Below, piece by piece: positions 1 through 64,000 of a stretch of 64,000 nt of DNA. Under the pieces are notes generated by a model that worked only from the letters and a program-made list of their open reading frames with translations, was not told the origin of the DNA and did no database searches. Positions within the stretch are counted from its first letter, which is position 1; each line of letters begins with the position of its first letter. The translations under genes and the position numbers were made by a program. The stretch is from Physcia stellaris (lineage: Eukaryota; Ascomycota; Lecanoromycetes; Caliciales; Physciaceae). The stretch spans positions 212,179-276,178 of the forward strand of contig JABSSW010000057.1 of assembly GCA_018902385.1 (NCBI GenBank), given 5' to 3'.

Positions 1-397
1 CGTTGATTTTGGAGGAATTGCGAATGACGGCATATTGCTTCTGTTACATAAATTAGCGATGGATGCGTGAGCATTATTGGGGTGTGAATGATGAAAAGGA
101 GTACAATTGTATAGATAGCTGGTATATAGCAAGGTGCATACTGGAGCTTTTGGCTAACAGCAATTTCAAACATGATACCCGTCACGTATAGCCTGACTCG
201 TGCACCTGATCTCTTCGCCATTTTCTCTTTTTTTTCTTCTTTTTTTTCCTCCCCTGATGGCGGCGTTGTCTCACTAGCGCGAAGTGGCCCTGAAGCCTCC
301 CGCTTCAACCTTTTCTATGACTTCACACCTAAACATCACGATGAACGGGTAACGACGCCGCAAGCTGCCCTTGAGGCAGGGCTTCCGACCTTACACA
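1..397. other. intergenic / upstream region of the SDR gene
   Basis: No coding region is convincing here. A long T-rich, pyrimidine-rich run at about 220-255 lies 145-175 nt before the start of the SDR gene, a common feature of fungal promoters. The short open frames in this stretch match no family I recognise. Confidence 0.4.
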
Positions 398-1619
398 ATG
401 AGCGAAGAAAGTGCTCGTACGGCGCTATCGCCAATATCAACGCCCCAGAAAGCCAAGCTCCAATTGCCCGCCAGCTGCGATCCACCGGGGCCTCAGAATC
501 CACAAAAGCAGCTCGTATGGGTGGTAGGTCTCTCATCATTCGTGGCATACTATCCATGGCTCATTTTCACTGCTAAAAGATATTATCTAGGTCTTCGGAG
601 CAACAGGCCACATCGGCCGCTCCGTCGTCAAAGCCGCTCTCTCCCATGGCGACCTCGTTACAGCGGTTGGCCGCACCCACTCCGACTCCATCCCAGCCAT
701 GCAGTCCTGGCTCTCGACTCCTAAATCCCCTCATGCCTCCTCTTCCAGCCCACCCACCGCCTTCTCCCCCACCATGGCATCCAGCCAGACCTACCTCCCC
801 CTCCTCTGCGACGTCCGCATCCGCGAAACCGTAGACGCAGTCCTCAAAACTAGCATCGCGCACTGGACCCGCATCGACATAATCGCCAACTGCTCCGGCT
901 ACGGCGTCATCGGCGCCTGCGAAGACCAAGACGAATTCGAGATCCGCAACCAATTCGAGACCAATTTCTGGGGCACATTGAACATCCTCCAGCTCTCGCT
1001 GCCCTATTTCCGCGAGCGGTACACCGCGACCGGCGACGGGGGCCGGTATCTCATTTTCAGCAGCACGAGCGGCGCCCTCGGCGTGCCTGGTCTGGGCCCC
1101 TTCTGCGCCACCAAGTACGCGGTCGAGGGACTGGTCGAGAGCATGCTGTATGAAGTCGACGCGTTCAATATCAAAGCCACGCTCGTGGAGCCGGGCCATG
1201 TCCGCCGCGACGAGCCGGGCACCTCGACTACTTTACCCACCTTTGGCCATTTCAGCATCACGCCCGCGAGCGAACCCTACGCTGGCGCCACTGCGCCGGC
1301 GGGACATGCGAAGAGGATGGTGCAGTGGCTGGGCGAGCGGCAGCCGACGAGCGTGGTGAAGGCTGCGGAGCTGGTGTGGCAGTTGGGGCATTGCAGTTTC
1401 CCGCCGCTGAGGCTGTTGTTGGGGAGTTTTGCGGTGGAGAGCGTAAGGGATCGGTTGAGGTGTGTGATTGAGGAGATTGAGGACTGGAAGTTTTTGAGTT
1501 TTGGGGAGGAGAGGGCGAAGGAGGGGAAAGAGGATGAGGGGGAGGGGGATGACGGAGATGCTGGGGAGGAGAGGGATGTTAAGATGGAGGATGGGGAGGG
1601 GGAAGACGTTAGTAGTTAG
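398..1619 (+). CDS. short-chain dehydrogenase/reductase-like protein with catalytic Tyr replaced and acidic tail
   Basis: Two exons, 398-523 and 591-1619, with a 67-nt intron (donor GTAGGT, acceptor ATCTAG), give 384 aa. The splice joins the beta strand KQLVWV to VFGATGHIG, rebuilding a Rossmann glycine motif (residues 45-51) and supporting both the intron and the ATG at 398. Further SDR landmarks are NCSGYG near residue 142, SSTSG near 199-203 and KYAVEGLVES after the active-site region. SDRs bind NAD(P)H and oxidise or reduce hydroxyl/keto groups using a Ser-Tyr-Lys triad. Here the segment reads PFCATK, so the catalytic Tyr position is Phe213 while Lys217 is kept. This suggests weak, altered or absent oxidoreductase activity. 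The last 40 or so residues are a Glu/Asp/Lys/Gly-rich low-complexity tail unusual for the family. The N-terminal 35 residues look disordered. Family assignment is firm; substrate unknown. Confidence 0.85.
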
Positions 1620-4600
1620 GTGTTGTGGGAATTGATCGCCCTTTCGCGTGATCTTAATATGTTGGATAACGTAAATATTGCTATCTTCATTCTGTTTTGG
1701 TCTTTTCCTTTTTCTCTTGATCTGTTCGTCTTCTCTTGAATCATCGTACGCTTGGAATCCCTCCCGGGCCCTTACTCAACCCTCATACCTCATAAATCGG
1801 AATGACTTCGGATGGTCAATATCTTTCACTCCACATTACTCCCCGTTATCCCAAAATCAGGCACTCGTGTCATTCGTCTCGGATAATCGAGGACCCTCAA
1901 ACTCCACTATATAGCCCTGCGCAAGCAAAACAACTCACCGATCAGGCAACCGACTACTCCATATGGGGGGATGACTACGAAGGGCCAAACCTCCTCACTT
2001 CACTTTTCTCCTCCACTATCCCCAGGGCTGGTACTCTTATCAGTCGAATTTCATGCCCAGCAAAATCGCTGGAATATTATTCGAAGTCTTTGAGATGCCC
2101 GCACTATCTGATGTGATGTTGTAAGGTGACTGTTTTCCCTATCCTGTTGAGAATGTTTTCTCGGGATTTAATGGTGCTACGGCATCTATTGACCACTTTT
2201 TCTCCGTTCTTCATTATGGACTTTCGCCTAACACTCTTCTATTTAGGAGGGCGATCTCAGCGTTCGTGCAGAGACGGGAGATCGATAAGTTCAATGGAGA
2301 GTGAGCATCAGCTTGCAAGTTGAGAATATTTGCATTCATGATTAGTAAAGGACGTAGTCGTGCTCGGCTTGATCACATGAGAAGACTCGCTTCGGCCATA
2401 TGTCGATTATAATTCCATTCTATCCATCAAATTACTCTTCAATCTCCATAAGGGTGACCTCCAATTTTCTTCTCATCTCATTCCTTACACCGTGAATCTT
2501 GACAATAGTCTTCCCATAGCGAATCATCCCCTGCAAGATCCTCAAACTTTTACAATCTAACGGCCTATTCAATCTACAATGACCACCTCATGACCACTGC
2601 TCTCCATAAAAGTCATCATCTCCTTACCCAACAGTGTTTCTCGTTTATTCATCCCATCATCCCATCATCACCAGCCTATATATTCCAGCAACAATGATCA
2701 GATTCTCAATCATTTCCCACTCAATAACTCCGTGTTTGTTTGATGGCCTCCTCAATCCATCAGTCACTCTTCTTCACCCTATAAACAGCCCATGAATGAT
2801 AATCAAGCGCCATCACTCATGACCGGAAGAGGAAAGGCCGGATCGGTGCTGCAGAGTCTCGATATGCGGAGTGCACGTGCTTCTGCTATCTTGCTCTAGT
2901 TTTGGTATTCAAGAATCTGCTCTCTAAGGGCTTTGCTCGGAAGTCTTTGATACATACTCATACACCGTGTATTCCCCTTGATTCTCCAGGAGCATCAGCC
3001 TCTCTTCTCTTCATCGTCAAACAACAATTGTCAACCATTTTTATCATCGAGTAGTCACAGACAATTTGTCATTCCATTCTTTGAGTTACTACGACTACCA
3101 CATCCTCCAATCATCGCAGGAGCAACGATTCTCGCTCATACCCTAGAGCCGACGTTTACATGGCTTTACCCTGGATGCCAGGGATCCTGACCACTCCCCT
3201 CATCTATCGAGTTACCAAAGACACAAACAGTCAAACAGTCTAGAATGGCCAGATCGGTGTTCTGTCATACTTGGCTTACTATTTGTTCCGCTCCTTTCCT
3301 CTTTCTATGGAAAACGGTGGAGGTCTTCTCTTTCTCTCCGTTGCTGCTTGTATTTATTCTTGCGTTACTTTCACGTATTTACGTAGCTCGTTTGGGGAAT
3401 GAGATCCCTCCCCGCGGCGGCGATAGAGGGCGCTCTTCTTCGGCAATTGGGGGCTCTCCTCTCCGAGGCGAGAGAATTTTGAGTATTCTGATAGTTTTGA
3501 ATGAGTCCTTGGTGCATACGAGTTGTCAAGGACATTGCGGGGGTGGGTGGAGATTGGTGGGACTAGATCTCTACGCTGTGGGTGTCTATCCGCGGATCAT
3601 ATATATGTCGATCACCACACCCTCCGCACCTCGTCCCCTCCATGCTAAGTCTATGATGTCCCTCACCAGCAACGTAATCGGGAATTGAAAGAAAGAGGAG
3701 GAAAACCTCTGTTTATAGAGCTGCAGAAAAGACTACAAGTTTTGTCCCGTCGTCTGCGAAAGGGGTCACACGTTACTCTCATTTTCTCCTCACCGAGCAT
3801 CGAATACGCGGAGATAAGCTCCTGCGGGCGTATACAGTCTCAGTTGCTAAATACAGATAATCTTGGGCGGGGCGATTCGATGTAGGATTCACACTTCAGC
3901 AGTGAGGGCTAGACGGCTTTTCGGTGCGATATGTGGTCCGGTACCGATACAATGATAGAAATGAGTCCACGGCCTCATCTCCTCACGAATCCGCAAATTC
4001 CTCTCAGCTCTCCAACAACCCACTTTTGCCTCCACCCCTATAAGTCAATTCAATCTTCTTGTCTCTTCTCACTCGATCTCCTACTTTCTCTCGGCTTTTT
4101 CTCAAGGGCATCGTAGCTGCTGTTTCAGCTTCTACGACTCCTGCACTTACTCCCAGGAACGCTGATTCACCAATTCCCAGCGAGTATAGCAAAGGTCACG
4201 GAAGTGCAAAACCTATGTCAAATGAAAGTCAAATGGTACGGGGCTGCTATACCCTTGCTGCGCTTTATCAGATCGCAACCATCTTTGGCGGGGTGTAGTT
4301 TTCTCCATCATCAGAGGATCCTCAAGCCTAACATGGCTGTACGCGTGAGTATTAGCTCGAGATCACCAGGTTCTATAGGTGGCTACATTATCCGGCAACG
4401 TCCATCCGTTCATTCTTCGCCAATTTCGCACCGCTCGACAGTTTTTGTAGCGACTTCTCCAACGAGCGGACATCATACATTCACCGAGAGCTTATTTGCA
4501 GCATAATCCAGGCCGCTTGACCAATCTCTCCATCTGGGAAGCGAGAATAGAGTAACGATCAGGGAGCAGCTCTCAAAATGCAGAGCGCTGCCCTGTCGCA

Positions 4601-5682
4601 CAGGAAGTTTTAACAATGCCCGACTTCAACAGGACTAGACATGAAGAGGTGTACGAGGTTGAAGTGGACGTGTCATTGGCACAAGATGTCGACGTGGAGA
4701 CTCTCATGAACCTGGAGTATGGAGAGGAAAAGCGAGACTGGCCAGAACAATGCTGGAAATGGAAAGGGGCGAAGTCACGTATGTTGACTGTCATCAAGAG
4801 AACACAAATATTTCAGCAGACCCTCCGTCGGTCTTGACGGACCAAGAATTTGGCAGTTTGGACATGATCGACAAAATTCAAAGATGTCCTTGAATCGACT
4901 CGGCCACTAATATTTCCCTACAGCCCTCGCTTGGGGAATCTTGTCTGGGAAATGCCCACAGACATTATGTAGTAGGATTAATGCTTGGGTGACTTCTTCC
5001 GCATGCAGACATCAACTATACTGTCCGGATCGTTCGATATATGCCAAATCTCGAGGATTCTCTGTCAATGAAATTTTCAATCGAGACCAGTCCCAGCTAT
5101 TGCTGGATTCCACTAAGACTCTCCGGGCTACACCATAATAGCCACCCACTTGTTGTTACACCTATTAGTGCGGTCGAAGACGGGAAGCCCAATCAGGTTA
5201 CATTAGCTGGCGACTTTATTCGTTGAATGCGGGATCGTCGGTTGACGGTCTCGAATTTTGTTGAGGGATTTCATGGAGTCGATTTCATTTTTATTGTGTT
5301 GGCGAATTCTGATGCCCTCCGATGTTTTCACGAAGTGATTGATAACAAGAGTTGCAGTTCGCGAAGACTAATCTTTACAGATAACCAAATGGGAGATTAA
5401 ATACAGAAGATCATGAGTTGAGCACAATTATCATAGGAAAGGGCAAATCCGGATTCTCAGATGTCACTTAAAACCCTTTCTCAAGCTCCGATGAATGAAT
5501 ACTTCATCGTTTATGCACCCTTTAACAAAACCCTGAAAATAATCTTAACGTCATAAAGCGCTATCTCGACAACCCCAAATATCAGCCTCAAAACCATATC
5601 GAATCATGCACGACGATTGGGATTGAATGACTCGAAGAATCGAATTCCTGGCATCAAATTCAGTCAAGAGCTGTTTTTCTGA
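1620..5682. other. 4-kb intergenic region without a supported gene
   Basis: Base composition is normal, but I find no gene family in any frame. The stretch is rich in short CT-runs and stop codons. One weak candidate begins at ATG 4616 and runs about 54 codons to a possible GTATGT donor near 4780, with an acceptor about 38 nt later. That would give an acidic protein of about 80 aa; the intron would be very short, so I do not call it. The region may contain old decayed coding DNA, since a helicase relic lies immediately downstream. Confidence 0.4.
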
Positions 5683-6141
5683 CAGTCAGTGGCCATTAAT
5701 TGGTTTCGGGACATGATCACAAGATCGAGTTTTCGTGGGTGTATTTTGGGGGATTATATGGGATTGGGAAAGGCATTTCTTATATACTTACGATACGTTT
5801 CATCAAAAAGCTCTTCTATTTTTTTCTCTCTTGACAGTCGTATTGGCGAAGAAGTATCTAAATCGCTCTATATCTCCCCTTACTTAGCAGTCATATTGGG
5901 GAAGAACTTATCCAACCCCCTCGAACCCCTCTCTCAAATAAATCTTTTCGCCACTCCATCATAGTATTATAACGACCGTCCAGCAACCTCAATAGAAAAA
6001 CGTGAGGAAGCCGAACCCAACCTGATCATCGTTGCCTGGTATCTTCTCATACAGTGTATTGGAGTATTCAACAATCTATACCCCGGAGTCTTCGGTCTAT
6101 TCGTCTATCACAGGGATATCGTCCTTTTCCTAGATCGTGGG
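5683..6141 (+). pseudogene. relic of an SNF2-family DNA helicase/ATPase (N-terminal ATPase motifs only)
   Basis: Around 5689-5800 one frame reads AINWFRDMITRSSF followed by GCILGDYMGLGKAF. This matches the SNF2 region just before and including helicase motif I (the G-x-GLGK-T P-loop), with the Thr after Lys changed to Ala. After about 200 nt of unrelated reading, a different frame from 6001 reads PNLIIVAWYLLIQ, then NNLYPGVFGLFVYHRD. This matches the SNF2 segment around motif Ia. Motifs II-VI were not found downstream. The break between the two blocks, the altered P-loop and the missing C-terminal ATPase lobe indicate a decayed copy, possibly of a transposed or duplicated helicase. Identification rests on two motifs only. 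Confidence 0.5.
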
Positions 6142-8561
6142 CATTTTTTTATAGATGGTATATATAGTGACAGGCATCTAGGTCTGGTGGATCAACTACT
6201 CAAGAAAGAGAAGAAAAAAAGCTCATAGTTCGAGTTGGCAAGAATGGGGCTTCTGAAATTCTACTAGTATTAGTTTATGTTCCACCTTCTAAAGATGGGT
6301 ACTTTAATCGAGTAACCAGCTTCGGGAATAGAGAATATATAATCTAAACTTATCACACAGAACACCTATAAGGAGTCTGCTCATGACAAAACGCAATCTT
6401 TAGCGGGTGAGTGTTGGACCGCGCTCACGGGTCTATTCATACTCGATATGCAGCTTGAGAACTTCAACATCGAATACAGGACGGAGTAATTTGGGATACG
6501 GGAGAGTTGTGACAATTTTCGGAAGAGTTGAGGATGAGAGAGTTGCGGCGCTTTCACGATATTTAAGGGCGGATATAGGGTGAGGTGATTGATTCGAAGA
6601 CAAGGGAGGTTGAAGTACCATGTTTGTGCTCTTAGAGGAGTCCTTTTGCATACTTGGTTACCGTCACGGCATTGTCGGATGCACTGGGGATCTGAAAAGG
6701 CGTGGGGGCGGAGTTTCAGGGTTTGTCATAGAGAGATCTGTCATTGAGTTTGCTGATTGAATGTGGTCCGGAACGACCTTGTGTGACTTCCCCTAGAATA
6801 ATCTCACCATGGCTGATAACAGCTAAGACCACAGCTCGAAGAAGAGGGTATCAACAACGTAAAAACACAAATCAGAGGGAAGGAGCCTCTTTGGATATTG
6901 AAAAGGGAGCTAGTTTTGTGATTGGGACCGGTGAAGTTGCAGAAAGTTCAATTGATGCTAATAAACTTCCCCTGCTCTCCCATTCTTAGTGGTAATACAG
7001 AGTGCTACGAGTGGCTAAGAACACGCTGATGCAAACTAATAAGCTGCCATTAGCATTCATATCAATAAATATTCACAAAAGCAAGTATACGTTAAAGTGT
7101 GGGAAGTCCCATGTTCCCGAGACCCCAGATCAAGTCCTTATAAGAACTAGGCGTCGAGACTCGTATAGATTGTATTGAGCAGGGGACCTACCGTCAGGCT
7201 TTTCCACAATTTATAGCTTGGAGCTATCTGGAATTGTTGATCGCTGGATAACATTCGTGGCACAGCTTGATGTGCTTTTTTACAACATTAATTCGGCCGA
7301 CTTGGGATCTTTTCTGGGCCGCGGGGTGAACTTATTAAGTTATTTAGTCTTTTTTTGGGAGTTCTCATATGATGTTAGCTTGGTAACGACACTTTATTCA
7401 TCGCCATTATATGAGAGAAATCTTTGACGGACTGCTCGGTATCGGATGGAGAGATGTTGTGACTGTAGCCTTGAAATATAGAGTAGAGGTTCAAGGAATC
7501 GGACTTGCTCAGCTTTCGGAGGTTGAGCTAGGTATATTCTCGCTTGAACTCGACGCTAAGAAACGATATCTATTCTCGAGAACAATTGGTGGCCCCTGCA
7601 ACATCGACTTGGCATTTGTCAGCAGTAAGTTCAGAGAGGCATTGGGGTGAAGTCGACCGAATGCAGGAGGTTTGACCGATGCCTGTGTATCTTGGGAGCT
7701 GCACAAAGCATTGATTTGGTCCAAAAATATGAGAAAAGGCTGATGGATTTAAAGGCGTGTTTGAAGAGGGTTCTTATATAAATCTATATATGGTATTTAG
7801 CACAGCGACATCGGTAGGCAAATATTCGACTCACTTCTCGAACTCTCAAATAAATTTAAAAATTGAAGGCGGCCTGGGTGACAGGATAAAATGTCAGAAC
7901 CTTTACAATAGTGCTATTAACAAAACCTCTGGAGGACCAAGAAAAAGAACCACATTGACAGCATCTGTAATTCGAAATATCTGAGTCTGTTCAAGATGAC
8001 TCAGCTATTCGCAATGCTATCGACGAAGATTTAGTTTCAAGAGTCTCTAAACCATTTTCTCGCAGCTGCGTACGTATTGCATACGGTAGCACTAATTTGT
8101 CAGGATCCGGGCAAGAGTGAAGGGTTTCCGAGAAGTCGTGTGCTCAGCCATGAACATCAATACCTCTAGTATTGGGTGGGTCAGCAGCAAGATAAACAAC
8201 AACAGTAGTATTAAGAGTCATAGCAGTAGATGTGCTTTGCGCGTTCCTGGACCTTCTCATACTTTTCCCAAGGTGATTGATTTCGTAGTATCGATACGCC
8301 ACTAGTCTTCGCCCTTTGCTCATTTGCAGGGGTACTCCATGGCCCTTCTCGCTACAGACTCTAATGCTGGAGATTTTTTAGTTGTGCTCGTTCGAGAGTT
8401 TGGAGGTGAAGTCTCCCAAAGCTGCATCGACGTCGCTGCCATCATCGAGACCTTGATTGCCGTCTAATTTGTGGTCATATTGGTCGTTTCACCTTAAGCC
8501 AGTCGGAAAAAAGCGTCTAGAAAGTCTGCTCCACATGGTCCCAGCTTATGGAATAGCAGAT
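6142..8561. other. 2.4-kb region without a supported gene
   Basis: Several short open frames occur (for example 7411-7650, 79 codons, +), but none shows a recognisable domain and none joins to neighbours by plausible introns. It probably holds further remnants of whatever locus contained the SNF2 relic, but nothing identifies them. Confidence 0.35.
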
Positions 8562-9344
8562 GTGCCCGTTCATACACCAATAAGTTTATTCGCCAATCAA
8601 CGTACGTTCATTCGTCAATCAACGCGTTCGTTCGTCAATGAACAGATATTGATCAATAAACGCGTTCATTGATCAATATTCAAATCATTGACAAACGATC
8701 TAATGTATTGCTCAACGCACGAAAATGTTGTTGTTTCAACGCATGCTGCTTTTGTGACCTGACGTATTAGCAGACTTTTCGTCGATACTGTGCAGCGAAA
8801 CTCCTTCTTTTGCAGCGAAATTTCCATCATGTCTATACAGCTGTCTATACAGTCGCACAACGTCGAAGCATGAAGTCAATCTGATTAGTCGCTCAATAGC
8901 AGACATGTTGTACGAACACGTAAGTTCGTATAATGAGTTTGTGTATATAAATCTTTTGATAGATTTGTCAGTTAAATCAAGTCGTTGACATTTTTCATGT
9001 GTCGATGATCAAAAACTTATAACGATCGAAAATAGACTGATGATGAGACTAGATATGAAAGTTGTGATAAAGTTTTTGATGTTTTGGAATGAATTGATCT
9101 CAATGGGCTTGACTGCAGAATTCGAAACGAAGACGATTTTCATGCTCTATTGATCTTGATCCGTATGCGAGACTTCTGCAGAATAAAAGCAGCAATGATA
9201 AATACGTTCATTTGACAATAAACGAGGTGATTTGTCAATGATCTGAATATTGACCAATGAACGCGTTTATTGGCCAACAAACGTTGATTGATAAACGAAC
9301 GACGTTGATTGGTCAATGCTCGTCATTGACCAATGAACGGGTAC
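8562..9344. mobile_element. 783-bp foldback / MITE-like element with ~130-bp inverted repeats
   Basis: The left end begins GTGCCCGTTCAT at 8562 and the right end, read on the other strand from 9344, begins GTACCCGTTCAT. The similarity continues for about 130 bp inward on each side (8562-8695 against 9215-9344). The arms are built from degenerate subrepeats of the type CGTTCATTGGTCAAT and AACGCGTTCATTG. The centre (about 8700-9200) has no coding frame I recognise, so the element would be non-autonomous. No clear target-site duplication was found, so the outer limits may be off by a few bases. It lies about 150 bp upstream of the metalloprotease start and could contribute to its promoter. Confidence 0.65.
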
Positions 9345-9492
9345 AGCCGACACGGATCGGAAAATTTGCCGGGTATGCAATGTATGCGACGACCCGTTCT
9401 TCTATTTTCGTATTTTATGTGACTTTAAGTATCGACATGTCCATGTCCCAGATATTGATTTGAATTTTAAATCGTCGTCGTGGTCTCCAGAA

Positions 9493-10598
9493 ATGCGGAC
9501 GACTTTCTCCCTCCTGTACGGGATCATCGTCTGTATTTTGTCGATCACGGTACAAGCCGATATCCGGGTGTCACGTACGTTCCCCCTTGCTAGCATGATA
9601 GTCCCTACTCACAAAAGTCTATAGCCTTCGAGACCGTGCGACTTGGTCCGTATGCCGCCCAAAATTGCAAATCGAATAATCAACACCTGTCCAATGTGCT
9701 CTTGTCCCTCCATGGCGCTCTTGAACCCGTGCTTCACGACCTCGAGTCCAACCGGTCCAGCGCCGCCTATACAACATTTTTCAAGAACGTCGCATACGCG
9801 CCTTACGTGCGTAAGATCTTCTCCGAAGTCTGGGGACCTGTTGCAGTCAATCCAGAGCCAGATGAACCTCCTTCGATACCCATATTCGTCTGCATAGACG
9901 GCCCGCCCAAGCCAGTTGGGGGCCGCGACATAAGAGAATAGACGCGTACAACTTCTGTAAAGCGCATGCTACCGCACCAGCGGCAATCTTACTGCCTACA
10001 CCATTCGTCATCCTATGCCCTCTTTTCTTTGAGCAGCCTGCTGTCCCCGCGGTTACCAAATCAAGCTGCTTGTCTATCGATCCCAAGCACCCCCACCTCT
10101 TCGCCCAGAGTGGGACAAGCCTATATGTATATCAGATGTGGCATCTCTTGCATGAAATGGTGCATTACTATATATGGGCTAGTAAACATACGGATAGGGA
10201 CTTTTACTATGTTAATCAGTGCACACACCTCTCAGGCAGAGAAGCGATTCTCAACGCGCAAAGCTACACTTACTACGCTGCGAGTAAGTGTGGCCATCTT
10301 TGAAGCTCATTGCTTTTGAACGCCCTTCCGCTCTGAAAATTTGTACTGATAAGATACCACAGATGTGCGGTTAGGATGCACCACCTTTCCAAAACTGAGC
10401 ACTCGGCCAGTTGGTCATGGTGGAGAGTTGCTTGAGATATGGGACAATAAGACGACGCATGCTGCCGATGCAAGTGTCGCGTCGGAAGCTCAAGACGTGT
10501 CGGTCGTTGCAGCCCCAGCAGCGAAAACGTCGGAAGCGACCGTTGATCCTAATTTGACGAGTCAAGGTGCGGGAAAGCGTCGCATAGTGTATAGGTAG
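9493..10598 (+). CDS. secreted M35-like zinc metalloprotease, reading frame unresolved in the middle
   Basis: Exon 1 (9493-9574) encodes a clear signal peptide (MRTTFSLLYG start, hydrophobic core, QA cleavage-like site). A 50-nt intron (9575-9624, GTACGT...TATAG) leads into exon 2. The downstream part carries LHEMVHYYIW, the HExxH zinc site with catalytic Glu. Next comes NAQSYTYYAA, interrupted by a 79-nt intron (10284-10362, GTAAGT...CACAG), continuing as NVRLGC. That arrangement is typical of fungal deuterolysin/Lys-specific endopeptidase-like (M35) secreted proteins. The frame used before about 9900 stops at 9939-9941, and the HExxH part is in another frame open from before 9900. Either an intron with a weak donor joins them (9888-9934 would fit by phase) or a frameshift has broken the gene. 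The aspartate third zinc ligand of classic deuterolysins is not evident. The Ala/Thr/Val-rich C-terminus ends at 10598. Confidence 0.65.
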
Positions 10599-11529
10599 TT
10601 GGATAAAACTCAATTGATGGTAGCGCAGCAGATATTCAACAGGGCACCAGTAGCTTCAGCCAAAGACCCTTCTTAGATCTTTTCATCTTCGCTTTTCCAG
10701 TAGTTTGTCATTATCAATTATGTTGTGGACCCACTTCGGGCATCCGTGTGTGTCATTGAAGTATGTTAGAGACTTTCTAGTCCGTCACGAAGGCAACTCT
10801 CTCCTCGAGTATGCTCACATCTGACCTAACGCCGATCACAGTGTCAAAGGGTCCAGCTGGTGCATGATCAGTGCCTTTTGATGCATCATTGTTAAATAGG
10901 GGCGTCTCTGTGAGGGAGGTTTTGGCCACGTCAATGGTGGGTAGGTGTCATGACGGACAGATTCGAGAAGGTAGTCGCCTAATGAAGGTCGGATTGCACA
11001 CACTACGGATAGTAGAAACATAGAAATCATATCTGGTCTAGCAAGGGGACTCTACGAATCCTTGGATAACGGTATGTGGGGCGTTGAGATTAGGGGATTG
11101 GGGATAATCTTCTTCGCGGACGTGACGTTCCTACTGGGGAGGCCGAGGCATAGTGAGATCCGGAATGCGTCACGCACATCTGATCGCAAAATAGTCTTCA
11201 AACAAAAATGTCGTGCGTGCAATAGGTCAGCAAAGAGGAAGTGCAGTATCGAGATGATAAAGTCGTGGCTGGCAAGCTGGGAAGCCATCATTCTTAAATG
11301 CTTCAACATCTGATCATCAACAATGTCATGTCGAGGAAGTGTTTAGGACTCTTCGAACGGACAAAAGATTCGCATCACAATCGTTATCTACACCGGATCT
11401 CACAAATACAGAGTCCGAGACCAATCACCGAGCAAGGCTCTTAGGAACTGTAAAGCACGTGCGTACGAAGATTGACCAATACTCGATTCAGTCGAACAGC
11501 AGACATCATCATCCAGGCCACCAGTGCTA
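10599..11529. other. intergenic region between convergent genes
   Basis: This lies between the 3' ends of the metalloprotease (+) and the PEBP-like gene (-). Overlapping open frames at 11052-11313 on both strands have no recognisable domain. I see no RNA gene or repeat. It probably holds the two 3' UTRs and terminators. Confidence 0.4.
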
Positions 11530-12305
11530 TCATTTCCCCACACTCAGTCCCTCGCGAAGGAAATTGGCGCCAACAGGCCCTTGCAACCCACTGCTAGCCA
11601 CAAAGGTACTCAGTGGCTGACCCACAAAGTCGGAAGCCAGGATCAAATTTGGATTGTAATTTGCGGGCTGTCTGTACACGAGGAATGTATACCGATGCTG
11701 GGCGATGCTGGCTGGGGTGAGAGGTTTGTAAATAGATAAAGTGATGCGTTTCTGCGTCGTAATGCCTGCATTAAGAACATTTGACTTAGATATGTGCTTG
11801 AATGCTCGAGAACGGATTCATTAGACCAGGAATGAGAGACTTACAATCAGGCTGTACGTCCGAGACGATCAAATGGACGAAATTCCCAAGGAGCATGCGG
11901 TCAATGGGGACATTTGGCGAAGGGACGTCCGGGTCAAGTAAAAGGACTGTGTACTTAGTCGCACTATCGAAGCTCGCTTCTTTGGTGATGGTAAATGTAG
12001 GCTGTGTGAGTGTCTCTACGTGAAGGTGAGCACAAGTTTTCTCCTACACCTAGAGGCAGGAGCAACTAACCAGTGGTGGCAAATGTGTTGCCCAACGTCA
12101 CTTGTTTACCACCGTATGCTGCACGAATGAGGAGAGATGGATTGAACGAAGAAATAAGGTCCGGTACAAGCTTCGCGTCATAGATCGCTTTCTTCGCAGC
12201 TGCGAGGTCTGAGCTCGACGGTACTGTGCAGGTATTGCGTGAGAGAAGGGGTGAGGCAACGGTGAAGGAGGCCGCGAAGACAGCCGCGAAGAAGGAGAAA
12301 TGCAT
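11530..12305 (-). CDS. secreted PEBP-like (phosphatidylethanolamine-binding) protein
   Basis: Three exons on the minus strand (12305-12071, 12015-11845, 11765-11530) with introns of 55 nt (GTTAGT...CGTAG) and 79 nt (GTAAGT...TGCAG) give 213 aa in phase. Residues 1-18 form a signal peptide (MHFSFFAAVFAASFTVAS). The mature part starts with a Ser/Ala-rich stretch, then NPSLLIRAAYGGKQVTLGN, ETLTQPTFT, and the family landmark LLLDPDVP (residues 103-110). Towards the C-terminus come HRYTFLVYRQPANYNP and GLQGPVGANF, the usual end of fungal secreted PEBP proteins. The family binds phospholipids or acts as protease/kinase inhibitors; secreted fungal members are poorly understood. All motifs expected for the family length are present and no defect is seen. 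The ATG is followed directly by the signal peptide, fixing the start. Confidence 0.9.
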
Positions 12306-14393
12306 TTCCGCGAGAATATGTGGTAAGTTTTGCGGGGGGTGGTTTGTATCTGGAGAAATGCCGGCTGTCTAAGATCCACAGGTTTATGAGACATTTTGTA
12401 TTGTGCAGATCTTGACGAAGGCCAGCGACGATTGTAATGAAGTCATCAAAGAGCAATTGTAATGAAATCATCTAATAGGTTCTCCGAAAAAAGGAAGAAG
12501 AATCCGGAGTCTGGACGGTTCTAACCTCGGGGACCCTCGGTCAGTCTCCCGATCTCCAGTAAGGTGAAAATTTAACACACCACCCAAGAATAAACCAGGC
12601 GCTCTGCACAAATCAGGTTTCTTCACTGACTTCGCAAAAGTGAGGTACAGTCTCGGCAATCTCCAATGAGAAGAACATAGAGCTCAATAAATATGGCTCC
12701 AGGGTCCGCTTTTGAGAGTTTGAGTTGCCTAGGTCGATAGCGGTGACCTTGTTGCGAATCACCCACGCATGAGCTTGACGTCTAAGATGGAGGTGATCTA
12801 AGATGTCCTACATATTCCGCTTTTAGCTAGTTAGTCATGGGACCTCGGGACCTACCAACTAGGAGCCCAGAGTGCATGTATCAGTTAACCAACCGATCAT
12901 TTCAAGCCAACCAATTCCACATCTCTTGATCCGGCCAAAGCCTCTTTCGTCACTCCAAATATGGAAACGCACCGGTAAACCCACCCACAAGGTCTAGATC
13001 CCTACATGCAATTCAATAAGTCTGTCTGCAAACGTGGTACGATAAAAGTAAAATTCCATGCACTGATGGAAAATGGCACTTCAGACTTTGTGCCTAGATG
13101 TTCCCGGCCGCGGATGCTGTAGGGGCGGTTCCGGGGTCTCGCTCCGGCGAACCCAGACGGGGTGGAATAAAGCTGTAGGCAATGGCAGGCGAGCACGTCC
13201 AGTAACCGCCATCGTATGCATTGAAGACGCTCACCAACATGGATCTATCACTGCTGCCACGGCGTCCTGTGCGGCCATTGGCCACATAGTCGAGCTGTGA
13301 GGGACAGTCAATAAACTCCTGGTCGACTGCGATACTGTTGACATCCCACGTGCAAATCGGCGCGGAGCTCAAGCAGTATATTACGACCTGTCCACCCGTG
13401 GCAACAATCGTTCTAGCAAGTAACCCTTCGGACTTCCAGCAGTTGCACACCGCGCTGCTACGCCAAGAAAAAAAAAGAGAAAAAAAGTAAAAGGTAGCGC
13501 CACCAGAGTGACGATCAGAGAAGCAGACGATACCTGACAAGCACAGGACTTACAGTATTACGTCGACCGAAAAAGGACACTGTCGCAAATGATCCCTGGC
13601 ACCGTGTAAATTTGTATGTATAAGCCGGCGTCTGTGGAATCCTAAAAGAGGTATATTGCTGTTGTGCAGAGATGGCCTTTTCAAAAGCTCGGCGGGCGCC
13701 AATGTCGCGGCACAGGTTTGCAGAAGTAAGCTTGGGAGAGGTGCAGACGGCGTTGCAAGCACAGACACAGATATATAAGCTTGTGTTGCTTCCAGAGTGT
13801 TTTATGGATTATGCAGGAATTCTGGTAAGACATGGACGATGACTGACATGAGCTTATGCCTGTAACCACCAGAGTATTATAGTGGGATACCTGAACCGAT
13901 GAACTAGGGATCCTATGACTCTGATAACATCATAGAGTGAAGTTGAATCTGAAGCCAAGTCCACATTGTCGCTATGGTCCATGCACTGACACAGGACAAA
14001 TTTCGAGCATCAAATAATTTCAGTGTCCCATATCACCAGCTTTGGAGAGGGCTAAAGTTGACAGACGTGCCGGCGTTGCAATGCAGACATGGAGAAATCC
14101 GTAAAAGTACTGAGAGGTGAATTGCGGCAAGGCTGCACTGGTGCATGTTGTGTGTGCATTTTGAGGGCTGAGAAAGCGGTGTATGTGGCACCCATCGATA
14201 GATTGACTGAGGCGGCCCACTGGTCTGTTTGGTTCCGTGACTACGTATCGATTAGATAGCTGCTAGACGTCTCGAATTGAGAATCAGGATCTTACAACAA
14301 TTCTTTATCATCCTGCTCGATCTGGGCGGTATGAGTACTCGGCCTAACGCGGTGCGCCTCTTCCCTCGACTGTTGATGTAGACGATAGACGCT
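12306..14393. other. 2.1-kb region without a confident gene; one cysteine-containing minus-strand ORF
   Basis: Base composition is normal. A minus-strand frame at 13540-13094 (148 codons) contains a segment with spaced cysteines (IYCLSSAPICTW, then EFIDCPSQ). A plus-strand frame of 58 codons from ATG 13672 ends near a GTAAGA donor. Neither has a recognised domain, clear signal peptide or convincing partner exons, so I do not call a gene. The right end of this region is the Copia insertion point. Confidence 0.35.
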
Positions 14394-14398
14394 GATGT

Positions 14399-14551
14399 TG
14401 TTACAGGTATGTAGGATGCAACGTGCTTATATTCATGATAATATTATCTATCGTACATGTGATGAATGTGAATTATTGTACAGAGTTTGCACGTTAGCCT
14501 ATAATAGAATAACGCTTTGACATTGTCTTTGATAATAAATTTATTTCAACA
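14399..14551 (-). repeat. Copia LTR (3' LTR in element orientation), weakly mutated copy
   Basis: This 153-bp LTR begins TGTTACAGG and ends TTTCAACA. Compared with the partner at 19483-19635 it keeps several CC, CT, GG and AG steps that the partner has lost. It differs at about 11 positions, all transitions. It sits at the outer edge of AT-rich block A. The adjacent CGAAAAAAA on the minus strand (14552-14560) is a plausible polypurine tract. Confidence 0.9.
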
Positions 14552-15036
14552 TTTTTTTCGAATTTGCAAAAATATAAAATCATGATGTTTAATTCATTTC
14601 GAGCATGTCGATAAATCGTTAATATTTGAACGAAAATAAAAATTTGATGAAATCGTCGATTGACATAATGTCGATCGTTATATATTTGAATTCAATGCGA
14701 TTTTTTTTTAATTTCGTTTTTTATATAATGATATACGATATCGACGTGCTTGATGCGATCATGATGTATTAAATTTTCATTGAATGTTTTGACGTTTTAA
14801 TTGTCAATATTTATCAATATTTTGACGTAATTGTTCGATTAATTTTGAATTCGTAAATCAACGAATAATTGTTTGAATCAAATAATTTTTTTGACGACGA
14901 ATGATATGATCATATATTCGACGACGCAAATAAACGTGATCACGATGAATTGAAATTTTAACATTCAATTTATCGAGTCGTCGTTTAATAAAAACAAATA
15001 TGTTTCGATGAATTTTTTAAAAATTTTGTCACGAAT

Positions 15037-15600
15037 TCAGTTTGCATCGCAATATGTTTCGATGTTTAATTTTTTGTTGAAATTATCGTCGTAAATTATG
15101 CAAAAATCGATCGTGAAATTGAAATAAATTATAACACGTTTGATTGTTTTGATATGATTAAAATTGAAATTTTGAACAAATCGATTGATTATGAAAATCG
15201 CATTCGTTACATTTGATTTGATTTTTATCATTGCAAACATGATTGAATTCATCATTGTTTGATATTGTTTGATATTTTGATCGATAATTTGATTAACGTT
15301 GAAAATTGAATCAAATGATTTTTTCATGAATGTTCGAATTGATTTCGCATTTTGTAAATCGAATTTTTTAACGACGCGTTGAATATATGTTTTTTGATTA
15401 AAACGAATTATGTGCATTTCGCGATTTTTGAAAATGATCATATCAAAATAAAAATTTATTGATTCAAAATCAATCATGTCGAAAACGTTATTGAATTTTG
15501 TTTTTGCTTTGTTAATCATGATTTTATTGAAAGCAATGATTTTGATATCATCGATTCATGTAATAATGATAAAATTTTTGAAATCAACATTCGTGACGAA
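15037..15600 (-). pseudogene. Copia reverse transcriptase, C-terminal part
   Basis: The 160-codon minus-strand frame 15519-15037 reads like the end of Copia RT and the link to RNase H: NVFDMIDF, then QKTYIQRVVKKFDLQ, and later NFNHIKTIKRVIIYF. Immediately upstream in the same frame is a stop codon TGA followed by IDDI. That is the YVDD-type catalytic Asp pair with the preceding Trp codon turned into a stop. The open part contains no Gly, Pro or Trp at all, which is what GG and CC loss predicts. It is not a functional gene. Confidence 0.85.
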
Positions 15601-17276
15601 TATGTTTTGATTCGCGTCGAAAAAATTGAAAACTAGTTTTTGTAAAAAAAATTCGAACAAACGTTTATATCAAAGTTTGAATGATTGTTTCAAATTATAC
15701 AATGTTTTGTTCAATTTGCAAATAATTTTGTCATTGTCACATTCAATCGAATATTTAACGTAAATATTTGAATCAATGAATTCGTATAAAAATGCAATTT
15801 TCACGTTCATTTGCTCAATTTTCAAATTCAAAAAAACGACAACGACGAATAAAATTCGAAAAATTATTGACTTGACGACGAAAACGAAAATTTGATCAAA
15901 ATCAATGTCGTATTGTTGTAAAAAATTTTTGACGCATCATTTAATCTTGTATCGTATCACAACGTCATCGACATTGCGTTTGAATTTGTAAATTCATTTA
16001 TCGTTCAACGATTTTCTTTCATCGAGCGTGAAATTTATTAAATTTCAAATGTGATTTTTCGATAAAAAATCGAATTTTTTTTTCATTGTTTTTAATCATT
16101 GTGAAAAATGAAAATTTCGTGCGACGTCGTTGTAATTATTTGATTTTTTCTCGTCGATCGTCAACATTGTTATGAATTTTTCGAACGAGAAAACGTCGAT
16201 GTTTTCGACGTAATCGATCAACAATGAAACGAAATTGATCGTATCAAATTCAACGTTTGCAATTGAAATTGATTGAAAATCAACAATGTTGTCGAACAAA
16301 ACAATTAAATCATTTGAATTTGAATTTCAATTTGCGAACAATTCACGCATTGCTAAATGAAACATCGTGAAATTGACAAAAATTATGACATTGTAAACGA
16401 TAAAATTCATAAAAAAATTTATTCGAGTTGTTTTTTGTTTGAACGCATTGTAACGTATTTTTGTGAAATTTTTTGAAAAATTTTTTGTTGCTGTGACGTC
16501 ACTGATTTTTGTATAATGATATTTGAAAATTTGATTTTGATATGTGATCGAATTTCAATGTTTTGAAAAATTTGAAATTGAATTTTTTGTTTTTTTGTAA
16601 TGAATTCAATGTGAATAACAGAAAAATTCATCATTGTTAAATTAACAATTGATTCGATAAAATTCTCATCGAATTCGATGTCAATTTTTGATGTTGATTT
16701 GTGATTATAAATATCGAAATTTTTGACGCGTTCGATTTTCTGACTAATCGATATGTAAATTCGATAAATGATGTCATCGTCATATTCGATGAAAATTTTT
16801 TTCGACGTTCGATTTAAAATGATTTTTGATTTTTTTGTTGATGACGACGTAGACGATTGATTCGAATGAATACATGTTCGTCAATTTCGAAAATTGTTCG
16901 TAAATATTTTCGAACGATGATTGATTTTTCAAATACGAAACTGAACGTCGATTTTTGATATACGTCATTGCATGTGTGATATCAAATCACAAAAAATTCG
17001 ATATGTTTTTCGTCAATAACGTTGTTTTGATCATGATAATGAAAATACGTTAATATGTTTCGATTACATCATTGACGTTCTGAACATTTGTTGAAATTGA
17101 ATTGAATTCAATGTCTTGATTATCAAAATAATTGATTGATTACGTGTTGCGAAATTCGTTGTCATAATTTGTACGTACGATTTTGACGTCAACATCGAAT
17201 TGACGTTTGATTCAATTAATGTATTTGATAAAACATGTAATCATTCGTGTTTGTTTTTGACGATGTATATTTTCGT

Positions 17277-17848
17277 TCAACGTGATTTGTCATCGATGAT
17301 ATTGATGTAATAACGTTCATTTTCAAAATTTTCGATCGTTATTGATATTAAATCAATATGAATAATATGAAACGTTTTTTCGACATGATGAATATTTTTT
17401 TTATTCGATTTTTTTTTTGTTTTGATTAATTTGCAAATATCGCAATGATTATTTTTGCAATCGTTTTGATAAAAATAATTCAATTTCTTTAAATATTGAC
17501 GTAATAAAAAAAAATTTATGTAATTCAAATTTCGATGTCATACGATGAACGACAATGATAATGTTGTTGACAATGCAATCATTTGATATGATTGCAATTT
17601 CAAAACGTATAATTCGTTGTTTTGCAAAAAAACATATTCGATTGATTTGTTTTGATGTTTAAAAATGTGATTTTCAATGTTTCAATAAACGTTTTGTTTT
17701 TCGAATGTTGATATTGACAACAAGTTTGTTGACGAATTTGACATGTAAAAAATTGACAAATCAATGAATTGATCATTTGCATTGTTGTAAAAAAACGAAC
17801 AATAATTTGATTATTTTTTTTTAACAATGAAACAAGTTTTGTTTGCAA
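17277..17848 (-). pseudogene. Copia integrase, zinc-binding and N-terminal core region
   Basis: The minus-strand frame 17528-17277 contains CDICKLIKTKKKSNKKN, the CxxC half of the integrase HHCC zinc finger, followed by HIDLISITIENFENERYYI and DDKSR, the start of the retroviral-type integrase core with its first Asp. The frame 17848-17600 just upstream belongs to the preceding polyprotein region. Both are fragments of one mutated pol reading frame. Confidence 0.75.
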
Positions 17849-19470
17849 TTACAACATGCTCGATGTGAAACATGAAAAAATGTATAAAATCTCGATTTTT
17901 GCACACGTGAATGTTGACGTTCGAGTTTGTGTATCACAACATATCGTTGATTGAATGATTAATGAACAGAATTTGTTTTCAAAATTCAATCAACGACGTT
18001 GATTGTTATTGTGAATTTTGAATTTTTTCAAAGTTTTGTTGTATGAATGATCAGACATGTTTTTGTTAATTCATTTTTTGAAAACGCTTTTTGAATAATT
18101 ATAATAACACTTTTCAAAATTATGTTTGATGAAATCGTTGTTTATGCATTTTTGATTGATGCAAAAAAAATCGATGTATTCAAATTTTGATGTATTGAAA
18201 CGAATACGTTTAAATTTTTCGAAACGATCAACGATCAATGCAATTGAATTTGATTTTGCTATCGTATCGATGATAATTTTAACGAAATTCAAAAAAAAAA
18301 AATTTCGATTTCGATGAAATTTGTGTTTTCGAAAATTCATTCGTCACGTTGACGAGTCACGAAATAATTGAAATGAATTAATTTGTGCATTTTGAACAAC
18401 AGAATATTTTGACAAAATACGTCGACAATGAGTTTCGAATCAATTTTTCGATAATCAATTGATTGTGTAATGATTCGACGATTTTGATGTAAAATTCGAC
18501 GTTTGTTAAAATGACAAATCGATCAATGAAATCGAAAATGATATCGACGAGAAAAACGAAAATATTTTTTTGAAACGTTTTGTTATTTTTGTTCAATAGA
18601 TCGATGATGTTGAATTCGTTATGACAATGATAAAAAAACGATGATTGACGTTCATTGCATTGAACAAATAAAAAAAAATTTTATTCAAATTTCGTTCGTG
18701 TTTCTCGACGACGATGATGAAATTCGTGAATTTAATTTTCGTTTTTGCATCGATGAAATTTCAATCGATATTTTTATCGTGTAAAAATTCGACGATAAAC
18801 ATTGATTTTATTGATAAATTGATTGTTCATTCAACGTGATTGACTCGAAAATCGTTTTTGACGTCGATTTTTCAATTGAAATACTGTTTTGATTTTGAAA
18901 TGAAAACGACAAAATTGTGAATGATGTTTGACGTAATCATTGTAATATTTAAGTTTGAAAATTTGAATCGTATAAATGAAAAAAAAAAAAAAAACGTATG
19001 TGACTCGTGAAATCGTATAAAACGTGTAAATTTCATGTCGTATTTGTTTTTTTTTTTTCATTTCGTAACAAATGAATTCGAAACATCGATTCGAAACAAT
19101 GACGAGTTCATTAAGTTATCGAATCGTGTATGTGAAATTTCGTGTTTCTTGAAAATGTTTTTATCGAAATCGAATGATCGATCGTGCGTTCGAATTTGAC
19201 GTTCGCTTAAACGATGAATGACGTTTCGATCGATCGACGTCGATATTCGTTTTTGAAATCTTTGAAAAACTAAATGACGATCGTTAAAAAAACAATATGC
19301 ATACTATTGACGATACTAAATGACGATAAATTCGTTGTGAATTCAATTTGATGTTTTCGAATTTGATCGTCGTTTAATTCATTAAAGATTTTTCGATCGA
19401 TGCATAAATCAACGTTTGAACGTTGTAAAATAATATGAATCGATTCGAATGATGTTTGACAAACATTGTC

Positions 19471-19482
19471 GAATTCATAATT
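19471..19482 (-). other. possible primer-binding site of the Copia element (half initiator-tRNA type)
   Basis: Directly next to the 5' LTR the minus strand reads AATTATGAATTC. The half-tRNA primer used by many Copia elements comes from the anticodon region of initiator tRNA-Met and would give a site beginning GGTTATGAG. The observed bases fit that site after GG-to-AA, AG-to-AA and CC-to-TT changes. This is inference from mutated bases; position and spacing are right. Confidence 0.4.
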
Positions 19483-19635
19483 TGTTATAGATATGTAAAA
19501 TGCAACGTGTTTATATTCATGATAATATTATCTATCGTACATGTGATGAATGTGAATTATTGTACAGAGTTTGCACGTTAATCTATAATAGAATAACGTT
19601 TTGACATTGTTTTTGATGATAAGTTTATTTCAACA
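19483..19635 (-). repeat. Copia LTR (5' LTR in element orientation), strongly mutated copy
   Basis: This is the partner of the LTR at 14399-14551, of identical length (153 bp), running TGTTATAGATATG to CAACA. Most differences are losses of GG/AG or CT/CC steps here relative to the other copy, with CpG and most CpA/TpG steps shared. Confidence 0.9.
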
Positions 19636-20042
19636 AATGTGTTTTCATTATGCTTTCGTAATTCGATTAATTGAATTGAGAAATTTCGAAATTCTTGCGT
19701 CGAAATGATTGCAATGACATAGATTTTGTCAAATTTTATTGCTATTTCTCGTGTCTCATAATGATTTCGAAATGTAAAAATTTTAATGTCAAGACATTTC
19801 AGTGCGTTTTGCAAATTTCTATTGACGTTACGCGTATTTTTCATCACGACGTTCGAAAATGAAATATTTTTCGTTTCGATTTTTCGAATTTCACGTCAAC
19901 ATTATTTGCACATCATCGATATACGCACACTCTATTCGATTTTGTAACATTTTCGAGAACATTCATCATGTTAACGCGAAGACATCGACTTCGTGAAGTC
20001 AACAGCATTCGCAATTCAATACATATTATTTTCTTTTGCAGT
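19636..20042. other. AT-rich spacer between two LTR elements
   Basis: About 400 bp of mutated sequence separates the Copia element from the non-autonomous element. A minus-strand frame at 19847-19578 spans the LTR edge and has no recognisable domain. By the target duplications, this was host or older repeat DNA before both insertions. Confidence 0.5.
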
Positions 20043-20196
20043 TGTTGAAGTATAATGAAAATTCAAAATCATGTTTTGATTATTATGACTATGAAGATGT
20101 AAATGTAAAATACATCGAATGAAAATGAGAAATTGCTCGCTAATATACAAAGACAATAAATTAGTTTCAATCGAATTCAAACTTGAATTCGCAACA
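20043..20196 (-). repeat. left LTR of the non-autonomous element, mutated copy
   Basis: It differs from the right LTR by about 26 transitions that all fall at CpT/CpC (AG/GG on this strand), plus a few changes in other contexts and small indels. All four CpG dinucleotides of the right copy are preserved here. Confidence 0.9.
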
Positions 20197-20569
20197 CTTT
20201 TTTTCAAATCGAATTCGATTGAAACGAATTGTTGTTCTTTTAATGAATTTTCAATTATGCTCTCGCTGATCTCGTTAAATTTTTAAAAACTTTGTGAAAA
20301 AACTGAAAAGAATGCTCAGCATCTTCGACAAATGAAATGATAAATCGATGCGATCAATATATATAATCAATTTTTGTTGATAGATGACGTTGTTGCTATG
20401 TATGTTTTTCATTACATAGTTTTTCTTTGTCAGTGATTGCTGGAACGTCATATCGCTCAGCTTCAAAATAAATATTTTGTACTCAACTATAAAGCATTGT
20501 ATGAAGAGTTTTCTAAAACGAGACAAAGCAAAAAAATACTCAACAATCATTGACAAAAATACTCGTGAT

Positions 20570-20835
20570 ATTGTATAAGTGATAGCTTGATGATTTAATT
20601 TGCAGCTTGATGACTGAGTAATGTATAAATGATAGCTTGATGACTCTGTAATTTGCAACTTGATGACTGAATAATGTATAAGTGATAGCTTGATGACTTG
20701 ATAATTTGTATAAATGATAGTTTGATGACTTAATTTGCAACTTGATGACTTTGTATAAATGATAGTTTGATGATTCTGTAATTTGCAACTTGATGACTTA
20801 ATGACTTAATTTGCAACTTGATGATTTTGTATGTA
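20570..20835. repeat. tandem array 1, units of about 50 bp
   Basis: Degenerate units alternate TGTATAAATGATAGCTTGAT and AATTTGCAACTTGATGACTT. About five units are visible, with variable length caused by loss or gain of short GATGACT-type segments. The array lies inside the non-autonomous LTR element. Confidence 0.8.
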
Positions 20836-21070
20836 TATGACTTATGATCAACAATGACTTTTAGTCAACAATGACTTGATATAAACATCAATGACTTTAA
20901 TATTAGCAATGAGATTGTATGATCAACAATGATACAGTCAACAATGACTTGATATAAACGTCAATAATTTTGATTTATCAACAATGACTTTGCGTATGAT
21001 CAGCAAATGATACAATCAACAATGACTTGATAAAAGCATCAATGACTTTGATTTATCAACAATGATGCAC
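20836..21070. repeat. tandem array 2, CAATGACTT-rich units
   Basis: Repeated modules such as TCAACAATGACTTGATATAA and ACATCAATGACTTTGATTTA recur about three times with a period near 100 bp. They share the ATGACTT word with array 1, so the two arrays probably diverged from common short repeats. Confidence 0.75.
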
Positions 21071-21075
21071 ATTTA

Positions 21076-21225
21076 TTCATGAATTGTTTCATTAGATCTG
21101 AATATGTTTCAATAGATTTGATATGTTCCAATAGATTTGATATGTTTCAATAAATCTGATAGATCTGATATGTTTCAATGAGTCTGATATGTTTCAGTAG
21201 ACCTGATATATTTCAATAAATAGTA
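21076..21225. repeat. tandem array 3, 19-20-bp units
   Basis: About seven degenerate copies of GATATGTTTCAATAGATCT follow one another. They differ mainly by C/T and G/A exchanges, consistent with the mutation process acting on the block. Confidence 0.8.
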
Positions 21226-21449
21226 AAATTTCAATGATTTGAATGTCTAGTGACTTGTATGCTCAAAACTCATTATAACAATGTTAATTACAATTGATAG
21301 TAACGAAAACGCGTTGCGTTGATGAAAAATTTTTGCTCGAAATGACAAATTGCGATCGTGAAATCAATTGCGATCGTGCATTTGTTGTTTGTTTGTAAAA
21401 AACGATGTGATGTTCATCGTGAGATTGCGACGCGTATAGCGCCGGACTC

Positions 21450-21874
21450 ATTTAGCGTGAAAAAGTTTTTTGCATTTTCTTGACATTTTTTTCAATTTTT
21501 TCTTTTTCAAATTTGTATGATAGTAATTTGAGAAAATTTTTCAATTGATGTTTCAATCATTTTTTCAAGCATATAAATCGTTGAAGTCTTAAATATTTCT
21601 GTATAGTTTTTTCTTGATGTTGCAAACATGTCTTTTCGCAAATCTTAAAATTAATTCTAAGTCTTGTTTGAGAGACATTGAATGAAAAATCGATAAAACA
21701 ACATCAAGAAACGACTATACAGAAGGAATTTTTATGACTTCAACGATTTATATGCTTGAAACTTTAGTAAAAACATCAATTGAAAAATTTTCTTAGATTA
21801 CTACCATACAAATTTGAGAGGAGGGGCCGAGAGAAGGATGCCAAGAAAATGCAAGAAACTTTTTCACGCTAAAT
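21450..21874. repeat. 425-bp foldback (inverted repeat with ~170-bp arms)
   Basis: The left arm starts ATTTAGCGTGAAAAAGTTT at 21450; the right arm read on the other strand from 21874 starts ATTTAGCGTGAAAAAGTTT and continues similarly to TTTCTTGATGTTG. The central loop is about 75 bp (21625-21698). The left arm is strongly T-enriched where the right arm keeps CC, CT and GG steps (for example the C-rich stretch complementary to 21818-21840). The C-to-T change therefore stops inside this structure. Confidence 0.85.
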
Positions 21875-21878
21875 AACC

Positions 21879-22036
21879 TGTTGAAGTATAATGAGAGTTC
21901 AGAACCATGTCTTGTTATTATTATGACTATGGAGTGTGTAGGTGTAGGATACATCGGATGAAAGTGGGAACTGCTCGCTCACATGTACAGAGGGAATAAG
22001 CTAGTCCCAATCGGGCTCAGGCTTGGATTCGCAACA
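21879..22036 (-). repeat. right LTR of the non-autonomous element, nearly unmutated copy
   Basis: This copy of the LTR keeps its GG, CC, AG and CT steps. It serves as an internal reference for what the left LTR looked like before mutation. It forms the right border of AT-rich block A. Confidence 0.9.
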
Positions 22037-22041
22037 GCAGT

Positions 22042-23020
22042 TGTATGTATCGAACGATCACGGTAGAGAGAACTCTTTAGATGATAAACCGTATTAGAGC
22101 CCAACTGAGACTATTGAGGCCATCGTGATGGGTGTGACTTGATAGCCCTAAAGAATTATCCTTAGAAGTGAATACGAGGCGAGTGAGGGAAGCCCGGAGC
22201 TTTAGCGGTGGACCTGACCCACGATTAATCGCTGATCACCTTTTTGGACATCACATAAAGAAACGGCAGTCTGGAATGGGGTCCCACGATTCTATATGGA
22301 GACTTTCGATACTCTGATCCAAAGAGGTCGTTATCTTGACATCGTTGATTTCTTTACTCGATTACGGATACTCTCTGGACCTCTGGATCGAATTCTCCCC
22401 ATATGGTGATGCAACCCCGCAACTTGCAGCCCTGCTGCAGGGATGACCAAACTGTCGGGTCTCATAGAGATCTTAGCACTTGCCACAGACAGATGGAGCT
22501 CCAACAGCAGATCTGGACAATTCGTGAGGACAAAGTCACCCGTTCTCGAAATCATAAAAAAAATGATATAAACGAAGCTTTCAATTCGAAATTTTTTCTC
22601 GGCGTCCGGCTATCATTCGTTCCTTTTCTTATGAATCTTTTATTTTTTTCCGACGGGAGCAGTGATGTAAGGCTAAAATCGGCACTCCGTTTTGTCGGTG
22701 CCGAGTGGCTGCGGTATTCTTCCTTGTACGTGTCCGGTCTTTACATCGAGAGCTGCATCTTGCACTACCCCAGGCCAAGTCCTTGGTACAATGACGCAGT
22801 AGCTGCATTGACTTTTGCTTTTCTTGCCCGAACAGTGCATGTGCTCATCATGCGTCAGTGCATGATGCCTGTTGCACCTATATCTGATTTCCAGAACGAC
22901 GAAGCAGGAAGGCCCTTATGCAATCCATATCCAGTTTTCCTTCCAGCAGCAACAATTTCTTTTTCTTCAAATTACGGAGCGCTTCGCAATACCTCCTTAC
23001 TTTTCCAAATCTAGAGAAAG
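22042..23020. other. intergenic / upstream region of the CFEM gene
   Basis: Normal-GC sequence returns at once after the LTR element. An open frame at 22403-23014 (+) ends six bases before the CFEM start and shows no domain, so I treat it as chance. The promoter of the CFEM gene should lie here. Confidence 0.45.
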
Positions 23021-23690
23021 ATGCGTATTCTAGACGACCTCCTCTTGAGTCTGGCTGAGCTTGTTGCATTTGCCTCGGCCTTGGATCCAAACATCACGGC
23101 CTCCACTCCATTGCCGTCTGTCACTGCTTCTGTCTTTGCTGGTCTGCCAGCTTGTGCTGTAAGTTAAAATTCCTTACAACTTAGAAATTTACTTATCCAC
23201 CCTCTAGACATCCTGTATCAAAAACACCCTAGCTACGTTGACAGCTTGCGCATTGAGCGACATCGCATGCATCGTACGTCTCTCCTAGTAACAGTATAAG
23301 CACGTCTATTGATTGCAACCCAGTGCACAAATAACGAGTTCATCTGTTCCAACCACGACTGCGAGCAGGGAGCTTGCACACAGCAAGAGCTCGATGGTAC
23401 ATCTGGCCCACATGAATCGCTCCTCCTTTTCAATGGTATATGACGGCTAAGCTAACAAAGCTCTCGCAGAGAGACACAACAAGACTCAGCAGCTTTGCGC
23501 CAACTTCGGCGGCGTTCAAGGAGACAACTGCGCTGCTTCCAATGCAAGCTCTAACGCAAGCGTGACCGCTTCTTCAACGCCCAGTGTGGTACCTTTCACC
23601 GGTGGTGGTGGAAGAGTGTATGAAGGCTTCGGCATCATTGTTTCCGCGTCCCTTCTTAGCGGCGCTGCCGTGATACTTTTTCTGCTTTGA
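23021..23690 (+). CDS. CFEM-domain GPI-anchored cell-surface protein
   Basis: Four exons (23021-23158, 23208-23273, 23324-23396, 23470-23690) with introns of 49, 50 and 73 nt give 165 aa in phase. Donors are GTAAGT, GTACGT and GTACAT; acceptors are TCTAG, CCCAG and CGCAG. The first 20 or so residues are a signal peptide ending near FASA. The CFEM domain begins at LPACATSC and continues TACALSDIACICTNN, FICSN and HDCEQGACTQQ, with LCANF and DNC after it (10 Cys in all, against 8 in the core domain). A Ser/Thr/Asn-rich linker follows (SNASSNASVTASSTPSVV). A hydrophobic C-terminus (GIIVSASLLSGAAVILFLL) is the expected GPI-attachment signal. CFEM proteins act at the fungal surface in haem/iron uptake, adhesion or host interaction; which role applies here cannot be read from sequence. 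Confidence 0.92.
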
Positions 23691-26217
23691 GCTAGCTGAG
23701 CTATATGGTGTTGGTGACGAAAATCAACGGAAGTCGTTGCTCCCGCGGATTTTTAACGATTTCCCTACTCCTGAACCGCAATTTTGGATGCGCAAGAAGT
23801 CGTATCACTTTTTTCATCTAAGTTCGTGATTAATTTGAGCAATCGCATATAGAAGCCTCCAGAGTCATAGATATGGAGCGACCTTCGTACACGAGGTCCA
23901 GGATCATCCAATTGTTAGTGACACTGCGGCCTTTTCAATGGTTCTTAGAAGCGGCTAGGCTTCCGGCTGTTCTTCGCCCTGAGCTCCAGTGTCATCTAAA
24001 GCGTCTATGTCCTCGTGTCACTTCACCCAGAAGCAGGCTGACTCTATTAGAGACAACTCTTGAGTTTTGAGCTCCTCCAGAAAAGTGCCAAGGTCTACCG
24101 TAGGTTGGAGCAGTCTATGTACTGCAGCTTCATGCCGGGAATTTCTTGATTTATGATACAACAGCCTATGCCGAGAACATCACGGATACTGGCAAACAGT
24201 AGCCAGGACGAAGTGTTATATTATTGATAACCTATTTGGTTTCCATGGAAGTAGAGCTTGATTGAGCTTCGTCATGTTATTGAAGACGCGACGAACGCGG
24301 AGAATAGAATTTCAGTTCCACCATTGTGAGCGCCAAGCTGCCCATAGAGCTTATTACATAAGCATGTGTTCCAAAAATAGCCACACAAAATGCATGAATC
24401 CTCTACTCATATAGACCTCCGAAGCGTCGTGGTCCTATTGGCGCTGAATCAAAGGTATCTATCACCAACCAACTAATACTCACGAAAAGCTACTTCGTCT
24501 CTCTCGTCTTCACTAGGCTAGCCCGCAACATCCCTCTTCCGATCCCTCTCCCTTTCTTCACTCTCGGCGCTCGCTTATCTCAAAGATCTGTCCACTCTCC
24601 ACTGCCTACTCATCCTCTCACGCTCGGCCAGCTTCCTAACCGCTCGAACGTACTGCAAAATAGTGGAGCCACCTATCTCGGACTTCGTCCCGGAGGTGCA
24701 GCAACCCTTACGGCTTGTCATACATTACCATTGCGGTCTTAACCTCTCCTTGTTCGCGCCCAGTGCCAGTGCCATTCAATGAAAGCCATACATGATGTTC
24801 TGTGAGGAACACATTCTGGGAAGTAATGTCCGCGAGATTTTCCCTCAATATCTATAACATCTCTATCCGCTGTTCGAAGCTTGGCGATCGGTTTAAGAAT
24901 GTCTCCGCAGCCTTTCTCGACACACATTTGAAAAGGCTAACAGCACTACATCTTACGGCAGCTTGAAGGCAACGCTGGTGCGATAGACAGGGCGATCACG
25001 GTTCCGCATCCGAGGTTGGGCCAATATGAAAATTTTACTTTGCGAAAAGCCATCCTGGCTCGAGAAGCAGAGAGTTCTCAGATCAATGTGGTAGGTGGCT
25101 ATATGGTTTGCTCTAGCAGAAATCTTGGGTCTAACAGAAGGGTGTCAGAACGTGGCATGGAATTTGCTCGTCAAAAGAGGGCCGCAGATTGTCTTGTCAC
25201 GCCAGACGTAGTCACCACAATACCTCAATCGCCCAAGCCCGGGGTATCGTTTCTTTACTCTCCGATGCAAACTCGCCAGGATTGGGTTAGCTTAGTTTGG
25301 CAGAAGACGGGAGATGATTCCAGGGGTCGTTCCGCATATTTATCCATTGGGAACACACATGAAACGTCCCCTTAGAGCAGAGGTGGTTGATGGGCGGGAG
25401 GGGTGGTGGGAGGTTATGCTTATTGCGAATACGCAGGAGAAGGTTGTGATGGCGGTTATTCGATGAGAGTTACTGGGCTCGTATGATACGCCCCGTGTTC
25501 TACTGAGAGCAACGCAATTTGTCAAGGCATTGTTAAAAGGCACTTTCTGTGTCGAAGAGAACAAGCTGGATGAGAGTCTAGGTCGTGCACAGCAGGAGCT
25601 CCCTGGAAACCTGACAGCCCGAGATATCTCAGTCTTTCGAGGTACATCTTGTAGCCATTGTACATTTCCCATCGAAAGCTGTCAGATTACTGGAACGTGG
25701 CAGTCCGTTTGCTCATAAGTTGAGCTATGAAACGAGCCCAGCCAACCATTGAGCAGCTAAATTGTTAAGGAACTTGCTCGTGGACTCTCGCTAGTCAGTT
25801 TCATGACGCACATGTCCTCTATGAATGAACGGCACTATCACGCGCTTAATGTTGTTACGAGATGGCCCCTATCCCGTGCAGAATAGCTCACCTATTTTGA
25901 AACTGGGGCATAGACCCATCCCGCGAGAAGGCTGAATGGCTAGTATATCGAATGCTATGTAGTCACGCGAGTTGACGAGAACCCGGGCAGATTGTCGACT
26001 AGCAGGACTCTATTGCCAACTCATTAAAGTCGATCGTAGCCTCGAAGCCTTTGCCATTCAGTTCACACCAAGCCTACAGCATAGTTTGATTAAGACACAT
26101 AATGCGAGAAGAGCAAGAATCGACTTGGCCATGAGATCAGTTCTCAAGGTGTTTTGATGTTCCATTCAGTGGTCCATAGTCCGAAGACGATCTACCGTGA
26201 TCCAGTCCGGCGCCCAC
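23691..26217. other. 2.5-kb intergenic region with a possible decayed ORF
   Basis: No intact gene is supported. From about 25329 to 25718 (+) one frame reads as plausible protein for 130 codons (including WWEVMLIANTQEKVVMAVI and RATQFVKALLKGTFCVEEN) interrupted by one in-frame TGA near 25465. This may be a remnant of an unrecognised gene. A 119-codon frame at 25016-25375 (+) overlaps it in another phase and shows nothing. The rest looks non-coding. Confidence 0.35.
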
Positions 26218-27736
26218 CTAATCTGTTAGTGTAAACAGGAGGTTGTAGAAGACGTCGTTCCCTTCTGTTGTGAACATCGTAATGGACTCGATACCCTTGT
26301 TTCTGAGAGCATTGGGATGATCTACCAGCATGTACACAATCCCCTTACCTATCGAAAATGATATTGGAGTCAGCATTCCCAAACCTAGGTAAGTGTTCGG
26401 TTTGGACTCTAAACGGAATTGGAAACGCTCCAAGAAATATGGTACTTACCGTGAGGGGTCCCAAGTAATGCCTGGAATTCTTCGTCGTCCACATCATAGG
26501 TAATACCTGGCCAAGGTTCATCCAGGGTATCGTAGGGGACATCGGCAGCGTTGTCCATGATACCCATTGTTGAAGCAGTAATGATATGATGCTTGAAGAT
26601 CCACTTGAGCCTCGGGGCGCTGTCTCCTGCCTGTGATGCCGCCAGCATCAGCATCTCCATCGCAAGTACCAAGAAAGAAAAAGAAAAAACTACCTCGCTA
26701 GCCCAGACATTCCAGACTATATCACTCCATCGCCAAACATTGGGTACACGCTCGTTGGCAGGTGGAAGACCTTGGGCAGCCGCTGGGTTCGCCTTTTCGC
26801 GCCTATGGATGAGTCCGGAGTCAGCAGCCATTCTTGGGTAAGCGTTGAGTCGCGAAAGAGAGAGACCCTCCCTTGATACGAACTTTTTCAACTCGTAAGC
26901 ACAGCCGAAATTGTGGTCGCCGATTATCGTTCTACCAGGGACGTTGTAGATATTGCGGAACTCTGCGCCAGTTGCAGCCTGTTACTACGTCAGTTCCCTT
27001 CGATGCAGGGGCCGCAAAAGGCGTAGACGCACGTTATCCTGATGAAGGCAATTATCGAATCGCTTGTCTTGTTTGACAGAGATTGAATGACCGTTACTCG
27101 CCATGATCCCAAAAGACGCAAAGGGACCCTCAGGTTCGTCGTATTCGTGAGTGATCGTATCTGTCGCTGGTGAAATCGACCAGCCAGCATCACGGATCTG
27201 ATCCAAGTTGTTGATCACACTCTGGTCGCGGTGTCCAAGCAGCAGGTCCAACGACTCTTCGCCCGCAGCTAGAGCATCCTTCCTAGAATAGACCGTGCGA
27301 TTAGCTGATAGCCTGATTTTTGACAATGGATAGCTATATGTACTACGCGAGGATTTCTGGTCGGCATAGCGTGTCCTTTTGTGGGTTTGATGCCCGATTT
27401 CAAATGAAAGGAGTGATGAACGGAAACACGTTTCTGATGGAACATAGCTTACCAGCTGATATGTCCATCAATCTGTCTACGGATCTTATCTCCCTGGGCG
27501 TTCTGTCCTGACTGGAGGAAACTGGTATTCCCAAGCTGCGCAGACGTGAAGAGCAAGCCTTCATTGCTTCCGAAAGGAACAGCAACTTTCACATTGGGTA
27601 AATGACGAGCAGAGACCTTGGATGCTGGTACTGGAGGGCGTGCGACCGGCGAAAGGTATGCTACGGTTATCACGAGTAGAGATACGACCGTAAAGAGGAA
27701 GGCGGTCAGCCCGCGTGGCATGCTGAACTTAGCCAT
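26218..27736 (-). CDS. conserved fungal protein of unknown function, N-terminal signal anchor
   Basis: Five exons on the minus strand (27736-27453, 27282-27033, 26978-26694, 26630-26450, 26348-26218) give 376 aa in phase; introns are 170, 54, 63 and 101 nt. For intron 1, I chose the acceptor TTCTAG at 27283 because CTAAT lies just upstream as branch site; an acceptor 30 nt earlier is also in frame. Residues 9-28 form one hydrophobic segment (LTAFLFTVVSLLVITVAYL) after MAKFSMPRG, so a type II membrane protein or secreted protein is likely. Characteristic segments are FRNIYNVPGRTIIGDHNFG, VWRWSDIVWNVWA, KWIFKHHIITASTMGIMD and GIESITMFTTEG. These look like a conserved fungal family that I cannot name with a function. 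No catalytic motif is evident. Confidence 0.8.
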
Positions 27737-29090
27737 TGTGCTGAGGCAGAGTTGTGTCTGTAACAGGATAGGTAGAAGTGGCGGTAGGCACAAAATTTGA
27801 GAGATACAAGGTGAGAGAGTGAGCTGGACGGCGAGGACGGGTGGTGCGGTGAAAACTTCACTAACTACTATTAGTAGGGCCTTACGTAGTGCGTTTGACG
27901 GTAAGTTCCGGATTAAACCGGATTTAAACCGTTCAATAGATTTTAAACCGCAGAAACACCGTTTACACTTAGCTAAACCGTGGAATTGCGGTTGCACGAA
28001 GGCATTAAAAGCCCCGTATGAGTACAATTTACCTCGCGGATTCTTAATGGATGAACAGGCAAATATCAGCACATGTGAGACGACGGAGCTTGATCGAGAT
28101 GCCTTCCCGAATCACCAAATCTGCCAATGGGTTGAACGATACCTTGTAAGTCATGCCCAGTACTGATTTTTAGAGAAGTCTTACCATATGTACAACCTTT
28201 AGGCATTACTAGAATGAAACATTATGCTAACTGTGCCGCCTTCGATGGGGCCTGAATGGAGACTGACTTTGTTTGAGTAAAAAATCTTCAGACTCACTTT
28301 CAGCAAACGGCACATACCCCATAACCTCACGCGTTGAAGTCAATATCCGGAAAATCGATAAAAGCTTTCCAGACTGCGTCAACTTCCTTCCCATAGCCAC
28401 ACCGGCTCAGCCTCCCTCCGACAGCATCGTTCCCTTCTGAGTCTCTATGTCAACGGGCTCCGCGACGCTTCTCAGGCAGACAGATATCCCCCTAAATCGT
28501 GTGCCTCAAGAGTGTTATCCCATACACTCTGGTCGAGATGATGCTTCAAAGTTCGTGCCTAAGGGTATTTGGAGACGCTCTAGGAGCAATTACGGGCCTC
28601 GCTCCATCTAATCCTCAACTAAGCACCACCTAGATCGGAAGTGCCACACCATGCATGGAATATCATGGATTTCAAGTCTAGGAAGGGGACCATCCACGAC
28701 TAAGCGCTGAAAACGTCGATAGCATTGACGACTTCGCTATTTGAGAAAATCCTTTCGGGACAATCTTGACAATCCGAGGATTCCTGAGCCGGCTGTTAAT
28801 GTAGATTCGGTTCTTAGCTTTATTGATTACGACAAAGCAGAAACCGCGGATGGAGATACCCATCCACTTCCACTCCCGGCACATCCTCTGCTTCCTGTCG
28901 TCTCGAACAATGACTCCACGACGGCCTTATCACGCCAAAGTCTCCACGATCTCCACGCTCAGGACTGGAAACGTTACCTCTAAGAAATTTGATCGTGGCT
29001 TTACAGCAACAGCCCTGCCACTCAAAACAAACAAAAGTCCAGACTAAAATCCGAACTTTCGTCATCATCTCCCAGCGCTCATCTCCGCAG
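27737..29090. other. intergenic region, including an AAACCG-rich stretch
   Basis: No gene is supported. Between 27905 and 27995 the hexamer AAACCG occurs four times (27915, 27926, 27945, 27975 starts) with partial copies on the other strand (CGGTTT-like). It lies just upstream of the membrane-protein gene and may be a regulatory or repeat-derived cluster. The remaining short frames show no domains. Confidence 0.4.
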
Positions 29091-30448
29091 CTAAGCCTGT
29101 GGCGCAAACGAAATCGACGGATCCGCCTGGTTGAACACGACGTAATAAGCCAAGAAGAACGCGCTACCTATCGACGCCGATCCCTCTATGCCATGGATAC
29201 GGGCATCACATAAACCATCATCTAGAGTCCTCGTTAGCGATTAATTCTCAACCACCCTCCTTCTCTCTCTCAAAAAGAATAACTATAAAGACAAAAAGAG
29301 AAGGGGAAGGCTTACTCTTTCCGCTGTCATACCCAGTAAGCAAATGGCCCGGGATAGTGAGCTGATTTCCATTGACATAGAAGCTGAAATCCGGAAGCGT
29401 AGCATCGCACGGGTGCGTAAACGCACTTCCATCGCCAGCGGTGTCCACGGCACCATCGACGTGAGCCCAATAGGCCTGCGCGACGGAGAAGTGCACCAGC
29501 GTGCTACTCGAGCCGGTATCTACCACCCGAAATTAGCACCGCCTTCACTCTTCCCACGTGCTTGCTTCCCAAAGCCAAGCAAATCCAGGATAGCAAAACC
29601 ATACCGAAATTCATCTGCTGCACGAAACTCGTATCCCCAACCGCATACCCCACCCCATCCACAACCCACGACGCCGACCCCTTATTCACCGGCGCACCAA
29701 CCAACTCCCCCTGAAACGCCGCCTGATCCACAGCCCCAAACTCAAGCGTCCCACTCCCATCGCTCTTCAAATTGACCGCAAAGATCGGCGCATCCAGCTC
29801 TCCCATAGCCAGCTCCATGAAAGTCGGACTCTGGTCCGGGGTAATGGAGTTCTGGGCCTGGAAGCCGAGGCCGAGGAGGCCATCGAAGGGCTGACCGACG
29901 TCGTCGGAGCCGATCTGCGCCGCGACGCCGAGGGCCATGCGCGGGACCTGCAGGTTGGCGACGGTGACGCTGTCGAGGACCGCGATGCCGGTCGCGAAGT
30001 CTTGCGGGCCGGTCGCGTAGTGGATGTCGAAGGTTTCGCCTGGGTAGGCGTTGTTGGAGGCGGGGGTGTAGACGGGTTGGTTGTTGGGGTTTTCGGCTGT
30101 GGCGCCGAGGACCCAGCTGCGGGATGTCAGTGTTGCAGATCTGGGAGAGGTGGATGTGGGCTATAGGGGAGAGGGGATGGAGGAGGGGAGTGCGTACAGG
30201 TCTGCGGAGCCGGTGTCGATGAAGAGGTTGCCTGTGTAGCCGCCAATGGTCACTGAGGTCATCCAGGCGGTCTCATAGTTAGCGACCGCGTCTGCTTCGG
30301 CCGTGCCCGTGTACCGTCGCACGAGTCTAGTCTTTTGGTGGAGAGGTGCGACATAACGAGGCTTAGGGGTTTTGGAGGTCGTGGGAAGGGCGAGGGTGCT
30401 TGTGAGGAGGGTGCTGAGCAGGAGGCTTGAGGCGAAAATGGAATGCAT
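29091..30448 (-). CDS. pepsin-like aspartic protease (family A1), secreted
   Basis: Four exons on the minus strand (30448-30198, 30116-29605, 29519-29316, 29221-29091) with introns of 81, 85 and 94 nt give 365 aa in phase. Residues 1-20 form a signal peptide (MHSIFASSLLLSTLLTSTLA), followed by a basic propeptide ending near VRRYTG. The first active-site motif is FIDTGSADL, split by intron 1 (Asp78), followed by WVLGA. A flap-like FDIHYATG and the FDGLLGLGF segment follow. The second active-site motif DTGSSST (Asp255) is split by intron 2. Cysteines at HPCDA and GLCDA would form the usual C-lobe disulfide. The end AYYVVFNQADPSISFAP is typical. Both catalytic Asp-Thr-Gly triplets are present, so the enzyme should be active at acid pH outside the cell. 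The start is fixed by the signal peptide; upstream in-frame codons exist but are less likely. Confidence 0.93.
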
Positions 30449-32110
30449 CGTGAAAGCGCAGAGAGCTTGATATGCTTTCGGATTGGAGAATGACTGAGAA
30501 AGCAATCTGAGAGATGACACTAGAAGCTTGATAAACGATGGACGATGGACAGAAAGAGAAAGAAGAAATGCGAACACAAAAGACCGAACACCGCGCTACT
30601 GAAAATGCTGCACAGAGACGAAAGGTGACCAAAAAAGTTGAGACGAAGAAGGAGATGTTATAGAGACGCAAAGATGGAAGGCCGAGGCGTAGCAGAAAGG
30701 ATCATAGCTAGCAATAAAAGTACATGAAGACGGAGCATCCATCCTTCGACACAGTTATAGAACGAGCTAATCCACAGCATCGCTTTTTGCACAAAGTAGA
30801 TTGAGGCTGGTTTTACTCTGATCTCGTCTCGACCATTGAGTGCGAGAAAGTAGGTTTCTGTTGCGAGGGCACGGTTATGCGCCCTTCCCCAAGAATGACA
30901 CTGCCACAAGCCATGGCCAAGATCTCCCACGCCGAAGCTCGAGTGGATTGAGCAAATGGCTTGAGCCTGAGGAAGGCTGGTATTGGGGACTGGAAATAGG
31001 GTCTGATCCTGGCGGGGGCGGAGGATGGGAGCTGTGGAATGAGGCATTGGAAACCAAGGCACTAGATGTGGCCAAGCAGAGGGAATTGTCAACGACCTGT
31101 TCACCCTTTTCACGATGCCTATGATCGTAAATATTAGCTGATGATGAGCTAAAGTCCGTGTTGTTGTGGTGTCCCCAAGCCGAGTCTCGATGAAGGGGAA
31201 CGGATGGCTGTTTTGCAGAAGCCTGTCTAGGTGAACTGAAGCGTCAAAACCGAAGAAATAAACGAATGCACGCTAGACGCCTAGATGCATGATCAGACAG
31301 CTTTAGAGCTGCCCTAGGAGGCTGTCAAGGAATTAGCAGGACTTGGCGAAGGATCGAGGCGGATGAAACAACAGGCTGAGCGCTTCGCCTCCTCCAATCT
31401 TGAATCCTCGGAACGCTGTTCTACTCTTACCATTCACCAGTTACTAAAGAGTAAAAATCATCTCTGAAACAATCAGCAAAGGCCCAGCTGGTCGAGAATT
31501 AGATAAACGCCGTTGATGGAGTTGGACTTGGATATCGGCGTATGTACCGCGAGCCAGTTGTTTCGGCGCTGTATTCAGGCATTCAGTTGTGTTGAGGCAC
31601 CGGGTGGAAATGTTGCTTCGCTATCTCAGGGGTTTGTATCGCATTCTATGGGGGATTATATCTCCACAAAAAGCTGCCGAAAAAACAATTCAAAACAAGC
31701 AATGAACCAGCTAAAGTCGTTCTTTGAAATCAGCTGAATATGATAGTGGAATTCTGCAAATCAGGTGTGGTCTTTAAGTCGAAAAGCACTGTACGACAGC
31801 ATGCCTAAACAGCACACCCATGTCGGTGAAGACTCTATTGTCATTAAGCTTCCCTTAACGGAAGTCCTTTAACATGCTTGTGAGTGTTTCCCCGTCAGCG
31901 GGACGTGTTGATTGGTGAAGGTCATGCATAATTGATACATCTATGGGGATATAAACCATTTCGGAGGCCGGAGAACATACATACTAGATCAAACAACGGG
32001 CTTCTAAAGCTCGACGACTTCTCCCCTGCCCACAACCCGAGTCACGGTAATACCAGCTTCCGTCGGTTCGTTCCTTGTAGTTCATCGAAAGAGGTTGATA
32101 ACTCACAATC
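30449..32110. other. 1.7-kb intergenic region
   Basis: I find no supported gene or RNA. The minus-strand frame 31113-30658 (151 codons) has no domain and lies in the promoter position of the protease gene. The sequence near 31940-32110 is likewise unremarkable. Confidence 0.45.
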
Positions 32111-33550
32111 TTAATCGATTGTCAGATATTCCAGATCTGGTAGATGTTCATCCTCCGACTTTTCAAGATCACGGAGCAGCCAGGCCTTGTCCCAAGGCCA
32201 ATCCAGCGTCGTCGCCGACACTAACAATGTAACATTGTCCCACTCCAAATCTCTGGGAAACATATCCACTACCCAATCCCTCAACATTTCGACTTCCATC
32301 TTCGGCTCATCTTTACCATCTGACCACCCGCGAGTGCAAGCAAATGCTCCCTGCTTCTCGAAAAGCCGTTGATTCGCCCGTAAAACCTTCAAGGCGATGA
32401 GCTTCTGTAGGGATTTGACATACTGATCGTCCTCAAGTTCGAAGTCTATCCATATTGCATCCAGTGCCAGACTGACAAGGCTCTTCGCAGCAAACTCTTC
32501 CAGAGCCTGGCCGATTCCGCGCGGCTGGAAGTCAGCGCTATTCGGGTTATGCCAATAGTGATAGGTGAATCGTTGCAACGTCGCGATACCGGCAAGAAAT
32601 GACCGAAAGTGTTGTGCCCCAATGGCACTTTTGCTAAAATTGATCTCAGTCACCGTCGAGTGACGTTCAGGAAAATTACTGGGCCACTTCAGCGGTATGA
32701 AACGACCCTGTTCGTAAGGTATCTGTCCTATGAGTTCCCCGTTCAATACTCGAATTGATGGTAACATAGCAAACGGCAAGAATGCCTCCAGATTGTTCGT
32801 CACGTAGTTGTGAAAATTGAATGTGACTGTTTGAAGCTTCGAGAGGTATTTCCTGCTGCGCTCGGAGTCTATGTTACTGCCGGGGCTGAGGTCTGCAATG
32901 GACTTAGCGATCTTGTTGATGAGATCCAATTCGGGATCGTGACAGCCCTTCGCCAGGATCACACTTTGAATGTTGGGAAGAAGTGAGAACAACAAAGCGA
33001 GACCAACATGATTGTTCCTTCGCGTGTGGAGGTAATACAACCAATGCGCTTTGTCCTCCATTGACAGTAATGGCGTGTTGCGAATGTAGTTTCTGACTAT
33101 CGAAAAAGACTTCCTGCTGGCGACATTTTTCTGAGAATAGAAGTCTTCGCTCTCAATGTCATCAAGCACGTAAGAACGTTCTGTTATATAATCCATGAAG
33201 GCGTCGAAAGGAAGATGTAAGTTCACGGGATAGTAAACTATGTCCTCGTTTTGGATAATACCAGCCATGAAGGCAAATGTGCTTGGATCGAATAGCTCTA
33301 TATTGACGAGCCTCATCGCGTCGTTGCGAACCTGGAGGTCAGAGCCCTCGAGCTCCTTCCAATATTTCGGTCTAATAACCGAGTATTTCTTCTCGAGCTC
33401 TAGATGGCGAGCCAGAGCTTCCTGAGCAAAACGATTGATGGACTTGTTGCAGAGTACCAAGGACTCGATATCAGCGGGGTGCACCAGGTTAACCACGCGA
33501 AATATCAATTCGTTAGGAAGCCTCATTAGAGGAAACATGACGTCGATCAT
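32111..33550 (-). CDS. F-box protein
   Basis: A single uninterrupted minus-strand frame of 479 codons. The N-terminus has the F-box core LPNELIFRVV, then HPADIESLVLCNKSINRFA (about residues 10-45), the Skp1-binding module of SCF ubiquitin ligases. The rest (residues 150-450) consists of irregular leucine-rich segments such as LPNIQSVILAKG, LQTVTFNFHNYV and LVSLALDAIWI, suggesting a degenerate leucine-rich substrate-binding domain like those of the many lineage-specific fungal F-box proteins. Translation may start at Met1 or at Met5 (MFPLMRLPNEL). It most likely recruits an unknown target for ubiquitination; the target cannot be inferred. No introns are needed. Confidence 0.88.
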   Translation of the reverse strand: MIDVMFPLMRLPNELIFRVVNLVHPADIESLVLCNKSINRFAQEALARHLELEKKYSVIRPKYWKELEGSDLQVRNDAMRLVNIELFDPSTFAFMAGIIQNEDIVYYPVNLHLPFDAFMDYITERSYVLDDIESEDFYSQKNVASRKSFSIVRNYIRNTPLLSMEDKAHWLYYLHTRRNNHVGLALLFSLLPNIQSVILAKGCHDPELDLINKIAKSIADLSPGSNIDSERSRKYLSKLQTVTFNFHNYVTNNLEAFLPFAMLPSIRVLNGELIGQIPYEQGRFIPLKWPSNFPERHSTVTEINFSKSAIGAQHFRSFLAGIATLQRFTYHYWHNPNSADFQPRGIGQALEEFAAKSLVSLALDAIWIDFELEDDQYVKSLQKLIALKVLRANQRLFEKQGAFACTRGWSDGKDEPKMEVEMLRDWVVDMFPRDLEWDNVTLLVSATTLDWPWDKAWLLRDLEKSEDEHLPDLEYLTID

Positions 33551-34380
33551 TTAATATGTCAGTTTGTGTGTGAAATCTCAAGATTGGAAGCGGTTGCGTT
33601 GAGGTTCTGGGAGGAACACAGTACTTGCAAGCCCACATGATGGATACTTGTACGATTTGGAAATCCTCGTCAGCGTCATCGTTTGTTCAATTTATTGTGG
33701 CGATGACTCATGAATCTGTCATGAAGTCTTTTCTGTCAAGTTATTCCGTCGATGAAAATCAATTAACTGTCGTGAATGAAGATTTTTTCTGTTTGGAAAT
33801 ACCGTGTGACTTGTTTCGGGCCTGAAATGACCATGACTTTTCCAAGTCAATCGTCAGTTGTGACCTGCCCATGATAATCGTGAATCGCGCAAGGTAATCG
33901 TGAATTACCCAAGAGCATCGTGACTCCAAAGACAGTGAAGAATGACGACGACCAGACGCGCCAAGGCGGCGATTGCCGAGGAAATATACTTAGCGCAAGC
34001 GCCAGAGCTTAATTACCCATCCTGAGCCCTCATAAATGGATACCGAAAGGAAGTAGATGATAAGTGTGAAACTACGGTGGTTAGTTTTCGCAAAGTAATT
34101 GACTGTATATAATATGAATAAATCCTTACTACTGTTACAGTTTTTGAGTTGAGCTACCACATATTGATGTTGTTTCGGTGCTCAAGTCTGTGCAGGTAAG
34201 CGACACACAGGAATCTGCGAATGCTCCTGAGAAATTCAAGTAAGCCTGTTCATCGATAGCAACTGCATAGTATAATACAATTGGAATGGTATATCTACAA
34301 GCCTTCAACCTCTTCTCTACTAACCCAAACATCGACAGATTCACCGCCTCGCCAGGCTTCTCTCTTACTTTTGCGGCAGA
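33551..34380. other. intergenic region
   Basis: No gene is supported. A short degenerate repeat of the words AATCGTGAAT and CATCGTGA occurs at 33870-33920. The stretch separates the F-box start from the 3' end of the FAD oxidoreductase gene. Confidence 0.45.
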
Positions 34381-36147
34381 CTACACCCTCTTCTTCCCAC
34401 CTTTGTACCGCACCCCATGCGATATCAGCAGATACTTCTTGAAAAGATCCTCAGCGAAATCATCGAAGACCTCGTAGTCAGCGCCCAGTCGGTAAGCAGC
34501 CGCGATGCCTGAGACACAAGCCATTTCGTGCATATTCTGGGTTGCATTAGCGAAGAAATAGAAACAAAAGTACAGGAAAAGAGAACATACCACCAATGTC
34601 CAGCTACCTGCAAAGTACGTCCGGTTCTTGCCATTGATGAACATCATGTTTGGGACCACTCTAACGTAGTGCTGCCACCGGTGGCCAAGCTGATGCCACC
34701 ACTTCTTCTCAATAACCTTACTTTCATCAATTTGGTCGATTGTCCACAAGTGCCTGCTCCCTTTGTCTAAGAATATGCTCTGGAAGACGTGGTTCTCGTA
34801 TGGCACAGGTGGTTTGTCCGCGTCGTGATCCATCCGGAATTGATGCTGGTAGTTGGTGCAGTCAAAAGCCATCTCGATTTTGTGCATATCTTCTGGGTAC
34901 GAATGGGTATAGTACATGGGTCGATAACCTCCCGGCTCGTCGCCGGGACCTTTGGACTCATTCTTCGCAAAAGAAATCATGTCTTCTTGTTCCTTGGACT
35001 TGGGTTTCGCGCAAAGTTCGGATTTGAAGTGTGTTTCGTAATTCTTCTGGAAGTAGTCGGCATCGGTATGAGTGATCGTGATGTCGTCGAAAAGGTAGCA
35101 CCACCAAGAACGAACTTCTCCTTCCATGTGGCTGCTTTGCCAAGGAGCTTCTTTGCGTCGTCGGCTAGAATGCACATTACCATATCGTCATAGGTCTCGG
35201 TTGTAGTTGCGGGTCCGGTGTGTTCGCCTCCACCAAGCTCGTCGACGGCCTTTTTGCGCTCAGGGTCAAAAGGCCGGGTTTGAAGAACGACGCCGTTTTT
35301 GCTGCGACCGAGGATGGCTGTAACGTCCGTGTTTGTGCGAATCTCGACACCTTTAGAGCGAATATCTGCGGTCCAGTCGCCGTAGAATTTCTCGAGGTGA
35401 GGAAAGGTTACCATTTGAGGAAGATTGGGTAGCAGGGTTTCAGGGTCATAGTCCCAGAGCTTCATATTTGGGTCGTCGAAAAGTCGCTCGAGGATCGCGC
35501 AGGAGACATTGGCGGTTTGGTTACCTAAGTTCCATTAGCAACAGCCATGCATGAAAGAGAGCGATAAATGCATACCTGTGCCCAGAAAGAGTGCGATGAG
35601 AGGAAATACCATCTTGTCTCCGAAGTCCTTGTTAAAGAAAAACATTCGAAGCATAATCCTGATAGGAACGAGACCCAAGACAGGCATGGTATATTTGATG
35701 ATCTTCAGCACTCTTCCAAATTTCTTGATATCACCCGAGAATTGGTCGACCAATTGACTAGGGAAAGCATTCGTCCAGAAACTCTCCTTTCCTTGCCCGA
35801 AGGCGACCTGCAGCTTCACACCCTGTGCCTCGTGTCCATACTTTTTGAAGTAGTTTAACGTATGTTTGAAGGCTGGTGATCCTCCCTGCACACCGTCGTT
35901 CATCCACGAGGTCCCGTATTTGTTCTTGTCTAGGGGAATGGAAGTTGCCTGACCACCGATGACGGACATTCGCTCTAGAATGGTGACATTGAATTTATCG
36001 GGATGCTGGGCAAGTGTCGCCGCACAGGACTGAGAAATGTCAGTTAACGAACATAGTATGACGGAGCGCGCTGACCATCCCTGCTGCTCCGCCACCAACA
36101 ATAACGACGCGCTTCTTTCCATTCTTGAGGAGGCCTTCAGACGACAT
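34381..36147 (-). pseudogene. FAD/NAD(P)-binding oxidoreductase with a single-base frameshift
   Basis: Exons on the minus strand: 36147-36076, 36029-35576, 35524-34591 and 34536-34381, with introns of 46, 51 and 54 nt. The product would be about 538 aa. The N-terminus has the dinucleotide-binding motif VVIVGGGAAGM (residues 14-24), followed by FNVTILERMSVIGGQATS, the usual second strand and FAD contact of flavin amine oxidase-like (NAD_binding_8) proteins. The C-terminus has TYFAGSWTLVNMHEMACVSG, the second FAD-contact motif. In exon 3 the frame VLGGATF runs into a different frame that continues FDDITITHTD. All exon lengths fit except for one missing base in the run at about 35090-35093. This is either a sequencing error or a recent disabling deletion; everything else looks intact. 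Substrate unknown. It is transcribed divergently from the TDP1 gene. Confidence 0.75.
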
Positions 36148-36887
36148 AGTGAATACCTAGAGAAACGTAGGAGTCGTACAGGAGAATAGGGGGGCTATGT
36201 CAATTAAGTCCCGAGAGAAGAGGAGTTGAAGGAGCAGGACAACGAGCGACGAAGGGGCGAGCTTCTTAAGCACGGGTTGGAAGCTGGGTTCGCGTCGCAG
36301 TGGCAAAGATGCACATTGAACAGGTGAGGAGGTTTAGGCGGAAAAGCGAGGAACATAAAGCGGCTTTGCTTAGGCTTCCCCATCTTGACTGGCTACGGGC
36401 GAATATGATGACGTTTGACTCCCTGTTAGACTTGACGGACTCCTTGTTAGATTGACGGATGCGTGACAAGCCGGATCTTAGGATCTAACGCTAGTGTTAG
36501 CGCGATCTTGGTAGATCGGCTAGATCTCGGCATTTACCTTATGCAAGATCGCGCCAATGACATTGAGAGAGTACACGTGACAGCGCGGAACCATGTCCGT
36601 CCGCTTGGCGATCTGTCGCTACACGTTCGCGCCTTCCTGCATACCGCGATAGCGATAATCTGTCAAGTATTCTTAGCTTGTTGTTTTTGTAGTACTTTGT
36701 GTTCATACATGATCACTCCAATATACTAATAATAATACCCATCAGCATCAAATTAGCGAGGCTAAGGTGGACTTTCAAACATTGATGTAATATCAGTGCA
36801 TTCAATACACGTGGTCATCCAGGACTACTCTCCTAACCACCGCGCCTGATTTGGATTTTTCGGGTCAGAGAAACAGTGCTACTCGTT
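36148..36887. promoter_or_regulatory. divergent promoter region between FAD oxidoreductase and TDP1, with an 11-bp inverted repeat
   Basis: The two genes are transcribed away from each other, so this 740-bp stretch must hold both promoters. It contains a perfect inverted repeat, GCGCGATCTTG at 36500-36510 and CAAGATCGCGC at 36544-36554. Just before it lies CTAACGCTAGTGTTAG, which is also self-complementary. These could be a small foldback insertion or a binding site. Nothing here is coding. Confidence 0.5.
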
Positions 36888-38892
36888 ATGGCTGATACCA
36901 ATGACGACCTCAATTTCAAACGAGCAATTGCACTTTCATTAAGACAGGAGAACCCGTTCCAGTCCGATCTCGAACGAGCAATTGCACTCTCATTAGAACA
37001 GGAGAAGCCGATCCAGCCAGATGAAGTGATAGCACTTGATGATGACGAGGATGAAACTGCCGCGTCTCCGGGAGAGGAGCCTCAGACAGCAATAGAAAAT
37101 CAAGCAAGCACAAACCTCAACTCAATGCTAGGGCTCAATCGAAAAGCAATGGAAGAGGAACGCCTGTCGCGGAAGAGGAAAGCTGCATCAATTTCACCTC
37201 CTCCTCCACGTAAAGCCCCCAAGACTGCATCGACTGCTCCGGCAACGAAAGCCGTGACAAAATTTAACAATCTCACGATTCCAACAAGTGACCCGTCTTC
37301 ACTCGCCAAACCAGCGACTACCACACCAGACACGAAAGGCTTAATCTTTCCACTGGGCACCATCAAGAAAACCTGGGCCTTTCGCCATGCCCGAGTGGGC
37401 AACGACATCAAAATTGAGGAAATCCTTCAACGCTCAACTCTCACCCTCGCAGTCCTCAGTTCCTTCCAATGGGACGTCGAGTGGCTTCTGACAAAAGTCG
37501 ATATTCGCAACACCAAAGTAGTTATGGTCATGCAAGCCCACGACGAAGCAACCAAATCCCAGTACCGGCAAGAGACTTCCTCCATGACTAACCTCCAACT
37601 TTGTTTCCCATCAATGGAAGGCCAGATACGTTGTATGCATTCGAAACTAATGCTCCTGTCGCATCCGGGTTATTTGAGAGTGGTGGTGCCGACAGCGAAT
37701 CTGGTACCATATGATTGGGGCGAGGATGGAATCATGGAGAACAGTGCATTCATAATCGATCTCCCACGGCTTAAAGAGGGGCAGAGTACGGCGGAGGAGG
37801 AGATGACGTTCTTCGGGCGAGAGTTGATCTATTTCCTCAAAGCAATGGGGCTGGATCCTACGATCATTCAGAGTATCTACAAGTTCGACTTCTCAGCAAC
37901 GTCGGATCTTGCGTTCGTGCACACGATAGGTGGCGTGCATACTGGTGACGCGTGGCGCAGGACGGGATATTGTGGCCTTGGCCGCGCTATCAAGGAGCTG
38001 AATCTCCAAACGGAGCACAACATCGATATCGAATATGTCACCTCCTCGATGGGATCCTTGAACTTTGACTTTATCTCTAGCATTTACCTCGCCGCACAGG
38101 GCGATGACGGGACAATCGAAATCGAGCGGCGCATTCCGCTACGGTCTAAAGCCAAGAAAGACCTGCCAGCACGTCTCAAAGCTACTAACGAGCGGGAGCA
38201 ACTGATAAAGATCCTTCAGGCCCATTTCCGCATTTACTTCCCCACGAACGAGACAGTTGCCAATTCGACAGGCGGCAAAGACTGCGGAGGTACGGTTTGC
38301 GTCCAGTCGAAAGGGTATTATGCATCCACCTTCCCCAAAGAGCTGTTACGGGACTGCAAGAGTGTGAGAAATGGGATGCTGATGCATAACAAGGTGCGAT
38401 TGCCCTCCCTTCCATTCCTTCCGCCTTAGAGCTATCATTCTCTGCTATGTCATCGATGACAAGCAGTGTAAGGCGTGAAACTGATGATGATAGATGATTT
38501 TCGTCCGTCACCACACCACTACCGACACTTCCAAAGACTGGGCCTACGTCGGCTCAGCGAACTGCTCCGAAAGCGCATGGGGGAGATTGGTCAAGGGCCC
38601 AAACCCCAAGAGCCCGAAACTCAACTGTTGCAACTGGGAATGCGGCGTGATCGTTCCGCTTCGACGGATGACTGCAGATGCGACAAGGATGGTGGCTGCA
38701 TGGGAATGTAGGAGTGAAGATGGGGGTAGAAGAGGCCTGGAGATGTTCGAGGGCAAGGTGCCTGTACCCATGCAGTATCCGGGGGAATTGTACGGAGGCA
38801 AGGCGCCCTGGTTTTTCGCTCAGCATGGAGACTTGAGCGATGCGAATGATGGAGACTTGAGCAATGCGAATGAAGATTGGGGATCATCCTAG
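36888..38892 (+). CDS. tdp1: tyrosyl-DNA phosphodiesterase 1 with N-terminal ubiquitin-interacting motifs
   Basis: Two exons, 36888-38393 and 38494-38892, with a 100-nt intron (GTGCGA...GATAG), give 634 aa. I use the ATG at 36888 (MADTNDDL). TDP1 removes topoisomerase I peptides from DNA 3' ends. The two catalytic HxK motifs are present: MHSKLMLL (His251, Lys253), and MLMHNK (His500, Lys502) ending exactly at the intron. After the intron follow FVRHHTTT and WAYVGSANCSESAWG, the usual second-lobe landmark. Residues 8-40 contain two tandem ubiquitin-interacting motif-like helices (FKRAIALSL and LERAIALSL), encoded by a short DNA duplication. A basic, Pro-rich linker with RKRK follows, a likely nuclear localisation signal. 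The C-terminal tail repeats DLSDANDG/DLSNANED. The protein appears intact and nuclear, acting in DNA repair. Confidence 0.93.
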
Positions 38893-40042
38893 CTATTGCA
38901 TTATGATATACTCACCTTATCTGGAGTAGTGGCGCAGCAGCGCTGTTGAGAATACACGGATGAGCACCTCGGCTCTTATGAACCGTGCTTTCTCCGCTTC
39001 GTTGGAACCATTTTCAGACAGTCATTGATGCTAAAGTTCTGCTCTCACTATCTATTGAGTGATAGACACACACAGCGTCTCCTCACCCTTAAATCACGAA
39101 ACTTTTTTTCCGTACATGTTCCCGATATCGAAGCCCCGCTCTACACCCAAGCTTGTAATCTTCCAGATGTGATTCCCCAACCCATCCAATTCGTTTATCG
39201 AATCCAGGCTCTAGCAAACCTGTAGTCTTCCGGACATGATTCCCCAACCCATCCAACTCGTTTCTGGTATCCACCAGACAAATACTCATCCATCAATCAA
39301 TCGGAACCTATTGCCACGGACAACAACTAGCAAACCATTCAAGCCACAAGGGAATGCGGTTTGAAAGTCGAAGAATTATCCAAAAGTCAAATTGCACAAT
39401 GATGTTTCAGCAATATATTTAAGATGGATTATTTGCCCACTTGTGAATTTGAATCAAAAATCACGGATATAATCATTCGAAAAATACGGATCAGCATGAT
39501 TTGGACCATTTCCAATTCCTGATCCAGATCGAAGGTGAAGATTGTCATCAAACCAGAATCGTCATTCCCTGCCACGTTTGCCTCTATTAACGCGTGATGC
39601 AGAATCAGTTTGGATGATACAGCTGCATATAGGAGCTGAAAGTGTGGGAGTGTCTTCATTGATGTTGGAGGTCGATAGAATGATTGGTGAGACTTTCTGA
39701 GGCTTTCGGCTGAGAGATGTCAGATTGTTTTCTTTTGGCTTGAAGGATCTAATCTAGATGGCTGTAGGGGGATAGGCGAAGTGATGACAGGAATTATGTG
39801 ATTCTCCATGTGTGGAGAGGCGTTCGATGTCAATTGACCGCTAGGGAAGAGTTCAGATGAAGGAGGTTCTTCTTTCAAGTCTGCAGGAGATGAGTTTAGC
39901 CTATGGGAGAAATATGTTATGTGTTCTATGTGGAGGTTCGCAAAGCTATATACAATATGGCCAATATTTTTGTGATGTGTCTCGACCTTGAGTCTCGAGT
40001 GCTCCATCGTTAATGGCAGCAAAGTTCCTTTCTGAAATCTCA
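38893..40042. other. intergenic region between convergent genes, with a 42-bp direct repeat
   Basis: No gene is supported. A 42-bp segment at 39155-39196 (core GATTCCCCAACCCATCCAA) is repeated at 39222-39263 with a few differences, 67 bp apart. The rest holds 3' flanks of the TDP1 gene and the monooxygenase gene. Confidence 0.5.
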
Positions 40043-41431
40043 TTACCGTTTCTTCTTAGTCTCGACCTCCTCGATCTGCAAATCAAACTCCGCCTCATCG
40101 TGTTTCTGTGGGAAAAGCCTCGCCAGCCCCGTTTTCGAAAAAACCCAGACCATCCACACAATCAGCCGGAAAGCCGTCCGAAAAACCCAAATACCCCAAC
40201 TAGTTTGCGGACAAGCAAGAGATGGCATATAGCCGCCAAGTGGAATATCCTGTGAACTTTCCACATACATGCGTAGCCTTTTCTCATACTTCTCAAAGGC
40301 TATCGTGCTTCGATTCCGAGACAATTCCTGCGCTAGTACCCAACCGCCAATAATCGCCAGCTGATTGCCTTGCCCTGTAAATGGAGTTGGAGCCCATGCT
40401 GAATCACCAACGAGGACTACTCGATTCTGAGACCATGATGGGAGTTTAACCTGCATGAGTTCATCCGAATAGAAGTTCTCGGCTTTCATCATTTGCTTCA
40501 TGACCCGTGATGTCTGCCAGCCTAGACCACTATACAACTTGGCGAATTCTTCCTTCTGCTTCGGTCTATCGCCGGCAGCGTTGGCTTGGCGTAGTTCGGG
40601 GACGTTATTGTTAAGGTGTATGAGGTATACGGATGTCGTGTCAGAGTCCTTCCCCACGGGCCGCGTCCATAAAATCCGCCGGCCTGGGAACTGGCATGCT
40701 TGGGAATAGGGCCAGTCTTGGCTTTCTTTGGGGATCGAGAAATATGCGACGTAGGCGCCAACAGGCTTGAAGATTTCATCCCCTGAGCCCATGACCAGTT
40801 GTCTTGTTCGGGATCTCGCGCCGTCGGCGCCTACTACCATGTCGAACTCCTCAGTCGTGATACTACGGTCGTTCCTATTTTCAAGTTCGACAATGGCTTT
40901 GTCTTGGGTTTGTCTCAGGCTGTGGAGTGTAGTCTGTGGACAGAATCAAAGTTAGTGTTTCCAATGGCGATAAGAGAGTAAGCGTTGAGTCCCAAGCCAA
41001 GTCCCATATACCAAGGATCTTCAGAAGACATGTTTGAGATAAATAGGAAGATTACGTACCTCAAACCGGTAGCTGACATTGGCTGATTCATCGGCAGCTT
41101 GGTAGAGTACTTCGGTCAAGTCACCTCGCATGAGTTCGAGTTGACCAGTAACACTAACACCGCCGGCCTCCAGAACCCCATATGAACGACCTTGCGTGTC
41201 GACGAGTTCGAACCCCAACTCGCCAGTTTTCTTCTCTTCCAGCTTGTCAAGAATGCCCATCGACTTCACCACCGTCAGCGCTGGTTCTTCGATTTCCAGA
41301 CCCTGTCCAGCTTTCTGGGCTGCTTTCGATCGCTCGATGACCACCACCTGGAAGTCATATTTGGCGAGCCAAAAGGCTAATACTGAACCAGCTACACCTG
41401 CGCCACATATCAGAATCCTTTCAGAAGGCAT
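40043..41431 (-). CDS. FAD-dependent monooxygenase (group A flavoprotein)
   Basis: Two exons on the minus strand, 41431-41060 and 40933-40043, with a 126-nt intron (GTACGT...CACAG, branch ACTAAC), give 420 aa. The three fingerprints of group A flavin monooxygenases are present: ILICGAGVAGS (Gly10, Gly12, Gly15) for the FAD ADP part, GADGARSRTR (Asp161) for the DG motif, and VVLVGDSAWAP with PFTGQGNQLAI (Asp301) for the GD motif. Such enzymes use NAD(P)H and oxygen to hydroxylate small aromatic or polycyclic substrates, often in secondary metabolism or detoxification; no cluster partner is seen here, so the substrate is open. A hydrophobic C-terminal segment (WGIWVFRTAFRLIVWMVWV) could be a membrane tail. 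The start Met sits three residues before the first strand, as usual. No defect is seen. Confidence 0.92.
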
Positions 41432-41580
41432 TTCGGGTGGAGTATGTCGTGCTGTGGAAATGCGAAACTGACGCTTTGGCTATAAGATATTTCGAAGGAT
41501 GCCATCGTAATAAGGGGATCTGGCATTTACTTTATAGATAGTCGTGGCACTTGGGCTGGCGTTGCAAATGGTTCGCCGAC

Positions 41581-41666
41581 CCGGGTCTAATCTCGGTACC
41601 TCGGGTCTAATCTCGGTACCTCGGATCTAATCTCGGTACCTTGGGTCTAATCTCGGCTCCTCGGGT
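41581..41666. repeat. 20-bp tandem repeat at the edge of the AT-rich block
   Basis: Four and a fraction copies of TCGGGTCTAATCTCGGTACC follow each other exactly. Copies differ by single G/A or C/T changes (TCGGATCT, TTGGGT, GGCTCC). The array lies 150 bp upstream of the monooxygenase start and just before the composition drops. Confidence 0.9.
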
Positions 41667-41699
41667 CGGAGTCGAAAGTTCGGCCGAGATCGATGAGTG

Positions 41700-44600
41700 G
41701 TCCCGATTGCCAATTTAAATTCTTTACTTGTAAGACTTCTGCGAATCTAATTGCATCAGTTGAATAGAATCAAAGTTGTTATTCATTCAAGAAAATTGAG
41801 TTTTCTTTTCTCGCTATTGACAATTTTCGTTTATACGTGATATATGATGCAAATTAAACGATCGTCATCAATTTCAAATCGACAACGCGTGTGCGCATTC
41901 GATTTCGTTTGATGATTCACGTTCGAACGAGTTTGATTTCGCGAACGATTTTTTCGCTCGTTGTTTGTGAATTGACATTCGAAACGATGATAGAATATTT
42001 TGAAAAAATCTGTGAATTGAAACTCGAAACGATGATACGTAAAATATTTTGAAAAAACAAAATGAAAAATCAATCGTTTATCGAAACGTCGCGATCGTTG
42101 CTTTGAACAAAAGACGAAAACGAGCAAATTTCGTTCACACAAATTGAAATTGATTTTCATTTTTTCGTTTCAAATGTTCGTTCGCGATGATTTTCAAATT
42201 TCGTTTATCGTTCACGAATTGACACGATTTTCACGTTTTGTTTTCGTTTCAAAACGTTTTCTCGCGATGATTTTTGAAAATGAATGAAACGACTCGATGA
42301 CTTTTTCAATTCATGCGACGTAAATCAGATAATAACATTCAATTTCGAAAATGAATCGATGAATGAATGACGAAATCAATCGCGATGTGTGTTGTTGTGT
42401 TGTTGTGAATTTTTTTTTGCGTTCGAATTTAGAAACGTCGAAAATTTCTAAACGAATTCTTTTTTTCTTTGTAGTTTTCTGTTTTAGATTTCGCATCGTT
42501 CAACAAATTTTCGTATACAACGTATTAAATAGCGATCAACGCATTTTTCAATTTCATTTTTTTGAAATTGTCAAAAAACGTTTTGAATGTGATTTTCGCG
42601 ATTGATGAACGTTTTCGCGAAAAATTCGAAAATTGATCGAAATTTGATTTTTGACAATTTTTGTATGTTTTGAAAAATTAAAAATATGCGCAATCAATTT
42701 TCAGATATTCATATTATGTGAAATTTCAATTGAACGTGACTTTGAAAAAAATTTTGAATGTTAACGTTTTTGCATTGTGATTATGACAACGTCGACGTCG
42801 TTCAACAAATTTTTATATTCATTATAATTTTGTTGATTGTGTACGAAATTATATTTGAATCGTTGATGCGATCAGAATTTCGAAATCTCAATAAATTTGA
42901 AGAAGAAAATTAGATGTGTCTGAAATATTCGATAATTACACGATTTTTCAAATTTGATTCACATGATGTTGTTCAATTCAAATTTCAAAAATAAATTATG
43001 TGAAACAATATTCATCGTCACGTCGATTTGCTGTAAAAAACTCGAAATTTTCAATTAATTTTGTCAACAATGTACGATCAAGCACGTGAATCGATTATAT
43101 CAACAAAATTTTGAATTTTCATTAAATTTTGTGTTGATGAAATTAATGATTTCGAAACGATTTTTTTGATCACAATTCATGAATGTCGAAAAATCAAATT
43201 GAAATGCGAATTTTACATGCACATACACACGATTTGAAATCAATTTTTCATTGCTATCTAAATATTACGTTTGATAATGTCACATTTTCGAAATCAAAAT
43301 ATTTCAATTGTTTTTTTAGCTTTCTGTATTTATGATTTATTTTTTCTTTTTGAACAGAACGACACGTTTTTTTTGCGTGAAATAGTCGAAAACGTTGACA
43401 AAATTTTCATTATATTCGTTTTTAACACGATCGATATTTTTGACATTGATTTTTTTTTTTTTTTTTTTGTACGTTGCGATTTTTTTGTGATGTCGATTTG
43501 ATTCATAGATTTTGTTTTTCGTGTTTTGAAATCAAAATTTTGATGATGAATTCAAAAATTTTCGTTGAAATTATATCGATTTCGTAATTGCACGATTTGT
43601 TGCATTTGATCAATCAACAATGAACAAAACAAACATTCATATGATTTATTTTTCAAATACGATATTGTTTTTCATAGTTTTTCAAATTTGCGATTGTTTT
43701 TTTTCAAACAATTTGTTTCAATATTTCAAAAAAACGATCACGTTTTTGACGAAAATTACGATTGCGACGAAATTATTTCATTCGTCGAACAATCGATTGA
43801 GATTTTCGAATACGTTTTGACGAAAAATGTCGATACATCGAATTGAACATATTGAATCGTTTTATGAAACATCGTGAACAACAACGATTTTTTCGCGTTC
43901 GCATTTTTTTCGTTTTTTTTTCGAAAAATGTTTGTATTGTTTTGTTTTAATCGATTTCGTTTAAATGATGTGATTTGTGAATATATTATTTGTTTATACA
44001 TATCGTTTCGCGCGTTTGTAACGAATTTTCGTGCAATTTGTTTCAAAACGTTTACGATCGAAACATTTGCATAAATGTGATGATAATGAATAAAATAAAT
44101 ATCAATATTCGATTTCGAAATCGATAAAATTATAATTTTTCGTATCAATGAAATTGTCGAAATCATTTGATTTGTAAATAACGAAAAAATATCGAAAATC
44201 GAATTCGCAAATAACGAAAAATTCGAATAATGCACATCGCGATTATCGATAACAAATTCAAATTTAATATCAACGAAAACGTCGAATTGTTGCAATCTGT
44301 ATGTAAATAAATATTGATCAATCAAAAAAAAAAAATATGTATCGAATCAAATCGCGAAACGTTCGTTCGTTTTTTTTTTTTTTTCATAAAATTGTAAAGT
44401 ATGTGAATTCAATTTTTCATTTGATGATTTGATTTGAATTGCGCAAATTTCGTTCGAATTTGCAATCAATTTTTTTTTTTTTTTTCGATAAAATCGCAAA
44501 TTTTGAAATTCGCGATATCGTTTGTTTGCAAACGTTTTTTTTTTGAACATAATAAATACGATTGACGAATTCGAATATCGATATGAACATAAAAAAATTT

Positions 44601-46124
44601 GATAAAATCAAATAATCGATATATAAATAACAAAATGCAAAATCAACGACACGAAACGAAAATTTTCGCGTTACAAACATTCAATGTTTTTTTTTAACAT
44701 ATCATTCAATTTTTTGTGACATTTATATTTAAAATTCGTATAATCGTTTGTTTTGTTTTTGACGTCGTTTTTATTATCGTACGAATAATGTTACAAAACA
44801 ACAAAATGTTCAATCAACGTTTCATCGACGAACAAATTGTTGAAATTGATCAAATCAAAAATATTTCGTTTTTTTTCAAACGTGTTGCGTTGAATTCATT
44901 CGTTCGTGAAACATTGTTTACATACATATTTTGACAAATTCTTTTCAAAATTCAAACAACAAATCATTATTTTTGATCGCAATTTTTTTGATTTTTCAAA
45001 AATTTCGTCATTTTTCAATACAATACAAATTTCATTTGTGCGTTTATTTTTTGTTCGCGTCAAATGCATTTCGTCAAAAATCAACGCGTCGTCGTTCGAT
45101 TTTGTGTTTTTTGAAAATTACAAATTGATTTACGACAAAAAACGATTGTTCAATTCAATTCATCGTTTTTCAATCAAAAATTCAATATGAAATCGATCAT
45201 TTTCGTTCAATTGCGAATCATCATGAAAAAAATTACAAAAAATTCGATCACTGCACAAGAAACAAAACTCGATTTGATCGAATCAATCGAAAAAATGAAA
45301 ATCGAAATAGTCGAAAAAAACGAAAACGAAAAAAAAAAAAAAAAAAAAAGAAAAATGAAAAGCAAAACAGCGAATCAAAACATCAATTTTTAACGTTCAA
45401 AAAAAAACACATGTGTTCAAAAAATGTTACAAAAGATTTTTGAAGAAGTTCACGCTTTTTTTTTACATTGAAAAATTACAAAAATTTGTGATTGTTGTTC
45501 ATTAAATCAACGTTACAACTAAAAATCATATAGTCAATGAAAAAATTCGAAACGTTCGTCAAAAACAATTTTTTTCGAATTATTTGAAATGTTTCAAACA
45601 ATTCGACGAAAAAACGTTCGAATTGATCATAATTTGAATATACGTTTTTTGTAATAATTCGAACATGATTTTTATCGATACAAACAACGTTAAAAAAAAA
45701 AAATTTTTCGATTTGATTTCACAAAATCGAACATACAATCACGCGTTGAAAATGCGTTTCGCGTGCAATTGACATTATAAATATCGACAAAAAAAAATAT
45801 CGATACGTTTCGTCACGAGAAAAATGATTTTTGAAATGACAATTCGTCGTTGTTTTTAAACGTGTTCATTTACATGAAAAATCTACAAAAAAAAAAATAA
45901 AATATCGTCGTTGAACTGTTAAAATATTTTTTTTGATAATGTATGTTATTTACAAATTGCAACATCGAATCGACAAAATCGTTATCAACGCGCGCGTTAT
46001 AAACGAAAAAAATTTACAAAAAATGTGAAAATACAATCGACAACATCGTTCGATCGATGATTTACAACGATTCGATACAAATCATAATGAAAATCGATTT
46101 TGAATCGAAATCAAACAACGAATT
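41700..46124. other. AT-rich block B, first part: anonymous mutated repeat DNA
   Basis: Composition falls to about 25% GC from roughly 41,800 onward and stays so to the window end. GG/CC and AG/CT steps are almost absent. The longest frame, 189 codons at 44325-43756 (-), contains no Gly, Pro or Trp and no recognisable domain. Small direct duplications occur (for example around 41,985 and 42,025). The part near 44,700-46,100 (+) may be the N-terminal portion of the recombinase relic that follows. Confidence 0.5.
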
Positions 46125-46861
46125 ATGTTGCAATTGATTTACGTCATGATTTTTTTGTGTTTATTGCGAATTGACGAAATTTTGCGCATTGAATTTCATC
46201 ATATTGAAATCGTAAACGAGAATTTCAATCATTTTTGCATCAAATTGATATTGAAATTTCGAAAAATTTATCAAAATGAAAATAAACAAAGCATTGATAA
46301 CGAACTCGTCAACAATACAAAATTAACAATGCTTTAAACATCAAATTTTTCTATTTTTATGACAATAAAAACGAATTTTGATTGAATGTGTTTCATTTAT
46401 TCGCAAAATGAATTGTATTGTTCGAACTCGAATTTAGCGACAAAATTTTTCGACGATTTGATGTTATGAATCGCGTTATCACAATCAATGTTCTTTTTAT
46501 GATATTGAATTTGATATTTCAAATTGAATGAATTTCGTTAACGTTTTTATTACAAACATTTCAAATTTTTTTGAATAATTTTCGCAATAATTTTGTTGAT
46601 ATCGATGTGAATTCGAATCTTTTCGAAACGCACTCTTTTCGCAAAGACGATGTTCAATATTTCTTGATTCAAAAACGTTGAAATATTCGCAAATTATGTG
46701 ATTGAAACGACTGAAATATGAAATATGACAATGTGACAATTGTCAAATACATTATCAATTGAAAGAATAAATTTATCAAAATGCGAAAAGATTTTTTTAA
46801 TTTTGACGATCAGAAAGATACACATTGCAACGCATGCGACAGAGAATGCGATTGCGCATAA
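46125..46861 (+). pseudogene. Crypton-like tyrosine recombinase relic
   Basis: From 46125 the frame reads FLCLLRIDEILRIEFHHIEI, the box of tyrosine recombinases holding the first catalytic Arg, followed by ILKFRKIYQN. A later frame (46338 on) reads IKFFYFYDNKNE. Further on comes ETHSFRKDDVQYF, the His-x-x-Arg box, then KLCD and NVTIVKYI towards the catalytic Tyr region. The relic ends DTHCNACDRECDCA and a stop near 46861. The interruptions after the HxxR box are TGA codons where the family has Trp (the W-P/L-R-x-IC-WGGW region). The arrangement fits the Crypton-type transposon recombinases of fungi. Element ends were not found. It is not functional. Confidence 0.6.
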
Positions 46862-47972
46862 TTGATGACAATATCGAGCAAAAACAGATTTCGAAATGTC
46901 AAACAATAATGTTTTGAATAACGAAACTTATTTTTTGATCGCGACTTGTCGACGAGTGCAAATTTGATCAGCGATAATTCGTTTCATTGACATATGTATA
47001 TATTTTTAGAACATCAATTTCTCGTTAATCGTTCGATGTTCTTTCATGATCGTTTTGGTTCGAAAGTTTTCAAAATAAATCGTACGTTATTGCATATTAA
47101 ATATCGCAACTCGATTGAAGCAATAAATATTGTGAAAAATGTTGTTTTGTCGTTGATATTGTCAATCGAGAAATGTCTAATCAATACTGAAATTCAAATG
47201 ATTCATTGATTGAAATCGTTTTCGTGTAATGTACGTTGCTGAAAATGTATTTCAATTAATTGTCGAGATTTTTATTATTTTTTCAACATATATACTCGTA
47301 CGATAATTTCAATTTATCTGTAAAAAGTTGAAGCGATCAATCGAATTTAGAATGAAAATTCTTTAACGTTCAAAAAAAATTGAAGTTGAAAACGTGTTTA
47401 CGAAAATTGTCGATTGAATCACTTTTTACTTTTCACATCATTTGAGCATCGTTTTTCATTATGAATTACATTATTGTATAGCAAACAACTCGTTCAATGA
47501 TTATGATTTGAACAACATAAAGTTATTGCTTTAATGCAATACACAACAGCAAAATCTATTTTGTTCAAAATTCTGAATCAGAATTTTGACATCTGTTTGA
47601 TATATGCATTTATTTCTAAAACAAAAACGAAAATCGTTGTTTTATTGATTTCTATTTTAACTTTTACTATTTTTTTTTTTTCACAGTGACATGAAATATG
47701 TCAATGCAATGTTTAATAAATATTTTCTAATTTGTTAATATGTATTGATGCAAAACGAATCTGTTTCTGAATGTTCAACGCTATGTGTTCTAAAATTATA
47801 GTCATTTTCGCGAGCGCATGATCGACTCATCAATGCAAAATTGAACGAAAAAAACAGTTATCACGATGATCGAAAAGAAACAAAATCAGAAATTGAACGT
47901 GACGAACACAAAGCGACTATAAATAACTGATTATTGAATGTAAATGATGCGAAAACTGAAATATTTTAAAAC
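46862..47972. other. AT-rich sequence without recognisable features
   Basis: The region between the recombinase relic and the 24-bp repeats. Slightly less depleted in AG/CT steps than its surroundings in parts. No domain found. Confidence 0.35.
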
Positions 47973-48088
47973 AAAACGTGAAAAATTGATTGAAACAAAA
48001 CGTGAAAAATTGACTGAAACAGAACGTGAAAAATTGATTGAAACAAAACGTGAAAAATTGATTGAAACAGAACGTGAAAAACTGACTG
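47973..48088 (+). repeat. 24-bp tandem repeat, in-frame (TKREKLIE-like octapeptide)
   Basis: Four full copies at 47973, 47997, 48021 and 48045 and a partial fifth at 48069, with only A/G and T/C differences. The period is a multiple of three, and one plus-strand frame reads a charged octapeptide TKREKLIE repeated, ending at a stop soon after. This could be the residue of a coiled-coil protein or a simple minisatellite. Confidence 0.85.
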
Positions 48089-48099
48089 TAAATATATTT

Positions 48100-48440
48100 T
48101 GACTGATGAAAATGTGAAAATATTTGATAATCGTCGCATAATGTTTATATATGCAAATAAGAAATCAGTATTTTAATGAAGCGAATTTGACTGAATGATT
48201 TAACGATTAGAACTGTAAATAAGCACTTTTCATTCAGAAAATCGCGAATTCGAATCGTATGATGAACAACGTGTTGAACAATCGAATGAATTATCTCATG
48301 ATTATAAACACAAAACGCAAATTCTGACGCGAATGAAAATTTTCAAAATAGTCGAATTGATAATTTGAAATCACTGCTAACATGTGAAATATAACAGACA
48401 ACAAACATAATTTTTTTTGTTGTTGTTGTGATCATGATGA
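48100..48440. repeat. dispersed repeat segment, inverted relative to copies at ~60.4 and ~61.1 kb
   Basis: The words TTTATATATGCAAATAA, CTGTAAATAAGCACTTTTCA and AACAGACAACAAACATAA recur on the opposite strand near 60,740, 60,680 and 60,475, in the same relative order. Weaker copies lie near 61,440, 61,380 and 61,165. This indicates a repeat family with at least three copies in block B. Confidence 0.6.
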
Positions 48441-48640
48441 AAAATCGCGCGAAATACGAAACAAAAAGAAAAAGCGATTGAAATGTTGACAAAACAACGA
48501 CGATTGCAAACAAAAATGACAAAACAAAATCGAATCAAGATGATGTGTGAATCGAAAAAAGAAAATAATAAAAATATCGCTCGAAAAAATAAAAACGATC
48601 TAGTCGTATTTGACGAAATGAATGATAATAAAAAAGATGA

Positions 48641-48862
48641 AAAAGAAAAAAAAATCGAACAGATGTTTCGACAGATTTCTTGTGATGAATTGCAAAAGAA
48701 ACGCAACAAATCGTAAAATTGCTAGTAATTAAAAAGAAAAAAATTGCAAAAAACGAAAAAAAAAAAAAACGAATCGAACAGATGTTTCGACAGATTTCTT
48801 GATTTGAATTGTAAAAAAAAAAAAAAAACGCAACAAATCGTAAAATTGCTAATGACTAAAAG
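48641..48862. repeat. about 115-bp imperfect tandem duplication
   Basis: Two copies share ATCGAACAGATGTTTCGACA, GATTTCTTG and ACGCAACAAATCGTAAAATT in the same order, separated by poly-A-rich joints whose lengths differ (up to about 16 A). Confidence 0.75.
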
Positions 48863-49139
48863 AAATCAGCTTCATGTATTGATATAAAGAATGATTTATT
48901 TCGTCGTCATCGAAAACATGATCGCACGATCACAATTGAACGTGTGTGAAATTTACGACGTGATGAAAATTCAAAAACGCGTTGAATCGTGTCAGAAATA
49001 CGTTTTTGAAATTCAGAATTTCGAATTACAACTCATCGTCATGATGAAAAAGACATTGCAACAATGTAATGTAATGATTGCAAATTGAAAAAAAAATAAA
49101 TAGAAATGAAAAAAAATTGCGAAAACGAATAATAGATTA

Positions 49140-49355
49140 TGTAAAATGCTATGCAGAAATATAGTACTACTACATAATTACACGAGAATATCGAAATGAG
49201 AAACAAATACAAGAAATCTGCAAAAACATATGTAAAAATTTGATTTCTTGAATGCGTCAAGTCGAATTTCGACTCTAACATTCGATGTGATAAAATAACG
49301 ATGTTAATTCGATGTTAATTTTGTCAGATGTTGAATTCGATGTACGCTCGTCACA
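49140..49355 (-). repeat. Gypsy LTR (3' LTR in element orientation)
   Basis: It starts TGTAAAATGCTATGCAG and ends GTACGCTCGTCACA. It aligns end to end with 56535-56752; differences are mainly transitions, found in both copies. Confidence 0.92.
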
Positions 49356-50739
49356 TTATTTTTCGTTTTTTTTTCAGTTTCGTCTCGAAGCGATCAACTG
49401 AATTCGTCTTCTTTTTTAATGATGAACGTTTTGCGCGATTTAGATGCGCTGTTGAATGATGTTGAATTGAATGAATGATTGATGAAATGAAAAATAAATT
49501 CGAAATCTTTGTGAAATCGATTTCGCTCGCGAGATCGATTCGTTAAAAATCGTGAAAACATCAGATCGATTAACGATGAAATGAGCAATCTGATCATGTT
49601 AGTAAAATCATCGTAACAATGTTTAACGTCTTGATATTTTCGCGTATGCGAGAGTTCGTGTGTACATTGCATGCGATAAAGCGTGAATGTAATGAATGTT
49701 CTGAAAAATAATCAATTCATACGTTTCGTAAAAAGTAATTTCGACGAGCATTAATAAATAAGAAATTGTGAATTTGACTTAGCGCGTCAGCAATCTTGAG
49801 AATTCTTGCAACATCAGATTGATATCACGAGACGAGCAGTTTGAACAAGTCGATAGAATTTTTATCATCACGATTAACGCGTTGATGTTATCGCATATAC
49901 GACGTTTGATTCGTACATTGCATTCAGCGAAATATGCATGTATTAGATTTTCTGAAAAGCAAGTATTTTGAACGAATTTTACAAATAGCTTCGCGTGTCA
50001 TTAGTAAGCAATTGAGAATCTTGTTGAGGAACTCGTAAATGTTCGAACTTTTCTGACAATCTGTTGTCAATTCATATCATTGCATGACATTTTACATTAT
50101 TATTTATTGTTCAGTAAGATTTGACGACAATTTCTGAAAATGTTTCTGACACGATTCAACTTTTCATGCGACGTAAATTCTGACAATAAGTAACGCGAAA
50201 TAGCATGAAAGCGAAAAATCGAAACAAAAACTATTTGAATCAGTTTGACAATGAGTTGTAAATGAATTCATGTTGACGTTTTCTGATCGATCATAGACGA
50301 TGTTTATAATTTAGTCATTTCGTAAAGCAGATTTCGCTGTTTTCGAACTAGTTTCGTAAAAACATTCACAATGTTTTGAGCATTTTGAAATTCGTCATCG
50401 TCGACATAATATCAGATTCGATCATGAAAATTTCAATTCGATCATTTGCAACGATATTGAAAACGATAATAATGATATCGAGATTGCAATATATCATCGA
50501 GTTTTCACTCAAACATTTCATTTGCAATAACTGATTTTGAAAAATCGTTATGTTGTTTTTTCAACGAATTTCTAGGATTTTTTTCAACAATCAGAAATGA
50601 AAAATTGAATGAATGTGCATGTCGTCGAACAATTTCAATTCATAAACGAGATTTTTTTTTTGATCACTTTGTATGAATTCAGTTTTTTGTCGTTCAGCTT
50701 GTTTGACGAGCGAATCGTTTTAATATGACGACGATTCAA

Positions 50740-51540
50740 TCAAACGTAATTTTCTATTTCAAAGCTTATCGGAAAACGCGATTTGTTGATTCGAGCAATC
50801 ATTTTTTGTTTTGCATCGACAGCATTGATTTTGACGTATTCGATGATACGATTCATTTTTTCGACAATGAATTCGTTTTGTTTAATCAGCAGACGTTTTC
50901 TAGTGATTTCGTAATCATTTAGATTTGATTCAAAGATCATTCGAGAATGATAACTCTTATTAGTGAAAAATGAAATGAGTTCGATGATTGTTGAAACATC
51001 GTTGTTGTCAGCGAATTTCATGATATTTATTCAATCAACTCAATCGTCTTGACGATAATTGCAATACAAACGCAATCGAATTTCGATATTTTGATTCGTT
51101 CGCTCGATTTGATCATCGATTTCAAATTGAAAAGCAGTGAACAATTTACATTTGATTTTTAGTCGCTTACAGAAAACTTTTCAAACGCGATTTACAAATT
51201 GATCATCTCGATCTGAAATGATGAAAAAAGTAATTCATGAGTACGAAATACGTAATGAAACAATATTTTGACACAGATTTGAATTGCTAAATCATCGTCA
51301 TCGATCACACAAGAAACGTAATGACGTTTTTTGATCAAACGATCGATGATTGTACAAATGACATTGTTATTTCTGAAGTCAAATAATTCAATTATGAAAT
51401 TCATCGATATATCAATTCATCGTTGATTGAGAATCGACAATGAAATTAACAATTCGTGACGATCATCGTGTGAAAATTTCGATCGTTGACACTTGTGACA
51501 ATTACGAATGTAACGTTTAATGAATAATTTCATATTAAAT
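50740..51540 (-). pseudogene. Gypsy integrase
   Basis: At about 51,480-51,515 the minus strand encodes RYIRNCHKCQR, the CxxC half of the integrase HHCC zinc finger. The frame 51404-51192 reads MNFIIELFDFRNNNVICTII, then DRLIKKRHY and FRTHELLFS, the integrase core with its first Asp. The frame 51021-50740 (KFADNNDVSTIIELISFF, ARINKSR) covers the C-terminal part of the core and the linker to the chromatin-binding end. Stops between these pieces break the frame. Confidence 0.85.
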
Positions 51541-51649
51541 CAATAGTAATAGCGTTTAATGAATTTTTCAATACGATTCATGCTCGAATGTGCACAAAAG
51601 AACTGATCATGAACATCACGAATTATTTCAATCATGAGATTTAATTTGT

Positions 51650-52505
51650 TTGATATTCATAGATTTTTGTTTTTAAAGAGAATTTCGTTTCGATCGAAGC
51701 AATTTTGCAAATTTATTTTTTCGTTGATAATTTGATCATCGACTAGAGTTTGACGATAATTAATGCAATTTTCGTCGTTTCGATTGATTTGCATGACGCG
51801 TTCGTACAAATCGTTTTGAACGTCAATCGAACATAATTGCAATCGAAAAAATGACAACAGAATTTGTTTTTTATAGAATTCACGTTCGTCGTTTTCGACG
51901 AAACGAAATTCAAACATTTTAATCAAAACATTTGTTTTGACGTTTTTGATTTCGAATTGATACTGAATTTTAATGTTGTAATTCGTCAAAATCTCGACTC
52001 AACGTATCTGACGAAAAATAAATTTCTTGTTTGTCATAAAGATTTTCAGATTTTTGTGATCGATATAGATTTCAACTGATTCGTCGATGTTTTCGAATTC
52101 TGATCTTCAATGCTCCAAACATCGAATAATGACCAGAAATTTCTTGTCATATATCTCGTAATTGCATTCGGCAGAAATCATCTTTTTGCTGAAAAAAGCC
52201 ACCGAATGAAGCATTCCGTCGTCGTCGTATTGGGATAGAACTTCATTTAAACACCAATCTGAGAAATCGATTTCCAAAATAGCCTTACGATTACGATCGT
52301 AATGTCGAAAAATTGAAACCTCGATTATTTGCTTTTTCAGAGCTTCGAATGCTTCGTTAGCGAAATCGATTCATTCGAAATCAGTTATTTTTTTTTTTGA
52401 TTATTCGAGTTAAAAATTTGACGAATTTCGAAAACGCTTTAATGAAACGTCGATAAAAATTGCAAAAATTCACAAACGTTTACATTTTCTTGATGTACGT
52501 TGAAC
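51650..52505 (-). pseudogene. Gypsy RNase H
   Basis: Read from 52,370 to 51,680 on the minus strand, successive pieces match the RNase H domain that follows RT in Gypsy elements: the FSDWCLNEVLSQYDDDG region, SAECNYEIYDKK, and YIDHKNLKIFM with the catalytic Asp-His. TGA codons stand at two conserved Trp positions (after CLEH and after FRQIR). Confidence 0.75.
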
Positions 52506-52509
52506 GAGT

Positions 52510-53394
52510 TCAATTGACGATGTTTTGCATTTTTTTGAAATTCATGCGTAAATCTTTTGTCGATAATATGATTTTTAGAAATGAGATTTTCGTCTGAAAG
52601 AACTCGCATTTCTTGATATCGACCTGAAGATCAGTCTCTTTCAGCTTTTGAAAAACTTGAGTGAGATGTCGTTCATGTTGCTTTCGGATTTTGCTGTAAA
52701 TGAGAATATCATCCAGATACACTTGACAGAAATGATTAATATATTCAAACAGCAAGTCGTTCATGTAGTGCTGCCAACTGATCGGGTCATTGATAAAATC
52801 GAAAGACAGTACATGATACTTGTAGATGTCTAACGAACATATGAAGATAGTAAGATTTTCGCTTTGTGAATCCATTCGGAATTTATTGAAAGTCGATATA
52901 ATATTCAATTTGAACAAGAACTTACAATCGATAACTCTAGCAAGAGTCTCTTCAATCAACGGAATAAAATAACTATTACGTTTGATTATGACGTTCAGCT
53001 TTCGATAATTCACGCACAGACGAAGCTGTTCATTCGACTTGACGACGAATAGGATAGACGAGGCATAGGGCGTCTTGCTTGAGCTGATAAATTCTTTTTG
53101 AAGATTATCGTGTAGATATTTCTGAAGAGTCTCGAGTTTCTTGGGCGATAGGGGATAGACTCGGCTTCGAGGCAGTTGATCCGAATCTTCGGTCAACTCG
53201 ATTTTGTGATCGTAAAATTTATGAGAAAATAGTTTGTTTGTTTTTTTCGAATTGAATACATTTTCGAAACGTTTAAGAAATTCAGAAATTTTACGCTTTA
53301 ATTTTTCGACGACTGTTTTCATGATTTTGAGAACTTTTTTGAAATTCAGATCAGAATCAGTCTCTATTTTAGCTAATTTTTTTGACGTTGTCAA
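52510..53394 (-). pseudogene. Gypsy reverse transcriptase, 294-codon open fragment
   Basis: The longest open frame in the AT-rich DNA. It contains the RT landmarks in order: LPRSRVYPLSPKKLETLQKY, LRLCVNYRKLN (fingers), FKLNIISTFNKFRMD (first catalytic Asp replaced by Asn in the D-L box), SWQHYMNDLLFEYI, and the catalytic VYLDDILIYSK. Gly residues expected around FGL and FLG are replaced. It stays open because CpT/CpC mutation rarely creates stops except at Trp codons, not because it is selected. Confidence 0.9.
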
Positions 53395-53805
53395 TAATTT
53401 CGTTCAGTTTTTTCATGATCAATGAAAATGTCTTGACTTCTTTTTTTTTTCTTTAGATTTTGCTAAAGATTGAAAAATCGTCGCGTCGATGAACGTCACG
53501 TTCAATGATATATCAGAATCGAAATTTTGTTCGTCATTTTTCATTCTCGAGATCGTGATTTTAGATCGTCGATTAAATCGACGTGCAAATTTTTTGAAAA
53601 TGTCAAATTTTCTTATCGAAACGTTAATTAGATTCGATTTTTGAATTTCACGTATGATTTTTGTTTTTCGTTTTTTTTTTGAACGACTTATTCGAAAAAT
53701 ATTTCTTGTTTATTTTTTCAATGACATATTTGAAATCTGAGTTCAAGAATTTTTCTATTGATTGTTCGTTTTTTTTCGAGTCTTTTACAGTAGAACGAGA
53801 AGAAG

Positions 53806-54306
53806 TTATTCGAAAAATGTCGAAATTGATCGTCTTTGCAATATTTGATACTTCTGAACGTTTGTCGATGAAAACGACGTCAAAAATCGTTCAAAAGATG
53901 ACAAATAGAACGTTCTATTCGATTGCTTGTTCGAATTAAATAACTTTTGAAATATAAACGAACGTGAAAGCAGAAAAAAAATTTCAACGTGATCACAATG
54001 ATTCGAAGTGAAATAGCATTCGTCGTTGATCATATTGAAAATCATTTCATGTTTGTTCATTCAAGATTTTTTTAGAATCAGCGAATGTTGTTCTATTTTG
54101 ATGATGAACAATGAAACGAAAAGTTTTGAATGATTTTGTATCGTCATTTTGAACAATATTTGATGAATAATAGATTTGATTTTCGTTTTTTCGAAATTAA
54201 AAATTTTTTTAAATCGCGACAAAGAAATTGAAATTAATTTTAATTTATGACATTTTTTGCGCAGTTTCTTCATTAATGAAAACGTATTCAGAAATATCGA
54301 TATCAA
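53806..54306 (-). pseudogene. Gypsy protease
   Basis: Two frames in phase, 54306-54061 and 54060-53806, are separated by one TGA. The second continues at NKHEMIFNMINDECYF. The stretch FLNTFSLMKKLRKKC is the region after the protease Asp-Ser/Thr-Gly motif. FVSLFIIKIEQHSLIL then stop-MNKHEM corresponds to the conserved end of Gypsy proteases, where a Trp precedes MxxHG. Confidence 0.75.
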
Positions 54307-54627
54307 TTAAATCATGAATCATGATTTTTCTATCATTCGAAGACAGATTTATCTTCTTAATTAAAAATTTACAATGAAATTCGTTAAAGATGTTATGCTG
54401 AAAGTCTCGTGAACAAACTTTGATAATTTTCTTCGCGTTTTCGAAAAAAACTGTTAATTTTTCGATTCAACGTCGAATGTGATTGAAACATCGAAATTTA
54501 TATTATCGTCGTCGATGCTTGAAGAGTTACCGTTGATCAAAAAAATGATCTGCAGATTAAGCATTTCTTGCTTGACCAAATTGTCGATTCAATTATCAAG
54601 TAATTTGTCAGAAGTGCATTTCTTTCA

Positions 54628-54999
54628 TCAATGATCTTCTTCATCACATTTTCGGCATTTCTTCTTCAGTTTAGACAGATTAAAACGAGCAGTGACAATT
54701 TTATACGCTTTTTTCTTTAAAAAAGTCGTATATTTAGTTTTCAAGTCTTTTATGTATTGCTCATTGCGACGAACTCGAGAACTTAGCTGACTGATCGATG
54801 ACCTGCCTCTAGTGAAAAAAATGTTGATTTTAACATCGTTGTTTTTGATGCGACGATGCTTGTTATTCATGATTTGAAATTTGCGAAAATAATCGTCAAG
54901 AATTTTATAATCGTTCAAAACAACGTCGACATGTTGAAATTTCGTTGTGATTTTTTTTTCGAAATCGTGAATTTTGTTCGTTTCATTTTTTTTGAGCAA
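54628..54999 (-). pseudogene. Gypsy gag C-terminus with zinc knuckle
   Basis: A 123-codon frame ends KKKCRKCDEEDH, the start of a CCHC zinc knuckle (C-x2-C-x4-H) with the usual Gly replaced. The preceding segment is Lys/Asn-rich. It lies upstream of the protease in element orientation, as expected for gag. Confidence 0.7.
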
Positions 55000-56337
55000 T
55001 TGATTGATTAAAAAAAAAATTCGAAATAAAACTCGTTGAAAAATTCAATGAATTTCATTTTCAAATCATCGTATTGACGACGAACGTTTCGAAAATGATC
55101 AACATCGATATAAATGTCGTTCAAAAATTTGAAAATTTGATCAATTGATTCGAAAAAATTGCGTTTAATTTCGCGTCGAGTATCGATATGTTTCGCAAAT
55201 TTTTTTTTTGTTCAGTCAATAATTGCAAAGATTTTTTTGAATTTATCGACGTATCAATCGAAATTGACTTTCAATTTATCAATGCATTTATTTTTTCAGA
55301 TATCGTAACGAATGTATTCGAATGTATTGAAATTTTTATGTTCAAAGAAGATAGAAAAATCAAGATGTCGAGACGAGCGCGTTTTAAAATCAAAACGAGA
55401 TTTTTCAACAGAAAAATCAAATTGTTTGAACGAGCGCTTTTTAAGCTCAAAACGAAAATTCTTTTTCGAAGTTAGAAAATTTTTCAGACTTTGATAATTT
55501 AACGATTTTTTTTTCGTTGTTTATTTTTATTTTCACGAACACGTTGAGTCTTGAAAAGTTCATTACATTGAGTTTGAACAGCAGAGACTTCGACTTTGAC
55601 GACACGCAAAATTTCGTTAATTTCATATTTTTCTTTATTATGATTCGAGATTTTGATTTTCATGTTTTTCACTTGAAGATTTCAGATCCGAATGACGATC
55701 ATTTCTCGATTTCGATCTCGTCGAAAAATTTCGAAAATAATTCATAATTCGTCGAAATGACTGACGATCATTGATTGAAATTGTTGTTTCGATGAGATGT
55801 TTATCGAATTAACGATTTTGAGCGATTCGTTTTCATCAAGTTCATCGTCATTTTGACTAGAGTTTAAGACAAGAAAGATGTCGATGATATGTTGCTCGAA
55901 ATTTGTGATTATTCGATCAGAAACATACACGTTTAATTGTGTGATCTCGCTAAGCAGTAATCGATCTTTCAGATTGATTTCGGAAAGAAAACTTGAAGAA
56001 ATCATGACTGTGAACTGAGATCGAATAATTGTTGAAACAGAAAAAAAAAAATGAACAAAACAATGATTTAAATAGATCTTGATGATTGAATTTCACTCAA
56101 AATGACAGATTCGATGTGATGTTGAGTGAAATTTCTAGATGTTTGCTTATGATGAAGCAAATGAGTGTTGAATAAAAATGTTTGTTTGTTAATGTGTTTT
56201 CTGATAATCTGATTTGATGATTTTCTGATTTTCAAACACGAATGCTTCGTCAAAAGTGATAAAGAGAAAAATTTGTTGTATTGTAAATCGAGACTATCGC
56301 GTAGATTCGTCTGTTTTGAACGTTCTTTAAGACAAAG

Positions 56338-56455
56338 CAAACGAGTTTATTATGTTTCGTTTTTTTTTCAATTCACAACGAGTTTATTATGTTTCGTTGT
56401 TTCGTTGAATGATCAAAATCAAATTGAGTTTATTATGCTTTTATTCGTTCATTGA
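56338..56455. repeat. short repeats in the Gypsy 5' leader
   Basis: The word GAGTTTATTATG occurs three times (two longer copies ACGAGTTTATTATGTTTCGT) between the 5' LTR and gag of the Gypsy element. Confidence 0.7.
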
Positions 56456-56534
56456 ATTTAATTGTAAAAAACTTTGTTTATTTGAATGCTCGCGTATCAT
56501 GAACGAGCATGAAGAAAAAATGATTTCGATATAA

Positions 56535-56752
56535 TGTGAAATGTTATGCAGAAATATAGTACTATTACATAATTACACGAGAATATCGAAGTGAAAAGCA
56601 AATACAAGAGACTTGCAAAAACATATGTAGAAAATTTGATCTTTTGAATACGTCAAGTCGAATTTCGATCTTAACATTCGATGTGATAAAATAACGATGT
56701 TAATTCGATGTTAACTTTTGTCAGATGTTGAATTCGATGTACGTTCGTCACA
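56535..56752 (-). repeat. Gypsy LTR (5' LTR in element orientation)
   Basis: It starts TGTGAAATGTTATGCAG and ends GTACGTTCGTCACA, followed by the target duplication GATTA. Partner of 49140-49355. Confidence 0.92.
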
Positions 56753-56757
56753 GATTA

Positions 56758-59700
56758 AACGAGTTTGCGAAATCAAGTTTTGTCGATTTCGCAATATCAA
56801 CATCACGAAATCATGACAATGAATTTATATGAAATGAAAACATCAAAGCAATTTCATCACGACTAATGCACAATCGATATGACATATAGCATTTATTTTT
56901 GAAAAAGTCTATATTAATGTTTTCGCACGAATTGAAAAATTGAACATCGAAATTTAAAAAACAAAATTACATTAAATTAACATGAATAGAAATCAAACAT
57001 AACAAAATCATTTTAACATCATTGTTTTTATGAATACAACATGCAAAAAACATCGATTTGACAACGATAAATATATTTTTTTTCATAAATTGTTATAATG
57101 ATTACACGTTGTCAATTTTCTGAATTCGAAACGATGTTTTTTCAACAATATTATTTTCATGTGTTATTGTTTTTGTAATTCATAGTGTAAATTGTGCTTT
57201 GACTTTACATTATCGTGATTTTTAGAAATAAATGTTTTCGATCAAAAAAAATCGATGAAAATGTGAACATTTTCTCGATGTTTAAATTATTCTTTAATAT
57301 ATTATACTCGTACGTTGACGAAAAATGATAACTAAAATTAAATAATCGTTGATTTTTTATTTGATATTATGCAATTACGATGATATTGTTCATTTCATTG
57401 ACAACGATATTTTTGATCAGTTGTTGTTATTTCAACATGTGAATATTTTCGCGTCAACACATATTCATCATTAGCGTCGTTTGTAAAATCATTTCTGTTT
57501 ACATGAATTTCAATTTTTTTTTTTTTTTTTTGTTGTTTAAACATCACGATCATTATCATCATGTCTCGTAACGCGAATCAGTTGATCATTTGTAAATGTA
57601 TTATTGAATCGAAAATGTGTATGACTTTTGATATATGTTCAAACATATTCGATGAAATTGTTATCAACGTCAATATTTTCGTCGTAAATGAAAATGCGAA
57701 AAAATGCGCACACGTTGATTGATGTATGCGAAACTTCGTCAACGTTTATCAAAAACGAACTTTTTCAATTTATTGAAATTTACGACGATCATACAATCTT
57801 TTTGACGAACGTCAATCGTTTCGTCTCGTTTCAAATCATTCATTCGAAACAGTTGAAAACTTTGACTATTCAAATAAACTTCGAATTTCAATGTTCATAA
57901 CATTGTTGACGCAATTTCAAATCATCGATCGAAATGTTCGTTCGTTTTGCATTCATTGCGTCGTCACGAACAGTCGTGTTTTTCGCGTTTGTCGTCAAAT
58001 CAAAGCGCAATCTGAAACATGCGACGAATGTTGATGAAAACACAAAACGTTGAAATGTTCGTTGAATATGTTTTTTTTTTTTTTTTCGTTTCATTCGAAA
58101 CGAATGAAACGATTGCTGATTTATGATGTAAATTCGATACGCGTAAAATTTGCGATCGCAAAAATGATGTTTTCGATCTTTTTCAAAATTAAAAATTCTT
58201 TTGTGCATGACAAAAGCACGCGAATTTCGTATCAATGTTATGAAAACAACATTGTCGAATTTCGAAACGTGTTTTTCGCAACGACAATCAAATCGTCAAA
58301 AATTGTTCATTAATCAATTTACGACAAATCGCAAACGATTACAAAAGTCGATTTCAATGTCGACAAAAATGAATCATTATTTCTGTTTCAGAATGAAAAC
58401 GAATTCATGAATATGACACAAAAATTCATTTTGAACACGACGACAATTTCGACGATTTCGAATTTGACGATTTCGAAATCGAACGATTCGATTTTATCGA
58501 ATTTCAAATCGTTGTTTTCGCATCAATTGAAAAAACAAAAATTTCGAATTTTCGTTTTACAAAAATATTTACAATTTGAATTTCAAGATCGCGTCGCTTT
58601 CGCGTCGCAAAAAAAATTGTAAATGTGTTTTCTAAAAAAATTTAAAAAAATTCACTTTTTTGATTTATAAAAAAAATATCAGACGATATTGAATGAAAAC
58701 AAAAAAAATATATTGAAAATTGTGTTGACGAAAAAAGTCAAACAAAAAAAATGTATTAAACGTTGACGAAAATATCATTTTCGAACATTCAAATGAAAAA
58801 AATGTCGAATCAAACGACGAGAACGAGAAATAATGAAATGAAATTGTGATTTGAAATGAAATTGAACACAATTGAATTTTTTGTTTCGAAAATAATCATG
58901 TTGTGTGTCGATTTCAATGCATTTTTCGTTATATACGAAATTGAAAAAAAAATTTTTTGCATTGTTGTTTGATTATGAACTTTTTTGAATTTTTTTGAAA
59001 CAGTCATGTTCTTTTCGCGATTGTAAAACATCATTTTGTAATTTATATCAAACTTGTTCAACAATCAAGCGATGCGAATAAAACGCGAAATTTGAAAAAA
59101 TAAAATCGAACGTGTTACGACGCATAGAAAAGAAATTTGACGTCGAACGTTGAATGTTTAAACATTATTTCAATGATCAAAATGTATTGAAAAATTTTGT
59201 TATGAAAAACGATTTTATTGCAAAACATCGTTATACACGATATTGTAAAAAAATTGACATTATTCGCATCAAAACAAATTTGCATTGTATTTACTTTTCA
59301 TTTTTAAATTTCGTTGATTCGTTTTTTTTTTATTTTGTTGTTTCTTTACATTATTCGTACAAAGATGTTTTTTAATAAATGCAATTGATTAATGAACAAT
59401 TTTTTTTTGTATCTAGTAAATTTGATGTTGTCAAACAGTTATTCTTTATAAATTGTGACTTGATTTGATTTTGTTGATGTTAAAATGTTTTGATGATATT
59501 TAATTTTTGTCTTGAATAAAAAAATGAATTTTTTTTTATTATTTTGATATTTGCAATTTGAAATGATACGAAAACAACAATTTATAAATATTTAAAACGA
59601 AATGTTGATAATTATAACATTACGATCAATAAATATGAAAACAAATGTTTTCATTTTTTATGTTGTTTTTTCATTTCATATGTTAATTAAATGATCATCA

Positions 59701-60399
59701 TTTCGTGAAATTGTTATTGCGAAATCGATGAAATTTAATTTCGCATTTTCGTTTAATTTTTTGTTTTTTTCTTTTTGTTTACTTTTTACACGACATTTGA
59801 TTTTTCATTTTCACGACGATAAATTGTAATACGAAATTTTGAATTTTAAAAATATGTTTTTGACACGATTCAACGCGTTTTTATAGTTTCAAAATTACGT
59901 CGTAAATTTCACGCACGTCAAAAATTAAAAAAATTTCATCGCGATGAAATGAATTCGTTCAACAAAACGAAATCAATGATATCGAATTTCATCATCGACG
60001 ACGTAATTAATAGCTAATTCAAATTGTTTTTTCAATGAATTTAAATTTTTTTGCAATTTTTTTTTTTTATCATTTTTTTCGCTCGTGCGTTTATTTCGTT
60101 TTTATTTTGTCACGATTTTTTTTTTTTTTTTTTCAATTTCGTTTAAACGATCACAATTCAAACGATCATTTCGTTTTTATCATGATTCACGATTTTTTTG
60201 TTTTTTTCTTTTCAATTTCGTTTAAAAAAACGATTACAATTCAAACGATTATTTCATTTTTTATTCAACGATAATTCGATTTTTTTTTTTTCACGATATT
60301 AAAACATAAATTTTTATTCTGTTTGATTTTTCTTTTTTGTTATTTTCAATCGTTGATTTTCATCGCGTTTATCATTTTTCAATCAAGTTAATCGATAAT
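56758..60399. other. AT-rich block B, anonymous part
   Basis: Strongly mutated sequence without identifiable domains. Frames such as 57688-57900 (+) and 58235-57888 (-) lack Gly and Pro and match nothing I recognise. Long homopolymer T or A runs are frequent. Confidence 0.4.
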
Positions 60400-60780
60400 T
60401 TTTTTTTCAATTTCGTATTTTGCGCAAAATATTCGAACTTTCAAAATCACAACAACAAAAAAAAAATGATGTTTGTTGTCTGTTATATTTCACATATTAA
60501 CATTGATTTCAAGTTAGTCAATTAAATGTCGAAACGCGAATTCGATAATCAAACATTGTTATAACGTTTTCATTGAATTCAAAACTTTATTGTTCGATTT
60601 TTTCAATTGTAACATCAGATGTCATCAACGAATCGAATTCGAACATTTTTTGAATGAAAATTTATCATTTACAGTTTAAATCGCAATTTTAATCACTAAA
60701 TTAACAAATCGATTTCATTTCGTTAAATCATTGATCATTTATTTGCATATATAAACACGATACGTCATTCAAAAATTTTA
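60400..60780. repeat. dispersed repeat, copy 2 (direct relative to copy at ~61.1 kb)
   Basis: Contains TTGCGCAAAATATTC, TGTTGTCTGTTATATTTCACA, ATCATTTACAGTTTAAATCG and ATTTATTTGCATATATAA in order. The same order of related words follows about 700 bp downstream, and on the opposite strand at 48.1-48.4 kb. Confidence 0.65.
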
Positions 60781-60782
60781 CA

Positions 60783-61110
60783 TGTTTTTTTTTTTTTTCA
60801 ATTTTTTTTTCATTTTTTTTTTCAATTTTTTTTACAAATTTCAGAAGTTGCTAATACATGATTTTTTTATTTTTTTTTTTTTTTTTTTTTCTTTAATTTA
60901 TTTTTTTTTTTTTCAATTTCTTTTTTCAACAAAGTTCAAAAAGTTTGTCGATACATTTTTTTTTCGATTTTTTCAATTCATTCGTCAATTTTTTTTTTTT
61001 TTTTTTTCGATTAATATATTCAATTTCATTATTATCGTGTAATTTTTTTTTTCATATTCAGCATTGTTCAGTCAAACATTGTTCATTTTTTTTTTTCAAT
61101 TTCGAATTTT
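60783..61110. repeat. poly-T / pyrimidine-derived low-complexity tract
   Basis: Runs of 8 to 21 T interrupted by CA or CAA dominate this stretch. It looks like a former CT-rich microsatellite or pyrimidine tract in which nearly every C before T or C has become T, leaving only C before A or G. Confidence 0.6.
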
Positions 61111-61480
61111 GCGCATCGAAATTTTGATTTTCAACATTGTCACAACAATCAAAAAAGTGATGTTTTCTGTGATATTTCACATGTTAATCGAATTTCAAAT
61201 TATCAATTCAATTTTTGAAATTTTGTCATGTGCTTCAAAATGAATATTGTTTCATTGAATCGACTTGTTATTTTCGAAATTATCACAAAAATAAATTTTG
61301 AAAATAATCATCATTGCACACGCGATTCGAATTCGCAATGATAAATGAAACAATCATGAATGAAAATTGTTTATTTACAGTTCGTATCGTCAAATTAAAC
61401 AATCAATTTCATTTCGTTAAAACATTGATCATTTATTTGCATATATAATTTAAACAACATTCAGAAATTTTTGTATTTGT
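61111..61480. repeat. dispersed repeat, copy 3
   Basis: Carries TTTGCGCATCGAAATTTTGA, TGATATTTCACATGTTAA, TTGTTTATTTACAGTTCGTA and ATCATTTATTTGCATATATAA-like words in the same order as copy 2, with moderate divergence. Confidence 0.6.
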
Positions 61481-64000
61481 GTCAATCATCGTTTCACGAA
61501 AATTAACATTTAACATTAAACATATTCATTTAATTTTATTTAGTCGTTTTATTTTATCGTCACATTTTCGCAAAAATAATGTTTATTTTTCAAATTTTTG
61601 AATTTGTTTATCGAAATCATTTGAAATTTGTTCATCATAAAATATCAAAAATTCTATCATAATTGTCATGCATGATTTGATTTTTGAAAAATTGTTTTTC
61701 GAATTGATCGAATTATAAATGAACAAAATGATTGTTTCAAACGAAAAAAAAATGAAATGAAAAACATTCGTTTTGTAATGTTAATATTGAAATTTTAAAT
61801 TAAAATATTTGAATTTAACATTAAAATGTGAACATTATATAATACAATGAACATATTTTCAATAACAATTTTTGCATTTCAAATTGAAATTTTTGTATTC
61901 AACAAATCAATAAATTTATTTTTATATCGAATGTTCATATTTCAAATAATAATATCAAAATCTAAATAATCAATAATGAAATCATTATGAACAATATTCA
62001 CATTCATGTCTCGAATGTTTGAATTTTTGATTTCATTTTTTTCATTCAAAGTTTCGATAATCACATTCATGCAATTCTAATTTTTTCAGTCTTTTCATCT
62101 TTTCGTGAAGAAAAGCAATCTGAATCACATACGAAAATCATGTGCATCGTTTTCAATGACAATTTTTTGAAATGTAAAGATGTTTGATGTCGTATCTTGT
62201 TGAATTTTCAAAGAATAATGACGTATTGCTGATAACGTTATGCGAATATAAAATGTATGATGTTTGATTTTCGAAATAACGAATTTCAACAAAGAAGAAA
62301 ATTCGTTTTCAAACATCAAATAACACGAAGAATAAATATCATGATGTGAATTTGTTTCACGTATTTTGCATTTTCATGTAAAATCATAATGATTCATAAA
62401 ATTCGCATACATGTATGATTTTAATCGTACGTTTTAACATTTTCAAAAATAATAATATCGAACGTCGAAAAATAATTGTATTGATGATTTTAATTGTTGA
62501 AAAAAATATTTTTCAATCGAAATTTATTTATGAATACATGTTATAATATTATCAACGTCGACGTGATTGTTTTTGAACATTTTGTTTTTTATTAAATTTT
62601 TAGTCAAACAATATATTTTTCAATTTTTTGAAAAATTGAATTATTTAATGTTCATTTTCGAGTCATGATTTTCGTCATTCGCGTTTTTATAATTATCATC
62701 GTTGAACAAATGATCGAAATCGTTGTTTTTTCGAAAACATTATCAAAATTATCGAAATTGTCGTTGAACATTTTTATTGATTTTTCAATCATCATTTTAT
62801 TGCGTGTGACATTTTCATTTCGATTATCGCGATTTCGATTATCGCGATTTCGATCATCGCGATCTCGTTTTAACGTATTTGAGTTTCAATCGATTGCGTC
62901 ATTTTGACAATTTTTTTCGTGTAATTTTGATTTCGATCAATTTCGTTTTTTTGTTTCGAATCGTCATATTTGAAAATTTCGATTCATGATCAGAAAAATT
63001 TCGATCGATGAATTTTGATTTTCGTTTTTGATTCGAATTGTTATGTCGTTTTTGCTTTGTGATTTTCGATGTTTGTTTTTCAATTCGATAATTGCAAATT
63101 TTTTGTTTGTCATTTTAATAACGTTAACGTCGTCAACATCGAAAATATGATCAACATTCATGACATTGTCAATATCATCGACGTGATCAAAATTAAAAAC
63201 ATTGTTTTCGTCGTGAACAAAATTGAAAACATTATCATTATCGAAAACACGAACAAAATTCGAAAAAACATCGTTATTCGAATGATCAACAATTGAATTT
63301 TCGTCATTATCGTCAATATCGAAAACATCGTCATCATTGACAACAAAATCGTCATTTCGATCAACATCGACGATATCATTATCATCAAAAACACGATTAA
63401 AATTGAAAGCATCGTTTTCATCGTCAATCGATAAAACGAAAAAACGAAACGTGATTGAAATCGATCGCGATTATTTCATAACACGTATTTTACGTCAAAA
63501 ACGTTTTTTGATGTCAAAAATATTTCGAATTCGAATTCGAGTTCGAGTCGACGTGCGTGATCAATGAATTTCAAAAACGAATAATATCAAATTTCGATAT
63601 AATGAAAAAAATTTAATTTTAACAATTCTCAAATGAAAATGAAACAATTCAAACGAAAACAACGATGATTTTCAAATCGATCGATTTCGAATTGTTTCAA
63701 AATTTCGTATATTGTGAACACACGAAATATTTGTTGTGATATTGCGAATGTCAATACACGATTCAAAAAAATATGTATTCGATTTTTTTTTGATTTTGAT
63801 AAATCGTCTGTATTGTTTTTCGATTTTGTGCAAAACGCGAAATGTAATTCGAATAAACAGATTGCGATAGAATTGTCGATTAAATTTCGTGATTGTTGAT
63901 TTCGTTCGAATTTATTCAACGATTTCGAAATAATTTTCATATTGTTTAAGAAATAAAGTTTTCAAACGTTTGATTACAAACTTTATATTGTCAATGAAAC
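61481..64000. other. AT-rich block B, last part, to window end
   Basis: Mutated repeat DNA continues past the window edge. The minus-strand frame 62319-62125 and plus-strand frames at 62665-62907 and 63337-63567 look like fragments of old coding sequence but show no domain. Around 62,818-62,866 GCGATTTCGATTATC-like 15-bp units repeat, and 63,120-63,430 is rich in ATCGTC/GAAAACA words. Confidence 0.35.

Follow-up and report, generated by a model that had tools for sequence, protein, structure and literature searches.

RIP has been reported with a preference for CpA and an enrichment of TpA (PMC2621366, PMC12543289), and a 2025 survey of 1,239 genomes concluded that RIP-like defences share the CpA preference (PMC12543289). 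Published alignments also give CpT as the leading or the second target in Magnaporthe oryzae, Botrytis cinerea and Sclerotinia (PMC4352252), Colletotrichum truncatum (PMC6180176), Anisogramma anomala (PMC10998396), the Tad1 element of N. crassa (PMC2621366) and the control fungi of PMC7882544. The fungi of PMC4352252 are reported to have one or two copies of a RID/Masc1-type gene, and A. anomala to carry two rid genes (PMC10998396). Other C-to-T biases on record include those of Microbotryum (TpCpG), Rhizoctonia solani AG8 and Tuber (CpG); in AG8, the whole-genome spacing of C/T SNPs is given as shortest at CpC (214 bp, vs. 370 bp at CpG), and the authors describe a bias towards CpG between nuclei, affecting genes as well as repeats. 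A literature search found no RIP described as CpC-led, and CpC is not mentioned in the main text of PMC4352252, PMC10998396 or PMC6180176.

The stretch analyzed here (“the window”) is 64,000 nucleotides of the genome of Physcia stellaris, a lichen-forming fungus in which transposons appear to be disabled by C-to-T mutation. In its AT-rich blocks CpC is almost absent and CpT scarce, while CpA and CpG are retained. Compared with expectations from base composition, block 14552-20196 has 0 CpC (200 expected), 94 CpT (552), 642 CpG (200) and 768 CpA (552), and positions 42000-64000 have 45 CpC (837) and 818 CpT (2197); GC-normal parts are unremarkable (CpC observed/expected 0.75-1.06). A first-pass annotation had described this depletion as extending over 14535..64000: it is present in two AT-rich blocks, but is not continuous, the region from about 22.0 to 41.7 kb being GC-normal DNA with at least one recognizable gene. 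The example line given there, 51061-51120, was recounted with exactly the same result (7 CpG, 4 CpA, 1 CpT, no CpC). The features concerned, with Y standing for a pyrimidine, are:

14398-19635, minus strand: Copia-type LTR element, recognized by self-comparison and CpY-depleted in its spectrum, with LTRs at 14398-14551 and 19482-19635.
15040-15555, minus strand: Copia polyprotein relic, an open frame of 172 residues with 0 Pro, 0 Gly and 0 Trp.
20043-22036, no strand assigned: short LTR element, its left part heavily CpY-mutated, with LTRs at 20043-20196 and 21879-22036.
21450-21874, no strand assigned: nested palindromic 0.42-kb repeat, partly mutated (CpC 36/54, CpT 13/49 relative to copy L017).
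41750-64000, no strand assigned: second AT-rich, CpY-depleted block, with its left edge at about 41.7 kb and reaching the window end.
49122-56752, minus strand: Gypsy-type LTR element in the second block, with LTRs at 49122-49355 and 56517-56752 and an RVT_1 relic frame at 52510-53394.

The Copia element includes an RVT_2-like relic frame scoring 1 bit below the Pfam cut-off; the Gypsy label is taken from the first-pass annotation.

Each of the three LTR pairs records the same bias. In the short element, the left LTR is mutated and the right one, at the block edge, retains CpC and CpT; their 28 C/T differences comprise 13 at CpC, 13 at CpT, 2 at CpA and none at CpG (Fisher p = 7e-9 for the CpY bias against shared C's). 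The first-pass count for this pair was about 26 transitions, all CpY; the recount puts 26 of 28 in that class. In the Copia pair 9 of 11 differences are CpY and 2 are CpA, just as had been claimed (p = 1e-4), and the Gypsy-type pair has 17, of which 14 are CpT, 2 CpA and 1 CpG (p = 1e-7).

Direction and context were evaluated in 11 mutated copies of two LTR families, with one GC-normal reference copy per family. The short-element set has six copies, compared with reference L013; the Copia set has the window copy and four of the 37 other listed matches, compared with a fifth of those, L038 (at least 38 genome matches are listed for this element, itself included, with 35 of 81 candidates scored). 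C-to-T changes were found at 1351/1464 CpC (92%), 1314/1840 CpT (71%), 164/2369 CpA (7%) and 60/1446 CpG (4%), or, pooled, at 2665/3304 CpY vs. 224/3815 CpR. CpC and CpT, not CpA, are dominant in both families, including copies from elsewhere in the genome, which upholds the distinct CpY specificity previously proposed; the CpA and CpC counts rule out classical CpA RIP, and the CpG count, against GC-normal copies, rules out decay of methylated CpG. The GC-normal Copia copy itself lacks the bias, with A, C, G or T following C in proportions of 0.31/0.19/0.25/0.25. In the copies read, neither of the two conditions named in the first pass as refuting its reading was observed. For the Copia copies, relative rates come to about CpC 1.5-3.3 : CpT 1 : CpA 0.02-0.04 : CpG 0.01-0.035. 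In the heaviest copies CpA is also elevated (29/278 in L040, 26/198 in L010), so the rule is a strong preference rather than an absolute one.

Both strands are heavily hit in all 11 copies (CpY 0.52-0.94 on the plus strand, 0.64-0.98 on the minus), and each Copia copy has C:G to T:A changes on both, from 99/140 to 129/137 of plus-strand and from 189/249 to 245/249 of minus-strand CpY. The bases at -2 and -1 have little effect (the CpT rate is 0.64 after G and 0.73-0.77 after A, C or T), and that at +2 matters only in CpCpC (208/255, vs. 0.94-0.95). T-to-C changes are rare, as are transversions in Copia (2-5 per ~2 kb in Copia pairs). The reference L038 has identical LTRs (154/154) and GC-normal flanks (0.47, 0.49), indicating a young insertion, still unhit; the identity of its LTRs supports the C-to-T direction. 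Young as it is, L038 is not an intact copy over the 2 kb read, which contains stops and has a longest open stretch of 210 codons. The changes follow a context rule, are transitions on both strands and, given this young GC-normal copy, run from C to T. A further set of eight Gypsy copies (that of the window plus seven of the 28 further matches listed) is entirely mutated, with no direction assignable; having no GC-normal reference, its values of 0.14-0.30 for CpA and 0.13-0.16 for CpG include old divergence.

Mutated copies lie between GC-normal flanks: the short-LTR copies L009, L010 and L011 have GC contents of 0.22-0.27 between flanks of 0.43-0.52; in L012 and L014 one of the two flanks is AT-rich (0.34, 0.30). 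The palindromic repeat was sampled from a larger listed set, with eight copies compared to L017 for spectrum and 13 for GC. Twelve of the 13 copies (0.21-0.46 kb matched) have a GC content of 0.31-0.40, mostly within GC-normal DNA; the other, L018, adjoins AT-rich DNA and has a GC content of 0.20.

Genome sampling covered 200 tiles at preset places on 20 contigs. AT-rich tiles (GC <0.32) account for 23, drawn from only three of the 20 samples, and all 23 have the CpY signature (proportion of C's as CpC 0.00-0.01, as CpT 0.00-0.13); 175 have a GC content of at least 0.40 and ordinary dinucleotides. Mutation of L038 at CpY only would have a predicted floor at GC 0.251, with A:G 0.55:0.45. In the 5-kb L054 (GC 0.230), C is followed by A/C/G/T 603/0/544/2 times: CpC and CpT are near exhaustion, at about this floor. 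Classical RIP limits (TpA/ApT ≥ 0.89 and (CpA+TpG)/(ApC+GpT) ≤ 1.03) are jointly passed by none of 127 window tiles and by seven of the 200 sample tiles, all with GC 0.42-0.57; TpA/ApT is 0.32-0.82 in the 23 AT-rich sample tiles and 0.36-0.58, not above 0.89, in those of the window.

The coding consequences are also distinctive. Each of five copies of the Copia frame has retained 0/9 Pro, 0/3 Gly and 0/1 Trp, and the stops created are TGG to TGA (5) and CAA to TAA (1). With the mutated frame as a protein query (E 1e-5), all ten matches in ENA contigs, 65-97% identical, lack Pro and Gly and retain Gln, and eight lack Trp as well. The result points to the same signature elsewhere among fungi, with the proviso that the query itself has no Pro, Gly or Trp, so that retrieval is biased. 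A separate candidate, a RIPped deaminase gene at C64 with four TGA codons, was rejected: neither GC content nor dinucleotides are unusual in this region, and the stops are therefore probably intronic.

Very probably, long repeats in P. stellaris are hit by a RIP-like process changing C to T before a pyrimidine on both strands. The best reading is of inverted specificity, CpC > CpT >> CpA ≥ CpG, produced by an enzyme whose nature we infer. The mutator would recognize duplicated DNA in the sexual cycle, as RIP does, and this would be RIP in the strict sense, premeiotic and homology-triggered; a RID-family DNA-methyltransferase-like enzyme would read a pyrimidine, not an adenine, on the 3' side. 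The cause may be such a variant methyltransferase-like enzyme, with RID1, RID2 and DIM-2 as candidates.

The genome search recommended in the first pass for RID/Dim-2-type methyltransferases did find two RID-family proteins, RID1 (P0121) and RID2, and one DIM-2-like protein (E 4.6e-188 to PDB 9bap); predicted frames are open, in the RID genes once one and two introns are removed. In a tree whose compared sequences do not include Neurospora RID, RID1 is inside a supported RID-side clade and RID2 falls outside it, close to DmtA sequences, where the branching is unresolved. The loop that follows the catalytic PCQ of RID2 is unusual, with AHT..G.DD..N.AS replaced by AQ..KP.DFEDKQAV, a type found in 26 of 195 readable family members, all among the 32 closest matches of one search. 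RID1 and RID2 are the main suspects, with RID2 as first candidate because its post-PCQ segment departs from nearly the whole family. Our tentative proposal is that a lichen-fungal lineage evolved a dedicated RIP enzyme, putatively RID2 with its changed segment, mutating C before pyrimidines. Such a defence would be missed by TpA-based indices, and would destroy proteins mainly via loss of Pro, Gly and Trp, less through stops at codons for Gln and Arg.

Somewhat less probably, the process is the same and RID1 is the CpY mutator: besides its clade placement, new repeats in Neurospora are reported to require rid for RIP (PMC11969663), and RID1 carries SDAHT in place of the SPAHT seen in many others. 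However, SDAHT is common to Usnea, Alectoria and Teloschistes, and the strongly different post-PCQ segment belongs to RID2.

It is unlikely that DIM-2-type CpY methylation of heterochromatin did this without a RIP burst, through subsequent deamination, ordinary or enzyme-promoted, in the course of many generations. A DIM-2-like protein is encoded, a CpT preference is given for Neurospora DIM-2 in a review (PMC13297926), and Zymoseptoria tritici Dim2 is reported to promote mitotic C-to-T changes, but in contexts ranked CG, then CA, then CC, with almost no CT (PMC8016269); in P. stellaris, CpG is hit least of all. Short repeats in GC-normal DNA are mostly less mutated (an exception is palindromic copy L019, with 26/53 CpC changed), a pattern in better agreement with homology length than with age alone.

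A far more doubtful alternative is an APOBEC/AID-like or other cytidine deaminase, acting on exposed single strands or on the cDNA of retrotransposons. The heavy C-to-T mutation of LTR elements would fit, and the genome has eight PF00383 matches, presumably ordinary metabolic and tRNA deaminases. But editing of cDNA should leave its marks on one strand, and deaminases of the APOBEC/AID type read the preceding base; the strand counts and weak -1 effect largely refute such editing, and the palindromic repeat, which has no LTRs, is mutated too. The unusual deaminase also suggested in the first pass is without support, given the small -1 effect and an APOBEC_N profile search of the genome without a match, a weak result in that none of 14 controls matched either. 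UV damage or general AT drift in heterochromatin is barely conceivable: CpC and CpT are dipyrimidines, but so is TpC, and TpCpA (58/836) and TpCpG (18/496) are changed no more than other CpR, which refutes UV damage, while the rarity of T-to-C changes and Copia transversions and the GC-normal flanks also argue against both.

The CpY-directed, RIP-like process shares with RIP in Neurospora crassa and other Pezizomycotina both-strand C-to-T changes in repeats, RID-family and DIM-2-like genes, and mutated copies within normal flanks; it differs in targeting CpC and CpT, with CpA and CpG largely spared. CpT as a main or second target is common to P. stellaris and the CpT-rich RIP fungi described above. 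In M. oryzae, B. cinerea, S. sclerotiorum and A. anomala, however, CpT is reported to be accompanied by CpA (PMC4352252, PMC10998396), and C. truncatum is described as having a CpA or CpT bias by family (both in one), with TpA/ApT 0.93-1.68 (PMC6180176). Microbotryum, R. solani AG8 and Tuber resemble P. stellaris in having C-to-T changes with a preferred 3' base; in contrast to the AG8 report, CpG is least mutated in P. stellaris, and its GC-normal tiles have ordinary dinucleotides. MIP/Masc1 and Aspergillus DmtA invite comparison through the position of RID2 near DmtA sequences and a common MEET motif, but in P. stellaris the CpY mutation is permanent, and RID2 lacks the AHT-type post-PCQ segment. 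With its strong rule, the P. stellaris genome looks like a clear exception to a shared CpA preference. If so, surveys based on TpA/ApT would score such genomes as RIP-free, and a natural variant in specificity is added to the family. RID is reported to have no methyltransferase activity detectable in vitro, its biochemistry being unsolved (PMC13297926); comparison of CpA- and CpY-type enzymes may offer a handle on what RID does to DNA.

In Physcia stellaris, a lichen-forming fungus of the Physciaceae, a strong C-to-T process directed at CpY (C before a pyrimidine: CpC and CpT) acts on long repeats and is present in every AT-rich stretch read. Two blocks of the window, 14.5-22.0 kb and 41.7-64 kb, have a GC of 0.21-0.33, against about 0.42-0.56 elsewhere. 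In 2-kb tiles of these blocks, observed/expected ratios are mostly 0.00 for CpC (maximum 0.45), 0.10-0.79 for CpT, 0.97-1.51 for CpA and 1.08-3.92 for CpG, with TpA/ApT at 0.36-0.58; between 14552 and 20196 there are 0 CpC vs 200 expected from base composition. The first-pass annotation had proposed RIP-like mutation at CpT and CpC, sparing CpG and CpA, across 14535..64000: its single-line dinucleotide count is exact on recount and its LTR-pair difference counts agree to within two events, but its span holds only for the two AT-rich blocks, the DNA at about 22-41.7 kb being GC-normal, ordinary and outside the feature. A tyrosyl-DNA phosphodiesterase gene with a ubiquitin interaction motif (36876-38429) lies between the blocks. 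Composition is strand-asymmetric over one kb of the second (48001-49000, AT skew 0.289), and a long imperfect inverted repeat at 8597-9329, in GC-normal DNA (tile CpG O/E 1.28), is unrelated to the finding.

Repeats used in the comparisons
Window 14398..19635, minus strand: Copia element
Window 20043..22036: short LTR element
Window 21450-21874: palindromic repeat of about 0.42 kb nested in the short element, matching its reverse complement at 75% identity; other copies L015-L036
Contig C20, 567802-573052 (L038, L070, L071): GC-normal Copia copy with identical LTRs

The direction of change can be read from the C20 Copia copy (L038; GC 0.447, GC-normal flanks), a young copy that serves as the unmutated Copia reference. 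Its LTRs show 0/154 differences, and its C's are followed by A, C, G and T at 0.31, 0.19, 0.25 and 0.25, without CpY bias; a bias already present in unmutated copies, which had been named as a possible objection, is thus not found in this one. It carries stops in the 2 kb read, and is 79% identical to the window copy (other matches >100 bases, 91-96%). As a recent insertion, it implies that the family moved after older copies had been mutated. Relative to it, five mutated copies have changed, per copy, 160/170 to 168/168 CpC, 128/219 to 206/218 CpT, 12/276 to 29/278 CpA and 6/228 to 10/222 CpG, with T-to-C at 7-15 per ~1100 sites and 2-5 transversions per ~2 kb. Six copies of the short element, compared with reference copy L013 (GC 0.435), have changed fractions of 0.78-0.90 (CpC), 0.42-0.83 (CpT), 0.02-0.13 (CpA) and 0.06-0.10 (CpG), with 6-64 transversions. 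Tabulated by neighbouring base over both families, as the first-pass annotation had suggested, C-to-T fractions are 0.923, 0.714, 0.069 and 0.041, respectively (CpY 2665/3304 vs CpR, i.e. CpA and CpG, 224/3815), which bears out the proposed rule.

Converted to rates with a 1% background, CpT changes 25-45 fold faster than CpA in the Copia copies, and CpC 1.5-3.3 fold faster than CpT in the four that are computable. The -2 and -1 bases have small effects (CpT: 0.64 after G, 0.73-0.77 after others). CpCpC is changed less (208/255), which would follow if the second C is frequently converted before the first, leaving the slower CpT. Both strands are mutated in each copy.

At 0.22-0.27, the GC of short-element copies L009, L010 and L011 is below that of the flanks on both sides (0.43-0.52); L012 and L014 each adjoin AT-rich DNA on one side. 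The palindromic repeat has well over ten genome copies, most of those read lying in GC-normal DNA and carrying less mutation than the LTR elements do: 12/13 (0.21-0.46 kb matched) stay at GC 0.31-0.40, most with flanks of at least 0.40. GC falls to 0.20 in the copy adjoining AT-rich DNA (L018) and to 0.27 in the window copy, within its block. Copy L019, with 26/53 CpC changed though in GC-normal DNA, speaks against a strict length limit. Mutation also weakens towards the edges of the window repeat block. The outer LTRs (14398-14551, 21879-22036) retain CpC and CpT, and the inner LTRs of both elements have no CpC left; the short-element pair shows the change so clearly because its outer LTR retains these sites and its inner one is mutated, the inner LTR having the T or A at 28/28 differences.

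Over the 210 codons of the longest open Copia stretch in L038, each of the five mutated copies retains Pro 0/9, Gly 0/3 and Trp 0/1, and the stops are TGG>TGA (5) and CAA>TAA (1, despite 12 CAA/CAG/CGA codons); the protein is therefore altered chiefly by missense. With a relic Copia frame as bait, ten ENA proteins (65-97% identical) were retrieved, 10/10 without Pro or Gly. Judged from these sequences, other fungi may share the CpY rule, with the caveat that the bait itself biases retrieval.

The assembly, in which the window is contig C57, 212179-276178, comprises 43,974,083 bases in 147 contigs. Twenty 5-kb pieces, taken from 20 contigs at round coordinates fixed beforehand, were divided into 200 tiles of 500 bases, of which 23, from three samples (L054, 10; L061, 10; L066, 3), have GC <0.32; in all 23, CpC makes up 0.00-0.01 and CpT 0.00-0.13 of C's. 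Two tiles at GC 0.32-0.40 look ordinary. No relic of CpA-type RIP is seen in this sample, since no tile under GC 0.40 exceeds a TpA/ApT of 0.82. RIPper-like limits select 0/127 one-kb window tiles, as does the older index pair (0.89/1.03), which picks out 7/200 sample tiles, all at GC 0.42-0.57 and none AT-rich. Sample L054 is near exhaustion (603 CpA, 0 CpC, 544 CpG, 2 CpT), its GC of 0.230 comparing with a floor of 0.251 predicted under CpY-only mutation.

RID/Dim-2-type methyltransferases, sought at the same annotation's suggestion, are present: PF00145 has four matches in three genes. RID1 (contig C5; motifs SPPCQFFSDAHT and LEQT) has 934 aa as spliced (annotated, 932) and is 100% identical over residues 640-934, the region searched, to P0121, hypothetical protein G7Y79_00005g016670. 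The DIM-2-like protein (C3) has an open frame of 1118 aa and matches PDB 9bap, presumably Neurospora DIM-2, at 4.6e-188. The third is:

Contig C6, 790906-792561 (L001): RID2, 508 aa as spliced, motifs SPPCQSFSPAQS and MEET

The catalytic motifs PCQ, (Q)xRxR and GNxVxP were found by eye in both RID-family proteins. In a maximum-likelihood tree of 42 rows, Neurospora RID not among them, RID1 lies within the supported RID side (97/97); RID2 falls outside it, together with Heterodermia and ENA sequences (96/92), in a region that lacks resolution and also contains Aspergillus DmtA. The segment after PCQ, readable in 195/213 family sequences, is FED-type, as in RID2, in 26 and AHT-type in 169. All 26 fall in the 32 closest matches to RID2, the FED-type segment being common to its close relatives only; the label, which requires two changes on the tree, may still have arisen once. 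One possibility is that RID2, or this segment, sets the CpY rule. A search for APOBEC_N gave no match in the genome, and the control genomes were silent too.

In Neurospora, CpC is the least preferred context. No CpC-led RIP is described in the portions of the open-licence literature searched, where CpA, CpT and CpG signatures are found; nor does the portion consulted of the P. stellaris genome paper (46.57 Mb, 184 scaffolds, GC 43.32%) mention repeat-induced point mutation (PMC7513301). In comparable excerpts, CpT predominates with CpA second in M. oryzae and B. cinerea T4 (PMC4352252), exceeds CpA in N. crassa Tad1 (PMC2621366) and dominates when RIP-capable control fungi are aligned (PMC7882544); S. 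nodorum repeats are depleted in CpC, among other dinucleotides (PMC2621366); the printed spacing of C/T SNPs in R. solani AG8 is shortest at CpC, the authors reporting a CpG bias (PMC4014442); and a 2025 kingdom survey concludes that CpA preference is shared (PMC12543289). A Cladonia paper places TE-derived DNA mostly at GC 10-20% (PMC12542154), in contrast to L054; such values would hardly be reachable by a CpY-only rule from similar starting DNA. The P. stellaris process resembles RIP in the features testable here, except that its target dinucleotide is inverted, and is very probably a RIP-like process of this inverted kind.
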